Source: Clostridia bacterium (GTDB lineage Bacteria > Bacillota > Clostridia > Oscillospirales > CAG-272). From it: a DNA stretch of 57,045 bases. The notes under the pieces were generated by a model. The model was not told the origin of the DNA. It saw only the letters and a program-made list of their open reading frames with translations, and searched no databases. Shown piece after piece: positions 1-57,045 of this stretch. The DNA lies in contig JAFWXZ010000015.1 of the NCBI GenBank assembly GCA_017522795.1, positions 1 to 57,045 of the forward strand. Direction: 5' to 3'. The stretch's first letter is position 1; each line of letters begins with the position of its first letter. Both the position numbers and the translations under genes were made by a program.

Positions 1-1392
1 ACCGGTACCAACGATAACAGAACGGACTTTCAGCGTATGATGAAAGATTCCGCAAAAAAGCCTTGGGATATAATTCTAGTGTATAAGCTGGACCGTTTCT
101 CACGTAACAAGTACGAGATGGCTATTCACCGTAAAACTCTCAAAGATAATGGAGTTAAGCTTGTATCTGTTAAAGAAAACATCCCGGATACGCCTGAAGG
201 CATTATTCTTGAGTCACTACTTGAGGGTATGGCTGAGTACTACTCGGTTGAACTTGCTCAAAAGGTAAGACGAGGGCAAAGAGAGACTCGCATTAAAGGC
301 AATTATGCCGGCGGAGGTATTCCATATGGCTATACGGTCAAGAAGATTGGAGGTGAGAAAAAATACGTTGTAAAAGAAGCAGAAGCGGCTGTTGTTAGGC
401 GAATATTTGAAGAATATGCTGAAGGTAAAATCGCTCGAGATATAATCGACGGACTAACAGCAGATGGAATCTTCGCTCGTGACGGAAAACCTTTTGGAAG
501 GACTGCAATGTATGGTATGCTTCAAAACGAAAGATACACCGGAACCTATAGGCATAAATCTGATGGTGAATTCTACCACACATTTCCTCGTATTGTACCA
601 CAACAGTTGTTTGACGCAGTTCGCATAATAGCTGAAAGCAACAAACTTGGTAAGCATTCAACCGAAAGCCCTTACCTACTTCGAGGAAAAGTTAAGTGTG
701 GCCACTGTGGAGCAACAGTACGTGGTGATGCAGGAACTTCAAGAACAGGTGAGGTGCTGCGATATTATGCCTGTGCAAACCAAAAACGAGTGAAAAAGAA
801 ATGCCGAAAAAAATCTATGAGGAAGGAGGATCTGGAAAAGTTAGTGGTAGAGGTTACCTTAAGAGCTTTAAACAATCCCTCTCAAATCTCTGTACTTGTA
901 GATAGAATTTTTGAACTTAACGAAAATCGTGCTGAAACCAACGAGACCTTAATTCCCTTATACAGAGAATTGGCTGAAGCAAAAAAGGCTGCAGATAACC
1001 TTCTAAAAGCTATGGAACAAGGCATAATTACAAATACCACAAAGATAAGGCTTAATGAAATCGAGGCAAAAATAGCGGAGCTTAATGAGCAAATTAAAGT
1101 AGCTGACTCAAAAGCACGTCTCAAGGTATCTAAGTCGGACATTTTGAAGTTCATAAACAAAGCTATTCGAAAAGAACCTGCTCAAATGATACGGTTACTT
1201 GTAAAACGCATTTTACTTTACGATGACCGGATAGAAATCTATTACAACATTACAGAAGGAACTAGACCTGATGAGGAAACTCATCAGGCCTTTTCTTTTT
1301 ATACGGAAAAATTTACGTATGAAAACCACGCTTGGATCTATACAAAGAAAGGAGAGAATTCTACCACTTATGATGTTATCCTTTTCATCTAG
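1..1392 (+). CDS. Large serine recombinase, 5'-truncated by window edge
   Basis: A site-specific DNA recombinase of the serine (resolvase/invertase) superfamily. The frame is open from base 1, and its first residues (TGTNDNRTDFQR) match residues about 53-64 of the second recombinase at 1524, so roughly the first 50 residues, including the catalytic serine, lie outside the window. Visible parts are the end of the resolvase domain (VYKLDRFSRNKYEMAIHRK), a recombinase domain, a zinc beta-ribbon with CGHCG and a later CANQ...KKC pair, and a Lys/Glu-rich coiled coil. The C-terminal motif RPDEETHQAFSFYT is shared with the second recombinase. The two proteins are clearly paralogous in tandem, a layout common in integrative or mobilisable elements. 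What it excises or inverts cannot be told from here. Confidence 0.9.
   Translation, partial: TGTNDNRTDFQRMMKDSAKKPWDIILVYKLDRFSRNKYEMAIHRKTLKDNGVKLVSVKENIPDTPEGIILESLLEGMAEYYSVELAQKVRRGQRETRIKGNYAGGGIPYGYTVKKIGGEKKYVVKEAEAAVVRRIFEEYAEGKIARDIIDGLTADGIFARDGKPFGRTAMYGMLQNERYTGTYRHKSDGEFYHTFPRIVPQQLFDAVRIIAESNKLGKHSTESPYLLRGKVKCGHCGATVRGDAGTSRTGEVLRYYACANQKRVKKKCRKKSMRKEDLEKLVVEVTLRALNNPSQISVLVDRIFELNENRAETNETLIPLYRELAEAKKAADNLLKAMEQGIITNTTKIRLNEIEAKIAELNEQIKVADSKARLKVSKSDILKFINKAIRKEPAQMIRLLVKRILLYDDRIEIYYNITEGTRPDEETHQAFSFYTEKFTYENHAWIYTKKGENSTTYDVILFI
1267..1300 (+). terminator. Terminator-like hairpin inside recombinase 1 coding sequence
   Basis: A 9-bp perfect stem (CCTGATGAG / CTCATCAGG, loop GAAA) is followed by CCTTTTCTTTTT. 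It lies about 90 bases before the stop codon, within the codons for the PDEETHQA motif. The shape fits a Rho-independent terminator, but it is also coding sequence. Confidence 0.45.
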
Positions 1393-1467
1393 AACATCTT
1401 GTACTAGTTCGGCATATATAAGACCAAAATAATACAGTAAAAACACAAAATTGGGTAGTAAAATAAG

Positions 1468-1496
1468 TTCACTTTTAGAAAAAAATAGTGTATGAT
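1468..1496 (+). promoter_or_regulatory. Weak sigma-A-like promoter before recombinase 2
   Basis: TTCACT at 1468-1473 and TATGAT at 1491-1496 are separated by 17 bases, just upstream of the AGAAAGGAG ribosome-binding site for the gene at 1524. The -35 box is poor, so this is a tentative call. Confidence 0.4.
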
Positions 1497-1523
1497 AAAA
1501 ACACATCACAGAAAGGAGCAAAT

Positions 1524-3041
1524 ATGAAAACTGGAGTAATTTATGCACGTTATTCAAGTAACGTGCAGACGGAACAATCCATAGAAGGACAGGTGCATGT
1601 CATCACGGAATATGCCGAGAGAAACGGCATTGAAATTGTTGGCTCATACATTGACAAAGCTACAACCGGCACTAACGACAACCGTCCCGGATTTCAGAGT
1701 ATGATGAAGGATTCATTCAAGAAGGAATGGGACTGCATTTTGGTGTACAAGCTGGACCGCTTTTCGCGTAACAAGTACGAAATGGCAATTCACCGAAAGA
1801 CGCTTCGGAATAACGGAATCAGGCTGATATCGGTGACCGAAAACATTCCCGATTCGCCCGAGGGTGTAATACTTGAATCGGTTCTTGAGGGCATGGCAGA
1901 ATACTATTCGCTTGATATTTCTCAGAAAACCAAACGAGGCAAACGGGAGAGCCGACTTAAAGGAAATTATGATGGTGGGGCTATTGCCTATGGTTACAAG
2001 ATCGTAAAGGTCAACGGTGAGTACAAGGCAGCGATTTGCGACAAGAATGCTGCCGTAGTGAGACGTATATTTGAAGAATACTTATCGGGCAAGGTTGTCC
2101 AAAAGATAGTTGACGGTCTGAATGCGGACGGAATACGCAACCAAAGAGGCAATCCGTTCTCTGTATGCACCGTCACCAATATGCTGCACAACGAAAGGTA
2201 TATCGGGAGATGTAAGTACAGAGATGATAAAGTTTACACAAACATTTTTCCACGACTTATTCCAGACGATTGGTTTGAGTTGGCGCAAAGGTTTCTAAAA
2301 GAAAACCACCGAGGTGCCAACTCTGCCAAAAATCCTTTTATACTTAAAAGCAAACTCAAGTGTGGATGCTGTGGTGGTAAGATGCGTGGCAACAGTGCGA
2401 CAACTACGGCAGGCAAGACTTTCCGCTATTATTCCTGTGTAAACAAGCTAAAAAATAAAAAATTGTGTACAAAAACGAGCATTCACAAAGAGATTTTAGA
2501 AAAGACGGTTATAGATACTGTGATGAAAATTTTGTATTCTTCCGATGGAATAGATACGATTGTGGATAGAATTTATGAGATAAACGAAAGCAAGCGACAG
2601 AACAATGACATTATAAAAGCTCTGCTCGAAGAGAAGAAAAAGTGCCAAAGACAACTAGATAATATTATGGAGGCGGTTGAAAAAGGGATTTTTACCGACT
2701 CGGTAAAGGAACGCATCGCAAGTTACGAAGCGCAGCTGGCAGCACTCAACAATAAAATCTCCGAAAAAGGCTCTGAAGCAAGAAAAAGCTTAAGCAAGGA
2801 TGACATACGCAAAAAGCTAAAAGAGGTAATCCGCAAGGAACCCGCTCAGATAATAAGACTGCTGATAAAACAGATCGTAGTCTACGAGGACAAGGTGGAA
2901 ATATACTTCTATCATACAGACAAAAATGGACCTGATGAGGATTCTCATCAGGCCATTTGTTTTTATTCGGAAAGAATCAAGCTGGAAAACACCGAAGGAG
3001 CCAAAATGCTCTCGGAATGGGAGGTGTTTGTATTGGTGTAA
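1524..3041 (+). CDS. Large serine recombinase (site-specific recombinase)
   Basis: A complete serine recombinase of 505 residues. The start at 1524 is chosen because AGAAAGGAG lies directly upstream and the protein then begins MKTGVIYARYSSNVQTEQ, the canonical N-terminus; a longer frame reaches back to 1488 without support. Order: resolvase catalytic domain (about 1-150; catalytic Ser in ARYSS, then LDRFSRN), recombinase domain (about 160-270), zinc ribbon (CGCCGGKMRGN ... CVNK ... C) and a coiled-coil tail. The C-terminal motif is GPDEDSHQAICFY. It is paralogous to the truncated recombinase just upstream. Such pairs usually belong to integrative elements, but no other clear element genes are seen here. 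Confidence 0.92.
   Translation: MKTGVIYARYSSNVQTEQSIEGQVHVITEYAERNGIEIVGSYIDKATTGTNDNRPGFQSMMKDSFKKEWDCILVYKLDRFSRNKYEMAIHRKTLRNNGIRLISVTENIPDSPEGVILESVLEGMAEYYSLDISQKTKRGKRESRLKGNYDGGAIAYGYKIVKVNGEYKAAICDKNAAVVRRIFEEYLSGKVVQKIVDGLNADGIRNQRGNPFSVCTVTNMLHNERYIGRCKYRDDKVYTNIFPRLIPDDWFELAQRFLKENHRGANSAKNPFILKSKLKCGCCGGKMRGNSATTTAGKTFRYYSCVNKLKNKKLCTKTSIHKEILEKTVIDTVMKILYSSDGIDTIVDRIYEINESKRQNNDIIKALLEEKKKCQRQLDNIMEAVEKGIFTDSVKERIASYEAQLAALNNKISEKGSEARKSLSKDDIRKKLKEVIRKEPAQIIRLLIKQIVVYEDKVEIYFYHTDKNGPDEDSHQAICFYSERIKLENTEGAKMLSEWEVFVLV
2931..2963 (+). terminator. Hairpin inside recombinase 2 coding sequence
   Basis: The same 9-bp stem as in recombinase 1 (CCTGATGAG / CTCATCAGG, loop GATT) occurs in the codons for PDEDSHQA, followed by CCATTTGTTTTTA. 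The T-run is weaker than in recombinase 1. Confidence 0.35.
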
Positions 3042-3250
3042 AATAACACGTTGTTTTTGTTGTTGCACAGCTTCTAGCGTGAATGTTACAACAACAATCT
3101 CTTATCCTTGTATCATTAATTATACCACAAATCTTGTCTTTTTTTTAATCTAAAACAAAGATAATACACAATGATACACTTTTCGATATTCAAAAAATAA
3201 TATTGAGAGGGTGGGTTTTATTTCTACATTCTCTTATGTTATAATTACTT

Positions 3251-3270
3251 TACCCAATGAGAGTTGGGTA
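3251..3270 (+). promoter_or_regulatory. Leader hairpin/operator-like palindrome
   Basis: The inverted repeat TACCCAA-TGAGAG-TTGGGTA lies between a TATAAT (3240-3245) and the GAAGGAGG ribosome-binding site of the small gene at 3292. It could be an operator or a leader hairpin. No matching copy was noticed elsewhere. Confidence 0.4.
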
Positions 3271-3291
3271 AAACATGAAGGAGGTAAAATC

Positions 3292-3507
3292 ATGCTTGTA
3301 AAAGTAATTGCTCGCTACAATATCATTTTACCCGATCGTATTGCAACGGATGATGATCTTAGAGCATTGGATGGTATTTTTGAAAGCGACCCTTTTGAAA
3401 TTGATCCATCATTAAACATGTCTGATAAGCTTGAATATGCCTATAAGATTATAGAGCCTGTTCTGCCACGGGCTTATTGCGATAGTCTTGAGTTGGTTGA
3501 ACTGTAA
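3292..3507 (+). CDS. Small uncharacterised acidic protein (71 aa)
   Basis: The start at 3292 is set by a strong ribosome-binding site (GAAGGAGGTAAAATC before ATG); an in-frame extension to 3211 has no such site. The product begins MLVKVIARYNI and is acidic (DDDLRALDGIFESDPFEID), with no signal peptide, membrane segment or motif I recognise. The upstream palindrome and the downstream hairpin suggest a small monocistronic, regulated unit. It lies between the recombinases and the HEPN/nucleotidyltransferase pair, so an accessory role is plausible, but no function is assigned. Confidence 0.7.
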   Translation: MLVKVIARYNIILPDRIATDDDLRALDGIFESDPFEIDPSLNMSDKLEYAYKIIEPVLPRAYCDSLELVEL

Positions 3508-3515
3508 TAAACCAC

Positions 3516-3543
3516 AAAGGGGAGGTATTCCACTCTCCCCTTT
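3516..3543 (+). terminator. Hairpin after the 71-aa gene
   Basis: Perfect 9-bp stem AAAGGGGAG / CTCCCCTTT with a 10-base loop, starting 8 bases after the stop codon. Only a short T tract follows. Confidence 0.55.
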
Positions 3544-3705
3544 AACTATACATATTATCATTTTTTCGCTTATTACATTGGTTAAAAATTCAAAAATGAC
3601 AAAATTCACATTTTGGATCTTTAGAAAACCAACAAATTCCTATTACATAGTAATAGGAAAAAACAAAATTTTGCTCTTTTTGTGATTCTTAGAGATGCTG
3701 AGACC

Positions 3706-3755
3706 ATATCGAGTGTTCATAACAGATTCAAGTTATGGACACTCGATATTTTTTT
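3706..3755 (+). terminator. Strong Rho-independent terminator
   Basis: An 18-bp stem (3706-3723 with 3732-3749, one G-U pair) is followed by six Ts. It reads forward, about 200 bases after the small gene, and may be its main terminator or a remnant of a lost gene. Confidence 0.65.
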
Positions 3756-4003
3756 ATAGCTAGCAGCCATTTTCCACCTCATAAAAATAAGTATTTTTAT
3801 ACATTTACCATTATATCACTATTCTCGACAAAAAGCAAGTGATTTCCTAAAATAAATTGCACGAGCGTTGAATTTTTTGCATCTCCACAAATCATTGTTT
3901 CGCATTACTGATATCGGCACCGATATATCCGCTCACCTGTCTATGATTGCTTATCCGTGTGTCTTTTCTTTGCTTACTGCGTATCAAATTTTGAGTGCCG
4001 TAA

Positions 4004-4040
4004 AAGAAATATCCGAATTGTCACGCAAGACAATTCGGAT
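4004..4040 (-). terminator. Terminator of the nucleotidyltransferase gene
   Basis: Perfect 12-bp stem (ATCCGAATTGTC / GACAATTCGGAT) just past the minus-strand stop codon. On the minus strand it is followed by ATTTCTTTT. Confidence 0.6.
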
Positions 4041-4050
4041 GTTTCAGATT

Positions 4051-4689
4051 TCAGTTTTTATCGTACATTTCGTTTATAGTTTCCGCGAATATTGACCGCG
4101 AGTGTTTATTCAGGTCAGTGTTGTTATTCTTTTTCTCTATGTAATAATCTCTGGTTTCTCCCCATAAACTATTTTCTTTCAGCCAGTCTATTTTTTCATC
4201 AAGACCCACAAACGGTCTTGGTTGTAATGCCCAAACATATTGGTTTTGTTTCTTTTCAAAACGAATATACTTCTGATCCTCGACTCCATCAGCGTTTGTG
4301 AAACTTTTTACCATTGCAATATCACAGCTATGGATTATTTTTGACCGTTCATGATCGATTTTCTTAATAGTTAATACTCTGGTAGAATCTTCACAAGGAC
4401 TGTATCCGTACTTTGGCGCCACCTTATCAATCGCTCTCTTTATCGTTAGGCGAATATCTTTAGGAGTGTACTTCTGCTCATCGTCATTTACTTCAAAATT
4501 CACATCGAAGTCGAATCCAATATTAGAATTCAAATCCTGAGTTATCATATTGCGGCTTGAGCTTCCTATGAAGTCATATCTAAACGTAAATTTCTTTCTT
4601 ACCTCGTCTTGAACCTCATGAATCAGCTGAAGCAATTCTTCTTTAACCGGAGCGGCCGTTTTCTTAGTTACATACTGAAAATCATGCAT
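4051..4689 (-). CDS. Pol-beta-fold nucleotidyltransferase (MNT-like)
   Basis: A 212-residue protein with the nucleotidyltransferase signature: IGSSSRN at about 41-47, FDFDVNF giving Asp60 and Asp62, and a third acidic strand CDIAMV with Asp123. All three metal-binding aspartates expected of a DNA-polymerase-beta-type enzyme are present, so it is probably active. The start at 4689 is favoured by AAGGAGAAAAATC before ATG over an upstream start at 4728. It lies downstream of the HEPN-like gene in the same orientation, 109 bases away, with its own consensus promoter in the gap. HEPN plus MNT pairs are known as toxin-antitoxin modules in which the MNT partner nucleotidylates the HEPN toxin. A CD-NTase-like or drug-modifying role is possible but not indicated. 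Confidence 0.75.
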   Translation of the reverse strand: MHDFQYVTKKTAAPVKEELLQLIHEVQDEVRKKFTFRYDFIGSSSRNMITQDLNSNIGFDFDVNFEVNDDEQKYTPKDIRLTIKRAIDKVAPKYGYSPCEDSTRVLTIKKIDHERSKIIHSCDIAMVKSFTNADGVEDQKYIRFEKKQNQYVWALQPRPFVGLDEKIDWLKENSLWGETRDYYIEKKNNNTDLNKHSRSIFAETINEMYDKN

Positions 4690-4752
4690 GATTTTTCTCC
4701 TTATTTTAATTTGCCTCCAACCTACCAAATAACGTTTCCGTTAAATCGTTAT

Positions 4753-4781
4753 AGAATACACTATGTTCTTTGTTTTGTCAA
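4753..4781 (-). promoter_or_regulatory. Promoter of the nucleotidyltransferase gene
   Basis: On the minus strand TTGACA (4781-4776), 17 bases, then TATTCT (4758-4753). A perfect -35 and correct spacing, about 65 bases ahead of the start codon. Confidence 0.7.
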
Positions 4782-4798
4782 TAGTTTTCTAAAAAGTT

Positions 4799-5491
4799 TT
4801 AGTCGATTTTTATAATTATCTGTTCTATCAAGTCCCATTCAGTCTGATACTGCCATTTGTTTTCTCTGAATTCAGCACATGCGTTTATTTCTTTTGCAAA
4901 ACTAACTCGTATGTCTTCAGGCAAGTGATTGTAAAGGTTAATAATATTCGCACACAGCGAACGTTCTTGGTATCCTGTGTTCTTGCACGGTCTGAATTTT
5001 CTGTGAAGCAAAAATCTATTGTGCGAAACTTCATTTCGCAGCTCAATAATTGCATCCAAATGCTTATGGCTTATAGAATCCGCAGAAAAAAGGTCCTTTT
5101 TTTCTTCTTCAGTCAGCTTTTTGGATTGAAGAATAAGCTGGCCGAATGAAATTTCTGATAATGATTCGTACAGAGAGTATGTCTTGAGATTGTTTTTAAC
5201 CGTATATGTAAGTTTCAAGCAATCCGTTTTGCCAGAATATCTGTTTGAAATATATGCTCGGATTCTTTCTTCCAAGTATCCGATGTATTTGTAGAGTATT
5301 CTCCGGATTCTTTTATCGTATCTTAATGCTGTGGCAACTTCTCGGTATGAAACTTTACCGGCTTTATAGCTCTGCAAAAACTCTGCCACTATAAGATGCT
5401 CTTCGACACCCCTGACATCCATATAATGGCGTGCGCTTTCTATATCTTCCGCAGCACAATCAACTATATCTAAAAATGCCTTATATTCCAT
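4799..5491 (-). CDS. HEPN-domain / Abi_2-like protein
   Basis: A 230-residue, mostly helical protein. Near residue 152 it has LRNEVSHNRF, which fits the R-X4-H motif of HEPN ribonucleases (Arg152, Asn153, His157). An upstream segment, YIGYLEERIRAYISNRYS, resembles the helical core of AbiD/AbiF (Abi_2) abortive-infection proteins. There is no signal peptide or membrane segment, so it should act in the cytoplasm, most likely on RNA. The start at 5491 is the first ATG after a good promoter (5556-5528). It is followed by a nucleotidyltransferase gene, giving a HEPN-MNT-like pair, although both members are larger than usual and separately promoted. Confidence 0.65.
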   Translation of the reverse strand: MEYKAFLDIVDCAAEDIESARHYMDVRGVEEHLIVAEFLQSYKAGKVSYREVATALRYDKRIRRILYKYIGYLEERIRAYISNRYSGKTDCLKLTYTVKNNLKTYSLYESLSEISFGQLILQSKKLTEEEKKDLFSADSISHKHLDAIIELRNEVSHNRFLLHRKFRPCKNTGYQERSLCANIINLYNHLPEDIRVSFAKEINACAEFRENKWQYQTEWDLIEQIIIKID

Positions 5492-5527
5492 ATTGCATGC
5501 CTCGTTAATAACAGTAATCTTAGTAAT

Positions 5528-5556
5528 ATTTTACCACAAATATATGAATGTTTCAA
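5528..5556 (-). promoter_or_regulatory. Promoter of the HEPN-like gene
   Basis: Minus strand: TTGAAA (5556-5551), 17 bases, TAAAAT (5533-5528), with the extended -10 context TTTGTGGTAAAAT that recurs at other promoters in this window. Confidence 0.7.
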
Positions 5557-5592
5557 TACAATTCGCGAGAGTGATTAAATTTAAAATACCGC

Positions 5593-5621
5593 TTGACAAA
5601 TATGAGTTTCTAAGTTACAAT
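5593..5621 (+). promoter_or_regulatory. Orphan forward promoter
   Basis: TTGACA (5593-5598), 17 bases, TACAAT (5616-5621). No credible open frame follows; the transcript would run through the TGACCACAT repeats. Confidence 0.55.
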
Positions 5622-5662
5622 ACCACAACTGCAGAAGAAGAAATATCACTACATCCTTTGAC

Positions 5663-5793
5663 TGACCACATGGTTATCATCTGCTTCTTTGAACCTGACC
5701 ACATATCGGTATGATTTCGGAGCGTTTGATATAGAAAAGCGATGACCACATATCAATCATTCGGTACTCGTATTTGACCACATCTTTGACCAT
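5663..5793 (+). repeat. TGACCACAT direct repeats
   Basis: TGACCACAT occurs at 5663-5671, 5696-5704, 5743-5751 and 5775-5783, with a degenerate fifth TGACCAT at 5787-5793. The second and third copies share TGACCACATATC. Spacings are irregular (33, 47 and 32 bases), so it is not a CRISPR array. Repeated short sites of this kind are seen at the ends of some insertion sequences, for example the IS21 family, where they bind transposase. Confidence 0.6.
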
Positions 5794-5835
5794 AAACAGA
5801 TCCGGAGTACACGGAGACAAGAGTGCACGAGAGTA

Positions 5836-5887
5836 TGAAAAAGCCGTTTTTGCGTAGCAGAAAGGGCTAAAAAAAGCAAAAACGGCT
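5836..5887 (-). terminator. Perfect 12-bp inverted repeat, terminator-like on the minus strand
   Basis: AGCCGTTTTTGC (5842-5853) pairs with GCAAAAACGGCT (5876-5887). On the minus strand a T-rich tract follows the stem. No minus-strand gene ends here, so the transcript it serves is unknown. Confidence 0.45.
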
Positions 5888-6160
5888 AGAAAAAGATATA
5901 TCAATCAGTTGGGGTAGTAGAGGTCACAAGTTCAAGAATTGAACAGGTGAGCCACCACCTTAGATAGCAAACACGATAGTTCGCCATGCATTTAATGAAT
6001 TGTTTTTTTACATAGTGTTGCGCATATAAAATGAGGGTGTTACACAATTTGCCATGCAGATTTGCGAAATACCACTATGTTACAAATAATTCATCGAATT
6101 TTTTTCAAAATACTAATAATTTCTACATAATATTTCTTTATTAATAAAAATACAAAATTA

Positions 6161-6189
6161 TTGATAAAAACGCAGAAATATGCTATAAT
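6161..6189 (+). promoter_or_regulatory. Promoter of the sigma/anti-sigma operon
   Basis: TTGATA (6161-6166), 17 bases, TATAAT (6184-6189). It is followed by the AGAGGAG ribosome-binding site of the sigma factor gene. Confidence 0.75.
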
Positions 6190-6222
6190 GGGTAAGAAAA
6201 AATCAAAAAAAGAGGAGTTATT

Positions 6223-6783
6223 ATGTTACAATTTCTATTAACACTTACAGATGAGTCTAATCACGGGAAAGTTGAACATATATACAATACATATCACGAC
6301 TACATGATGAGATATGCGGTGAGCAAGCTTCAGGCGGCGGGCAGAACAAACTTGCAATATGATGCCGAAGACGCTGTGCAAAATGCCTTTATGAAGATCG
6401 TAAAACACATAGACAATATAGACTTTTCTCGAGGTGAAAATGATGTCAAAAATTATTGTTTAACCATATTATGCAACGAAGTTTGTCGCGTGTTGCGTGA
6501 CAACAAAGAAAATTTTGAATTTTTTGAAGATTTTTGCTCCGAAAAAGAGTATAACTTTATAGAAGAGCTTGAGATACAGGAAAGCTACAACGCGGTTGTC
6601 AAAGGCATTAAGGCTCTTGATGAAAAGTACAGCACCACCCTGTATCTCATATTCTGCAAAGAAAAGACGGTAAATCAAGTAGCCGAAATGATGGGACTTA
6701 CGCCCAAGACGGTCTACACAAGACTTGCCCGAGGTAAGGAGCTCTTACTCAATTCACTGAAAGGAGCAAAAATCAATGGATAA
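6223..6783 (+). CDS. ECF-type RNA polymerase sigma-70 factor
   Basis: A 186-residue sigma-70 family protein of the group 4 (ECF) type. Sigma region 2 is at about residues 20-85, with YDAEDAVQNAFMKIVKHI matching the -10-binding helix. Region 4 is at about 125-178, with VNQVAEMMGLTPKTVYTRL forming the helix-turn-helix that reads the -35 box. The start follows AGAGGAG and a consensus promoter. It overlaps the next gene by 8 bases, so the two are translationally coupled. With its membrane-anchored partner it should form a signal-responsive switch; its own target promoters are not identifiable here. Confidence 0.88.
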   Translation: MLQFLLTLTDESNHGKVEHIYNTYHDYMMRYAVSKLQAAGRTNLQYDAEDAVQNAFMKIVKHIDNIDFSRGENDVKNYCLTILCNEVCRVLRDNKENFEFFEDFCSEKEYNFIEELEIQESYNAVVKGIKALDEKYSTTLYLIFCKEKTVNQVAEMMGLTPKTVYTRLARGKELLLNSLKGAKING

Positions 6784-7432
6784 AAGCAATTTGGAGCTAT
6801 TCAAGCAAGCGATAAGCGAGGGATTAAGCGAAAAGTTTGACAGCGTTGTTGATAGTTGTACCGAGGAGATCGTCTGCTCGGATCAGCATAAGCTCGCTAT
6901 GCGGACGATCATCTACGGCAAAGCCGACACCAAAAAGTCTTTGTCGCCGAAAATGAAACGCATTATTGCTATTATTGTAGCGGCGGCGCTTCTGCTTACA
7001 AGCTGCGCTGTTATATTCCGTAATGAAATACGTGAGGTATTTGAGGAATTCTTTGTTAAGCTTACTTATTCAGGTGACGGAATGGGTAGTGATACTATAG
7101 AGGAAGTGTATGAACTAACGTATTTGCCTGAGGGGTATTATCTTATTGATAAACAAGTAAGACCTTTAAACATTAAATGGGAATATTCAAACGAAAACAA
7201 TGCTATGATTAAGTTTGAGCAACGCATTTTGAACAGAAGTGATTTTCATGTCGATAGTGAAAGCGGATATTCTCAAATAAAAGAAATCGAAAAATTTGAT
7301 GTTTATTATAGGAAAAACTCCGAACAACATTTTTATGTATGGAACGAAAACAAATATTCGTTCTGTCTTATTTCTGATTTAAAAATATCCGATGATGTGC
7401 TTGTTGAAATAATAAACGGAATCAAAAAGTAA
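6776..7432 (+). CDS. Membrane-anchored putative anti-sigma factor (DUF4367-like)
   Basis: A 218-residue protein with a cytoplasmic N-terminal part (1-60), one membrane helix (about 62-80) and an extracellular domain containing YELTYLPEGYYL, which resembles the DUF4367 domain found in anti-sigma-like proteins encoded with ECF sigma factors in Firmicutes. It overlaps the sigma gene by 8 bases. The N-terminal part is the likely sigma-binding region, although no classical zinc-binding anti-sigma motif is seen. A strong terminator follows. The cue sensed is unknown. Confidence 0.75.
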   Translation: MDKSNLELFKQAISEGLSEKFDSVVDSCTEEIVCSDQHKLAMRTIIYGKADTKKSLSPKMKRIIAIIVAAALLLTSCAVIFRNEIREVFEEFFVKLTYSGDGMGSDTIEEVYELTYLPEGYYLIDKQVRPLNIKWEYSNENNAMIKFEQRILNRSDFHVDSESGYSQIKEIEKFDVYYRKNSEQHFYVWNENKYSFCLISDLKISDDVLVEIINGIKK

Positions 7433-7451
7433 ATAAAAAAACATCTTGAAA

Positions 7452-7491
7452 AAACATCTTGAAAAAATTTCAAGATGTTTTTTTGTTTTTT
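7452..7491 (+). terminator. Terminator of the sigma/anti-sigma operon
   Basis: Stem AAACATCTTGAAA / TTTCAAGATGTTT (7452-7464 with 7468-7480) followed by a T-rich tract. The left arm is also partly duplicated at 7439-7451. Confidence 0.8.
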
Positions 7492-7573
7492 TGAAGAATT
7501 TTGCTTAATTTTGGAGTAATATATATGAGTTTTCCATTTTAGACTCAAAAAAATCAATAAAAGGAGATTTTTT

Positions 7574-7987
7574 ATGAAAAAAATCACAAAAACATTAGTG
7601 GCCATTTTGTTAATATCAATTTTGTCTATGGCAAGCATCACGTCATTTGCGAGTGAGCAAGAAATTACTCCTCGCCTATCGCATACGGGCGTTGCAAACT
7701 TTTCATTTTCTGCAACCGCTAATGGAGGATATTTTGACGTCACATACTATGGTTATGACAGCTTTGTACGAGCCGATCTTACCGTAAAAATTGAAAAGCA
7801 ATTTCTTTTCTTCTTCTGGACTGAGGTTGCTACTTGGAGTGCTTCCAATACCGATATAGATGGAGATTTTTATGACACAATTCCACTTGATGGCAGCGGT
7901 ACTTACAGAGCAACCTTTACGCTCAAGGTCACAGGTAACGACGGCACAGTTGATACAATTCCCGATGTTATTGAAGACAGCTATTAA
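7574..7987 (+). CDS. Small secreted protein of unknown function (137 aa)
   Basis: The start follows AAAGGAGATTTTTT. The first 26 residues form a signal peptide (Lys-rich start, hydrophobic core LVAILLISILSMASI, likely cleavage after SFA). The mature part of about 110 residues is rich in aromatic and small residues and predicted to be beta-structured (GGYFDVTYYGYDSF, GSGTYRATFTLKV). It has no cysteines and no domain I recognise. It lies directly after the sigma/anti-sigma operon, but past that operon's terminator, so it may be a target of the sigma factor or just a neighbour. Confidence 0.75.
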   Translation: MKKITKTLVAILLISILSMASITSFASEQEITPRLSHTGVANFSFSATANGGYFDVTYYGYDSFVRADLTVKIEKQFLFFFWTEVATWSASNTDIDGDFYDTIPLDGSGTYRATFTLKVTGNDGTVDTIPDVIEDSY

Positions 7988-8023
7988 ATACTTGCTTGTT
8001 GCCCAGCGGGTGACAAAACTTAT

Positions 8024-8052
8024 CGCAAAGCGACCGTTTTGGTCGCTTTGCG
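8024..8052 (+). terminator. Hairpin after the secreted-protein gene
   Basis: Perfect 12-bp stem CGCAAAGCGACC / GGTCGCTTTGCG with a 5-base loop. No T-run follows, so it may protect the mRNA end rather than terminate. Confidence 0.5.
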
Positions 8053-8105
8053 TGACAAATAAATACAAAAATCTTTCCTTTGTAAACTTAATAACTTGCT
8101 TTTTT

Positions 8106-8136
8106 AAGCCAAAGAGATCTATTTTTGGCTTTTTTT
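8106..8136 (+). terminator. Rho-independent terminator
   Basis: Stem AAGCCAAA / TTTGGCTT followed by a T-run, between the secreted-protein gene and the HTH gene. Confidence 0.65.
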
Positions 8137-8230
8137 AGTTGATTTTATCGAAACATAGGTGCGCCCGATTAAAAATTGGCGTACTTTAAGATAAAATTTT
8201 CTTCCGTCTGTGGTAGGAAAGATTATCATT

Positions 8231-8503
8231 ATGATCAGAGATGATTTAAAAATCATTTTAGGCGAGGAATTCAGGTTTCTTGCCATCAAAACACGAGAAA
8301 GACTTAATCTTACGCAAAAAGAAATGGGCGATAGGCTTCAAATGAGCGACAGCTCCTATTCCGACATCGAGACCGGGAAAAGCAATTGCGGCGCGCTGAC
8401 CGCCGTTCTGCTGTTAAGTCTGCAGGAAAATCCAAAGGATTTTCTAAACACGGTTAATGACAAGTTCCAAAGCTGGTATGAAAAGGAGATGCTAACGGTA
8501 TGA
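8231..8503 (+). CDS. XRE-family helix-turn-helix regulator
   Basis: A 90-residue DNA-binding protein. Residues about 16-70 form an XRE/Cro-type helix-turn-helix: ERLNLTQKEMGDRLQMSDSS with the downstream YSDIETGKS typical of the fold. The start at 8231 is preferred because AGGAAAG lies about 10 bases upstream; an earlier in-frame GTG at 8210 is less likely. Its TGA stop overlaps the ATG of the next gene (ATGA), so the two form an operon and probably work together. Confidence 0.82.
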   Translation: MIRDDLKIILGEEFRFLAIKTRERLNLTQKEMGDRLQMSDSSYSDIETGKSNCGALTAVLLLSLQENPKDFLNTVNDKFQSWYEKEMLTV

Positions 8504-8742
8504 TAAACGTCGCTTATGCTATCTCGGAAGAAAAGTACACCTTTGGCGAAGAATGCCGCACATCTTACGGAATAGTTGCTTATTCAAACGTAGACCAAGA
8601 CGGCACAAAAACCATTATCGCATCTGTTCGTGATATCACTTCTGACAGGGATGCTCTTGCAAGGCTGGTGAGCGATTGCAACCGTTTAAAACTTTCTACC
8701 GTGCATCTTAATGATGTGGTGGAGGACTTTCTTTCTGAATAA
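8500..8742 (+). CDS. Small DUF6514-like protein
   Basis: An 80-residue cytoplasmic protein that overlaps the HTH gene by four bases. It has the pattern TSYGIVAYSNVDQDG followed by VRDITSDRDALARLVSDCNRL, which resembles small DUF6514-type proteins of Clostridia (recognised by pattern only). No catalytic motif is visible. As the partner of an XRE regulator it could be a co-regulator. A GC-rich terminator follows. Confidence 0.7.
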   Translation: MINVAYAISEEKYTFGEECRTSYGIVAYSNVDQDGTKTIIASVRDITSDRDALARLVSDCNRLKLSTVHLNDVVEDFLSE

Positions 8743-8825
8743 AACTGAATAAAAAAGCAGGTATAGGAAAATTTACATACTTCATTTTCAAGAAAGGATT
8801 TTCCTATCACAGATAAGCTTGCTTT

Positions 8826-8856
8826 CCTCCGAGATCTGCGCCCTCGGAGGTTTTTT
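8826..8856 (+). terminator. Terminator of the HTH operon
   Basis: Stem CCTCCGAG / CTCGGAGG with a 9-base loop, followed by TTTTTT. Confidence 0.75.
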
Positions 8857-8874
8857 GTGTTTTTTTACAAACAA

Positions 8875-8918
8875 TGAAAAAGGACCTTAAGGCATCATCT
8901 CTCAAGATCCTTTTTCAT
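8875..8918. terminator. Bidirectional terminator between convergent genes
   Basis: TGAAAAAGGA pairs with TCCTTTTTCA, and the inner bases pair with some mismatches. A and T tracts on both sides suit termination of both the forward HTH operon and the minus-strand protease gene. Confidence 0.6.
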
Positions 8919-9017
8919 CAAATAATTACATCTCATCCTGTATCGTCGGTTTAAAAAAGATTACAACATTTTTCAATATGTTATCTGTTCTTTTAGTATA
9001 TTTTTACTCTCCCGACG

Positions 9018-9758
9018 TTAATCAGTTGTTTTTTTCATCGAAAGCGCGAGATAAAGCGCGTAAGAACCGGTTATCACGGTGAGCAAAGTTGCGGTGAGTA
9101 TCCGCATCTCGTTCGATGCGCTTGCCTCATTGGCAAATGCGCTGAGTGCGTTGAACAGGCCGTGAGCGGCAATGCAAACAAGCAAACTCTTTGATTTGTA
9201 ATACATCATAACGAACATAAAGCCCGCCGCGGTTGCATATACCACCTGAAGCAGATTGGGCAAAAGGTCTGCGCCCGAGCCGTTTATCAGATTGATTATA
9301 TGTCCGATGCCGAAGGTCACGCTCGAAACGATGATAGCAGCCTTCACGCTGTCCTTCCGCATTGCCTCAAAGAGAAGTCCACGGAAAATCACCTCCTCAA
9401 GGAAGCCGACGCAAAGCATTGCCAGGATATAGAACGCGGTTTCAAGCGCACCGTAATTTAAGGTCACGCCATACCAAAGGTTTGCCGTGAGCATTACGAT
9501 GATCGGTATGTAATATAGCATAGACTTAGCGGAAGACTTTGGCGCGCAAAGTCCGTAATCCGCAAAGAGTCCGTTTTTATTCAAAAAAAGCAAAAGTATT
9601 GTCGAAAGGAGAACTCCGATAGTAAGCGTCACAGATTTTTCTATGCCGATCAACGCAGAAAGCGCATCACCCACGGACAGTAGTACGCAGTAGGCGACGA
9701 TCCAAGCGACAGCAAACCATATTTTGCTTTTATCGTATAGATTCTTTAAAACCTTCAT
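9018..9758 (-). CDS. CPBP-family intramembrane metalloprotease
   Basis: A 246-residue, multi-pass membrane protein (about 7-8 helices) with all the CPBP (CAAX protease/bacteriocin-processing, 'Abi') motifs: EEVIFRG (Glu121, Glu122, Arg126), FGIGH (His153) and HGLFN (His199, Asn203). These residues build the active site inside the membrane. The family includes CAAX-type proteases and bacteriocin self-immunity proteins; the substrate here is unknown. The start follows TGAGGAA. A promoter with the recurrent TTTGTGGTAAAAT -10 lies about 165 bases upstream, leaving a long leader. Confidence 0.88.
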   Translation of the reverse strand: MKVLKNLYDKSKIWFAVAWIVAYCVLLSVGDALSALIGIEKSVTLTIGVLLSTILLLFLNKNGLFADYGLCAPKSSAKSMLYYIPIIVMLTANLWYGVTLNYGALETAFYILAMLCVGFLEEVIFRGLLFEAMRKDSVKAAIIVSSVTFGIGHIINLINGSGADLLPNLLQVVYATAAGFMFVMMYYKSKSLLVCIAAHGLFNALSAFANEASASNEMRILTATLLTVITGSYALYLALSMKKTTD

Positions 9759-10189
9759 TGCTTATATTCCTCATTTCAAATTTTTATAATCCTTAATCAC
9801 CAATGTAAGACTACACTCAGAATGGAGCCCTGATTATTACACACGCCCTCGCCCACCTTGATAATTACTTTTTAATTCATACAAAGCTTTTACCACACCT
9901 TAAAGCTCACAGCATTATAAATATATTTTACCACAAAGCATATAAAGATTCAAGAGAATTCGAGCAAAACAATACTTTCAGGCAGCAAACCGACCTTACA
10001 TTATTTTACATATCTTTTCTGACTTCTAACAAAAGCGCTGATTAATCCAGTAGAGGATGCTCTTTCTGCATAAAGGTAAAGAAAAGCCGACAAAGGAAAA
10101 TATACGCAATTTTTGCACCGAGATCTGCCTATTGAAGGATTTTTTGCGTAAAAAATCGCAAAAAGACAATTATAGTTTACAAATACGCA
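9759..10189. other. Intergenic region upstream of the protease gene
   Basis: No supported gene. It contains the minus-strand promoter at 9925-9953 and, in the leader between that promoter and the protease start, moderately GC-containing sequence without a riboswitch I recognise. The right end is the tail of the pgmB transcript. Confidence 0.5.
9925..9953 (-). promoter_or_regulatory. Promoter of the CPBP protease gene
   Basis: Minus strand: TTGAAT (9953-9948), 17 bases, TAAAAT (9930-9925), with the extended -10 TTTGTGGTAAAAT. Confidence 0.65.
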
Positions 10190-10222
10190 CAAAAAACAGC
10201 GGCAGATATATTCTGCCGCTGT
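10190..10222 (-). terminator. Terminator of the GH65/pgmB operon
   Basis: Perfect 11-bp stem (10196-10206 with 10212-10222), five bases past the pgmB stop codon, followed on the minus strand by a T-run. Confidence 0.8.
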
Positions 10223-10226
10223 ATCT

Positions 10227-10859
10227 TTATTTTGCAATACTCAGTATCTCGCCGAAGTGTTTAATGCTGAAATCAGCCTTGTCGTATCCGTATGCATCAC
10301 CAAGGGCAATAGTGGTAAATCCACCTGCTATTCCTGCATCAACACCAGCCTTGGCATCCTCGACCACGTAGCACTCCGAGCTCTCAAGCCCAAGGAAAAC
10401 AGCCCCCTTAATAAACACCTCGGGGTCGGGCTTGCTATTGGTTATATTGTTTCCGTCCGAGACGGCATCGAAGAAGCCCTCAAGACCTATATACTTAAGT
10501 ATCTGCGGAGTGTTTCTGCTTGAAGATCCTATCGCAAGCTTATATCCACGAGCTCGCAACTCCTTCAGGGTTTCTGATACGCCGGGAAGTATATCATTGG
10601 GCGTAAGGCTCTTAAGCAATTCCTTATAGATATCATTCTTATAGGTGGCAAGAGTCTGCTTTTCCTCATCGGAATATTCTCTGACGGAACGCTCAAGAAT
10701 TATCTCAAGGCTTGCCATACGGCTTACTCCGCGGAGGCGATTGTTTATTTTTTCATCAAAATAAATGCCTTCCTTATCAGCCATTTGCTTCCAGGCGAGA
10801 TAGTGAAGTCCATCGGTGGAAACAATAACACCGTCCAGATCAAATATAAATCCTTTCAT
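10227..10859 (-). CDS. pgmB: Beta-phosphoglucomutase
   Basis: HAD-superfamily mutase converting beta-D-glucose 1-phosphate to glucose 6-phosphate in the cytoplasm. The 210-residue length is typical. Motif I is FDLDGVIVSTD (nucleophile Asp7, general acid Asp9), followed by a helical cap. GSSSRN forms motif II, NSKPDPE carries the motif III lysine and VEDAKAGVDA is motif IV. The gene starts 3 bases after the GH65 phosphorylase stop, so the two are co-transcribed and probably translationally coupled. The pairing is functional: inverting GH65 phosphorylases release beta-glucose 1-phosphate, the substrate of this enzyme. It is the last gene of the long operon and is followed by a strong terminator. 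Confidence 0.93.
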   Translation of the reverse strand: MKGFIFDLDGVIVSTDGLHYLAWKQMADKEGIYFDEKINNRLRGVSRMASLEIILERSVREYSDEEKQTLATYKNDIYKELLKSLTPNDILPGVSETLKELRARGYKLAIGSSSRNTPQILKYIGLEGFFDAVSDGNNITNSKPDPEVFIKGAVFLGLESSECYVVEDAKAGVDAGIAGGFTTIALGDAYGYDKADFSIKHFGEILSIAK

Positions 10860-10862
10860 ACC

Positions 10863-13112
10863 CTACCTCACATCAAATTCAAGAGTATTTTTCAGCATTT
10901 TTCTCTCACCGTCCAGAATCTCTACGCTAATTTTTCTTGATCCCCGCTTACTAACGGTAAGCTTGTTGTTCTTAATGCTCATAGTGATCTTGGTTCCCTT
11001 ATACAGAAAATGCGCTGTGACCCCGTCAAAAAGAGTTCTGACAGGATTCAGACAAATCGTATCATTTTCCTTTACAGAAAGACCGAAGATACCGTAAATT
11101 ACAGCCAGATATCCACCTGCCAAGCAGCCGCTGTGTACACCCTGCCAGGCAACGCCGTGAATATCGTCAACATCCATTTTAACGGTGTTAAGAAGATTTT
11201 TGCGGAAGGATAAGATCTGGTTATTCTGCGCCGCTGCTATTGCGTGAACCGGGAAGGTAAGTGACGAGCTTACCTCGCACATATTTTCATAATAATCCCA
11301 GTTTTGTGCAAAATACCTTCTGTCAACACCAACGTCAACCATTGTATAAAGCAAAACAACGTCAGGCTGCTTAATTATCTGGCTCTTGTGATAAAGTCCG
11401 CTTTTCTTCATCTGGAACTGTTTAAGCGTTCCCTTGCCCTGTTCCTCCAATGAACGTGAAAGCCCAAAATATCCGTCAAACTGAGGAATCAGTCCATTCT
11501 CGCAAACAGGAAGATACAGTCTTGACGAAATATCCTTCATTCTTTCAACAATAGAGGAGTCAACCTTATAATTCAGCTCCTCGCAAAGAGATATGAAGCG
11601 GTCAAATGCGAACTTAACGCAATAATTCGTATACGCATCATTATCAACATAAGGATGATGCTCGTCGGTTCCCGTCACCTCGCGGATCTCGTATCTGTCA
11701 CCGTTTAGAGTGACGCGGGATATCCAGAACTTCAGGCACTCAAGTATCATCTCCATACCGCAGTCGAGCATAAACTCCCTGTCGCCTGTATAGCGATAAT
11801 AATTTATGATACCATACGGGATATCCGAGTTTATATGTATCTGCATAAAGGGATGTCGCGCATACTGCCAAACTCTCTCATCTCCGTTAACCGATGAGCA
11901 AAAGGCAAACATAGCTCCGTCATAACCCTTTTCTTTGGCGTTTTTCTTTGCCTGCTCAAGCATTCTGTATCTATACATAAGTGCATTCTTAGCAGTCTGC
12001 GGAGCCGTAAGCAGGAAGAAGGGCATCTGGTGGATCTCGCAATCCCACCAAACGAACTGATTATATCTCTCACCGGTCAGTCCCTTGGCAGAAATGCCGT
12101 GTATGCTATCATTCATAGATGCCGAAATTGCAGTATGATAGCTTGCAAATCTCAGATATGCGTCAATCTCGTCATCTCCCTCGATTTTAACGTCCATCGT
12201 TGCAAAATAGGATTTATACACCGAGATATGAGCCTTTTTCTGCCTATCAAAAGTAAGATCGCAGGCTGCAATTCGCTCTGAAGCGCATTCGGTAATATCT
12301 TTGTCGGTATCTCTATCGGTAATTATGTAAGATAGCTTCTCAAATGTATATACCTTTGCGCTATCGCAAAGATATTCAATACCGACCGTACCGTTTTCAT
12401 CATACTTGCCAAGAATTCTTCCCTTTGGGAACAGGTTTTTAATTCCGTAGCAGGCAGAAAAACCGTATTTATTGGTTGCGTGATATCTATGAATGATATC
12501 GTTGCCTTCTATATTAAGAAGATCTGTTTTTGTAATGAACTGACCGCCGGTTTTAATATAGGTGTCAATACCGGACATTATCTTAACGGGCAAATCGTGA
12601 TTTATCGGTCTTATCTTGATTTTTTGACAATAGAGATGCTCGTCTGAGAAGGAAGCAAAGCGCTCAAATATCAGCTCGGTCCTGTTTCCGAGACCGTCAT
12701 CCCATACAACCTCTCTTGTATAAATCGCGGTTTTAGGATCAAGGAATCTGTGCCACCTTAGTATCCTTCCCTCCCATGGGAAGAAGGTTTTATTACCCAC
12801 GGTTATTTTAACCGTAAGGAAATCGTGCATATTGACACAGCTATCCTGTTTTTCAAAGGTTTTAAGCTTTTCTTCATCAAGGTAGTATTTTTTCATATAC
12901 TCGTTGTCGGTGAAGGGCTCCGTTACCTCTATTATTTCGTCGATAAATCCACGGACAAAAGCACCCTGAACGCGCTGGGAGCCGAACTCCTCAAAGCTTC
13001 CCCTGACGCCCATATAGCCGTTTCCGGTTGTAAAGAGCGTAGCAAGAACGGGCTCGTCTGCTATGTCGTAGTTATTCTCGCTAAAGTTTTTATTCTTATC
13101 TAATCCATACAT
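10863..13112 (-). CDS. GH65 disaccharide phosphorylase (kojibiose/maltose/nigerose type)
   Basis: A 749-residue cytoplasmic glycoside hydrolase family 65 enzyme, which cleaves an alpha-glucosyl disaccharide with phosphate to give beta-glucose 1-phosphate. An N-terminal beta-sandwich precedes an (alpha/alpha)6 barrel. Family motifs are present: ISAKGLTGERY (about 340-350), FVWWDCEIHQMPF (about 353-365) and VTGTDEHHPYVDNDAYTN, where Glu484 is the expected general acid. Length and lack of a signal peptide fit the phosphorylases. Whether it takes maltose, kojibiose, nigerose or trehalose cannot be decided by eye. The adjacent pgmB supports phosphorolysis. The stop codon is TAG, showing that TAG is a true stop in this operon. 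Confidence 0.9.
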   Translation of the reverse strand: MYGLDKNKNFSENNYDIADEPVLATLFTTGNGYMGVRGSFEEFGSQRVQGAFVRGFIDEIIEVTEPFTDNEYMKKYYLDEEKLKTFEKQDSCVNMHDFLTVKITVGNKTFFPWEGRILRWHRFLDPKTAIYTREVVWDDGLGNRTELIFERFASFSDEHLYCQKIKIRPINHDLPVKIMSGIDTYIKTGGQFITKTDLLNIEGNDIIHRYHATNKYGFSACYGIKNLFPKGRILGKYDENGTVGIEYLCDSAKVYTFEKLSYIITDRDTDKDITECASERIAACDLTFDRQKKAHISVYKSYFATMDVKIEGDDEIDAYLRFASYHTAISASMNDSIHGISAKGLTGERYNQFVWWDCEIHQMPFFLLTAPQTAKNALMYRYRMLEQAKKNAKEKGYDGAMFAFCSSVNGDERVWQYARHPFMQIHINSDIPYGIINYYRYTGDREFMLDCGMEMILECLKFWISRVTLNGDRYEIREVTGTDEHHPYVDNDAYTNYCVKFAFDRFISLCEELNYKVDSSIVERMKDISSRLYLPVCENGLIPQFDGYFGLSRSLEEQGKGTLKQFQMKKSGLYHKSQIIKQPDVVLLYTMVDVGVDRRYFAQNWDYYENMCEVSSSLTFPVHAIAAAQNNQILSFRKNLLNTVKMDVDDIHGVAWQGVHSGCLAGGYLAVIYGIFGLSVKENDTICLNPVRTLFDGVTAHFLYKGTKITMSIKNNKLTVSKRGSRKISVEILDGERKMLKNTLEFDVR

Positions 13113-13140
13113 AATTTTATCCCTATAAAAAGTTTTCTTC

Positions 13141-13168
13141 GCAGACCGGGCATTTCTGCCCGATCTGC
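13141..13168 (-). terminator. Intercistronic hairpin before GH65
   Basis: GCAGACCGGGCA (13141-13152) pairs with TGCCCGATCTGC (13157-13168) with one mismatch. It sits in the 69-base gap between the metallophosphoesterase and GH65 genes. No immediate T-run follows, so it may partly attenuate or define an mRNA end. Confidence 0.5.
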
Positions 13169-13181
13169 GCCCTTATGTCTA

Positions 13182-15503
13182 TTATCCTCCAAAAAGCTTT
13201 GAGAAAAATTCTCCTATGGCTTCAAAAATTGATACAAAAAATTCTGCGATAAGCTCAAAAAATCCTTTTTCCTGCTCCGGCACGTTATCACCGATATCAC
13301 TTGGGTTTTCCGGATCACCGGGATTTTCGGGCTCTTCTGTGGGGGCATCCTCCTCTGTATGAATTGCCGTAATTTCCACGCTCGCGGTAGATTTTGTCGC
13401 CCAGGGAGAAATTGAAACGTAGCAACCAGACAGATCGGCAAGGTTGCTCATTCCCTCAAGCTCGACTGCGGGAATCGTAAGCATATCTGTGCCAAGAGGA
13501 GAAACAATACTCATATTAATATCGCCATTCTCGGTTGTATTGAATTTAAAATCAAAGGGAATGGAGCCCATATCAGAGTATACAAGCAAATCGCTTCGTC
13601 CGAGAGATGCTCCTGAGCCAAGACTAACGTTTCCGTCGCTGAAATCAACATTAATGAGTAGGCACTCATTTGAAAGCCACTTATCCTTATAAACGTTAGA
13701 CAAAAGAATGCCCAGCACCTTGTTTTCAGACTGAAAAGCAAGGTTGGTAAATCCTATATGTAATCCGTCGATATCAACCTTGGAATTAAAGCCCAAGAGG
13801 TAGTTTTTCGTTGCATCCTTCCAGTTAAGCTTGACGCCTGAATCGCTGTCCTCTACCCAGCCTCTCGAGCTCATTGGAGCCATGCTGAAGGTTATGTTTT
13901 TATTTGGAGCAAAATCCTTTGAGCAGGAGGTTATAAAATAATTATTATAATATTCTCTCTCAAGATCCTCAAATGCATCAAGCCTGTTCATAAGATTTCT
14001 TATCTTATAGCTAAGCTTATTTATTTCCTTACGCATCGAAATTACAAGCTCTAAGTCCGCATCAGTAAGAGTCCTTGACAAAAGCTCGTCTATGCTTTTA
14101 TCAATGTCTGCTGCTATAATTGCATTCTCCTCGGTTTTATCCACCATTTTCACGGCAATCTCAGTGAACTCATAGAAGCAGTCGTATGCTCTAACTCTAA
14201 CGGTATATGGATACTTAAAGCTTCCTGTAAATGCGGTAGAATAGCTCTCGGGCATATTCTGAAGCTGGGGGTCATTGTAGAACTGGGGCACTATAGTCTT
14301 AGTCGCAATAGCCGTTCCATTTTCATTTTCCACCTTGATTTCATAGTAAAACACCATATCATCGTCCATGGCAGATTTGAAATCTATTCTGATCTCAGTG
14401 CTTGATACCTCAACAACGTCAATTTCCTCGGGGAAGCAAGGCGGGGTATTGTTATTTTTTCTTGTCTCTGCCGAATATCTGTCAAGAGAGGAGCCGTCCT
14501 CCTTATATGCATCAATATACCAAGGAGTCTTTATAACCGAATCCCTTGCAAGATCAATTCTGGTCACTCTTATATTGTTATCCTTATCTACCTCAACGAT
14601 CATTCCCTGTGAGAAGGAGCGTCGGGTATCAAGAGTGGTGATATCAAAATCAATATCCGACGCGCTGCCGGAGTTGATCTGCGTATAGGTCGATTGATTG
14701 ATATTCGTTTCAAGGTTGATGCCGTAGTGAGTATGACCGCTGAAAAGCACCACCTGAGGATAATCCTTAAGTATGCCGTCAAGTTCGACAGATGCGCCCC
14801 AATTACCCGTATTCTTCGCGTCGTCAGACATACTTCCGTATACTGTATCCTTGGCAGGGCTGTGGCAGGATACGAATACATAGGAATCTGGGCTTGAAGC
14901 AACTATTCTGTCGAGGGTATTTTTCAGCCACACCTCAGTTTCAGACGAAAGAGTATTATAATTCGGCATGTAGGTCTCAATATCAACGGTGATAAAATGA
15001 TAGCCGTTTATCTCGACGTGACGGTTGCCCTTGTAGATGCTACTCATATCCTTGTCAAACAGATACATATCCTGACCGTAAGCATCAACGAACTCCGCCC
15101 TTGTCATACATCCGGACCAATATACGTCGTGATTTCCGTGTGTAATAATCACAGGAGTTTTAGTTACGTCAAAGGCATCTTTAACTATGGAAGTGAAAAG
15201 CTGAGCCTGCTCTCTTGTGCCATCCTGAGTCTGATCGCCGTTGAAAAGCACCGCATCAATTTCATTCTTGGCATATTTTTTAATAATCTCAAGATTTCTC
15301 TCAAGGATTTCGTCGTTGTTGCCAAAGCCTATATGAGTATCGGAGAGGTTAGCAAACGTAAAGACGATCTCGTTCTCATCAAAAGCATAATCGACTGTTC
15401 TCACGCTATCTTCCTCACCCTCTGCACCTACGGATATAGGTGCTATACCAAAACACATTATAACGACTAAAAGCAAACTGAGTACCTTATTATATTTAGT
15501 CAT
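13182..15503 (-). CDS. Secreted metallophosphoesterase with amphipathic C-terminal tail
   Basis: A 773-residue exported calcineurin-like phosphoesterase. The start at 15503 (MTKYNKVLSLLLVV) follows GGGAG and gives a clean signal peptide. The metal-binding motifs are complete: DTHIG (about 55), FNGDQTQDG, THGNHD, CHSP and SGHTHYG. A fibronectin-like segment (about 340-470), a helical segment and a beta domain (about 530-700) follow. The C-terminus is a Pro/Glu/Asp linker (PTEEPENPGDPENPSD) and a Phe-rich amphipathic helix ending FFSKLFGG. This tail resembles that of the giant surface protein in the same operon. It probably removes phosphate or cleaves phosphodiesters on an extracellular substrate; the substrate is not known. 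Confidence 0.85.
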   Translation of the reverse strand: MTKYNKVLSLLLVVIMCFGIAPISVGAEGEEDSVRTVDYAFDENEIVFTFANLSDTHIGFGNNDEILERNLEIIKKYAKNEIDAVLFNGDQTQDGTREQAQLFTSIVKDAFDVTKTPVIITHGNHDVYWSGCMTRAEFVDAYGQDMYLFDKDMSSIYKGNRHVEINGYHFITVDIETYMPNYNTLSSETEVWLKNTLDRIVASSPDSYVFVSCHSPAKDTVYGSMSDDAKNTGNWGASVELDGILKDYPQVVLFSGHTHYGINLETNINQSTYTQINSGSASDIDFDITTLDTRRSFSQGMIVEVDKDNNIRVTRIDLARDSVIKTPWYIDAYKEDGSSLDRYSAETRKNNNTPPCFPEEIDVVEVSSTEIRIDFKSAMDDDMVFYYEIKVENENGTAIATKTIVPQFYNDPQLQNMPESYSTAFTGSFKYPYTVRVRAYDCFYEFTEIAVKMVDKTEENAIIAADIDKSIDELLSRTLTDADLELVISMRKEINKLSYKIRNLMNRLDAFEDLEREYYNNYFITSCSKDFAPNKNITFSMAPMSSRGWVEDSDSGVKLNWKDATKNYLLGFNSKVDIDGLHIGFTNLAFQSENKVLGILLSNVYKDKWLSNECLLINVDFSDGNVSLGSGASLGRSDLLVYSDMGSIPFDFKFNTTENGDINMSIVSPLGTDMLTIPAVELEGMSNLADLSGCYVSISPWATKSTASVEITAIHTEEDAPTEEPENPGDPENPSDIGDNVPEQEKGFFELIAEFFVSIFEAIGEFFSKLFGG

Positions 15504-15519
15504 AAATATCTCCCGTATC

Positions 15520-17910
15520 TTATTTGTAATATACACCCACGGAATCTATCTGAACTGCAACGTTATAGGTTCCTGTAACCTCAAAGCCAAAATTCATGCT
15601 GCCGATGTAAAGATCCTCCCATTCCGTGTCGCCAAGATAGCCTCTGTCCTTAGCAGTATTAAAGGCCGTTCTGGCAGCGTCAAGAAGGTGGAAATCTACC
15701 ACCTTGTACTCATTTACCTCGGGGCACTTGCCGTTCGAGTGAACGATCGACGATGCGGGCTGATAAATGAATGCGTGCGTTGCATCATCCTTTCCTGCAT
15801 CCTCTGCTGCGAATCCACCCGAGGCAGCTCCTGAAATACGGTTATCCCAAAGAGTTATGCCAAACCAAACGTATTTTCCATAATCCTTATGTCCCGGGGT
15901 TCTGTTCTGAATGGTGATATACCAAACGAGCTGGGCACAGTGCTTATTCTTATCTGCAGTGCTGCCCATACAATCCTCGAATTTGGTAATCTCATAGCTC
16001 ATATTCATTACAAGATCCTCAAGCTCGCTAACGTGAACGAGATCAGATCCGAAATCCTGTGATAAAAGAGTATGAGGCCAGCTCTCACCGTCCTGACGAG
16101 GACTGTCGTATTCAACCTGCGCGTTCAGCTCCATATATATCGAGCCGTCGGTGGTGTCAATATCCAATATCTTGGCAGGAAGAACCGCGCCGTCAACCGT
16201 CTTGCCGTCGGATTTATATACAAAGGCTTTTCCGCCGTTATAATAGTTTCTTTCGGCATAGTCAAATATATCGTATTTTGATCCCCACTGAGGGAAAACC
16301 CAGCTAGGCTCACCGATAGCATCAGTAGCCGCTATAGTTCCCGCAACACTGCCATCGGGATGAAGAACGTTTATTCCATTTTTAAGAAAAGGATCGTTAA
16401 AGAGAGCCTTGTATCCCTTACCGATAAATTCATCATAAACGGTTTCGGGCTTTTCTTCGGGCTTTTCTTCAGGCTTATCTGCAAGCTTGTAATCGTAATC
16501 TATAAGGGTGGAAAGAAGGTTCATTACGTAAACACGCGCAAGAAAATCGTTTGGATGGTTTACGTTATTGCTGGACATCTCTGTATAGTGCTTACCCATA
16601 TCGAGAAGCTCCTGATGCACTGCACCGATATCAACAACAGATACGTTCTCATAGTTCTTTACAATTTTGCCGAGATATTCGGTATACTCGGTCTGATTCT
16701 TAGACTGATTCTTTGCCATAGGATTTGCGAGCATCGTTCCAAGGAGAATGATCTCGCAATCGGGATTCTGCTGGCGAACGGTCTTGATCATACTCATAAT
16801 ATTGTTGCAGAAGGTGTCGATAGAAATACCGAGTGTGGCATCGTTCATACCGAAACCGATAATGGCAACATCGGGAGCAAAGCCCTTGAGCTCTCCCGTC
16901 TTAAACTGCGTCGCAAGACCGGGCTTATTAACCTGTACGCCTGCCACCCATCCAATGCCTCCACCTACTCCGTTAGAGGAGGTCCAACCGCCAACACTGG
17001 TATTCTTGAGATTGACCTTTCCTCCATAATAAGAGGAAAGTCCATCTGCAAACAGCTGCGGCCACGTAGGAAGATTGGGCTTGATGCCAAGAATAGAGGA
17101 GGAATTCGCTCCTGTGGAAATACTGTCACCGAAGACAAGCAGGTTTATTTCCTCTTTATTCTTAAGCTTTGTAAGGGTTTTGCCGAGAGTCGTATCGCCG
17201 AGATATTCGGGAACAGCGCCTGTCCAGAGCCCCTCTGCGTGAGTATAGCTAACGCTAAGCTGCATCTGAACGATCTGATAGCCCTCTGTAAAGGGAAGAC
17301 AAAGTCCTGCTGTTGTCGAAGGGATATCAGACTGCAGGGTGAGACCGGGGAACTGCTGCTCTCCGGTAAGCATCTTATCCGTAACGTAGGGCATATCGGT
17401 CGAGAACTCGTCAATCTCAAGAATGTCGTTATGAACAATACTTCCCTTTGCTACGATATATCCGTTTTCATATACGAAGTCCACGCCTTCGGTAAACGTT
17501 TTTATTTCAGAGCCGTTGCCTTCGTGGAAATACCAGGTAACAGACTCAATATTTTCTGCTTCAAATAGGAGTTTTGCGCGAGGAGCCGATATAACGTTGC
17601 CGTTAGCGTCGGTCTGCGCTACGAGCATAATGCTCTCGTCATACATTTTACTGCCAACCCAAAGGGGCTGTGTATATTCTTCTACCTTCATATCATCCTT
17701 TGGGGGATCTGTATTATCCCCTCCACCCTGTGAGTTATCAGGCGGATTTTGTGTATTGTTGTTTGAATCGTTGTTAGGATCATCTTTTGAATCGTCGCTC
17801 GGGTCTTTATTGAATTCTTCCCAGAATTCATCCCAAATCTGGCAAGAAGCCAATGAGAATACAACGGAAAATGCGAGTAATAATGCTATGATTTTTTTTG
17901 TAATTTTCAA
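15520..17910 (-). CDS. SGNH-hydrolase lipoprotein with shared C-terminal domain
   Basis: A 796-residue lipoprotein (lipobox SLASC, Cys23) with an Asp/Asn/Pro-rich spacer to about residue 75. The SGNH/GDSL esterase domain (about 250-475) has VFGDSIST (Ser263), a Gly block near 303-320, FGMNDATL (Asn356) and HPND (His452). The Asp expected three residues before the His is Asn449. A KPEEKPEEKPE linker leads to a C-terminal domain (about 500-796) with QWG, SWPHTLLSQD, VWFGITLWDNR and NFGFEVTG, which is shared with the two lipoproteins at 21537 and 22639. Esterases of this type often remove acetyl groups from glycans. It acts on the cell surface, 16 bases ahead of the metallophosphoesterase gene. 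Confidence 0.82.
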   Translation of the reverse strand: MKITKKIIALLLAFSVVFSLASCQIWDEFWEEFNKDPSDDSKDDPNNDSNNNTQNPPDNSQGGGDNTDPPKDDMKVEEYTQPLWVGSKMYDESIMLVAQTDANGNVISAPRAKLLFEAENIESVTWYFHEGNGSEIKTFTEGVDFVYENGYIVAKGSIVHNDILEIDEFSTDMPYVTDKMLTGEQQFPGLTLQSDIPSTTAGLCLPFTEGYQIVQMQLSVSYTHAEGLWTGAVPEYLGDTTLGKTLTKLKNKEEINLLVFGDSISTGANSSSILGIKPNLPTWPQLFADGLSSYYGGKVNLKNTSVGGWTSSNGVGGGIGWVAGVQVNKPGLATQFKTGELKGFAPDVAIIGFGMNDATLGISIDTFCNNIMSMIKTVRQQNPDCEIILLGTMLANPMAKNQSKNQTEYTEYLGKIVKNYENVSVVDIGAVHQELLDMGKHYTEMSSNNVNHPNDFLARVYVMNLLSTLIDYDYKLADKPEEKPEEKPETVYDEFIGKGYKALFNDPFLKNGINVLHPDGSVAGTIAATDAIGEPSWVFPQWGSKYDIFDYAERNYYNGGKAFVYKSDGKTVDGAVLPAKILDIDTTDGSIYMELNAQVEYDSPRQDGESWPHTLLSQDFGSDLVHVSELEDLVMNMSYEITKFEDCMGSTADKNKHCAQLVWYITIQNRTPGHKDYGKYVWFGITLWDNRISGAASGGFAAEDAGKDDATHAFIYQPASSIVHSNGKCPEVNEYKVVDFHLLDAARTAFNTAKDRGYLGDTEWEDLYIGSMNFGFEVTGTYNVAVQIDSVGVYYK

Positions 17911-17965
17911 TTGGTTTCACCTCATTTGCTGTGAAATGACTTTTGATAACATTATAAACCTAAAA

Positions 17966-17998
17966 GCTTCCGGGCATTATTGAATAACACCCGGAAGC
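17966..17998 (-). terminator. Intercistronic hairpin, possible attenuator
   Basis: GCTTCCGGG (17966-17974) pairs with CCCGGAAGC (17990-17998) in the 193-base gap between the surface-protein and SGNH genes. A short T-rich stretch follows on the minus strand. It may lower expression of the downstream half of the operon. Confidence 0.5.
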
Positions 17999-18103
17999 CA
18001 TAGTATCCGGATTTACTTATAATAAATCCAAGGACAGTTTTGCTGTAGGCTCAATTTATAAAAGTATTACCTTGAACCTTCTGCGTATGAAATTGCTTCG
18101 CTA

Positions 18104-21100
18104 TTATTTCTTGCCGAAAAGATTAGCGAAAAAGTTTGAAACAGTGCTAAATATGTTCTTAAAGAAGTTTCCGACGGTATCAAAGATGTTTCTGAAGAAG
18201 CGAGCAACCTTCTGAATGAACGTAAGCTCCTCTTCCTCACCGTCATCGGGATCTGTAGGATCCTCGGGAGTGGTAGGATCCTCGGGAGTGATGGGATCCT
18301 CAGGAATCTCAACCTCTGCACCGCAGTTATCACACTTGCCGTCCGCATTAGCATCAACGTGCTCTGTGCAATCGGGCTCCTCGGAAGGCATGCCGAATTC
18401 AACGCCATTTGCGCTTACAAGAGTAAGGATGTTAGGATACTCTTTATTATCAGCGAACGAACCCATAGAGAAGTATACCTCATCGGGTACCTCGTGACCT
18501 TCGCTTGTAAGAACCTCGGGAGTGAGTACTATCTCAAGCTCGTTAACCTTGATAACGTAAGCGTAGTATGTAGTGTCCTCTACGAAGCTATAGTACTCCT
18601 CGTACTTGATGGAAATGGTAATATTGCCGCCGTCGAGAGGAGTAGCTATAGCGCCGCTACCAAGAACTCTGTCGGTATTGTTCATAATCTGAACGTTGGA
18701 TTCTGTGGGGAACAGCCAGATGATGACGGAGATACCGTCGCTCATAGACTTGTAGGAATCGGGCTCAGCGAGGAAGTTGAAGCAAAGGTTGTTTGCGCTG
18801 GTACCGTCATTGTAATATGCAGCGCTGGTAAGCTCGATAACCGCCTCAACACCGGTCTTAAGATTAAGAGCCTTGTTGTAGTTAAGACGTGCAGGGAATT
18901 CAGCCTTGGACTCAACTGCAATACCGGAATTGTTCCACTCAACGTTAGGGATGCTGGTGGAGTTCATATAATAGAATACGTTCTGGGAGATGAGATCCTC
19001 AAGAGCGGAAAGCTCCTCAGCGATCTCCGCGTTTTCTTCCATAAGATAATCAAGCTTGATGCTCTTGAACTTATTGCGAACGCTCTTAAACTCATCAAGA
19101 ACGATGTACTCTACGTCAAGAAGCTCAGTCACCTCTGCGATCTGTGCGCGAACGAACGCCTCGCAAGCCGCCTTAATTGCATCATAGCCTGCAACGTAGC
19201 GGGTGTAAAGCTCGCCGTCTGCCTCGGTAATAGAAACGTAGGTTGCAATCTCTGCGTAAGCTGCCTTAGCATCGTCAAGGTTTGGCTTGATTGTAAGATC
19301 TGCCTCAAGCTTTTCTTCCATTGCTGCAACGTAGCTTTCCTTAAGCTCGGGAAGAACTACCGTCTCAATATTAACTACGGCCGCATCACCCTTTGCGATC
19401 TCAGCCTCGAGAGCAGCTTTGTGCTCCTCGGTGAGAACGGTAGTGATCTTGGTGTAAGCTGCGGTGGTTTCGTATGCTTCTCTGTAAGCCTTAACCTCAA
19501 CGAGCGCGTCAACGATAGAAGGATCGGATGCGTTAAGAGCAGCGATCTTTGCCTGGTAGGTTGTCACCCAAAGAAGTGCGATGCAGTAATCGTGTCCGTA
19601 TGCATGAACTGCAATTTCTGCCTCGATTTCAGCCTTAGCATCATCACTAAGCATAGATGCTCTGTTATCGTATTCTGCCTTTGCATCGTTTGCAAGAGCA
19701 AGAGCAGCTGCGAGAGATTCGTCATTAAGAGTTGTGGGATCTGCAATAAGTGCCTCGTAAGCAGCTCTTGCTGCAGCGAGCTTATCGGTTACTGCCTTTT
19801 TAACGATAACAACGATCTCCTCGTTAGCAGCAAGCTCTGCGTCAACGCCCGAAACGATAAGACCAAACTCTGCAAGCTCTCTTGCGCGAAGGTCGCCTGC
19901 GCAAGCGATAGCCGCAGCTCTTGCAGCCATAGCTGCATCATAAGAGGTTGCGTCTGTAATAGCGGCAGCTGCTGTCTTATAAGCCTCTACCTTTGCTATC
20001 GCGTTTGCAACGCCCTCACCGGAGATGTATGCGCGGTAAGCGTCGTCAACGATCTTTACCTGCATTGCGGGAGCGGGATTGCCCGACTGAGGGAAGCCTG
20101 CTGCGGTAACGTACAGTTCACCGTTTTCGTTGAGTATACCTGCTACCGTTGCCTTGGGAAGATATACTGTGCAGCTCTTTTCTTCTGCATTGTAGTTAGC
20201 GTTATTGCCCCACATCTCGCCATCGGTCATTGTAATCTTGATGGAATAGAACTCGTCATTATAGGAGTCGAAACGAAGTGTCCAGCCCATAGTTTCTGCC
20301 TGATTACATACCATAGAGGATGCAACGCCAAAGCCCTTTGCAGCGGCAAGATCGGGAGCTGTATATACAACGGATTCGTTGTCATAGCTGTGATTTTTTG
20401 CAAAGTTAAGTCTTGCCTGTCCGTCATAAAGGTTGTTCCAGAAGGTGATAGCTATGGGAGATTCACCAAAGTATGCGCCCTGTGCGTTTGCAAGAATGAT
20501 ACCTACGCAATCTCTGGTTTTTGTGGTTGCTCTGAAGCTGAGCTCAAGTCCGTCAAGCTTTACAAGACGGTTGTAATGAGCGCGTGTGCCCCAAGTGTTA
20601 AAGTTAGAGATCTCGGTATAGCCGTTTTCTGCGAAGGTCATAACGGTGGGAGTGTTAAAGCTCTGGCTCCAATCGCTGTCAGCAGTACCGATGATGGTAG
20701 GTGCCTGAGGCTCGGGATCGGGTGTAGGCTCGGGATCGGGATCAGGATCGGGAGTGGGTGCGGGAGCAACCTCGGACTCTGTTACCTTAATACCGATGGT
20801 AGGGCCTGCAAGACCTGCTGCTGCAACGTAAAGCTTGCCGTCGCTGTCAAGAGCGCCTGCAAACTGTGCCTTTGCCATATAGAAGGTTACGGAATGTCCG
20901 CCGCCAACCTCATCGGCATAGTTAATGTTGTCACCCCAAAGGAGATTATCCTGCATAATGGTAAACTTAACCTTGTATGCAATATCATTTTCAGATGTGA
21001 TCTCGATTCTGATATCGCCGCTTGAAACGTTATTAAGAACCATGGTTTTGTCAAGGCCAAAGCCCTGACCTGTAGCACCTGTGGGGTCCTTATATACGTA

Positions 21101-21490
21101 TGTGTCTTTGTTGTAGTCGTGGTCAGCACCAACGTGGAATCTCGACTGGTTTGCACCAAAGAGGTCATACCATAGTGTCATTGCAACGGTACTGTTGTCA
21201 TAAGAAGGTGCGGGATTGCCCGAGAAGATTATACCTGCAGCTCTATCTGCCGCCATTTCGGAAATCTTCATTTCAATAACAAGGCCCTCAAGCTGAACCT
21301 TTTCAGTGGTGTATGCGCCTGTACCGTACTAAACGCCAGATATGTAATGATATCCGTCATCGCCCTCTGTAACAGTTGCGCCGTTTCCTGTCCAAGCAGG
21401 AACGCTTTCTTCAGCAAAAACTGAAGTAATTCCAATAATCGAAAAGACCATAGGAATCAAAACAAGGAGTGCTAAAAGTTTTGTTTTCAT
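18104..21490 (-). CDS. Giant repeat surface protein, signal peptide separated by in-frame TAG
   Basis: The frame begins at 21490 with a signal peptide (MKTKLLALLVLIPMVF...SVFA), reads 53 codons, meets TAG at 21331-21329 (ISGV*YGTGAY), then stays open for more than 1,070 codons. The longest uninterrupted frame starts at 21271 and lacks a signal peptide. Two related beta-sandwich domains (about 30-240 and 265-480) flank a Pro/Asp linker (PTPDPDPDPEPTPDPEP). A long helical region (about 490-820) follows, then a third beta domain, a metal-binding-like motif CTEHVDANADGKCDNCG, TPEDP repeats and a Phe-rich amphipathic tail ending FFANLFGKK. It is probably a glycan-binding or scaffold surface protein. 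The TAG is either a recent nonsense mutation or a sequence error; TAG ends the GH65 gene downstream, so general recoding is unlikely. Confidence 0.75.
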
Positions 21491-21536
21491 GTTACCCTCC
21501 AAAAAAATTTTATTAATTAATATGGCTTACCCATAA

Positions 21537-22649
21537 TTAATTCGATTTGTACATATTGAGGTGAGATATCTCCACCTCAACGTCATAGTTGCCGGGAAGC
21601 TCCCAACCGATATTGGTGCTGCCGATTGCAAGCATATTAGCGCTTGCGCCCTTCATCGCGCCGTTCTGACGGGCGATCTTAAGAGCCTGATTAATATAAG
21701 GAAGAATGTCAACCTTAACGTGTACGTCCTTTCCGACTACCGACGTAGGAATATTAACCGAGCCAAGCTGCTGACTCGCAACAGACTGCAGAGAGATCAT
21801 GTATATGAACAGTCCGGTGCTATCCTCCTTGCCGCCGTCATAGGATGCAAATCCGTTTGGCGTTCCGTTAAGCGCACGGGTGTCAAACATAGAGAAGCCA
21901 AACCACATAGAACCGCCATAGCTTTCGCTTTCGGGGTTCATATCTGTAAGAGTAATAAACCACTGGAACTGCGCAGCATTGAGATTAGGATCCAAGGGAT
22001 AAAGGCTTCTGTCAACAAGACTTTCGCACTTGGTGACCTTATAATCAACCTCCATATACAGATGCTTGCAATCACCGGTATCTGCATTTACCGACTGCTC
22101 AATAAGAATATGAGGCCAGTTTTCCGTGCTATCCGTACGCTCGCGCAGGTTGCCCTCCGCATCTTTGGTATATTCCTCGCTACCCTTTATACCAAGGGTG
22201 ATAGAGCCGGTTTTCGAGGAATCAATTTTCAGAGTTTTTCCGCCGTCATTATAGCCGAGTACAGAACCGTTTCTTTCAAAAACGCCCTCCGTTGCCATAT
22301 CCTTTGTACAGCCCCACTGTGCCATACGCCAAAGGCTGTCGCCATCTGCCTTATTGCCGTTATAATCAAGCTGTCCGGCAAGATTGCCGTTAGAGGAATT
22401 TGCGTGGAAGAGAGTGACTGAAAAGCCTCTGGAAAAGTTAAGGTCATCAAGAAGCTCAACCACGCCGTTTTCATTAACTGCAGGTCTTTCGATAAGCTGT
22501 CCTTCCGTTATCGTTTCCCAAGTGGAATCATCAGGGGTCGGGGATGTCGTTCCCAAAACACTGTCAATTATATCGCAACCGCTTAACATAGTTACTCCTA
22601 TAGCCATTGCTAAGGTAAGCGCAACGGCCTTGATAGTTTTATTTTTCAT
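21537..22649 (-). CDS. Lipoprotein with shared beta-domain (paralogue 1)
   Basis: A 370-residue lipoprotein (lipobox MLSGC, Cys25). After a short Thr/Pro/Asp spacer, one domain covers about residues 60-370. Landmarks are QWG, NWPHILIEQ, QFQWFITLTD, MWFGFSMFDTR, SYDGGKEDSTGLFIY and NIGWELPGNYDVEVEI. The same landmarks occur in the next lipoprotein and in the C-terminal third of the SGNH lipoprotein. No catalytic motif is evident; a carbohydrate-binding role fits the setting but is inferred. Its start overlaps the end of the upstream lipoprotein gene by 11 bases. Confidence 0.78.
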   Translation of the reverse strand: MKNKTIKAVALTLAMAIGVTMLSGCDIIDSVLGTTSPTPDDSTWETITEGQLIERPAVNENGVVELLDDLNFSRGFSVTLFHANSSNGNLAGQLDYNGNKADGDSLWRMAQWGCTKDMATEGVFERNGSVLGYNDGGKTLKIDSSKTGSITLGIKGSEEYTKDAEGNLRERTDSTENWPHILIEQSVNADTGDCKHLYMEVDYKVTKCESLVDRSLYPLDPNLNAAQFQWFITLTDMNPESESYGGSMWFGFSMFDTRALNGTPNGFASYDGGKEDSTGLFIYMISLQSVASQQLGSVNIPTSVVGKDVHVKVDILPYINQALKIARQNGAMKGASANMLAIGSTNIGWELPGNYDVEVEISHLNMYKSN

Positions 22650-23688
22650 ACTCTACCACCCTTAAAGACATATTTTCAATCTTAACACCGACCTTTGCGA
22701 GATTAGAAACCTCCCAACCGATGTTAAAACCGTTCACCGCCATATTTTTCCATTCGGATTCGGAAAGCGCTCCCTTGCTCTGTGCAAGATCAAAGGCAGT
22801 CTTCATATATTCCTTCAGGTCAATCTTTACGTGATAGGTCTTTCCTACCTCTATTTTTCCTTTACTTTCGGGTAAGATCTCTTCTCCTGTCGGCGCATAA
22901 ATGAATTTGCCCGTAGCATCTGCCTTGCCGCCGTCATAGAGCTGCGTTCCGGGGAAGACCTCATAGCGATTGTCAAATAGGGTTACGTTGAACCACATAT
23001 AGTCGTTTAACACACTTGCCTTATCGTGAACCGAGAAGATCCACTGGAATTGCGACGCTCCTATTGAATTATCGTATTCAATATTCTCGGTTATAGTAAA
23101 GTCAAGCTCCATAATAAATGACTCAACCTGATCAAGATAAACCACACCGGGGGTCTGCTGCATAATCATATGCACCCAATCCTCACCGTTCTTACGAACG
23201 ACGGGCTTGCCGGTTTCCTGATTTATATATTCCTTTGTTGTGTCAACGATAAGATTATACTCGCCGGTTTTGGTATTTACGGATATATACTTACTTCCCG
23301 ATTCGTTTGTAAGAGTGAAATAATCGCCGTCCACACCCTCTATTCCGTATGCGGGAATGTCAAAGAGCTCGTTGCCAAGCGACAGGTCGTTCTTAGTAGA
23401 GTCGTAATTTGCTCGGGTGGAAGACAGATCACAGTACTGACCGAGCGACCAAAAGGGCTCGTCGGCTCCTGTCGCGCCATAAGTCCACCAAGTGTAGCCC
23501 ACCTGATGAGAATTGAGATTGGAGATCTTAATTCCCTTCTCAAAATTCCGATCAAAGAGCATTTCCCTCTCAACGAGCTTAGGCTCGTCGTCGCCATTGC
23601 CGGGATCGATGCTCGGGAATAATATTTCACAGCTTGATAGCACCGACAAAAGCATAACGATAGCTAACATTAACGCTATTCTTTTCAT
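22639..23688 (-). CDS. Lipoprotein with shared beta-domain (paralogue 2)
   Basis: The start at 23688 follows GAGGTG and gives a 349-residue lipoprotein (MKRIALMLAIVM..., lipobox VLSSC, Cys20); the in-frame extension to 24021 runs into the permease gene and is not credible. The single domain carries the landmarks DWVHMIMQQ, SQFQWIFSVHD, MWFNVTLFDNR, LYDGGKADATGKFIY and NIGWEVSN, so it is a paralogue of the neighbouring lipoprotein and of the SGNH protein C-terminus. It sits right after the permease genes and is co-transcribed. It is probably a surface accessory glycan-binding protein of the importer; this role is inferred. Confidence 0.78.
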   Translation of the reverse strand: MKRIALMLAIVMLLSVLSSCEILFPSIDPGNGDDEPKLVEREMLFDRNFEKGIKISNLNSHQVGYTWWTYGATGADEPFWSLGQYCDLSSTRANYDSTKNDLSLGNELFDIPAYGIEGVDGDYFTLTNESGSKYISVNTKTGEYNLIVDTTKEYINQETGKPVVRKNGEDWVHMIMQQTPGVVYLDQVESFIMELDFTITENIEYDNSIGASQFQWIFSVHDKASVLNDYMWFNVTLFDNRYEVFPGTQLYDGGKADATGKFIYAPTGEEILPESKGKIEVGKTYHVKIDLKEYMKTAFDLAQSKGALSESEWKNMAVNGFNIGWEVSNLAKVGVKIENMSLRVVEYEK

Positions 23689-23723
23689 ATTTTCACCTCG
23701 CCGTGTTTTATCTGTTCGTTTAT

Positions 23724-24593
23724 TTACATTTTTACCGCGCCATCGGTAAGTCCCTTTATAAACTGCTTCGAAGTGAAGAAGAAGGCAATCAAAAGAGGCA
23801 ATGATGCAAGGCAGTATCCGGCATAGATTACCGTATCGGGTATCTTTGCCGCGGTTGAACCGAACACAGTAAACACTCCGACACCTATGGTGTAGAGGTC
23901 CTCTGCTCCGTAAAGTATAAGTCGCGCCCATACTACGTCGTTCCACGCGCCGAGAAGCGTCGAAAGTCCAACCGTAAACAGAATAGGAGCACTTAACGGA
24001 ATGGCTATTTTGAAATAACATCCAAGCTTGCTCGCTCCGTCTATCTCTGCCGCCTCATAAACATCTGCGGGAATTCCGTCGAAAAATGTTTTTATAAGGA
24101 AGATATTAACCGGCATACCGCCCGCTATTGCGGGAAGCACTACACCGGCGAACGACTGCTTTAAATTCAGAGTCGAGTAAACGAGAGAATACTGAGTCGC
24201 AAGCGTTAATATACCGGGAATCATCATGAAGGCCAAAAATACCATAAACAGTGCATCCTTGCCCTTGAATTTAAATCTTGAGAAGCCGTAGGCGGCAAGG
24301 CTGGCAAACAGCAGCACGCCGAAGACTTCAAGAAATGCTACCCAAAATGTATTCAAAATGTACTTTGAAATATATGGCCAGGCGGATTTAAAAGCGCCCG
24401 TGATCACCTCTACCCCCTCCGATCCGGGGAATGAAAGAGGATTTTTTAAAATATCCGCGGGAGATTTAAAGCTGTTGATGACAAGTATGTAAAACGGGAA
24501 CAATACCATTATCAACAGACAGATTATAATAATGTGAGAAAAAATCTGTCCTACGGTTATTTTCTTTTTTGATTTTGTTTTTACATTCTTCAC
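23724..24593 (-). CDS. Sugar ABC transporter permease (MalG-type)
   Basis: A 289-residue inner-membrane permease with six predicted helices and the EAA loop EAAEIDGASKLGCYFKIAIP that docks the ATPase. The typical MalG-like N-terminus (VLFPFYILVINSFK) is present. The gene lies 3 bases after the MalF-type permease gene. The operon has no ATPase of its own; the MsmX-type protein encoded at 28867 is the likely energiser. It belongs to the CUT1 carbohydrate importers, taking up oligosaccharides. Confidence 0.9.
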   Translation of the reverse strand: MKNVKTKSKKKITVGQIFSHIIIICLLIMVLFPFYILVINSFKSPADILKNPLSFPGSEGVEVITGAFKSAWPYISKYILNTFWVAFLEVFGVLLFASLAAYGFSRFKFKGKDALFMVFLAFMMIPGILTLATQYSLVYSTLNLKQSFAGVVLPAIAGGMPVNIFLIKTFFDGIPADVYEAAEIDGASKLGCYFKIAIPLSAPILFTVGLSTLLGAWNDVVWARLILYGAEDLYTIGVGVFTVFGSTAAKIPDTVIYAGYCLASLPLLIAFFFTSKQFIKGLTDGAVKM

Positions 24594-24596
24594 GGC

Positions 24597-25547
24597 TTAT
24601 TCCTCCGACTTAACAAGCTTGTTGTTAACCAGAGTTACTACCATTATAATAATAAACATTATAACTCCCATAGCACAAGCATATCCGTACGCGCCGGTCT
24701 TTGAAGAACCGGTAATGAGCCTGTATATGTAGTATCCAGGAACCATAGTTCCCGACTGCATACTGTCTATTACCTCACCGGGTCCGCCGTTTGTAATGGC
24801 GTACTGCATTGAATAGTTTTGAAGTCCGCCTATAAAGCCCATTACAAGGAAATACTTCAGCTGACCGCTGATAAGAGGAAGGTCTATCTTAAATATTCTT
24901 CCCCAGAATGACAAGCCGTCGATCTGGGATGCCTCTATAAGACTGCGGTCGATTCCGTTAAGTCCCGCAAGATAGATAAGGAATGATGTTCCTCCAACCC
25001 AGGGGAAACCGTAAAGGAATATACTGAGAAATACGACCCAAGTATCCTTACTCGAGAACCATTCAAGAGGCTGGCCTCCAAACCATGAGATAATTGTGTT
25101 GGCAAGTCCCGAGGACGAGCCCGAGAAAACAAGCTTTTGCCACAAGAGCAGAACTATAATTCCCGGGATCATCGCAGGAAGGACGAACAAAAATCTGTAT
25201 GCAGGCATCAGCTTTGACCTGAGGCAATACATCAGCTCAGCCAAAATAATAGACGCAACGTTTCCGAGTACCATTCCAACAACCGTAAGAATAACCGCGT
25301 TGCGAAGAGATATCCAGAACAACTCATCACTAAATACGTTTTTATAATTTTCAAACCAGATGAAATCGGCTGTTGAACCGCCGTCCCAGTTTGTGAAGGA
25401 ATTGATAAATGCCATTATCGTAGGATACAGACAGAAGATGCAAAGAAGAATAAGCGCAGGCAATATAAAGAGGAATCCTTGATATCCTCTGTATTTACGC
25501 AAAAAGCCTTTTAGCTTCGACGTCTTTGATGTATCTTTTACGGACAT
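24597..25547 (-). CDS. Sugar ABC transporter permease (MalF-type)
   Basis: A 316-residue CUT1-family permease with six membrane helices, the N-terminal helix FLFILPALILLCIFCLYP and the EAA loop EASQIDGLSFWGRIFKIDLP. It begins 1 base after the solute-binding protein stop and pairs with the MalG-type permease downstream. Substrate specificity rests with the binding protein, but the presence of GH65 in the same operon suggests an alpha-glucosyl disaccharide or short oligosaccharide. Confidence 0.9.
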   Translation of the reverse strand: MSVKDTSKTSKLKGFLRKYRGYQGFLFILPALILLCIFCLYPTIMAFINSFTNWDGGSTADFIWFENYKNVFSDELFWISLRNAVILTVVGMVLGNVASIILAELMYCLRSKLMPAYRFLFVLPAMIPGIIVLLLWQKLVFSGSSSGLANTIISWFGGQPLEWFSSKDTWVVFLSIFLYGFPWVGGTSFLIYLAGLNGIDRSLIEASQIDGLSFWGRIFKIDLPLISGQLKYFLVMGFIGGLQNYSMQYAITNGGPGEVIDSMQSGTMVPGYYIYRLITGSSKTGAYGYACAMGVIMFIIIMVVTLVNNKLVKSEE

Positions 25548-25548
25548 T

Positions 25549-27207
25549 TTATTTTCCTTCCTGGTTAGATACTCCGTATGCGGGCCAAGCCTTGTTGTCC
25601 CACTTATTTACGGTGTAAAGAGTATTAACCGAATTGGTAAACGAACTTTTGAGAACCGAAAGCTTGGATTCAACCTCGGAAAGGCTAAGTCCGATAGCAT
25701 CCTGTCTGAAGAGATAGAAGGCATCGTAATAATCTTTGTTCATAGTACCGCCGGCGGTTGCGCATGACCACGAAACGGTATTCTCATTTGCAACGTCGCC
25801 CTTATATGTATTTGCAAGAGACTTGAAATACTCATTTGTTGTATTGCCGGAAAGAGGAACTGCGAAGCCAAGATCATTTACCATCTTATCGTTGTTCTCA
25901 AAGCAGCTGAGATACATAAGAATGTCTACGCAAGCGTCCACACAATTAGTGTTGCCTGCCGCATTATCCTTGTTCATAGCAGAGTTTGTAATCGCCCAAC
26001 CGGTTGAATATCCAGAGAAGCCTCTGCGAACGTATTTGTCAACGTTGCAGGTCGTGTAATAAGGATTAGCCTCCTCGTTCTCGGGCTGCTGTGTAAGCAC
26101 GGGATAGGGCATAACGCCTATCTCAAACTCACCGTCTACCGTATCAACTATCTCACGGATGCTTCCGCCTACAACCTCAAGCATAGCAAGATTTCCTACG
26201 AGGAACTGCTGCTCTGCGTAGTAGGAGCTGTAATTTGTGGGATAATACTTTGTCATCTGCTTAATAAGACGGAAGAGCTCAACGTACTTCTCGTCCTCAG
26301 GGGAGAAGCGTCTTTCTTCTGTCACGGGATCCTTCTGCATATATGCTCTCGCATATTCCTCGGCATCAACACGTCCGTCAACGGTAATAACGTCCATATA
26401 CTCAAGCTCGCTTGCCCAGAGGGTAGACTCAAGATAGCTGTCGTACCAGGGATACATATGGAAATAGGGACAAATGTAAGTAGAGTCATCGGCAGGGTTG
26501 CCTCTGTTTATTGTCTGCGCGTAAGCGTTGATCTTATCCTGCGCCTCCATAAAGTCCTTATAGGTTACGGGAGTTTCGGTAATACCCGCTGCCTCGAAGA
26601 GGGTTTTATTATAAATGATACCTATAGGGTTCTGCTCAAGCTCCACGGTATACTTCTCTCCGTTGGGAGCAAAGGTGCTGGCGTAGGATGCGCTATCGTA
26701 AATATCCTTCCACTTTGCGCTTCCGAGCTCTCCTGCCTTAGAGTACTTGTTGGGAGTCTCCATGTCCGAGGATATATCATAGAACCAACCCTTGCTCTGG
26801 TCCTCGGCAATGGTTGTTCCGAGATAGTAAAGGATCTCGGGAGCAGAGCCGTTGGAAAGCATAGGAGCCATAGTTTCTCTATCCATATTAATAGAATTAT
26901 CTGCCACTACGAAGTAATAACCGTACTTCTCCGCATTAGCATCGTTCCATGCATTTACAAGAGTTTCAAGCGTGTTGTAGGGATAGGGATTGAGAAACTT
27001 GTCGTATTCCAGCGAGGAGGTTGTGTTATACTGCGCATTCTGGCCGCCCGCATCTATAGTAAGCTTTACCAGATTCTCGTACTTATCCTCGTTGTTATCG
27101 TCGTTGTTTCCATTAAATAAATGACAGGAAAGCATACATGACGTCACCATCAAAAGACATACTACAAGTAATGCAATTCTTGTAATTTTGAATAAGGATT
27201 TTTTCAT
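25549..27207 (-). CDS. Sugar ABC transporter solute-binding lipoprotein
   Basis: A 552-residue lipoprotein (lipobox VTSC, Cys24; a second LSC follows at Cys28) with the two-lobed fold of CUT1 solute-binding proteins: NPIGIIYNKTLFEAAGI is the characteristic hinge-region motif, and GYSTGWAIT lies in the second lobe. At more than 500 residues it is longer than MalE (about 400), typical of cluster binding proteins for larger oligosaccharides. It is the first gene of the long operon, behind its own promoter and two palindromic operator-like sites, so it is likely the most strongly expressed and directly repressed by the divergent regulator. Confidence 0.9.
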   Translation of the reverse strand: MKKSLFKITRIALLVVCLLMVTSCMLSCHLFNGNNDDNNEDKYENLVKLTIDAGGQNAQYNTTSSLEYDKFLNPYPYNTLETLVNAWNDANAEKYGYYFVVADNSINMDRETMAPMLSNGSAPEILYYLGTTIAEDQSKGWFYDISSDMETPNKYSKAGELGSAKWKDIYDSASYASTFAPNGEKYTVELEQNPIGIIYNKTLFEAAGITETPVTYKDFMEAQDKINAYAQTINRGNPADDSTYICPYFHMYPWYDSYLESTLWASELEYMDVITVDGRVDAEEYARAYMQKDPVTEERRFSPEDEKYVELFRLIKQMTKYYPTNYSSYYAEQQFLVGNLAMLEVVGGSIREIVDTVDGEFEIGVMPYPVLTQQPENEEANPYYTTCNVDKYVRRGFSGYSTGWAITNSAMNKDNAAGNTNCVDACVDILMYLSCFENNDKMVNDLGFAVPLSGNTTNEYFKSLANTYKGDVANENTVSWSCATAGGTMNKDYYDAFYLFRQDAIGLSLSEVESKLSVLKSSFTNSVNTLYTVNKWDNKAWPAYGVSNQEGK

Positions 27208-27233
27208 CGTAAATTCTCCTTTTTGTGTTTTTT

Positions 27234-27268
27234 GTTATGTTAACATAACATTATTTGTTAAGCATAAC
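27234..27268. promoter_or_regulatory. Operator-like palindromes at the operon head
   Basis: A perfect 16-base palindrome GTTATGTTAACATAAC is at 27234-27249, and a related GTTAAGCATAAC is at 27257-27268. They lie just downstream of the operon's -10 box and upstream of its ribosome-binding site, the position of a repressor roadblock. The divergent GntR/LacI-type protein is the natural candidate to bind. Confidence 0.65.
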
Positions 27269-27281
27269 ATTTATTATCTAC

Positions 27282-27310
27282 ATTTTACCACAAACCTTTT
27301 TTCAAGTCAA
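27282..27310 (-). promoter_or_regulatory. Promoter of the glycan-utilisation operon
   Basis: Minus strand: TTGACT (27310-27305), 17 bases, TAAAAT (27287-27282), again with the extended -10 TTTGTGGTAAAAT. It drives the solute-binding protein gene and probably the following 17 kb. Confidence 0.75.
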
Positions 27311-27367
27311 CATATTTTGTATATAATATACAAATTCGAGAAAAATTCGTGTAAAACTAACAACAAA

Positions 27368-27428
27368 GCTAAATGCATTTTAGCCATTGTGTTGATAATA
27401 ATGTTTTGCAACTATAACATAATTTGAT
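27368..27428. promoter_or_regulatory. Further palindromes in the divergent control region
   Basis: An inverted repeat GCTAAA / TTTAGC lies near 27368-27384, and GTTTTGCAACTATAAC (27413-27428) matches the main palindrome at 11 of 16 positions. It is placed between the two divergent promoters, so it could let the regulator bridge both. The rest of this 400-base region up to 27569 shows nothing else recognisable. Confidence 0.4.
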
Positions 27429-27569
27429 TCCGAGAATATTCCAGAAAAAATAAGCCTCTCTTTTGATAGCATTTGGCGGCGATGTTTTTTCATTTATCAC
27501 CCGCGGCGCAATGCCAAGCTATATGATAGATACAGATATAGTGTAAAAAAACAAGAAAATAAACAAAAC

Positions 27570-27598
27570 TTGACAAAAGGAAAAAAATGGTATATAAT
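27570..27598 (+). promoter_or_regulatory. Consensus promoter of the regulator gene
   Basis: TTGACA (27570-27575), 17 bases, TATAAT (27593-27598): a perfect sigma-A consensus. Confidence 0.8.
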
Positions 27599-27630
27599 TT
27601 AATCAAAAATAATACATTAAGGTGAATAAA

Positions 27631-28755
27631 ATGCAAAGAGAAACCTTTTTATATAGAAAAGTAATTGATTATTTGTCAAAGCTGATCTTTGAGCATATCG
27701 ACGAGGAGGGCTATAAGCTTCCCACAGAGACGGAAGTCGGAAACAACTTGGGAGTTAGCCGTATAACCGTCAGAAAAGCGTATGCAATATTAGAGGATAA
27801 GCAGCTTATAGTGCGAGCAAAGCGAGGCGGAACGAAAATCAATGGCAATATTTCACGCGAAAAAATCCTCGCAGGGCTGCATTCTATCGGTAGCCACACG
27901 CCAAACGAGCTTCCCAAGATCGGTAAAACGGTTGCTGTTATCCTACCTAAAATAATGGGAGGTCATCACGTCACAAGCATTTTATCGGCGATTATCGACA
28001 ACCATTCGGATGAAAACATAATAGTTGACTGCTCATCAATGTCCCTGAAAAAAGAACAAGAGCTGATCGACAAATATATCGCAATGAACGTCGACGGAAT
28101 AATTCTCTATCCGGTTGACAACGAAATATACAACCCGACTATCCTTCATCTTGCTACGGAGAAGTTTCCTCTTATTCTTGTAGACAGACTGCTTCCGGGG
28201 CTCTCCCTTCCCTACATCTCTGCAGATCACGAGAATATGGTAAAGCTCGCCGCAGATCATCTTTTGGAATCGGGGCACAAGTATATTTTGTATTTTAATG
28301 CAAATATAAAAACCAACTCATCTCTTTCGATGCGTAAGGAAAGCTTTATCAACTCGCTCTACGATGCTCATAATTACAGACCGTATTTTTATTCTTTTGA
28401 AGGAGATGCCGACCCTACCTCACTATCATTTTGTAATGAGTTCCGCGAATTTCTCGATGCAAATACTAAGATCAACGCTATTATCGCCGCCGATTACTCC
28501 AGCGGACTTCATTTATCGAAAATGCTAAGCATTCTCGGTGAACCGTACGAACATCGTTTCGAGATAGTTTTCCTTGATTTCAACCCTATGCAATTTGAAA
28601 CTATCGCACCCGAAAAGCATCCGACCTACATTATGCAGGACAGCTATAAGATCGGTGACGAGGCTATCAAATTAATGCACAAGGCGCTTAACGGAATTGA
28701 TATCTCCAACAAAAAGATAATAGTACCCGCAAGCATCGTTTTGGGCAACGACTGA
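27631..28755 (+). CDS. GntR/LacI-type hybrid transcriptional regulator
   Basis: A 374-residue regulator. Residues 5-70 form a GntR-type winged helix (KLPTETEVGNNLGVSRITVR, then AILEDKQLIVRAKRGG). Residues about 90-374 form a periplasmic-binding-like sugar sensor as in LacI/AraR proteins (MNVDGIILYP, FPLILVDRLLPGLSLPYI, ADHLLESGHKYI). The ATG at 27631 is chosen because AAGGTG sits 7 bases upstream; a GTG at 27622 is within that site. It is divergent from the glycan operon and most likely represses it until a sugar is bound. Palindromic sites between the two genes fit dimer binding. Confidence 0.85.
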   Translation: MQRETFLYRKVIDYLSKLIFEHIDEEGYKLPTETEVGNNLGVSRITVRKAYAILEDKQLIVRAKRGGTKINGNISREKILAGLHSIGSHTPNELPKIGKTVAVILPKIMGGHHVTSILSAIIDNHSDENIIVDCSSMSLKKEQELIDKYIAMNVDGIILYPVDNEIYNPTILHLATEKFPLILVDRLLPGLSLPYISADHENMVKLAADHLLESGHKYILYFNANIKTNSSLSMRKESFINSLYDAHNYRPYFYSFEGDADPTSLSFCNEFREFLDANTKINAIIAADYSSGLHLSKMLSILGEPYEHRFEIVFLDFNPMQFETIAPEKHPTYIMQDSYKIGDEAIKLMHKALNGIDISNKKIIVPASIVLGND

Positions 28756-28813
28756 TTGTTCGAAGCCTTACATACACACATAACAATCGTTGTTAATACT
28801 TTTGTCACAGCAA

Positions 28814-28854
28814 AGCAAAAAGGGCTATCCGCGACATCGACGCGGATAGCCCTT
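28814..28854 (-). terminator. Terminator of the MsmX-type ATPase gene
   Basis: A perfect 14-bp stem (28820-28833 with 28841-28854, arm AAGGGCTATCCGCG) is followed on the minus strand by a T-run. It sits just past the ATPase stop and also faces the end of the convergent regulator gene. Confidence 0.8.
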
Positions 28855-28866
28855 ACCTATTTAATG

Positions 28867-30096
28867 TTATTTTCTGATGCTCGTTTCTGTAGCCTTATCG
28901 AAGAGATGAATCGACTCCTCGTCAATACCAAGAAGGATCTCGCTCTTTCTCTCGGGGTTATTCTTAAGCTTTGCAGAAGCTACTATATTGGTCGTGCTCT
29001 TCTCGAGAGTTTCATCAGCCTCAAGGTCGAGATTTGCATAAATAATCGTCTCGTTTCCAAGCGCTTCAATAACCTCAACTCTTGCCTTTACGCAAGAATC
29101 GTTTTCGGACTCCATGATCTTGAGATCTCCGGGGCGGACACCCATAATTATATCAAGTCCTGAGCCGATCTTCTCTGCATTAAAGCCCGCCATGGCAGTC
29201 TTAGAAAGACTGATCCTCTGACCGTTGGCAAAGGTCAAAGCACCGTCGGGAGAGAGATGCCCGTCAAAGAAGTTCATCTGAGGAGTTCCGATAAATCCGG
29301 CAACAAAGGTGTTTATAGGATGCTCGTAAAGCTCCTTTGGCGTTCCGATCTGCTGAACGAAGCCGTCCTTCATAACGACGATGCGGGTACCCATAGTCAT
29401 AGCCTCTATCTGATCGTGAGTTACGTAAACAAAGGTAGCGCCAAGCTTGTCGTGAAGCTTGATGATCTCATTTCTCATAGTAGCCCTGAGCTTTGCATCA
29501 AGGTTAGAGAGAGGCTCGTCGAGAAGGAATACCTTAGGATTTCTTACGATAGTTCTGCCAAGGGCGACTCTTTGACGCTGACCGCCCGAAAGAGCCTTAG
29601 GCTTTCTGTGAAGATACTCCTCGATAGCGAGAATTTTAGCCGCAGCCTGAACCTTCTCGTCAATTTCAGCCTTGGTATACTTTCTCATAACGTGAATCTG
29701 ATTGCCATTCTCGTCAAGAATAGGATTGCCGCTCTTATCGCGCTTTACGTCAGCAACCTTTCGCAGCTTAAGACCGAACGCCATATTGTCGTAAACGGTC
29801 ATATGAGGATAAAGCGCATAATTTTGGAATACCATCGCGATATCTCTATCCTTTGGCGCAACGTCGTTAACCAGGGTGTCATCAATCCAAATTTCGCCGT
29901 CGGTGATTTCCTCAAGACCGGCAATCATACGCAGAGTAGTAGACTTACCACAGCCCGAGGGACCGACGAAAACGATGAATTCCTTGTCCTTGATTTCCAT
30001 ACAGAAATCGGAAACCGCAGGTCTCGCCTCTTCGCCATGCTTTTTTTCAGCGTTTTCGTATACCTTGTATACGTGCTTCAATGATACTGTAGACAT
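28867..30096 (-). CDS. msmX: Sugar ABC transporter ATP-binding protein (MsmX/UgpC-type)
   Basis: A 409-residue cytoplasmic ATPase energising CUT1 sugar importers. Walker A is GPSGCGKST (about 45-53), the signature is LSGGQRQR (about 169), Walker B is VFLLDEPLSNLDA, the H-loop is YVTHDQ, and a C-terminal regulatory TOBE-type domain follows. Relative to the second copy at 49732 it carries about 26 extra residues between the Q-loop and the signature (KRDKSGNPILDENGNQ region). It lies alone, next to the glycan operon that lacks an ATPase, and probably serves it. The start follows AAAGGAGAG. Confidence 0.92.
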   Translation of the reverse strand: MSTVSLKHVYKVYENAEKKHGEEARPAVSDFCMEIKDKEFIVFVGPSGCGKSTTLRMIAGLEEITDGEIWIDDTLVNDVAPKDRDIAMVFQNYALYPHMTVYDNMAFGLKLRKVADVKRDKSGNPILDENGNQIHVMRKYTKAEIDEKVQAAAKILAIEEYLHRKPKALSGGQRQRVALGRTIVRNPKVFLLDEPLSNLDAKLRATMRNEIIKLHDKLGATFVYVTHDQIEAMTMGTRIVVMKDGFVQQIGTPKELYEHPINTFVAGFIGTPQMNFFDGHLSPDGALTFANGQRISLSKTAMAGFNAEKIGSGLDIIMGVRPGDLKIMESENDSCVKARVEVIEALGNETIIYANLDLEADETLEKSTTNIVASAKLKNNPERKSEILLGIDEESIHLFDKATETSIRK

Positions 30097-30212
30097 AATT
30101 CTCTCCTTTGCGTTCTTTTGGCCGCTATATTCGGTGGCTTCAGAAAATTTGCCCCAGCGGTTGTCCTCACACGCAGTAATTTAAAATATATATAATATAT
30201 TTAAATCAAATG

Positions 30213-31034
30213 TTAACGTTGGGTGTTGAATATCTTCAATACCCATTGATGAACCAGATCAACCCAGCCCTGACAGGAAGGCAGGATCTGAGAATCATAC
30301 GCGGCGGTTATTTCATTCGCCAAGGAAAGTCCGTGCTCACCCTCGGAATAAATATGCAGCTCCGCGGATATTCCCTTCTCCTTCAGCGCAGAGGCAAAGA
30401 TCACAGAGTTTTCCACCGGCACTATACCGTCCGTAAGAGTGTGCCATAAAAATGTGGGTGGGTTATCCTTTGTTATCTGTTTCTCAAGCGACATTTGCTC
30501 TACCAGCTCATCAAATCTATCCCCTAAAAGATTGTTAAAGGTTCCCTCGTGGGCGTATTTACCCGAATTTATAACAGGATAACCCAAAACGAGTCCGTTG
30601 GGCTTAAGCATATCGCTGCTGCATCCGAGCGACTCGGCAAGCTGGCTCCTGTTCCAAACACATGAGAAAAGCCCTGCCAGATGACCTCCCGCAGAGAAGC
30701 CCATAAGTATTATTTTTTCCTTGTCTATAAGCCACTCATCCGAATGCTCTCGAAGTGTAAGCACCACTCTGCCAAGCTCGTTAAGAGCCGTAGGATATGT
30801 AGCATCGGGATAAACCGAATATCGAAGCACCACGACATTATATCCCATCGAAAGAAATCTGAAAGCTACCGGCTCCCCCTCGCGATATGAAACGAAGGTG
30901 TATGCTCCGCCCGGACAAATAACGATAGTCGGGCGCTTTTTTTGAGGTAGCTCATGATTCGTATTCCAAATATAGGTCGTAGCATAAGAATTTTTAGAGC
31001 CGACCTCGTTAAGTTCAATTTTTTGGTAAATCAT
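30213..31034 (-). CDS. Alpha/beta-hydrolase (BD-FAE/acetyl-esterase-like)
   Basis: A 273-residue cytoplasmic alpha/beta-hydrolase. The start at 31034 is set by AGGAGAA; an upstream ATG at 31085 is unsupported. The oxyanion loop is CPGGAYTF, the nucleophile elbow GFSAGGH (Ser114), the acid lies in HTLTDGIVP and the histidine in EGEHGLS. This set is typical of small carbohydrate esterases of the BD-FAE/lipase type, which remove acyl groups from sugars. Its place between the ATPase gene and the glycan locus suggests deacylation of imported oligosaccharides. The substrate is inferred only from context. Confidence 0.85.
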   Translation of the reverse strand: MIYQKIELNEVGSKNSYATTYIWNTNHELPQKKRPTIVICPGGAYTFVSYREGEPVAFRFLSMGYNVVVLRYSVYPDATYPTALNELGRVVLTLREHSDEWLIDKEKIILMGFSAGGHLAGLFSCVWNRSQLAESLGCSSDMLKPNGLVLGYPVINSGKYAHEGTFNNLLGDRFDELVEQMSLEKQITKDNPPTFLWHTLTDGIVPVENSVIFASALKEKGISAELHIYSEGEHGLSLANEITAAYDSQILPSCQGWVDLVHQWVLKIFNTQR

Positions 31035-31555
31035 ATGTATTCTCCTGAGCAAGCTCCTTATTATAATTTCATCATAACACAACAAAAACTATAAGTCAAT
31101 AGCAAATCCAACGACTGTTTTTTGGCTCTTTATTTATAATTTTTTAGCGCATAATTAACGGAAAAAAATTTTTTTGCCATATTAAAATTGGTTTTAAAAT
31201 AACCGACATACTACATATTTCAGTGTTTCTTTTTGCTCAAAAAACAGGCGATGTGATCGACAAGGTTTGCACCATCGCTTCTGTGCAAACGTGCAAGGCG
31301 AAGGGATAACTAATCCGCCTCACGAGCGTCATCAAAAAGCAAAAAATAAAACGCCCACGGTTATGCAAAATGCACCGCAAGAGTTTATAATATGGTTGAA
31401 ATGTAAGTTTTAGTTGACATTTTTGCTTCTTTTTTACAGAAATCGAATGTTTCGGGCAATACAGCGTCGGGAAAGAAAACGATGGTATGGAGCGAATCCG
31501 TGCATTTTCTAACCTTCTTTACCGCGGTGCGTTTTTAATAGAAGATAAAGCATAC
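31035..31555. other. Divergent intergenic region
   Basis: About 520 bases between divergent genes with no convincing open frame. The left part is AT-rich and should hold the minus-strand hydrolase promoter, though no clear boxes stand out. The segment 31240-31390 is richer in GC and looks unlike its flanks, possibly a decayed gene or a dispersed repeat. The right end leads into the promoter at 31556. Confidence 0.4.
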
Positions 31556-31584
31556 TTGCAATTACATTTCATATATGATATAAT
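31556..31584 (+). promoter_or_regulatory. Promoter of the membrane hydrolase gene
   Basis: TTGCAA (31556-31561), 17 bases, TATAAT (31579-31584), about 35 bases before the start codon. A small CGGT...ACCG hairpin precedes the AAAGGAG ribosome-binding site. Confidence 0.7.
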
Positions 31585-31619
31585 GAAATCGGTCAGAAAA
31601 ACCGAAAGGAGATATTTTT

Positions 31620-33416
31620 ATGAAACTAAACGCAAAAACCTTAGTTCTTATCTCGCTTCTTATATGTCTTATCAGTTCGATTGGCGCGAGTATTTTCCAA
31701 AGCGACTTTGGTCAGGTGGAATACCACGATATGACCTTTGTCACCGAGAGTGGCCACGAGCTTGATGCTCTGCTGCTTGTACCAAAGACCGCGACCGCGG
31801 ATAATAAGGCGCCTGCTATCGTTGTCAGCCACGGCTGGTACAACAACAGAGAAATGCAGGATCTTAACTACGTTGAATACGCACGTCGCGGCTACGTTGT
31901 GCTAGCTATCAGTATGTACGGGCACGGCGACTCGGAGGTTATCGAGTCAAATACCTGGTGGAACGACGAAAATAACGCAAACGGACTTTACGACGGTGTA
32001 AAGTATCTCACCACTCTTCCCTACGTTGACACCGAGCGCATCGGCGTTACGGGGCACTCTAACGGCGCGCTTGCCTGCCGCGAAGCAGTTCTACAGGACG
32101 CAGAGGGACTTATTGCCGCGGCTTTGCTTGTTTCTAACGACGCCGTATATTACGACGAGGACGGCAATTTCTACAACCAGTTTGGCTCTCGTGACGCGGC
32201 TATCGTTGCCTGCCAGTACGACGAGTTCTTCCACCGCGTAGACGGCAATCCTCCAAGAGAATACATACATCAGGTGACCGCACAGTCCTTCCTCCACTTC
32301 GGTAAGGATCCCGCAGGTCTTGAGGAGCGCGTAGCGGACACCTTCTACACACAGGAAATAGACGGCACAGAGGCTCTCCGCGCTATCTATAACCCCGCAA
32401 TTACTCACCCCTGGGCGCACTTCTCATCAAGTGTAGTAGCTTTCAGCGTTGACTTCTTCGACCGCGCGCTCGGCGCGCCAAACGACCTTGCGCATACTAA
32501 TCAGATCTGGCAGTGGAAGGCTGTTTTCAACGCCCTTGGCGTTATCGGCTTCTTCGCATTTGTCGTATGCTTCGCCCTTGCGCTGCTTGATGCGCCCTAT
32601 TTCGCAGTTCTAAAGACTGAGGCACCCGTTATGCCCTGGCCCGCGCTTGAAGGCAAGGCAAATAAGCGCTATTGGAGCAAGAACATTTGGTCAGCAGTCC
32701 TCAGCATCCCCTTCTATTTCCTCGGCTTTATCCTCGGATTTGTCGGCTCAATGTTTATCGGCATATGGAATCAGGGCGGATCGCTGGCTATCGGTATGTG
32801 GTCGCTGCTTTGCGGTCTGTTTACAATCCTCACTATCAGAGGCAACAACAAGAAGTTCCCCGTTGACCTTGAGGAGCGTGGCGTAAAGCTGGGTAAGGAT
32901 AAGCTTATCCGCACCATTGTTCTCGCGCTGACGGTTGTAAGCGTGGCGTTTGCGCTGGTATTTATCTCGGATTATCTCTTCCTCACCGACTACAGGCTCT
33001 GGTGCTTCGCAACTATCAGAGCCTTCAGAGCCGAGCATATCTGGAAGATCCTCGCATTCCTGCCCTTCTGGCTCGTTTACTACATCGCAACCAGCGTGGC
33101 AAACAACTGCTACAACTACACCGAAATGGGCAAAAAGTCCTGGATCAGCGTGGTATGGCAAGCATTCTTCGCCTTCCTCGGTCCGCAGATTATGATTATG
33201 GGACAGTATATCACGTTCTTTATCTCGGGTAAGATGGTGCTCGATCCCATAACGGGAATTATGGGCATCTGGTTGTTCCCAATCGTGCTGATTCTGCCTC
33301 TGGCATCTGTTATCAGCCACCTTATCTACCGCAAGACGAAGAACCCTTACATCGGCGGTATTATCATGGCGATCATCGCCTGCATTATGACCGTCACAAA
33401 CACCCTTACAGGCTAA
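31620..33416 (+). CDS. Alpha/beta-hydrolase fused to a multi-pass membrane domain
   Basis: A 598-residue protein. An N-terminal hydrophobic helix (about 8-26) is followed by an alpha/beta-hydrolase domain (about 35-290) with HGWYNN, the nucleophile elbow VTGHSNGA (Ser147) and a late His-containing segment (ITHPWAHF). The C-terminal half (about 305-598) has about eight membrane helices (for example NALGVIGFFAFVVCFALALL and a final IIMAIIACIMTVT). The hydrolase domain probably faces outside. The combination suggests an esterase or peptidase working on a membrane-associated substrate; the precise family role is unknown to me. It has its own promoter and terminator. Codon use is more GC-rich than that of its neighbours. 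Confidence 0.8.
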   Translation: MKLNAKTLVLISLLICLISSIGASIFQSDFGQVEYHDMTFVTESGHELDALLLVPKTATADNKAPAIVVSHGWYNNREMQDLNYVEYARRGYVVLAISMYGHGDSEVIESNTWWNDENNANGLYDGVKYLTTLPYVDTERIGVTGHSNGALACREAVLQDAEGLIAAALLVSNDAVYYDEDGNFYNQFGSRDAAIVACQYDEFFHRVDGNPPREYIHQVTAQSFLHFGKDPAGLEERVADTFYTQEIDGTEALRAIYNPAITHPWAHFSSSVVAFSVDFFDRALGAPNDLAHTNQIWQWKAVFNALGVIGFFAFVVCFALALLDAPYFAVLKTEAPVMPWPALEGKANKRYWSKNIWSAVLSIPFYFLGFILGFVGSMFIGIWNQGGSLAIGMWSLLCGLFTILTIRGNNKKFPVDLEERGVKLGKDKLIRTIVLALTVVSVAFALVFISDYLFLTDYRLWCFATIRAFRAEHIWKILAFLPFWLVYYIATSVANNCYNYTEMGKKSWISVVWQAFFAFLGPQIMIMGQYITFFISGKMVLDPITGIMGIWLFPIVLILPLASVISHLIYRKTKNPYIGGIIMAIIACIMTVTNTLTG

Positions 33417-33452
33417 TTTCACACACGGCTTGTTAAACCAAGCCTGCCTGAC

Positions 33453-33492
33453 AAAAGGCACAGAAATCCACGGATTTCTGTGCCTTTTTCTT
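33453..33492 (+). terminator. Terminator of the membrane hydrolase gene
   Basis: AAAAGGCACAGAAATCC pairs with GGATTTCTGTGCCTTTT almost without a loop, followed by a T-run. Confidence 0.8.
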
Positions 33493-33538
33493 TGTTTTTT
33501 ACCATTTTGAAGAAAATCCGAAAGAAAAACTACATTAA

Positions 33539-33602
33539 TAAAATAAAAGGGCTGGGTTACCCCAGCCCTAAAATTTAGAAAACAATTTAGGAGAATTGTT
33601 TT
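33539..33602 (-). terminator. Two-hairpin terminator of pilin unit A
   Basis: The first hairpin (AAAACAATT / AATTGTTTT, 33579-33587 with 33594-33602) overlaps the stop codon. The second is AGGGCTGGG / CCCAGCCCT (33548-33556 with 33561-33569), with a T-run on the minus strand. The first hairpin is identical in sequence to the one ending unit C at 49471-49494. Confidence 0.75.
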
Positions 33603-34377
33603 ATTCTGTGATTGTTACAGTGATCGTGGTCTCAGCATAACCGCCGTGATCATCGGAATACGAAATTGTAATCTCATGCTCACCGGGAGTGTTTGCGATA
33701 GCACCGTATCCCGAAACGTGCTTCATACGAAGCTTGATCGTCTCGAAGGTACCGTCGCTGTACTCAGCTACAATGTATCCGCCTGTGTGCTTAAAGGACT
33801 CGCCAACCTTGTAGGTTGTCTGAGGAAGGGGATCCACAGTGATGCCAACAAGTGTTGCATGAGCAACGTCATTTTCTATAATTTTAATGGTAAAGGTATC
33901 GGTAAATCCTCTGCATTCTACGGTAATTACCTGCTCTTCTGCGGGCTTTGAGCTGTCAAAACCTGTGATTGTAAAAGCATCGGGATCGTCGTTATAATTA
34001 ATGAACATACTTATTCCATCTGCACTCTTTAGATAGACCACTAGCCCAGAATAATTCGCAACATCTCCAACAGTATAATCTGTTTTCAAAGGAGTAGTGG
34101 AAATATAAAATTGTTTTATTTCATCAGGTACTTCTGTGTAATCACCGTCAGTAGTCCCACCGTCATTAGTTCCACCAGAGTTTTCTCCGCCGCTATTATT
34201 ATCGCCAGTAAGAATAACTACACCTACTATTACTATTGCTACAACAAGTACAACCGCAATAGCAATCATAAGTATCAGTTCTTTTTGTTTTTTTGTAAGA
34301 TTCTTTAAGAAACCAAAGTCAAAACTAAATTTGGCTTTGGAATCGGTATCAAAATCAAAATTATCTTTTTTTGCCAT
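33601..34377 (-). CDS. Unit A membrane protein with two Ig-like domains
   Basis: A 258-residue single-pass protein: a charged cytoplasmic N-terminus (MAKKDNFDFDTDSKAK), one membrane helix (about 34-56), a Gly/Asn/Thr-rich spacer, then two domains of about 75 residues with the Big_3 pattern (YTVGDVANYSGLVVYL ... GFTDTFTIKI; YKVGESFKHTGGYIVAEYSDGT ... GYAETTITVTI). It therefore displays Ig-like domains outside the cell. It is preceded by the unit A giant pilin-like gene, with a hairpin and the leader CCTGAAAGGGAAA between them, exactly as in units B and C. It may anchor, cap or assemble the pilin-like partner; this role is inferred. Confidence 0.8.
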   Translation of the reverse strand: MAKKDNFDFDTDSKAKFSFDFGFLKNLTKKQKELILMIAIAVVLVVAIVIVGVVILTGDNNSGGENSGGTNDGGTTDGDYTEVPDEIKQFYISTTPLKTDYTVGDVANYSGLVVYLKSADGISMFINYNDDPDAFTITGFDSSKPAEEQVITVECRGFTDTFTIKIIENDVAHATLVGITVDPLPQTTYKVGESFKHTGGYIVAEYSDGTFETIKLRMKHVSGYGAIANTPGEHEITISYSDDHGGYAETTITVTITE

Positions 34378-34404
34378 TATATTTCCCTTTCAGGATTTAT
34401 TAAC

Positions 34405-34430
34405 TCTGCGGCGGATTGATCCGCCGCAGA
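34405..34430 (-). promoter_or_regulatory. Unit A intercistronic hairpin
   Basis: TCTGCGGCGG pairs with CCGCCGCAGA between the giant pilin stop and the membrane-protein start. Equivalent hairpins sit at the same place in units B and C. Confidence 0.7.
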
Positions 34431-34441
34431 AAACTTATTAT

Positions 34442-37400
34442 TTATTCACCATAATTATATCCGGAGTATGTGATAGGATAATCGGTATCATCTCCAATCT
34501 GATAAATGGGAAGACTTGAATTAACCTTTCCGCCGGTGGGATTTACAAGTCTCTTGCGAGTGAGGATAATCTGTATTTTGGAATTAGTCTCAGGTGCCCA
34601 CGCTCTGTTATCCTTATGGCTCCAAATAACCACAAGACCATCAGTAGAAAAATACTGCTTTGCAGAATAAACCATCGTTCCTCCTATCTCTAATCCCGTT
34701 CTAGAGAAGAGAAGCGACAACTTATCAAAGGTTCTCTTTTTTATTGTTCCATCAGTTCTTCCAGCCTCGTTTATAGTTACACTTTCTGTCCAACCGGGAG
34801 CTCCCGATCCAAGCTCGCCAAAAACAATACCAGCATGAACATATCCATCACTTCTAGACATAGGGTCTTGGTTTTTGTCCTGATTGATAAAGTACTTTAC
34901 ACTTCCCATATCAACTTGTGCACTAATACCAAAAATGCTTGCATTAATTCCATCGAAAATAAAGCCAAACAAGTCATTAACATTAAGCGATACTCCGCCA
35001 GTTGTAAGAGAAGGAAGTGTAGCAGTCTGTCCCTTCTTTATCCAGTTAAACTGATCGAGATATCCTGTAATGGTTATTGTAGAATCAAGAGCGCCTCTTT
35101 CAAGGCCGATACCCATACCAGTAACAGAGGTTCCCTTCTTAGCAATATATCCAGAAGTTCCTACGGTACCAAGAGCAACAGTGTTCTGCATACCATTCTG
35201 ATCCTGAACGGTGGTAACATTATGCAAATTAAGGTTACCATCCTTAAGAAGAAGGTTAGCATAGTTACCACCACGAAGAGTGGTATCCTTAACTGTGAGA
35301 ACAGATGTGCTTCCGCTGGAAGCTACAGGCTGACGGAATCCACATACATAAGAGTTTTTGATAGTAGTAGCTCCACTTGCACTGATACCAGAAACATAGA
35401 ATCCGTTGTTATTATTATCATAGTTAAGCACGGGATATACGGGACCGTTAAGATAAATGTTCTCAATAACGCCGCCATTTGCGGAAATAAGGTAATCTGT
35501 AAGAACATTAGTTGCAGCGGAAGATACATACTCATCAGCGGTGATTACATAGCCGTTACCGTACATACTCTGACCGCCAAGATTAATCTTGTTGCCTGTT
35601 GTAACTGTAATATCATCATGAAGAATCACACCGGCTGCATGAGTAGCGTCATTAGCTGTGTAAAGCTCTGTGCTTATGGTATTCTTGTTTACATTCTTTG
35701 CATCAGCTACTACAACAATGTGAACGATCATTGCAAGGTCGTTTTTAGGAGCAATTTCAATAACTACATCGTAGTCACCAATTGCACCGTCCTCGTCGGT
35801 GTGATCATAGCCAGAGTCGGTATTGAACTGAATTTCTACATCACCCCAGTTAGAAGTGATATTAGAAGTATATTCATCGGTCCAAATCGCCTGTCCGTCA
35901 GGAGCATAGTTGTTGATCTCGTTAACTGTGAAGAGATCGGTACCTCTCTCTGCATAACCGTAAACGGTAAGTGTTGCACCATTGAAGGTGAAATCATCAT
36001 TGGTGTAGAAGAGGTCAGAAAGCTTAATGGAATCTCCGCTACCTACATAGTAGGGGCTGTAGTTTCTTGCGTGGTGGAACTTAAGTTTGAAGGGAGAGTT
36101 CACGATATCAACGATAGCTACAGTAAACTCGGTTTCAAGACGACCGTCAATAGATACGGTAAAGGTGTATTCGGATTCACCTACTGCGAAAGCAACCTTG
36201 CCGTCGGTGGTCTTGGATTCATCAGCCTTGGTAATAGTCATTTCACCGTCTCTGAGATCGTAAAGAGTCTCACCGGTTACGCTCTTCCAACCAATAGTAG
36301 GAACAAGCTCAATGGACTGGTTGTTGCCGTCACGAACATAGCTAAGGTGCTGTGCGCCTTGACCAAGAGGATAGCTATAGTCACCGATCTTTACGGTTGC
36401 ACTCTCAACGATTCTAACCTCAATCTTAAGAGTGTCTTCGCGATCTTCACCGGACAGATTCTTTGCATATGCAGTAATGGTCGCTCTATGGCTTCCTGCG
36501 AGAATTGCATCCTCGTCAAAGCTAAGTACACCGCCCTGAACGCTTATAGCTGTATTGTCAGACTCCCACTTATATACGCCGAGAGATGTTGCATCAGATG
36601 CGGTATCCTTTGCAAAGAGAGCGACCTGATCATTCACAAGGTTAGAAATGTAAAGAGTATCAGTGTTGAACTCAACAAGATCTTCCTTGGTTTCATAACC
36701 GATTTCAAAGTTTTCAAAAGGAAGTCTTACAATAAGATCCGCTACAAAAGCATCATCTGCCTTAGTTACGAGAATATCGCTATTAGCGCCGTTATCAGGA
36801 TAGTTGGGGCTTGTTCCAACAGTAACCTTATACTCTGTTCCCACTTTGCTTTTAATAATTGCATCGGTGGATTTTGGTGCGAATACATTTGCAATTGCGT
36901 TTTCATTTGCAAGGCTTGTATTGATTACAACAGAATTGCCGTCACCAAAATCAAGCGCTCCCTCTTCAACAAGCACAACAGAAGAAGGAAGGCTAATCTT
37001 ATTGCCCGCGGGGGTAGGAATTGTGCCGTTAGTCTTTTCATCAACGGTAGTGCCATTGTAAACGTAATGAGTTGTGGAAATAATCTTAACTCCGTTAGCA
37101 AAATAAACAAGATTATCAGTGCCGCTTGCAGCCTCTGAGAAATAGAACACACCGTTACCGTTGATTACAACGGTTTTCTTGAAGTTGTTAAGAACGGCGT
37201 TAGCAATTATGCCATAGATTTCATCATTGTTGGCAGCATCTGTAAGATTCTTAATGTAATTCAAATAGCTGTTTTCACCCGTTGCATCAATCGCGGACAT
37301 ATCACCAAATATGTTTGCAAGAGTATCAGCAGAGTCAATAAGGATGTAACCCTTATTGAATATGTCACGAATTCCATTGAACACAGAAGTTACCGTCTGG

Positions 37401-37822
37401 GGTTCATTATCAACAAGCATTGCAGAAGCAAGAACGGCGCCGCTAGGCTCTTCTACGCTCGCACTGAGATTAGCCGCAGGCATAGCTTCAACCTCTTCAG
37501 CCTTAGCAACGAAAATACTTTGAGTCTCCATGTTAAACCAGAAGTGGTAGCCGTAGCCGAGAGACTTGGGAACGAGCTTTTCAGCAACACCGGAATCAGT
37601 AAGAGCCTGCATAAGATCTTCCTCGGAGGTAATCTGTTTACCCTTTAATTCTACGTGCAGCTCGGTTGTGAGCGTAGCCGCCGCGGTCTGGTCAGCCGCG
37701 ATGTTGGCGTCCTTGATGATCGCGCCGAAGGTGGGAATCAGAACTGCGGAAAGGATTGCAATAACCGCAATTACGATTACCAACTCGACGATCGTAAACG
37801 CCGATCTTTTTGTGTTTTTCAT
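34442..37822 (-). CDS. Giant pilin-like protein A (1126 aa)
   Basis: Starts at 37822 after GTCAGGAGGACGAAAT. The N-terminus KRSA|FTIVELVIVIAVIAIL is a type IV prepilin signal with Glu at +5, but Ala rather than Gly at -1. A pilin-like head (KSLGYGYHFWFN, about 80-95) is followed by beta-rich regions with an Ig-like segment (YKWESDNTAISVQGG). The C-terminal domain looks like a parallel beta-helix (LYLN/IYLNGPVYP, NSYVCGFRQPV, TTLRGGNYANL, VTTVQDQNG). Normal pilins have 120-200 residues, so this is an adhesin-sized pilin fusion. It lacks the Cys/His insert of B and C. No clear sigma-A promoter lies between the upstream terminator and the gene. The first 143 coding bases plus 83 leader bases are nearly identical to unit C, in inverted orientation. 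Confidence 0.85.
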   Translation of the reverse strand: MKNTKRSAFTIVELVIVIAVIAILSAVLIPTFGAIIKDANIAADQTAAATLTTELHVELKGKQITSEEDLMQALTDSGVAEKLVPKSLGYGYHFWFNMETQSIFVAKAEEVEAMPAANLSASVEEPSGAVLASAMLVDNEPQTVTSVFNGIRDIFNKGYILIDSADTLANIFGDMSAIDATGENSYLNYIKNLTDAANNDEIYGIIANAVLNNFKKTVVINGNGVFYFSEAASGTDNLVYFANGVKIISTTHYVYNGTTVDEKTNGTIPTPAGNKISLPSSVVLVEEGALDFGDGNSVVINTSLANENAIANVFAPKSTDAIIKSKVGTEYKVTVGTSPNYPDNGANSDILVTKADDAFVADLIVRLPFENFEIGYETKEDLVEFNTDTLYISNLVNDQVALFAKDTASDATSLGVYKWESDNTAISVQGGVLSFDEDAILAGSHRATITAYAKNLSGEDREDTLKIEVRIVESATVKIGDYSYPLGQGAQHLSYVRDGNNQSIELVPTIGWKSVTGETLYDLRDGEMTITKADESKTTDGKVAFAVGESEYTFTVSIDGRLETEFTVAIVDIVNSPFKLKFHHARNYSPYYVGSGDSIKLSDLFYTNDDFTFNGATLTVYGYAERGTDLFTVNEINNYAPDGQAIWTDEYTSNITSNWGDVEIQFNTDSGYDHTDEDGAIGDYDVVIEIAPKNDLAMIVHIVVVADAKNVNKNTISTELYTANDATHAAGVILHDDITVTTGNKINLGGQSMYGNGYVITADEYVSSAATNVLTDYLISANGGVIENIYLNGPVYPVLNYDNNNNGFYVSGISASGATTIKNSYVCGFRQPVASSGSTSVLTVKDTTLRGGNYANLLLKDGNLNLHNVTTVQDQNGMQNTVALGTVGTSGYIAKKGTSVTGMGIGLERGALDSTITITGYLDQFNWIKKGQTATLPSLTTGGVSLNVNDLFGFIFDGINASIFGISAQVDMGSVKYFINQDKNQDPMSRSDGYVHAGIVFGELGSGAPGWTESVTINEAGRTDGTIKKRTFDKLSLLFSRTGLEIGGTMVYSAKQYFSTDGLVVIWSHKDNRAWAPETNSKIQIILTRKRLVNPTGGKVNSSLPIYQIGDDTDYPITYSGYNYGE

Positions 37823-37905
37823 ATTTCGTCCTCCTGACGATTTTTTATTTCTTTTTTCTCTCTTTTTCGACCGATTTCTATCGTTGATGTTAATAGAAAA
37901 CACAA
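37680..37905 (-). repeat. Long inverted repeat, left arm
   Basis: 226 bases covering the leader and first codons of giant pilin A. They match 45012-45237 in opposite orientation with 3 mismatches noticed by eye. The arms are about 7.1 kb apart and enclose the tyrosine recombinase gene. Confidence 0.85.
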
Positions 37906-37944
37906 AAAGCTCGGGAAGCCTTGAAAATCAAGGCTTCCCGAGCT
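37903..37944 (-). terminator. Strong terminator between recombinase and giant pilin A
   Basis: A perfect 17-bp stem (37908-37924 with 37928-37944, loop AAA) followed on the minus strand by TTTTTGTG. It should stop transcription from the recombinase gene entering pilin gene A. Confidence 0.85.
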
Positions 37945-37959
37945 TTGCTATACCAAAAT

Positions 37960-39057
37960 TTACGATAAAAGGCACAGCCTTTCCATATTGGTTTTCTTCA
38001 GATCCATTGAAGAATGAACGTATTTGTTCAGCGTCATTTCAATGCTACTGTGACCGAGGATCTCGCTGAGAGTTTTGATCTCAAAATTATACCTGTCAAC
38101 GCATCGCGTCGCGAAGCTATGGCGCAGGGTGTGAAAGGTTGCACCCTCAATTCCCACGTCATCAAGATACTTTTTAAACTTGTACTGCATTATCCGCGGC
38201 TCAACCACCTCACGCCCGATCGTCCCGAGAACGAAGCCGTCGGGGCGGCTCTCCCGCCTGAAATACTCAATGTATTCGCCAAGAAAGCTCGGCAGCGGGA
38301 TGGTCCGCGCAGACGTCTTGGTCTTTGGCGTACCAATGACAATCTCGCTACCAGACCTGCCGTCCTTGCTCAGCCTTTGCATCGTTCCTCGCACGTGCAG
38401 ACTTCCTCTCTCCACATCGCACCAGCGCAGCGCGCAAAGCTCTCCCACGCGCAGCCCAGTATACAGTGTCAGCAAAACACCAAACTTATATATATCCATA
38501 TCCCGCACGAGATACCTCTCCAGCCGCAGCTGCTCCTCTCGCGACAGAACGCGCATCTCAACCCGCTCTTTCGGAAAATAAACGAAGTCGGGCATCGGCA
38601 AATGATACTGCCTGTGGCCATACTTGAAGCAAGAATGTAAAAACGTAAGCAGCCCATTGACCGTCGCAGGCGAAAGCCCACTGTCCAGCCGCTCCACAGC
38701 AAACTCGTGCAGAGCGATCGTCGTACAGCTCAGCGCGGTGTACCCGCCTATCTGTGCCTCAATATGCTTATTGAAAAAGCTCTCGTACCGCCTCAGGCTG
38801 GACGGCTTTATGCGATTTGCGTTTAGGCTAAGCCACTCGCGGCATAGCCGCTCTACCGTAATTCCTCTTGGACCGCAGGATGCGCCGATCAGCAAAATAT
38901 TGTCCATAGCCGCCTGACGCTTGTCCTTCGCCTCGCTGCAAGTCCGCGCGTAAACCGAACCGTACTTTTTCTTGCCGAAAGCGTCGATTTCCTTAACGTA
39001 TCGCGCTTCCCACAAACCGTCCTTTCTCTTGTAAACCTTGTCGCCTTTTTTCGGCAT
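37960..39057 (-). CDS. Tyrosine recombinase/integrase
   Basis: A 365-residue site-specific recombinase. The start at 39057 (MPKKGDKVYK) follows GAGAGG; the extension to 39120 is unsupported. An N-terminal arm-binding domain (about 4-48, GLWEARYVKEIDAFGKKKYG) and a core-binding SAM-like domain (about 65-155) precede the catalytic domain, with Arg203 (TGLRVGEL), Lys near 247, His309-x-x-Arg312 (HTLRHSF), His336 (LGHSSIE) and nucleophile Tyr346. The set is complete, so it should be active. It sits between the inverted pilin units A and B and inside the 226-bp inverted repeats. An integrase of this type could invert that segment, or could be the remnant of an integrated element; no other element genes flank it. 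Confidence 0.9.
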   Translation of the reverse strand: MPKKGDKVYKRKDGLWEARYVKEIDAFGKKKYGSVYARTCSEAKDKRQAAMDNILLIGASCGPRGITVERLCREWLSLNANRIKPSSLRRYESFFNKHIEAQIGGYTALSCTTIALHEFAVERLDSGLSPATVNGLLTFLHSCFKYGHRQYHLPMPDFVYFPKERVEMRVLSREEQLRLERYLVRDMDIYKFGVLLTLYTGLRVGELCALRWCDVERGSLHVRGTMQRLSKDGRSGSEIVIGTPKTKTSARTIPLPSFLGEYIEYFRRESRPDGFVLGTIGREVVEPRIMQYKFKKYLDDVGIEGATFHTLRHSFATRCVDRYNFEIKTLSEILGHSSIEMTLNKYVHSSMDLKKTNMERLCLLS

Positions 39058-39165
39058 TCTTAAAATCCTCTCTTTCCTACCACAAATTTCACAACAAAAA
39101 GCATCAAAAACAAGCTCCAAAATTAACCATTTCTTAATATAATCATTAATTTTTATTAAAATAGA

Positions 39166-39208
39166 TTGTAAAATAGCTTATTTTATGCTATGATGAATGC
39201 GGTATAAT
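39166..39208 (+). promoter_or_regulatory. Promoter region of pilin unit B
   Basis: TTGTAA (39166-39171), 17 bases, TATGAT (39189-39194), with a second -10-like TATAAT at 39203-39208. A leader of about 150 bases follows, with hairpins CGGATGTT / AACATCCG (39227-39251) and TTTTCGC / GCGAAAA. Confidence 0.6.
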
Positions 39209-39354
39209 GTAATTGTATCACGATTTCGGATGTTTTGAATATTAACATCCGCGAGGGAAAATGCGAATATATTATGCCCGATTTTCGCAATTTTTATGCG
39301 CGAAAACACAGCTTGATTTGGAAATCAAAAAATAAAACGTCAGGAGGACGAAAA

Positions 39355-42300
39355 ATGAAAAACACAAAAAGATCGGCGTTTACGATCGTCGAGTTGGTAA
39401 TCGTAATTGCGGTAATAGCAATCCTCTCCGCAGTACTGATTCCCACCTTCGGCAGCATTATCAAAGACGCCACCATTGCGGCTGACCAGACCGCAATGCA
39501 CATACTCAATACCGAGCTGCAAATGTATCTCGAAGATGAGACCATTGACAGCGAGGCAGAACTTATGGAAGTGCTGAAGGACAGCGGTCTCGATAAAAAG
39601 CTCGTAACCAAGTCTATGGCTCACGGCTATTACTATTGGTTCAATATGGCAACGCAGAGCTTTGTTATTGGCACAACCAACGAGATTGCAGCAGAACCTG
39701 CTCCCGCTCCACAGGCTCAGAATAAGGGCAGTGCTCAGCTAATGAGCGCGGTAACCGTTGCAGATGGAGATGCGAACGAGCCTAAATATGCTAATATTTA
39801 TACCTTCCGTGAATTCTTCGGCAATGGCTATTATTTTGTTTCCTGTACAAACGGTGACGGATTCGGCCTTAGCGAAGCTATCAGCTTTATTGATGAACTT
39901 AGAAACGGTCAAGACTATGACAAACTCATCAAGTATTTTGAGTACGCAATGAAGAATGATGCTGATACCTCCGCGGTGAAGATTGTTTATGATTTGGTAA
40001 AGGATACCAATATTAGAAACCATAATGGTGTATTCTACCACGGCGACACAAGCATATATGAATATATTTCACCTAAGGCAACACGTCTTACAGGACCAAG
40101 TTACCAATATGTCAACGGAGAAGTAACCAAAAAATTCAAAGCACCAATGCCCACATCCGGTGAATATATATATATTCCTGACAATATTAAGATGATCCTC
40201 AAAGATGCTTTTTCATATGAAGCAGACGGAGACAAAGTTATGAAGGTAGGAATGCCAACAGTGGAAGCAACTTTGGCACTGTTTGGTCCTTATTCTAGTA
40301 ACAAAACCTCCCTTAACATTGAAGTCGAGGGCAAAAGCTATTATGTAAATAATATGATACTTTACGAAATTGTTGGAACTGGCAAAAAGAAAGCCGGTGA
40401 CCTTAAGCAAAGGCTAGAGTTTGGTGACACTTTCTGTATTGGATTTGAATCTATCAACGATGGAGTAATTGAATACAACAAGGACGCAGATACAATCTAT
40501 GTATCATATGGAGAAGGAACTCTTCAGCTTGTTGCAGTTAATCCCCAAAACTCCGATGAAGTTTCTTACACCGCATATGAATGGTCAATATCTGAGAAAA
40601 GCAATCTCTTAAATTCAGATGGTTCAACTAGCACTTCAGGAATTTTGGATCAGCGAACCGGTCTTATAGATCTTACTAAAACTCACTTTAAAGAGAATAC
40701 AGGAAAGTACATCTGCGAATTTACCGTAAAAGCAAAAGCAAGAAAACTAAGCGATGGTACAGATACAACTGATACCGTTAAGGTTGTAGTAATCAAGCCT
40801 GTATCTGCTACTCTTAGCTTTGGTGATTCTACAATTGCACTTGGCGGAGAAAATACAGCAGGCCCGGCTCTTGAATTTACCGGTTATTCTGCATCTTACG
40901 GATTAAGTGTATCCGTAAATTACAGCACTGATTCTAGCGGTAGCAATCCTCTTCTTGAACAGCTTGGTGGGGCTTTTGACATTGACACCAACGACGGCAA
41001 GCTTATTAGCTTGCATTACGATGGCACTAATATGTCCTTTAAGACCAACGCAAAGGGCGAGCTTGTAGCTGAAAAGGATCGTAACGACGAGCCTTACTAC
41101 AGCTTCGAGGTATCTATTGGCGGTGCGCTTAAGACAACTGTTACAGGTAATATTGTCGATAAAACTTCCGCTCCCGTACGCTTCAATTACAAGAAGTACA
41201 ACCAGGCAAATTGTCCCACATATCAGCTTGGTACAGTAAATGATATTAAGCTTTCTGATCTCTTCAGCATTTCTGCCGGAGCACAGGCGAAAGGCGGTTC
41301 TGCAAAGGTTACTATTTATTGTAATGCACCCGTAAATGGCAAATTTGATCCTACCGGCGAGATTCGCAAGGTGGTTGCAGAAAATGCTGCCGATGCATTG
41401 GAAAACGGATACGAAAATCCTTATACCCTTGACATTATTTATCCTACAAACGCCATCTCTTATAGCGATTGGAGCAATGCCGCACACGTAATTACGCTTC
41501 AGGGTGAGGTTGGTACAAATGGCGATCTGTATGAGAATCTTTATATTGAGATTGCTCCCACCGAGGGCGACGTAACTACTATAGCTAAAGTAGAGATCGT
41601 TGACGGAGCTGTTAACGTAACCGACCTTAATAGCCTTAAGCCTACCGATGGTGAAGGCAACGTGACCTCGAATGCTATTGTTCTTAATCAAAACGTAGTT
41701 CTTCACGGCACCTCTGAGATTACTACCGGTACTACCATTGAAATTGGTAAAGATATTACACTTCATGGTAACGGTCACGTAATTAATGCTGAAAAGTATG
41801 AGGCTGAAAACACCGGTGTTACAGAAAACAAATATAATTATTTAGATAAATCCAAGACGTATTGTAACGATCCCAACTGTCCCAATTATGCCCCCAACAA
41901 TGAAAAGGAATGGGTAAAGGATGTTTGTTATACGGAAAAGTGGACATTTAAGTTCCCCAAACATAGCCATAGAGTGGTAAAGAACGGTGAGAATATAAAG
42001 AGCACTTATTCAACCTTCCCGGGATATAAAACTAATCAGGCTATGATTATTCTTTCGGGTGGTACTATAGATAACATTTATGTTAATGGTCCTATATATC
42101 CTGAGCTTCAGTATCGTGCTGATGACAGTTATGACACTAATACCGTATCTGGAGTAACGGGTTATTATGTATCGGGTATTAAGACAACCGGTGATGCTAC
42201 CATCAAGAACTCTTACGTAATTGGATTCCGTCAGCCTGTACAGGTTGAAAGCGCAGCAACTGAAGGTCACTACGAGGCAAGTGGTAACACCACTACCCTT

Positions 42301-43314
42301 GTTATTGACAAGCAGGCAGAGACTACTACTCTTATGAACACCGTTCTTCGCGGCGGCAACTATGCTAACCTTGTAATTGTTTCGGGTAACATTGTTCTTG
42401 AGGACGTTACCACCATTCAGGACTACAACGGTATGACTCCCACTATAGGTGATAAGAGCAAAAACGTGTATGGCGCAGGTATTGTGCTTGAGGGTACTAC
42501 CGCACCTTCAAACGAAAAGGTTGCAGAAGCAATGGCTCTTCCATTTGTTGGAGATGAAGAGGCTAAGATACTTACCCTTCTTAGACCTCTCAGCACTAAG
42601 GTTGAAATCAAGGGCGATCTTACTCAGCACAACTGGCTTGAAAAGGATACTGCAAACAAGAATCTTCCTAACATTCAGCCTTATAACGGTTTCTCTATTG
42701 GCTTGAAAGAAATATTCGGTTACTTCTTCAATGGATTTGGAATTGAGGAAATGAACGTAGGTAGAATGGGCAGATTTATGGATTACATCCATCAGGATGC
42801 CAATTTGTCGCTTGAGGAAAACCGCATTACAAATACTTACTATGCTTACGGTGCTAAAGATCCTAACGCAAACAAGAACGAGATGTTGAACTTTGGTATT
42901 CTGTTTGTCGACGTTGAGCAGAATTATAATGATTCTGTTATCAATGAACATTATGCTAAACTAATGGTTAATATTGACGAAAGTGAACGTAATGGTGGCA
43001 AGCAGTTCGGTACCGTATCCGTTCAGCTCTCTCACGAAAGCATGAAGGGACTTACCGCTGCGGATTTGCGTACCAAGGGCGCAGACGTTTCTCTTGTTAT
43101 ATGGAGCTACACCGATGGACGTAAGTGGGCACAGACAAGTGAGACTAGAACTATAGTAGGTTTGGGAGAAGTACCTTATTACTCTTACTACACAACTTCC
43201 GCAACCGACTGGAACAATATAAATGTTGTCACAGATAGTGATAAGTACTACAGCCCCAATGCTCTCTACGGTTCTAACGGCGCATACTCTGCGTGGTATG
43301 GCAGTAAAAATTAA
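39355..43314 (+). CDS. Giant pilin-like protein B (1319 aa)
   Basis: Starts at 39355 after GTCAGGAGGACGAAAA; the upstream in-frame extension lacks a site. The prepilin N-terminus KRSA|FTIVELVIVIAVIAIL is the same as in A and C. The head segment KSMAHGYYYWFNMATQS, a beta-rich centre with an Ig-like part and the C-terminal beta-helix-like domain (NIYVNGPIYPELQY, NSYVIGFRQPV, LRGGNYANL, TTIQDYNG, WSYTDGRKW) align with the paralogues. At about residues 825-890 it has an insert with YCNDPNCPNY, a further Cys and HSH, absent from A. It is the largest of the three, has its own promoter, and is followed by its Ig-like membrane partner. The product should be exported and processed by a prepilin peptidase not encoded here. 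Confidence 0.85.
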   Translation: MKNTKRSAFTIVELVIVIAVIAILSAVLIPTFGSIIKDATIAADQTAMHILNTELQMYLEDETIDSEAELMEVLKDSGLDKKLVTKSMAHGYYYWFNMATQSFVIGTTNEIAAEPAPAPQAQNKGSAQLMSAVTVADGDANEPKYANIYTFREFFGNGYYFVSCTNGDGFGLSEAISFIDELRNGQDYDKLIKYFEYAMKNDADTSAVKIVYDLVKDTNIRNHNGVFYHGDTSIYEYISPKATRLTGPSYQYVNGEVTKKFKAPMPTSGEYIYIPDNIKMILKDAFSYEADGDKVMKVGMPTVEATLALFGPYSSNKTSLNIEVEGKSYYVNNMILYEIVGTGKKKAGDLKQRLEFGDTFCIGFESINDGVIEYNKDADTIYVSYGEGTLQLVAVNPQNSDEVSYTAYEWSISEKSNLLNSDGSTSTSGILDQRTGLIDLTKTHFKENTGKYICEFTVKAKARKLSDGTDTTDTVKVVVIKPVSATLSFGDSTIALGGENTAGPALEFTGYSASYGLSVSVNYSTDSSGSNPLLEQLGGAFDIDTNDGKLISLHYDGTNMSFKTNAKGELVAEKDRNDEPYYSFEVSIGGALKTTVTGNIVDKTSAPVRFNYKKYNQANCPTYQLGTVNDIKLSDLFSISAGAQAKGGSAKVTIYCNAPVNGKFDPTGEIRKVVAENAADALENGYENPYTLDIIYPTNAISYSDWSNAAHVITLQGEVGTNGDLYENLYIEIAPTEGDVTTIAKVEIVDGAVNVTDLNSLKPTDGEGNVTSNAIVLNQNVVLHGTSEITTGTTIEIGKDITLHGNGHVINAEKYEAENTGVTENKYNYLDKSKTYCNDPNCPNYAPNNEKEWVKDVCYTEKWTFKFPKHSHRVVKNGENIKSTYSTFPGYKTNQAMIILSGGTIDNIYVNGPIYPELQYRADDSYDTNTVSGVTGYYVSGIKTTGDATIKNSYVIGFRQPVQVESAATEGHYEASGNTTTLVIDKQAETTTLMNTVLRGGNYANLVIVSGNIVLEDVTTIQDYNGMTPTIGDKSKNVYGAGIVLEGTTAPSNEKVAEAMALPFVGDEEAKILTLLRPLSTKVEIKGDLTQHNWLEKDTANKNLPNIQPYNGFSIGLKEIFGYFFNGFGIEEMNVGRMGRFMDYIHQDANLSLEENRITNTYYAYGAKDPNANKNEMLNFGILFVDVEQNYNDSVINEHYAKLMVNIDESERNGGKQFGTVSVQLSHESMKGLTAADLRTKGADVSLVIWSYTDGRKWAQTSETRTIVGLGEVPYYSYYTTSATDWNNINVVTDSDKYYSPNALYGSNGAYSAWYGSKN

Positions 43315-43343
43315 TAGCATAGCGAAAAAATACATCTAATCGT

Positions 43344-43371
43344 TTCTGCGGCGACTTTTGCCGCCGCAGAA
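43344..43371 (+). promoter_or_regulatory. Unit B intercistronic hairpin
   Basis: TTCTGCGGCG pairs with CGCCGCAGAA, followed by the CCTGAAAGGGAAAACAA leader of the membrane-protein gene, as in units A and C. Confidence 0.7.
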
Positions 43372-43397
43372 TTAACAACTCCTGAAAGGGAAAACAA

Positions 43398-44174
43398 ATG
43401 GCAAAAAAAGACGATAATTTTGATTTTGATACAGAATCTAAAGCCAAACCGAGTTTTGACCTTAGCTTCTTAAAAAACCTTACTAAAAAGCAAAAGGAAA
43501 CCATTATTACAATAGCTATTTCAGTAGTAGCATTAGCAGTAATAATTATAGTTGGAGTGCTTTTGCTTGGCGGGGGTGACGCGATCAATGGAAACAACGG
43601 TAACGGGGACATTAATATTGATTTTGGTCCTACTACCGGTGTTGAGTCTGATGAAATATCCGATATGATTCTTTCTTCCGTCCCCAACAAAACTGTTTAT
43701 TACGTTGGAGAGAATATTGATCTCTCGGGACTCACACTGTATATAAAAATGAAGAACGGTAGTGAGATATATGAACGTTATGACGACCGCCTTTCTAGTT
43801 TTGTTGTAAGTGGCTTTAACAGTTCTGCTCCCATAGATCAGCAGGTGGTAACTGTAAAATACAAGAAACAAAGCGTTTCGTTTACAGTTAAGATAAAGGA
43901 AATGCCCGTGGCAGAACCCTCCGTTCAGAGTATAACAGTTAATCCGCTCCCCAAAACCGAATACAAGGTTGGCGGCTCATTCATCGCACGAACCGCAAAG
44001 ATCGTTGCGACGTTTAGTGATGGTTCTACTCAAGAAATTGCACTTAATAGAAGTCACCTTTCTAATTGGGCAGAAGCAATTCAGGCACCCGGCACCCACG
44101 AGATCAAAGTGGTATACTTCGACGGCAACGGAGGCTACGCTGAAACTACATTCACCATAACTGTAGCTGAATAA
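43398..44174 (+). CDS. Unit B membrane protein with two Ig-like domains
   Basis: A 258-residue paralogue of the unit A and C membrane proteins: cytoplasmic MAKKDDNFDFDTESKAK, one membrane helix (about 36-58), a Gly/Asn spacer and two Big_3-like domains (YYVGENIDLSGLTLYIKM; YKVGGSFIARTAKIVATFSDGS ... GGYAETTFTITV). It is the most diverged of the three in its outer domains, as its pilin partner is. It is co-transcribed with giant pilin B, 83 bases downstream across the conserved hairpin. The order and spacing suggest that each membrane protein is dedicated to its own pilin. Confidence 0.8.
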   Translation: MAKKDDNFDFDTESKAKPSFDLSFLKNLTKKQKETIITIAISVVALAVIIIVGVLLLGGGDAINGNNGNGDINIDFGPTTGVESDEISDMILSSVPNKTVYYVGENIDLSGLTLYIKMKNGSEIYERYDDRLSSFVVSGFNSSAPIDQQVVTVKYKKQSVSFTVKIKEMPVAEPSVQSITVNPLPKTEYKVGGSFIARTAKIVATFSDGSTQEIALNRSHLSNWAEAIQAPGTHEIKVVYFDGNGGYAETTFTITVAE

Positions 44175-44309
44175 TTTACATTAAAATACCAACGTCGGAG
44201 AGGTGGGCAAAAAAACGCCCTAAATTATAAGATTATTCCGACAAAACTAAATGATATAATTTGTTCGAAAGAGCAATTATAAATAAAATTTTTTTCAAGG
44301 AGAAAAACA

Positions 44310-44660
44310 ATGAAAAAGACAAACAAAAAGGGCTTTACTATCGTTGAGCTCGTAATCGTAATCGCAGTTATTGCGATCCTTTCCGCAGTACTTATCCCCA
44401 CCTTCGGCTCAGTTATCTCTGAGGCAAGTGATGTTGCAGGTAAGCAGGATGCTCGTAATGGTTACCTTAAGTGGTATGCGGAAGACATCAAGGATGGTGT
44501 TATTGATGCAGAGCTCGATGGCACAGCGCTTGATACTAACTACACTTCGACTGCTGATGGTTCAGCGAAGTACACTCATACCGCATCCGACGGTACTACT
44601 ACCTATGCCTTTGATGGTAGCAAGTACTATAAGAACGGCACTGAAATGACCAACGACTAA
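44310..44660 (+). CDS. Type IV pilin-like protein, normal size (116 aa)
   Basis: Starts after CAAGGAGAAAAACA. The N-terminus KKG|FTIVELVIVIAVIAIL is a canonical prepilin signal with Gly at -1 and Glu at +5, and the following helix (SAVLIPTFGSVISEA) is nearly identical to those of the giant proteins. The remaining head is small, Thr/Ala/Tyr/Asp-rich and has no cysteines. A TATAAT at 44255-44260 suggests its own promoter, though the -35 box is poor. It could be the major subunit of a filament that carries the giant proteins as rare or tip subunits. No PilB, PilC or prepilin peptidase genes are nearby. Confidence 0.85.
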   Translation: MKKTNKKGFTIVELVIVIAVIAILSAVLIPTFGSVISEASDVAGKQDARNGYLKWYAEDIKDGVIDAELDGTALDTNYTSTADGSAKYTHTASDGTTTYAFDGSKYYKNGTEMTND

Positions 44661-44674
44661 TGTTCGATCTTCTT

Positions 44675-44830
44675 CTAAAACCCACTCGGAAATAGGTTTT
44701 AGTTTAAGATAAAATTTTGGTAAGTGTCTTCTGTTGTTTCGGACACTTACTGAAATTCTCCTAACTAGATTGGGTTTTTTGTTTCCCAATCTAACCCGAG
44801 GGCTGGGGTATCTCAGCCCTTTTCTTTTTG
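44675..44830 (+). terminator. Cluster of hairpins ending with a terminator after the small pilin
   Basis: Four stems in 150 bases: CTAAAACC/GGTTTTAG (44675-44702), TAAGTGTC/GACACTTA (44721-44749), TAGATTGGG/CCCAATCTA (44766-44793) and AGGGCTG/CAGCCCT (44799-44820), the last followed by TTTTCTTTTTG. The last resembles the terminators after units A and C. Confidence 0.65.
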
Positions 44831-44881
44831 TGTTTTATCTTTCTTGGCGCGAGGAGAAGGCGCGGCTTTATCGCAAAAAAA

Positions 44882-44950
44882 TGTCCTCTAAAAATGCGTT
44901 TTAGAGGACAAAAAATCGAGGCTCGGCGAGATTTTATCGCCGAGCCTTTT
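44882..44950. terminator. Back-to-back hairpins ahead of giant pilin C
   Basis: TGTCCTCTAAAA/TTTTAGAGGACA (44882-44910) has T-runs in the minus direction, and AGGCTCGGCGA/TCGCCGAGCCT (44919-44947) is followed by TTTT on the plus strand. Together they insulate unit C from both sides. Between here and the start at 45095 no clear sigma-A promoter is visible. Confidence 0.6.
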
Positions 44951-45011
44951 GTGGTAGTTTTTTGTATAGAGAACGCCAAAAACCTAGACGCGCCAAGGCT
45001 TTTTCGTCCTC

Positions 45012-45237
45012 TTGTGTTTTCTATTAACATCAACGATAGAAATCGGTCGAAAAAGAGAGAAAAAAGAAATAAAAAATCGTCAGGAGGACGAAATATGAAA
45101 AACACAAAAAGATCGGCGTTTACGATCGTCGAGCTGGTAATCGTAATTGCGGTAATAGCAATCCTTTCCGCAGTTCTGATTCCCACCTTCGGCGCGATCA
45201 TCAAGGACGCCAACATCGCGGCTGACCAGACCGCGGC
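45012..45237 (+). repeat. Long inverted repeat, right arm
   Basis: 226 bases covering the leader and first codons of giant pilin C, matching 37680-37905 in reverse. Both arms keep exactly 83 bases from the arm edge to the start codon. Confidence 0.85.
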
Positions 45238-48200
45238 CAGCACTCTGACTACAGAGCTTCACGTTTACCTTATGGGTAAAGAAATTAAAACTGAGGCAGA
45301 GCTTGTTAAGGCTCTCAATGATGAAAAGCTTGGCTTTACCGACAAGAAGCTTACTCCCAAATCGGCAAGCTACGGGTACCATTATTGGTATGATGCTGAA
45401 ACCCAGACAATTATTACCGGTACAGCCGCACAGATTGAAGAAATCGGTAAAGAAAGAAAACAATCTGGTACTGTAACTCAGGACGGTCCTGCTCTTATGT
45501 CTGCAGTCCTTGTTAACGAAACAGAAAACAATAATTCTGCAAACATCAGCTTCCGTGATATCTACGGTTACGGCATCTATCTTATTGATAAGGGCGGTAG
45601 CTACATTGCAGAAGCAATTAACGAGATCGATAAGCTTTCCGGCAAGACTTCTTATGAATCATTGATAAACAAACTTGCAACTGCTGTAAGCGAAGATGCT
45701 GATAAAGAGTTTGTTACCCTAATCCAGACAACCGTTACTACTACGACAATTAGAACCGAGGCAGGAGCTTTCTTCACCGAGGGCGAGAGCACAAATGAGT
45801 ATTTCTCTGCGTCTGCTACTTTCGTTGGTAACGTATATTACAACTATACCGAGGGAAGCGTAAACACAGATAGTTCAAGTGCTCCTACTCCCACCGGTAC
45901 GGTTGAGGTTCCTTCTCATATCAACGGTATTGTAGAGGGTGGACTTAATTATTCTGCGGAAGCTGAGGTTACTATTACTATTGAAAGCACTTCCGTTCTC
46001 GCTCCTAACTCGACTAATGCAACGGTAAAATATGATGACGAGGAGTGGACTGTAGAGGGAGATGTTCTTGTTTCCACTAAGACTGAGAACAAGCCCGCCG
46101 ATATTCCTCTTGTTAAGAAGCTTACCTTTAATGACTTTGTGATCAGTTACAACGACCCCGGTGATGCTTCTAAGGTTAACGTTAACGCCGGCAACATTTA
46201 CATTTCCTATACTGCAGAGCTTGACTTCTTCGCAAAGAATGCTGCTGAAGGAAGCACCGAGACATCCGAGTTTATTAACGAATGGAAATCTTCTAACGAA
46301 AATGTTGCAAAAGTAAGTGATATTGGTTTGGTTACTATCACCACTCCTAATGATACAAACGGTTATTCCACCACAATCACAGCAAAGGCTCTTGATATGG
46401 ACGGCAACGAAATCGAAAGATCTGTGACCGTTATCGTTAACAAGCCTATGGAAGCAAACATTACTCTTGCTGGTAGAACGTTTGCTCTTAACGGCGGCAC
46501 TCACGAGCTTGACTGGTTCTACTCCACTGGTGCAAAGCTTACATCCGCCGTTTCCGGAACTATTAATTATAAGTATGAGGATGTTTTTGCAAAGGGTACC
46601 AACGATATAACCGTTTCTGTTGCTGAAGGTAGTATCTTCGCTGCAAGCGGTAAGGACATCACGCTTGTTTCCTCTGAAAGCGTAGGATATTTCACCGTTT
46701 CTGTGGACGGCGGTCTTCTTGCAACTACCTTTAAGGTAAACGTAATTGATAACTCCAAGTCTACTGTTGATATTGACTTCTATGATAAGGATGCTACTCC
46801 CGAAACCTACCTTCACTACATAGGTAGTAAGGATGGCGTTAAGCTTGGTGACCTCTTCACCGATAAGGGCGGTATGGTTGGCGCAACTGTTAACATCTAT
46901 GACGCTGTAGATGCTGACGGCTCTGTATTTAAGTGGAACACCAACTGGACTAACGACGAGGTTTCTGCACAGATTGACGGCGCAGCATATAACGGAAGCA
47001 CATACACTTGGACTCTTGATTCCGATTGGGAGAACGCAATTCTTCGGTTCAGCACATCTGATGGTTATGTTCCTGAAGATTTTGATATTCATATTAAGGT
47101 TGCTCCCTCCAATGGTGCGGCATATGTTGTTAAGGTTGTAGTTGTTGACGCTGCTAACGTTAATAATGTAGAGGATATGAAGACCGCATTTGCAGCAGGT
47201 AAGGATGTTGTTCTTCATTCCGATGTTTCTGTAAGCACAGGTACAACTATCAATGTTGGAGATAATATTCTTTACGGTAATGGTTATGTAATAAGCGCGA
47301 AAACATATGTTGCAGATGCAACTGGTGGAACGGATAATTATGTAACATATTCTTATACTACGAAAAAGGTTTGTGATAATTCCTCTTGCGGTAAATATGG
47401 TACGGGTTGGTCTACCTTGGGTTGTGGTCTAGGCGGTCACGCATCAAAAAATATTATAACTGGAACTACAAAAAATAAAGGTGATGCCTATACTGCATAC
47501 AGAACAAATCAGTCTATGATTACACTTTCTGGTGGTAAGATAGACAATATTTATATTGACGGCCCTGTTTATCCTGAACTTCAGTATTACACTGACGAGA
47601 GTTATGATGGAAATAGCACCGGTCATACAGCATATTATGTGTCCGGCATTACTACAACAGGAACATCTACTATTGTCAATTCTTATGTTACCGGTTTCCG
47701 TCAGCCTGTACAGGCTGCGGGTACTCTGCTGAATGTTGAGAACACCACTCTTCGTGGCGGTAACTACAGCAACCTTCTTCTTTCTGCAGGTAACCTTTAT
47801 CTCAAGAACGTAACAACCGTTCAGGATCAAAAGGGTCAGCAGGCTACCGTTGGAGATACAAGTAAGAGTGTAATTGGTATGGGTATTGCAATCGGTACAG
47901 GCGCACTTTCCTCTACCATTACCATTGATGGTTATCTCAATCAGCACAACTGGGTAAAACAGAATCCCGGAGGTAGTCTTCCTGTTATTACAGATACAAG
48001 TGGCACAGAGTTGAATTTGGGCAACCTGTTTGGATATATATTTACGGGTATGACTAAGTTGGGACAGACTATTGAGGTTGGTAGTCTTCAGTACTATATC
48101 CATAAGGATCAGCAGAATATGGAATCTGATGCAAGTAAGTGTGAAAACAATTACGTAAACGCAGGTATTGTGTTCTGTGAAATTGGTAATTCATCTTATA

Positions 48201-48610
48201 TTGATGGATTGAACGTTAACGTATCTATTATTAATGGTGCAAATCGTGACAAGGGCATTATGTCAAAGACGAATCTTGATGTTCTTGATATGAGATTTAA
48301 AGATTTGGGATTAACACTTGGTCCTATAAGCATTAACGCTGCTACTGAGCTTGGTACAGATGGTAGATTCATTGTCTGGAGTTATAAGGATGGACGTAAC
48401 TGGGTTAGAAATGGTCTTGCAATAGATCTTGTTTCTGGCTCTGCACCTAGTGTAGTCGTAGACAGCACTTTGACCGAGGATCCTTCTGCATCTGTAAGCG
48501 GATTCACCGGTACTTACGTTCCCGTTGTATACAGAGGTCGTTATGACAACCTTGGTGTATATACCTCTAAGTATATCATCAACGACAGTAACAAGCTTAC
48601 TGCAAACTAA
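45095..48610 (+). CDS. Giant pilin-like protein C (1171 aa)
   Basis: Starts at 45095 after GTCAGGAGGACGAAAT. The prepilin N-terminus KRSA|FTIVELVIVIAVIAIL and the first 47 codons are almost identical to protein A at DNA level. The head motif KSASYGYHYWYDAETQ, an Ig-like segment (WKSSNENVAKVSDIG), and the beta-helix-like C-terminus (NIYIDGPVYPELQY, NSYVTGFRQPV, TTLRGGNYSNL, VTTVQDQKG, WSYKDGRNW) follow. At about residues 755-790 it carries a Cys/His insert (VCDNSSCGKY, then LGCGLGGH), like B but with different spacing. It is followed by its membrane partner. Terminators lie upstream and no clear promoter is seen, so its control is unexplained. Confidence 0.85.
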   Translation: MKNTKRSAFTIVELVIVIAVIAILSAVLIPTFGAIIKDANIAADQTAASTLTTELHVYLMGKEIKTEAELVKALNDEKLGFTDKKLTPKSASYGYHYWYDAETQTIITGTAAQIEEIGKERKQSGTVTQDGPALMSAVLVNETENNNSANISFRDIYGYGIYLIDKGGSYIAEAINEIDKLSGKTSYESLINKLATAVSEDADKEFVTLIQTTVTTTTIRTEAGAFFTEGESTNEYFSASATFVGNVYYNYTEGSVNTDSSSAPTPTGTVEVPSHINGIVEGGLNYSAEAEVTITIESTSVLAPNSTNATVKYDDEEWTVEGDVLVSTKTENKPADIPLVKKLTFNDFVISYNDPGDASKVNVNAGNIYISYTAELDFFAKNAAEGSTETSEFINEWKSSNENVAKVSDIGLVTITTPNDTNGYSTTITAKALDMDGNEIERSVTVIVNKPMEANITLAGRTFALNGGTHELDWFYSTGAKLTSAVSGTINYKYEDVFAKGTNDITVSVAEGSIFAASGKDITLVSSESVGYFTVSVDGGLLATTFKVNVIDNSKSTVDIDFYDKDATPETYLHYIGSKDGVKLGDLFTDKGGMVGATVNIYDAVDADGSVFKWNTNWTNDEVSAQIDGAAYNGSTYTWTLDSDWENAILRFSTSDGYVPEDFDIHIKVAPSNGAAYVVKVVVVDAANVNNVEDMKTAFAAGKDVVLHSDVSVSTGTTINVGDNILYGNGYVISAKTYVADATGGTDNYVTYSYTTKKVCDNSSCGKYGTGWSTLGCGLGGHASKNIITGTTKNKGDAYTAYRTNQSMITLSGGKIDNIYIDGPVYPELQYYTDESYDGNSTGHTAYYVSGITTTGTSTIVNSYVTGFRQPVQAAGTLLNVENTTLRGGNYSNLLLSAGNLYLKNVTTVQDQKGQQATVGDTSKSVIGMGIAIGTGALSSTITIDGYLNQHNWVKQNPGGSLPVITDTSGTELNLGNLFGYIFTGMTKLGQTIEVGSLQYYIHKDQQNMESDASKCENNYVNAGIVFCEIGNSSYIDGLNVNVSIINGANRDKGIMSKTNLDVLDMRFKDLGLTLGPISINAATELGTDGRFIVWSYKDGRNWVRNGLAIDLVSGSAPSVVVDSTLTEDPSASVSGFTGTYVPVVYRGRYDNLGVYTSKYIINDSNKLTAN

Positions 48611-48622
48611 TTAAAAAACAGT

Positions 48623-48650
48623 TTCTGCGGCGGCGAAAGTCGCCGCAGAA
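48623..48650 (+). promoter_or_regulatory. Unit C intercistronic hairpin
   Basis: TTCTGCGGCG pairs with CGCCGCAGAA, followed by CCTGAAAGGGAAAACAAA ahead of the membrane-protein gene. Same position and sequence type as in units A and B. Confidence 0.7.
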
Positions 48651-48677
48651 TTCAAAATGCCTGAAAGGGAAAACAAA

Positions 48678-49472
48678 ATGGCAAAAAAAGATACAGAAAA
48701 TTTTGATTTTGAAACAGAATCCGAGGGTAAAGGGAAATTTGATCTTGCGGGATTCTTTAAAAATCTTACAAAACAGCAAAAAGGTATTATCCTTATTGCT
48801 GCTGTGGCTATTGTGCTTGTTGTCGCAATAGTAGTTGTATGTGCTATTGTAGGTGCAAACGGCGGATTTAACAGTGACGGAGGCACCAACGGAAGCAGTG
48901 GTGATAATTCCACAACCGATGGTGACGGCAATATACACGATGAAGTTCCGGACACAATTATTGAGTTCTATATTTCCTCTCCACCTGTAAGAAATCTGTA
49001 CAATGTTGGCGACGAGGCTAACTATTCAGGTTTGACATTCTTTATCAGAGATACTGATCGTAACATTATTAATATCAGTTATGATGATGATCCTGATGCA
49101 TTCAATATCACGGGATTTGATAGCTCCGCTCCTGTAGAATCACAGACTATTACGGTAGAATGTAGAGGATATACAGATACTTTTGTTGTAAAAATAGAAG
49201 AGCCTGCTCCAGTAAAGCCCACCCTCGTAAATATTACAATAGATCCAATGCCTCAAACGACCTATGGAAAAGGCGAGTCGCTTAATTTAATGGGTTCATA
49301 TATTGTGGTTGAATATAGCGATGGTACAACCGAATCTATCAAGCTTAGAATGAAGCATATATCTGGCTTTGATCCCGATTTGACTGTTGGTGATCATGTG
49401 TTGACTGTTAAGTACCATGATGATAACGGCGGCTATGCCGAAACCACATTCACTGTAACAATCACAGAATAA
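48678..49472 (+). CDS. Unit C membrane protein with two Ig-like domains
   Basis: Starts at 48678 after GAAAGGGAAAACAAA; the frame also opens at 48657 but without a site. The 264-residue product has a charged N-terminus (MAKKDTENFDFETESEGK), one membrane helix (about 38-62), a Gly/Ser/Asp-rich spacer and two Big_3-like domains (YNVGDEANYSGLTFFI ... GYTDTFVVKI; YGKGESLNLMGSYIVVEYSDGT ... GYAETTFTVTI). It is closest to the unit A protein (shared ITGFDSS, TVECRG, IKLRMKH), which supports A and C being the most recent duplicates. It faces the outside of the cell and is paired with giant pilin C. Confidence 0.8.
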   Translation: MAKKDTENFDFETESEGKGKFDLAGFFKNLTKQQKGIILIAAVAIVLVVAIVVVCAIVGANGGFNSDGGTNGSSGDNSTTDGDGNIHDEVPDTIIEFYISSPPVRNLYNVGDEANYSGLTFFIRDTDRNIINISYDDDPDAFNITGFDSSAPVESQTITVECRGYTDTFVVKIEEPAPVKPTLVNITIDPMPQTTYGKGESLNLMGSYIVVEYSDGTTESIKLRMKHISGFDPDLTVGDHVLTVKYHDDNGGYAETTFTVTITE

Positions 49473-49526
49473 AACAATTCTCCTAAATTGTTTTCAACTA
49501 AAAAGGGCTGATTTCAGCCCTTTTTG
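49471..49526 (+). terminator. Two-hairpin terminator of pilin unit C
   Basis: AAAACAATT/AATTGTTTT (49471-49494) is the exact counterpart of the unit A hairpin at 33579-33602. It is followed by AAAAGGGCTG/CAGCCCTTTT (49501-49524) and a T-run. Confidence 0.8.
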
Positions 49527-49551
49527 TTATGTTTAGTTGGCATTTTAGGGA

Positions 49552-49676
49552 GTTTACACCTCATCCGTCAGCTTTGCTGACAGCTTCTCGCTGAGGCTCG
49601 GTCACGTTTTGGCTCTTGCGTTATTAACGCAATTCACTACCAAAACGCCGCTTCGCTACCTCGAGGGGAAGGCATA
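49552..49676. repeat. Possible interspersed repeat (REP-like)
   Basis: The stretch begins ACACCTCATCCGTCAGC with the small palindrome GTCAGC-TTT-GCTGAC and ends CCTCGAGGGGAAGGC. Between them is a larger imperfect hairpin (CGTTTTGG ... CCAAAACG around GCGTTATTAACGC). The ends resemble short dispersed non-coding repeats of Clostridia. Only one copy was noticed in the window. Confidence 0.45.
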
Positions 49677-49677
49677 A

Positions 49678-49707
49678 AAAAAGGTCGGATTTTCATCCGA
49701 CCTTTTT
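49678..49707. terminator. Bidirectional terminator after the second MsmX gene
   Basis: Perfect 13-bp stem AAAAAGGTCGGAT / ATCCGACCTTTTT with loop TTTC, flanked by A and T tracts on both sides. It lies 24 bases past the minus-strand ATPase stop. Confidence 0.8.
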
Positions 49708-49731
49708 GGTTTTGTTATGTAATCTTTGATA

Positions 49732-50856
49732 TTACACGAGAAGGTTGGTCTGCTCTTCTACATTGAAGAAGTGCATAACCTTGCCCTCGCAGGTTACGTG
49801 GAGGGGTGCGCCCTGAACGAGAGAGCGACGCTGATCGTCGGTAAGAGAAACGGTGGGAATACGAACGATGAGCTTATCGCCGTTTTCGGTAACGACGTGA
49901 AGGTGAAGCTCGCTACCCATCATCTCATTTACGAGGATCTGGCAGGAAATTGCATCGGGAGCGCCTGCCTCAGCGAGAACGAAGTGCTCGGGACGAACGC
50001 CGAGAATTATATTCTGAGAGCCAACGCCCTTTGCTGCGAGAGCAGTTGCCTTCTCACCTGTGACCTCGATCTTAGCGCCATAGGGAGTTACGTAGTACTT
50101 ATCGCCCTCTTTTACGAGTTTGGTGTTAAAGGTGTTCATCTTAGGAGCGCCGATGAACTCTGCAACGAAGAGGTTGCAGGGCATATCAAATACCTCGGTG
50201 GGAGTGCCAACCTGCTGGATAAGGCCGTCCTTCATAATAACGATACGGTCGCCAAGAGTCATAGCCTCTGTCTGATCGTGTGTTACATAGATGAAGGTGG
50301 TGTTGATCTTCTTACGGAGAAGAATGATCTCTGCTCTCATCTGGTTACGGAGCTTAGCATCGAGGTTGGAGAGAGGTTCGTCCATAAGGAATACCTTGGA
50401 GTCACGAACCATCGCACGACCGATAGCAACTCTCTGACGCTGACCGCCAGAAAGCGCTCTGGGCTTTCTGGTAAGGTACTCGGTGATGCCAAGAACCTCG
50501 GCAGCCTCGGTTACTCTCTTATAAACCTCATCCTGAGGAACCTTCTTAAGACGAAGGGAGAACGCCATGTTCTCAAAAACTGTCAGGTGAGGATAAAGCG
50601 CGTAGTTCTGGAATACCATGGCGATATCTCTGTCACGAGGCTGGAGATCATTTACTACAACGCCGTCAATCTCAACAGTACCGCCGGAGATGTCCTCAAG
50701 ACCTGCGATCATACGGAGGGTGGTGGACTTACCACATCCGGAGGGACCTACGAAAACGATAAACTCCTTATCGGCGATATCAAGGTTGAAGTTATCTACT
50801 GCAAGAGTGTTCTTGCCGTATATTTTCTTTACATTAGTTAATTTTACGCTTGCCAT
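49732..50856 (-). CDS. msmX: Sugar ABC transporter ATP-binding protein (MsmX/UgpC-type)
   Basis: A 374-residue ATPase of the usual MsmX length. Walker A GPSGCGKST, signature LSGGQRQR, Walker B VFLMDEPLSNLDA and H-loop YVTHDQ are all present, with a C-terminal TOBE-type domain. It is the last gene of the binding-protein/MalF/MalG operon, 12 bases after the MalG-type gene, and so has a clear cognate importer, unlike the copy at 28867. MsmX proteins often serve several importers. Confidence 0.93.
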   Translation of the reverse strand: MASVKLTNVKKIYGKNTLAVDNFNLDIADKEFIVFVGPSGCGKSTTLRMIAGLEDISGGTVEIDGVVVNDLQPRDRDIAMVFQNYALYPHLTVFENMAFSLRLKKVPQDEVYKRVTEAAEVLGITEYLTRKPRALSGGQRQRVAIGRAMVRDSKVFLMDEPLSNLDAKLRNQMRAEIILLRKKINTTFIYVTHDQTEAMTLGDRIVIMKDGLIQQVGTPTEVFDMPCNLFVAEFIGAPKMNTFNTKLVKEGDKYYVTPYGAKIEVTGEKATALAAKGVGSQNIILGVRPEHFVLAEAGAPDAISCQILVNEMMGSELHLHVVTENGDKLIVRIPTVSLTDDQRRSLVQGAPLHVTCEGKVMHFFNVEEQTNLLV

Positions 50857-50868
50857 AATTAATTCTCC

Positions 50869-51750
50869 TTATCCTTTTACTGCGCCGCCGGTGACGCCCT
50901 CAACATAGTACTTCTGCAATGCGAGGAATACCGCGGTAACGGGGATTGAAACTGTAACGCCCGCCGCACAGAATCGTGTGTACATCGTACTGGGGTTAGT
51001 AGCCTGCAGCCAGCCCCACATACCTACGGCAACGTTCTTACCGAGATCATCGCCCGCTGCAAGGAATCTTGCAAGCATAAAGTCGCCCCAGGGAGCCATA
51101 AAGCCCATAAGTATGGTGTAGATGATGATAGGCTTGGAAAGAGGCATAATAACCTTGTAGAATACCTGCCAACGAGTTGCACCGTCAATTCTCGCTGCCT
51201 CGTCAAGGCTCTTAGAAATGGTATCAAAGAAGCCCTTGGATACGTAGTATCCCATACCCGAGCTTGCACAATAAACGATGATCAGACCGAAAGGTGCGTT
51301 AGCGTGTGTAAGTCCCAGGTCGCCGAAGATCTTGTAAATAAGGATCATTGTAAGGAAGCCGGGGAACATACCCAGGATAAGCATAAAGTTCATCAGGAAC
51401 TTTCTACCCTTGAATCTCAGACGGGAGAGGGTGTAAGACATAGAAAGAATGAAGAATGTCTGAAGCACCGCGGTAGCAAGACCCATAATGGTAGTGTTAA
51501 TGAACCAGGTCGGGAAGTTGGTATTGGTAAAGAGATACTCGTAGTTGCCAAAGCCCCACTCCTTAGGTATCATATAATCAACACGACCGGTGCTCTCCAT
51601 TCTCAGCGACTCAAGCACGATACCGAAGTAGGGGAAGAGCCAAACAACAGTCATGACGATCAGCACTATGTAGATCAGGGTGTTGGATATTCTTCTGCTG
51701 GCCTTTGCGCCGAGGCCGGACTTTTTAATAGAAGATGTATTATTTTTCAT
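50869..51750 (-). CDS. Sugar ABC transporter permease (MalG-type)
   Basis: A 293-residue CUT1 permease with six membrane helices (first: TLIYIVLIVMTVVWLFPYFG) and the EAA loop DEAARIDGATRWQVFYKVIMP. Its start at 51750 overlaps the last base of the MalF-type gene's stop codon, so the two are coupled. The operon context with GH53 suggests uptake of galacto-oligosaccharides released from galactan, comparable to the ganSPQ system of Bacillus, but a malto-oligosaccharide role is not excluded. Confidence 0.9.
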   Translation of the reverse strand: MKNNTSSIKKSGLGAKASRRISNTLIYIVLIVMTVVWLFPYFGIVLESLRMESTGRVDYMIPKEWGFGNYEYLFTNTNFPTWFINTTIMGLATAVLQTFFILSMSYTLSRLRFKGRKFLMNFMLILGMFPGFLTMILIYKIFGDLGLTHANAPFGLIIVYCASSGMGYYVSKGFFDTISKSLDEAARIDGATRWQVFYKVIMPLSKPIIIYTILMGFMAPWGDFMLARFLAAGDDLGKNVAVGMWGWLQATNPSTMYTRFCAAGVTVSIPVTAVFLALQKYYVEGVTGGAVKG

Positions 51751-53393
51751 TATGCAAAGTCCTCCTCATTCTTAGTAGACGGAATTACGTTGTAAACGAT
51801 AAGCGAAAGGATCGCAACAACAAGGAATATCAAGATACCGAGAGCGGATGCAAGATAGTATCTCGCGCCGGCGCCCGAGCCGGTAGACAGCTTGAAGAGC
51901 CAGGTAATAAGCAGGTCGGTGTGACCGGGTACAAGACCCTCAAGGCTGGGAATATTCATATCAAAGTTGGTAGGACCACCGCCGGAGAGCAGGAAGATAA
52001 TGTTGAAGTTATTCAAATTACCTACAAAGCTGGTAAGGAGGTAAGGACCGGTTACGAAGAGCATATAAGGCAAGGTGATCTTAGTGAACTGCTGAACACC
52101 GTTCGCACCGTCAATCTGAGCAGACTCATAGAGGTCGGCGGGAATGTTCATAAGAATACCGGTAGCCATCAGCATTACGTAAGGAATACCAACCCAGATG
52201 TTGATGACGATAAGCATTATTCTCGCAGCCTCGGGAACTTGCCAAAGAGTGTTAGTATTATTAGCTACGAGATAATCTCTGATAAACGGAACATTGTTAT
52301 AAAGGAAGGAACCGATGAATCCGTTGAAGTCAAACATCTTGGATATGTAAAGAAGGGATACGAACTGAGGTATCGCTATGGTCATAACGAGAACGGTACG
52401 CCAGAACTTCTTGATCTTAATACCCTTTTTATTAATCATAATAGCAACCATCATGCCAAGGAAGTAGTTGGTAAAGGTTGCGAATACCGCCCAGATAAGA
52501 GTCCATACAAGAAGCTCACCGAAGGCAACGCCTATACCGCCCTCACTGAAGTTAAGCAGCTCGGCAAGGTTCTTGAAGCCTACCCACTGGTAAAGCTCAC
52601 TCTGTCCGTTCAGAAGACCTATGGATCCAAAAACGTCACTGTAGTTAGTGAAGGCTATAATGATCATAAAGATCATAGGAAGAACGGTAAAGAGGCCGAT
52701 ACCGATAATGGAGGGAGCAAGAAGAGTCTTGTGGAACTGATCGTCAAGGAGAGACTTAAGGTCGTCCTTACCGCTCTTGATCTTCTTACCGCTGGCTGTG
52801 ATGTCCATGCAGATGCGGCACTGCTTTACCTGCAGTCTCCAGGTAACAATGAACGCAATGATGAAAATAACAGCGAGGAGCGCGTTGAAGAGAACACGGG
52901 TAGAGTCCTCACCGGGAATAGTGATCGGAACATCATACTCATAGTCATAACCGGGCTTCTGCTGTATTGTACCAACAGTGTTACCGGTTTCAAACCAGTT
53001 TACACTCTTGAGCCAGTTAAGACCGCTCTGTGTACGGTAGTTAGGAAGGCCGCTGGAAACATCCACGCTTGTAGGAATGAAGAACATATATACCACAAAC
53101 GCAACCTCAAAGAGGAAGAACAAAATACCGCGGGCGATCTGACCGTAGTAGATATTACCGAGGCCAAAGATAACGAAGGAAAGCTTTACAGCCCAATTAC
53201 CCTTGACAAAGGTATGGATAATATCAAGAAAGCCATCTTTAATTTTGATGGCAAAATCCTTTACAAGACCAAGGAAAGCAAGGATAAGACCCTTGAACCA
53301 ACCGGGAATCGCGCAGAAGAACTGCTTAAAGTCGTAAAGGAATCTCTGAAACTTATTCAGCTTCAAATATTCTAATGCATTTAATTGTTTCAT
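51750..53393 (-). CDS. Sugar ABC transporter permease (MalF-type, long)
   Basis: A 547-residue permease, longer than most MalF homologues outside enterobacteria. An N-terminal region has extra helices (FVIFGLGNIYYGQIARGILF, about 80-110) and a soluble stretch (about 120-190), followed by the conserved six-helix core with the EAA loop ESAQIDGANGVQQFTKITLP. The ATG at 53393 (MKQLNALEYL) has no close ribosome-binding site; AAAAGGAG lies about 45 bases upstream, separated by a small hairpin. An in-frame extension to 53471 is open. It pairs with the MalG-type protein encoded next. Confidence 0.85.
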   Translation of the reverse strand: MKQLNALEYLKLNKFQRFLYDFKQFFCAIPGWFKGLILAFLGLVKDFAIKIKDGFLDIIHTFVKGNWAVKLSFVIFGLGNIYYGQIARGILFFLFEVAFVVYMFFIPTSVDVSSGLPNYRTQSGLNWLKSVNWFETGNTVGTIQQKPGYDYEYDVPITIPGEDSTRVLFNALLAVIFIIAFIVTWRLQVKQCRICMDITASGKKIKSGKDDLKSLLDDQFHKTLLAPSIIGIGLFTVLPMIFMIIIAFTNYSDVFGSIGLLNGQSELYQWVGFKNLAELLNFSEGGIGVAFGELLVWTLIWAVFATFTNYFLGMMVAIMINKKGIKIKKFWRTVLVMTIAIPQFVSLLYISKMFDFNGFIGSFLYNNVPFIRDYLVANNTNTLWQVPEAARIMLIVINIWVGIPYVMLMATGILMNIPADLYESAQIDGANGVQQFTKITLPYMLFVTGPYLLTSFVGNLNNFNIIFLLSGGGPTNFDMNIPSLEGLVPGHTDLLITWLFKLSTGSGAGARYYLASALGILIFLVVAILSLIVYNVIPSTKNEEDFA

Positions 53394-53446
53394 AAGTAAA
53401 AATACAAACCAGGCTTTTGCCGGGTTTATATAACTCCTTTTTATGA

Positions 53447-53542
53447 TAAAAGGCATTGTAAGCCGATACACAAGGCATCTGTTGTCCTTGTATGCCGGCT
53501 AACAATGCCTTTTTGTTATCGGGTGAGCCCGAAGGCCCACCC
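53447..53542 (-). terminator. Intercistronic hairpins between binding protein and permease
   Basis: A long imperfect stem joins AAAGGCATTGT (53448-53458) with ACAATGCCTTT (53502-53512), extended inward by AGCCG/CGGCT pairs. A second hairpin GGGTGAGCC/GGCCCACCC follows at 53521-53542. Such structures typically let the binding-protein mRNA outnumber the permease mRNA. Confidence 0.65.
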
Positions 53543-53581
53543 GAAGAACATAAGCTATTTAATTTTAGAATAAACTAAAAA

Positions 53582-55177
53582 TTAGTTAGCGGGAACGAGC
53601 TCAACGGTAGCGTTGTGAGTGCCCTCTTCCCAAGTAAGCTTAACGTAGTACTTACCAGCGGTAGCAACGGTGATGTTGCCGGGCTCATCTGCGCCGTCCA
53701 TAAGTCTTGCATAGTAACCGGAAGTGGTCTCGCCGGTCTTCTCGTTAGCAACACCTACCTGAACGTTCCAACCGCCACCCTGACGAAGCTTGAACTGATC
53801 GTCGGTGGTGAGGTCGTATGCCTCAATGGTCTGCCATACGCCGTTCTCAAGCTCTTCCATCTCAAGGTCAACGTTCCAACCGGTGCCGTTGATAGAACCG
53901 ATTACGGACCAAGCTCTGAGCTCATCGTCAGACTTCTTAAGGAGATCAAGGATGGTCTTCTCATAAGTATCAAGAGCAAGTCTGAGGTCATCCTCGGTAG
54001 CTGCGTTCTTGGACTCACCGCCAAGAAGCTTAGCGATATCCCACCAAGAACCGTGGATATTGCCCTGAGGAGTAGCGTGCTCGTTCTGAAGAGCGAGAGC
54101 TACAAGAGACTCGTTAGCCTTTACATTTGCATCCTGCTGAGCTACGAGGTTAGAGGGACCCCACTGGAACTCTTTGTATCTCTCAAGCTGGCACTCAGTG
54201 TTAGTGAGGTACTGAGCAAGCTTGGAAAGCATAGCAGCCTTAGCAGGATCGGACTGAGGCTTAACACCCATAAGCTTGTTTCCGGAGAAGGAAGCGAGGT
54301 GGTAGGTCTCACCGTCAACAGTGAAGGAAGGAAGATCGGTAACACCGAGGTTATCACCAAGGGTCTCAACAGCGGTATTAGCGTTCCAGATACCGGTAAC
54401 AACGATACCAGCGTTAGCAAACTCAGAAGAAGAGTTGATGTAGTTGGGAGACTTGGTAACGATCTGCATACCCTTCATAGCAACAAGGCCCTTATCAGAG
54501 TTGAAATCGTCATCAACAGAAGTGAACTTACCCTTGTCATCCATGGTCCAGTTGGAGTGACAGCCGGTAGCCATGAAGAAGGAAGCGGTGTACCAAGCGT
54601 TCTCAAGCTCAAAACAAATGTTCTTGCCTGCAGCCTCACAATCAGCAACGATCTGTGCAAGATCATCGGGATTGGTGATTACGCTCTTGTCGTAGTACAT
54701 ATAGTAACCGTTATCAGAGGTAAGGGGATATGCATAGAGAGTACCTGCAACGGAAGCTGCGGAGATAGAAACAGAGTCGTTAGCTTCCTTGAGGTTAGCA
54801 GTTGCCTGGAGACCAGGAGCTGCAAGAGCTTTAGCCTGTACAAGACGAGCGAGCTGGTCCTGTGCGAAGCAGAATACGTCAGGAGCGAGAGCTACGTCTG
54901 CAAGAACCTGAGAAGCTGCGTCTGCCTCAGAAACGCCAGAAACCTCAAAGGTGTACTTTGCATCATAGTCAGGATTAGCTGCAAGGAACTCTGCGATCTG
55001 AGCCTCAGCGAGCTCAGTAGCGCCTGGTACCTCAGAAACCCAAACTTTAATTGTTTCCTTGTTGCCGCCATTGCCGCCGTTGTCACCGTTGTCAGGCTTG
55101 GTAGGCTGACAAGCTGCAAAGCAGGATACGATCATAACGAGAACAAGAACAAGAGTTAAGATCTTACTCATTTTCAT
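53582..55177 (-). CDS. Maltose/galacto-oligosaccharide-type solute-binding lipoprotein with extra C-terminal domain
   Basis: A 531-residue lipoprotein (lipobox CFAAC, Cys23, followed by a Gly/Asn/Asp spacer). Residues about 40-415 form a MalE-like binding protein (LYAYPLTSDNGYYMYYDKS, GIWNA, EFQWGPSNL). A C-terminal extension of about 110 residues (about 425-531) begins WSVIGSINGTGWNVDLEM and ends in a beta-strand pattern (GKYYVKLTWEEGTHNATVEL) resembling SusE/F-type starch-binding domains. The start follows AAGGAGG. A perfect consensus promoter lies upstream, so it heads its own transcript after the GH53 gene. Confidence 0.88.
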   Translation of the reverse strand: MKMSKILTLVLVLVMIVSCFAACQPTKPDNGDNGGNGGNKETIKVWVSEVPGATELAEAQIAEFLAANPDYDAKYTFEVSGVSEADAASQVLADVALAPDVFCFAQDQLARLVQAKALAAPGLQATANLKEANDSVSISAASVAGTLYAYPLTSDNGYYMYYDKSVITNPDDLAQIVADCEAAGKNICFELENAWYTASFFMATGCHSNWTMDDKGKFTSVDDDFNSDKGLVAMKGMQIVTKSPNYINSSSEFANAGIVVTGIWNANTAVETLGDNLGVTDLPSFTVDGETYHLASFSGNKLMGVKPQSDPAKAAMLSKLAQYLTNTECQLERYKEFQWGPSNLVAQQDANVKANESLVALALQNEHATPQGNIHGSWWDIAKLLGGESKNAATEDDLRLALDTYEKTILDLLKKSDDELRAWSVIGSINGTGWNVDLEMEELENGVWQTIEAYDLTTDDQFKLRQGGGWNVQVGVANEKTGETTSGYYARLMDGADEPGNITVATAGKYYVKLTWEEGTHNATVELVPAN

Positions 55178-55212
55178 AAGAGTAAATCCTCCTTAAAATA
55201 ATAATAATTTTT

Positions 55213-55229
55213 TACGCACTTTTGCGCAT
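55213..55229. promoter_or_regulatory. Operator-like palindrome near the +1 region
   Basis: On the minus strand TGCGC-AAAA-GTGCG forms an imperfect palindrome just downstream of the -10 box. It resembles operators bound by LacI-family sugar regulators (CGCAAA-type half sites). No regulator gene is nearby. Confidence 0.4.
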
Positions 55230-55233
55230 TAAG

Positions 55234-55262
55234 ATTATAACACCTTTATACATTTTTGTCAA
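55234..55262 (-). promoter_or_regulatory. Consensus promoter of the second sugar importer operon
   Basis: Minus strand: TTGACA (55262-55257), 17 bases, TATAAT (55239-55234). A perfect sigma-A promoter. Confidence 0.85.
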
Positions 55263-55302
55263 CAAGCGAAAAGTCAAATAAAGCAAAATCGGCGTTTTGC
55301 AC

Positions 55303-55343
55303 AAAACGGCTTGACACTTTTTTATCAAAATGCCAAGCCGTTT
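55303..55343 (-). terminator. Terminator of the GH53 gene
   Basis: AAACGGCTTG (55304-55313) pairs with CAAGCCGTTT (55334-55343) with a 20-base loop, followed on the minus strand by TTTTGTG. It separates the GH53 transcript from the importer promoter. Confidence 0.65.
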
Positions 55344-55347
55344 ATAT

Positions 55348-56448
55348 TTATTTATTTTTGAACTCATCAAAGGCGGGGAGTATATGTCCCTCGTAATCAA
55401 AGAGGCACTGATTTGCCCATTCGTTAGCGGTGGATTTGCCCTCCTCGTGAATATAGCTCTGCCCTGCCTCACTCGCCCAGCAGATGCCCTCGCCTGGTAG
55501 CCAGAGAGGCTCCCAATAGAACACTCCACCGATGCCGTTCTTACGAACGAGAGCGATAAAGTCCTTGATATATTCTGCCTGTCCCTCGGGGGTGAGAGGA
55601 TATCTGTCGGTGACACCGGGAATGACCGCGCGCTCGGCGTCGATGACGAGCCTTCTCTCCTCTCCGTCGATGGTATAGCCCTTGTCGGTAAAGCCGTAGC
55701 CAAGCTCGACTACCATTATCTCCTTGCCAAAGTGCTTGCAGGCGTTAAGATTTTCCATAAGCTGACTGGGGGTGCCGTGCCAATAGGGGTAATAGGATGC
55801 GCCTATAATGTCAAAGTCAATGCCGTGAGTTGCCATTTCATTAAAGAATTCCTGATAGACCTCTTTATCGTGGCTACGCTCGAGGTGAAGAATGATTCTC
55901 GCCTCGGGCAAAGCCTCGCGGCAGGCGCGACATCCCGCATCGATAAGGCGGCAGAAATTATCATAATTTCCGCGTCTACCGTCAATTTCAAGCTTGCCCA
56001 CAGGCCAGAGAATGCCGTTGGTTATCTCGTTTCCGACCTGGATAAGCGTTGGAGCAACCCCCTCTTGCTTAGCAATCTCAAGGCACTCCTTGGTGAATAA
56101 GTAAACCGCGTCGCACATCTCGTTGATGCCGTAATTTACCCAGGCTTTAGGGATCATTTGCTTGCCGGGATCCGCCCAAAAATCGCTATAATGGAAGTCC
56201 ATAAGAAGCTTAAAGCCCTTTTCCTTGGCGAGTTTAGCAAGCCTTACATAATTATCCATATCGCAGTTGCCTGCAAGATAAGGCTCGCCGCCGGAACTTT
56301 TCGGATCGTTCCACACGCGGATACGCATATGGTCAACGCCGTTTTCGATGAAAGCGTCAAGGGGGTCTATATCACGGCTGCCGTCATAATATTTTGCACC
56401 GTGAGATAGCTCCTCAAGATAGGTGGAAACGTCAATTCCAAGTATCAT
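55348..56448 (-). CDS. GH53 endo-beta-1,4-galactanase, cytoplasmic
   Basis: A 366-residue glycoside hydrolase family 53 enzyme, which hydrolyses beta-1,4-galactan. Family motifs: FIENGVDHMRIRVWNDP (about 33-49), HYSDFWADPGKQ (about 86-97), QVGNEITNGILWP with acid/base Glu141, and VVELGY with nucleophile Glu248. No signal peptide is present, so it probably acts on galacto-oligosaccharides after uptake rather than on polymer. Its ATG overlaps the stop of the zinc-ribbon gene (ATGA). The importer operon follows immediately downstream, which fits import-then-cleave. Confidence 0.92.
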   Translation of the reverse strand: MILGIDVSTYLEELSHGAKYYDGSRDIDPLDAFIENGVDHMRIRVWNDPKSSGGEPYLAGNCDMDNYVRLAKLAKEKGFKLLMDFHYSDFWADPGKQMIPKAWVNYGINEMCDAVYLFTKECLEIAKQEGVAPTLIQVGNEITNGILWPVGKLEIDGRRGNYDNFCRLIDAGCRACREALPEARIILHLERSHDKEVYQEFFNEMATHGIDFDIIGASYYPYWHGTPSQLMENLNACKHFGKEIMVVELGYGFTDKGYTIDGEERRLVIDAERAVIPGVTDRYPLTPEGQAEYIKDFIALVRKNGIGGVFYWEPLWLPGEGICWASEAGQSYIHEEGKSTANEWANQCLFDYEGHILPAFDEFKNK

Positions 56449-56705
56449 TGCTCGCCACCTCTGTGATCCTCGAATACGGGAGGCTCGTTGTCCTCGCCGA
56501 AGTCAACGACACGCTTCTTCATAGCGCGATAGCGGTATCTCGCCATCTCGTTAAGACGGAGAACATCCTCCTCCTTGCCTGTAAATCCGCAACGGAGACA
56601 GTAATACTCCTTTGCCTCGCCGTCGAAAAACATATCAATGTCTATATCCCTCATAAAGCAGGAGGGACAACGGAAATTCAATTTGCCTTTTGTAGACTGA
56701 GCCAT
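56445..56705 (-). CDS. Small zinc-ribbon protein
   Basis: An 86-residue protein with two cysteine pairs, FRCPSC (about 12-16) and YCLRCGF (about 35-41), forming a zinc ribbon, followed by a charged helical tail. It overlaps the GH53 start by four bases and the upstream gene's end by 28 bases, so all three are co-transcribed. No enzymatic motif is seen. It could bind nucleic acid or act as a small regulator; it has no obvious link to galactan use. Confidence 0.75.
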   Translation of the reverse strand: MAQSTKGKLNFRCPSCFMRDIDIDMFFDGEAKEYYCLRCGFTGKEEDVLRLNEMARYRYRAMKKRVVDFGEDNEPPVFEDHRGGEQ

Positions 56706-57045
56706 GTTTTCACTCCTCCTTCATTGATGGTCTTGCTTACCTCAAGGTGATATACGGGCGAGAAGGCAATTCCCTCCTCTACCGTCGCACGAACACCATC
56801 ACCGCCCATAGAAACAGTGGTATAAACGTCGGGAATGTTTACGTAAGCGCGCTCTGCGTTATCCTTGGAGATTCTCTTTCCGTGGTAGGAGAACTGCATT
56901 TCCTCGCCGTCAACGCCAAGGGTGATACCCGTCATATCGGCCTGGTACTCGGTTGTGCCGAAGCCGCCCGTGAAATACTCGGTAAAGGTCACTTCCTCGC
57001 CGCCGAGGTCATTTAGAATATTACGCTCGGTAATTATCCTGCCAT
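56678..57045 (-). CDS. Uncharacterised protein, 5' end outside the window
   Basis: The frame is open from the window edge (first full codon at 57043) to 56678, so this is the C-terminal part of a gene that begins beyond base 57045; a GTG at 56992 is not a convincing start. The visible residues (IITERNILNDLGGEEVTFTEYF, then GVDGEEMQFSYHGKRI and VYTTVSMGGDGVRATVEEG) look beta-rich and soluble. I do not recognise the family. It overlaps the zinc-ribbon gene by 28 bases in the same operon. Confidence 0.65.
   Translation of the reverse strand, partial: GRIITERNILNDLGGEEVTFTEYFTGGFGTTEYQADMTGITLGVDGEEMQFSYHGKRISKDNAERAYVNIPDVYTTVSMGGDGVRATVEEGIAFSPVYHLEVSKTINEGGVKTWLSLQKAN

Follow-up and report, generated by a model that had tools for sequence, protein, structure and literature searches.

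The window (the 57 kb stretch of DNA analysed here) contains three paralogous two-gene units, A, B and C, each made up of a giant pilin and a membrane partner, and the sequence of the locus suggests that these giant modular type IV pilins are phase-variable and governed by an inversion switch of the Hin/Vpma kind. We put the probability of this reading at about 0.52. Unit A lies on the minus strand and comprises giant pilin A (1126 aa; 34442-37822) and its partner Am (33601-34377). On the plus strand lie giant pilin B (1319 aa; 39355-43314) with Bm (43398-44174), an ordinary small pilin of 116 aa (44310-44660; N_methyl 30.8 bits), and giant pilin C (1171 aa; 45095-48610) with Cm (48678-49472; its ORF opens at 48657). 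The preliminary description of this DNA had already placed a normal pilin at 44310 among the units, as is borne out here, and made no mention of the tyrosine recombinase gene that sits between A(-) and B(+) (37960-39120, minus strand; 386 aa as an ORF, 365 aa when counted from the ATG at 39057) or of the inverted repeats arranged around it. B would be the present occupant of a single expression site, with A and C as silent copies.

The recombinase matched PF00589 (67.7 bits) and PF14659 (24.8 bits) in the Pfam scan. When it was aligned with two relatives, the TGLR/TGMR Arg, PK Lys, FHxLRH, LGH and Tyr positions were invariant in all three, and we take these to be the catalytic residues. Every exact inverted repeat of at least 24 nt in the 57 kb was found at pilin heads or at the ends of units A and C, mostly at the heads. 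The head of A (37764-37822, minus strand) matches the head of B (39355-39413, plus strand) exactly over 59 nt from the ATG, and the leader and head of A (37784-37905, minus strand) match those of C (45012-45133, plus strand) exactly over 122 nt, so that the A/B and A/C segments are each flanked by inverted repeats. A further exact pair of 46 nt joins the 3' end of unit A (33578-33623, minus strand) to that of unit C (49450-49495, plus strand). Over codons 1-40, positions encoding the same amino acid use the identical codon in 36/39 cases for A/C, 31/37 for A/B and 32/37 for B/C; the corresponding identity is ~50% in the giant bodies and 17-19 of 29-30 for the small pilin against the heads. Judged from these comparisons, the head DNA is common to A, B and C beyond protein constraint. 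Relative to one another, the three almost identical heads are in inverted or direct orientation.

The repeat analysis found neither an sfx-like site family nor repeats separating C-terminal segments, and no core recombination site was identified at the heads. The short sequence AAAACACAAAAAG, present with its inverse near A and C, was considered as a core site and rejected, as no inverse copy was found at B and near-matches occur at 8851, 27219 and 34281. When the window, L097, L098 and L003 were searched with Rfam at gathering scores, to see whether the head leaders hold a riboswitch or another RNA, the only hit was a tRNA on L003.

Promoter and terminator calls were made as consensus matches and are not evidence of function. 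A promoter-like site reading into B (39166-39194, plus strand; TTGTAA-N17-TATGAT with TG before the -10) fits 9 of 12 consensus positions, and the surrounding 2.1 kb holds 4 promoter-like matches compared with 2.0 (sd 1.4) in shuffled sequence. Directly upstream of A there is no promoter-like match; instead a terminator-like hairpin with a 19-bp stem lies between the recombinase gene and A (37906-37946, minus strand). No promoter-like match was found between the small pilin and C either, and of the three hairpins there only one is on C's strand (44798-44821, plus strand, terminator-like), the other two being called on the minus strand only (44882-44910 and 44919-44947).

This consensus layout agrees across the window and the genomes of two further species, each represented, like the source species, by one assembly and one arrangement. 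In the second species (G002), the order is repeated around a recombinase 44% identical to that of the window. Its head repeats are exact over 420-459 nt, an 11-of-12 promoter match precedes p616, and p472 and p405 have hairpins and no promoter match in front of them; the repeats start immediately after the promoter match in the only copy that bears one. In the third species (G023), a recombinase of 46% identity has a hairpin on one side and, on the other, a 10-of-12 promoter match that reads into a pilin-headed gene; the layout is repeated up to the contig end, which falls within an inverted copy of the leader. A further relative (L140) lies beside a sortase-type pilin gene and is flanked by inverted repeats of 54-64 nt.

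The same observations could be read as a static array of paralogues, produced by duplication, with heads evened by occasional gene conversion, an integrase that is only a passenger and all three giants expressed on shared pili. All units are indeed paralogous, the heads of A and B are not identical, and each species offers its single arrangement. Many integrase relatives also lie away from pilins. Among 24 recombinase-family loci with wide flanks (23 plus L099), 18 have no flanking inverted repeat of at least 40 nt, although several of these are cut short, and a further 36 integrase hits were viewed with no more than 1.5 kb of flank, using a text filter that did not tag every integrase. A static array does not readily account for the fact that in G002 and, as far as its contig extends, in G023 a recombinase of this subfamily again lies between divergent pilin heads, nor for the missing promoter-like matches directly before A and C or the point at which the G002 repeats begin, and we regard it as rather unlikely.

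The proteins themselves look like pilins at one end. A, B and C all start at MKNTKRSAFTIVELVIVIAVIAILSAVLIPTFG and carry a class III signal in which SA is followed, across the cleavage site, by FTIVELVIVIAVIAIL, giving a short leader, an Ala before the cleavage site, a hydrophobic stretch and Glu5. Alanine as the last leader residue is described as accepted before the prepilin cleavage site in the cited passage (PMC10191384). In the Pfam scan, PF07963 (cut-off 21.2 bits) was exceeded by A (21.4) and C (21.5) and narrowly missed by B (21.0), and in the genome search each of the three scored 27.2 bits, over the cut-off. The structure model of A, which is of low confidence overall (mean pLDDT 58.5), places a long N-terminal alpha-1 helix at residues 11-59, with block-mean pLDDT of 48-81 there. 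The profile match, the signal motif and the model helix together uphold the earlier claim of three adhesin-sized proteins headed by a prepilin signal. That this helix is an ordinary signal anchor is the less favoured reading, and entry into the pilus is predicted.

Behind the head lies a body of ~1,000 residues to which the Pfam scan matched no family, and beyond the head A, B and C differ from one another to an even degree (~36% identity). The best PDB matches to the low-confidence model of A were cadherin-type beta-sandwich chains; pectate-lyase beta-helix chains matched with a probability of 0.99, but with E ~0.03. The preliminary description of an Ig-like and beta-helix body thus receives only partial support, given the confidence of the model and, for the beta-helix, the E value.

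Downstream of each giant comes a single-pass membrane protein that carries two Big_3-type domains, as described previously (Big_3 at 54.9 bits in Am, 53.9 in Bm and 35.0 in Cm). For the partner, Big_3 was the sole Pfam family over the cut-off, and NCBIfam gave nothing for Am. The Am model shows two beta domains of high confidence besides a helix at residues 29-56, and Foldseek matched it to surface Ig-like and Rib domains. The hairpin that was said to be conserved between giant and partner is present as 28-nt palindromic copies in the B unit (43344-43371) and C unit (48623-48650) and as a 69-nt match of 83% in the A unit.

A Big_3 partner was found downstream in 16/17 pilin-headed giants examined (A, B, C, L005-L010, L022, L023 and L072-L077, with L071 dropped as its contig is identical to that of L005), and the 17th is at a contig end. 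Relatives with the same body and another N-terminus had such a partner in 0/7 cases; these comprise L024, L025, L026, L080 and L081, in which PF12389 is over the cut-off, and L078 and the second L079 gene, with Sec-type signals assigned by eye (the first L079 gene was left out, its start being off the contig). The SipW/TasA names used for genes of the retrieved loci were likewise assigned by eye from motifs. Among 395 genomes of the family, a full-length giant occurs in 7, and the best partner matches (at least 116 bits, a cut-off picked after the scores were seen) fall in just these 7; at most 2 giant and 7 partner candidates were scored per genome, so that extra copies may be missed, and only two of A, B and C are listed in the giant survey. 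The sequences thus show the giant and its Big_3 partner to be a real, repeated unit conserved beyond the source genome.

Several further observations were made in these searches. Alanine rather than glycine before the cleavage site was considered as a marker of the giants and rejected, as Ala occurs in 12/17 and Gly in L010, L073, L075, L076 and L077. In L008 the partner comes after an intervening gene. A TMEM164-like third gene accompanies 7 relatives and is absent from the units of the window, and the source genome carries three genes of this kind, all on other contigs. Viral contigs gave pilin-signal matches at 13 loci and one Big_3 match. A shorter pilin-headed frame of 238 aa was seen in G069, a genome without a PF00437 match.

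The preliminary description made much depend on whether pilus assembly genes are present in the genome. A pilus operon is present in the source genome away from the locus, and contig C53 encodes a prepilin peptidase (PF01478, 62 bits), PilC (PF00482, 189 bits) and PilB (PF00437, 453 bits), which excludes the case of a genome with no prepilin peptidase. Within the genus, PF00437 reaches at least 450 bits in 11/70 genomes, including 5/5 of those that carry either pilin-headed giants or the array of pilins and recombinase (G000, G002, G003, G023 and G037; p ~4e-5). In L072 the unit lies directly behind PilD-PilC-PilB, and in L010 one more ORF lies between.

These data bear on another reading, compatible with or without a switch, in which the giants never enter pili but stay in the membrane with their partner as surface adhesins, the head serving only as an anchor. 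The very large bodies, the link of a membrane partner to the pilin-headed form and the use of other export signals by related bodies would all suit it. We nevertheless consider it unlikely, given that all 11 aligned giants retain F1, E5 and the hydrophobic stretch, that the genus's pilin-headed giants are confined to PilB-positive genomes, and that units stand behind pilus assembly genes in L010 and L072. Least probable is a RecA-dependent exchange between expressed and silent pilin copies, as in the gene conversion of Neisseria, with the integrase irrelevant: the long, near-identical G002 heads would suit homologous recombination, but the exact A/B match in the window is only 59 nt, the three proteins are evenly diverged outside the head and a recombinase gene lies at the switch point in three species.

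In the inversion switch that we favour, the recombinase would invert the DNA between inverted head repeats. As the A/B heads are 92% identical over 169 nt, less than expected from frequent homologous exchange, a short site-specific crossover must be assumed. Recombination between A and B would flip a segment of ~1.5 kb holding the recombinase gene and the promoter, which would then read A and not B; both genes have their ATG at the start of the 59-nt match, which would keep the A/B fusion in frame. Recombination between A and C would exchange what adjoins the recombinase, and one expression site could be joined to alternative giant pilins. Type IV pilins are cleaved by the prepilin peptidase and enter the pilus through the alpha-1 helix. 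An expressed giant would be expected to do the same, with the tip as its most likely place, and its large beta-rich body may act there as an adhesin. The Ig-domain partner is probably co-transcribed, and its putative role would be to stabilise or anchor the giant before assembly. The earlier suggestion that the giants may be interchangeable is supported in a stronger sense, as the layout resembles an expression switch driven by a recombinase.

Inversion of pilin genes in Moraxella bovis and lacunata, reportedly described by Marrs in 1988 and Rozsa in 1997, joins one constant 5' end to alternative bodies of small major pilins, and the Moraxella recombinase, Piv, is IS110-like. In the window, by contrast, each body has a head of its own, and the recombinase, a tyrosine integrase of another family than Piv, is encoded inside the proposed invertible segment. 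The Salmonella Hin gene also lies inside its invertible segment, and Rci is a tyrosine-type recombinase. Vpma and Hin control lipoproteins or flagellin and not pilins; their repeats are short sites, whereas those in the window are pilin-head coding sequence. Phase variation of the Moraxella pilin by DNA inversion is mentioned in PMC5903667, PMC11868660 and PMC11208160. In the Vpma system of Mycoplasma agalactiae, silent paralogues are reportedly activated by an inversion that adds a promoter (PMC5634654, PMC11868660); the proposed switch would share these features and has a recombinase encoded at the locus. The PilV shufflon of R64 and related plasmids is described as using Rci to select alternative C-termini of a tip-located pilus adhesin (PMC11852207, PMC9045228). 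There, C-terminal segments of one gene are selected at sfx sites, whereas the window would exchange whole genes with heads and partners; each body having its own head, there is no single constant N-terminal part with sfx-type sites.

Adhesin-sized fused pilins had been put forward as an unrecognised system, but pilins with large grafted modules are published as 'modular pilins', with an 860-residue protein as the most extreme multiple-domain case in the cited text (PMC8179133). Streptococcus sanguinis PilB (vWA) and PilC (lectin), as described in PMC8179133 and PMC9934059, resemble the giants in their class III signal, alpha-1 helix, grafted modules and monoderm host, and in both the bulky modules argue for a tip position. 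The giants differ from these proteins in size (1126-1319 aa compared with 50.5 kDa for processed PilB), in a body without a Pfam family, in a dedicated Big_3 membrane partner and in having several alternative copies next to a recombinase gene. Neither modular pilins nor pilin inversion is new in itself; what would be new is the variant that combines them. The very large tip adhesin PilC/PilY1 is stated to be absent in monoderms (PMC9934059), and the giant modular pilins with their partner are a candidate counterpart. Tentatively, and at somewhat less than even odds, the locus may be a self-contained inversion cassette, with a tyrosine recombinase and an outward promoter, that crosses over in the pilin signal/alpha-1 coding sequence and switches whole units, so that one type IV pilus of a monoderm gut bacterium carries different giant tip adhesins and matched membrane cofactors in turn, the giant and its Ig partner forming a new pilus sub-system that is to monoderms what PilY1 is to diderms. 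If so, DNA inversion would be the means by which uncultured gut Clostridia change the adhesive end of their type IV pili, and giant pilins would gain a defined, dedicated membrane partner.

The window is the entire contig C17 of its source MAG (1.65 Mb, 81 contigs, 78% complete) and carries three giant proteins whose N-termini share a prepilin signal: A (34442-37822, minus strand; 1126 aa), B (39355-43314, plus; 1319 aa) and C (45095-48610, plus; 1171 aa). Downstream of each comes a Big_3-domain membrane protein (Am, Bm or Cm; 258-264 aa). A tyrosine recombinase gene (37960-39120, minus) sits between A and B, a normal small pilin (44310-44660, plus) between Bm and C, and MalK-type ABC ATPase genes flank the region on both sides. 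At the contig start (37-3041) are two adjacent large serine recombinases. The structure model of Am (mean pLDDT 78.1) shows two beta domains folded with confidence, block means being 85-97 from residue 91 onward, as well as a helix at residues 29-56; its PDB matches fall among surface Ig-like and Rib domains. The A model is poor overall (mean pLDDT 58.5); it contains a long N-terminal helix, its best PDB matches at that low confidence are cadherin-type chains, and one stretch, also of low confidence, matches pectate-lyase beta-helices (probability 0.99, E ~0.03).

Over their full length A, B and C are 35-39% identical pairwise, with the first 47 codons nearly identical and the similarity ending at the same place, ~140 nt into each. 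Within codons 1-40 a shared amino acid is encoded by the same codon in 36/39 (A/C), 31/37 (A/B) and 32/37 (B/C) cases, against 136/262, 119/234 and 135/274, respectively, from codon 401 onward. For the heads against the small pilin, whose protein is likewise conserved, the figure is 17-19 of 29-30; for A/B the difference from this figure is weak (p = 0.03). Because codon identity is high in the heads and low both in the bodies and against the small pilin, head similarity points to DNA-level exchange and not to protein constraint alone. All exact inverted repeats of at least 24 nt in the 57 kb belong either to the heads or to the 3' termini of units A and C: 59 nt from the ATG (A/B), 122 nt including an 83-nt leader (A/C), 80 nt further in (A/C), and 46 nt at the unit ends (33578-33623 and 49450-49495). 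Since this last pair encloses it, inversion or exchange of the entire 15.9-kb region is also possible.

Promoter and terminator sites were called as consensus matches. A promoter-like site lies upstream of B, where such matches are not much above shuffled sequence; a 19-bp terminator-like hairpin lies upstream of A and one such hairpin on C's strand between the small pilin and C, and no promoter-like consensus match was found directly upstream of A or C. The leader is common to A and C and different in B, a pattern to be expected if crossover fell within the head's coding sequence and the promoter kept its expression-site leader. The parts and their arrangement are seen in the sequence itself. 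Our preferred reading, to which we assign a probability of about 0.52, is that the recombinase inverts DNA between the inverted heads and would thereby bring a single promoter to alternative giant pilins, leaving A and C silent in the present orientation, with pilus display as the giants' likeliest fate. A static array is a possible but less probable account, and homologous gene conversion is less likely still.

The layout recurs independently in related genomes. In G002, which has the closest recombinase in the genus (44% identical), the gene lies between divergent pilin-headed genes of 472 aa (minus) and 616 aa (plus), with a third of 405 aa (plus) further along, and all adjoin a pilus operon. 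The heads and leaders in G002, which include a 45-codon ORF, reach 96-99% identity; exact matches run for 420-459 nt, and the proteins diverge beyond. In the copy beside the recombinase start, an 11/12 promoter match lies immediately beyond the repeat, a position taken by hairpins in the remaining two copies. At L097 (three copies) and L098 the repeated leader upstream of the pilin heads contains a ~45-codon ORF that encodes a small membrane peptide. The G023 contig (recombinase 46% identical) holds a hairpin, the recombinase, a 10/12 promoter match and a pilin-headed gene, and ends on its far side partway through an inverted copy of the leader (by eye; 40 nt, 82.5% match); the other half of this array was sought and could not be placed. 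The G002 and G023 bodies, smaller than those of A, B and C, gave no Big_3 partner match, so switch layout and membrane partner are separable.

Across the recombinase family, inverted repeats of at least 40 nt flank 6 of 24 wide-flank loci (the window, L097, L098, L136, L140 and, as one distant pair, L142) and none was found at the other 18, several loci ending early. The relative at L140 adjoins a sortase-type pilin gene (PF16569), and tandem copies of a ~34-nt repeat, a candidate recognition site, lie inverted on either side of it (8239-8302 and 9804-9899). Six of 20 family recombinase loci adjoin SipW/TasA-like genes and three a giant surface-type protein (by eye); the window's subfamily is often near such genes or other surface-protein genes (L129-L148, L159-L184) and may serve more generally as a switch enzyme for surface fibres.

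The preliminary description proposed a repeated two-gene unit with a dedicated membrane partner, and this was borne out among relatives (six from a scan of GTDB genome contigs, more from genus and family searches): a Big_3 partner lies downstream in 16 of 17 pilin-headed giants examined, A, B and C being three of these. At L008 an Lgt-like gene intervenes; at L009 the sequence ends 461 nt past the giant, inside an ORF that opens with a membrane-type segment and has no BLAST match. Across 395 family genomes, a full giant match (head through most of the model, frame >1,100 aa) occurs in seven (G000, G088, G150, G193, G213, G271, G415), and these same seven give the best partner matches, at 11 places and at least 116 bits. 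The next-best partner match, in a frame of 1427 aa, scored 104.6 bits; the cut separating it from the seven was set post hoc, and few candidates per genome were scored. The unit is real. Seven further genes carry the giants' body without a pilin head, five with a TasA/camelysin-type start (PF12389 over cut-off; L024, L025, L026, L080, L081) and two, L078 and L079 9342-14378, with what by eye is a Sec-type signal; none has a Big_3 partner within the retrieved stretch. The partner thus tracks the pilin head or the ~400 residues behind it, not the beta-helix half. Different export and fibre systems thus carry one and the same type of beta-helix body.

In seven relatives a TMEM164-related (PF14808) polytopic membrane protein follows the partner, making a three-gene unit (L006 14109, L007 15058, L008 4767, L010 14045, L023 3917, L072 3623, L073 10576); the window's units lack it, and the window's genome has three on other contigs. 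Some giant pilins and TasA-type giants (L007 9755-14353, L023 5412-10019, L024-L026) end, by eye, in an intein/Hint-like stretch (CVTPDTLVTLADG and similar), for which self-cleavage or coupling is possible; the NCBIfam intein match for L007 is weak. The window's genome encodes a further pilin-headed protein (L004 6655-8109, minus; 484 aa) with a body that is BspA-type leucine-rich-repeat-like by eye.

Elsewhere in the genome, PilB (T2SSE), PilC (T2SSF) and a prepilin peptidase all lie on contig C53, with two small pilins and more prepilin-like ORFs. PilT was not seen in this incomplete genome, which has a single PF00437 match. In the genus, PF00437 is over the curated cut-off in 20 of 70 genomes, exceeding 450 bits in 11 and staying below 57 bits in nine. 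All five genus genomes with pilin-headed giants or a pilin/recombinase array are among the 11 (hypergeometric 3.8e-5, the grouping having been made after the searches). Of three genus genomes with a TasA-type head on a body match, G033 and G038 lack PF00437 and G050 has a strong match; G069, where a matching pilin head opens a frame of 238 aa, has no PF00437 match. At L072 the unit immediately follows PilD-PilC-PilB, and at L010 one ORF intervenes. That the giants never enter pili, a question separate from the switch, seems unlikely. Under the display reading they would be cleaved as prepilins, might be placed at pilus tips and might act in adhesion, and the partner may have a role in this.

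Among the matches listed in searches of the open-access literature, we found neither giant pilins with a Big_3 partner nor pilin inversion in Clostridia, and the main text of a 2025 gut-community inverton survey contains neither 'pilin' nor 'type IV' (PMC11892184). The components have precedents: passages in PMC8179133 and PMC9934059 describe modular pilins as a kind, Moraxella pilin inversion is long known, as cited in PMC5903667, PMC11868660 and PMC11208160, shufflons choose PilV tips, according to a passage in PMC11852207, and Vpma is activated by promoter addition, going by a title cited in PMC11868660.
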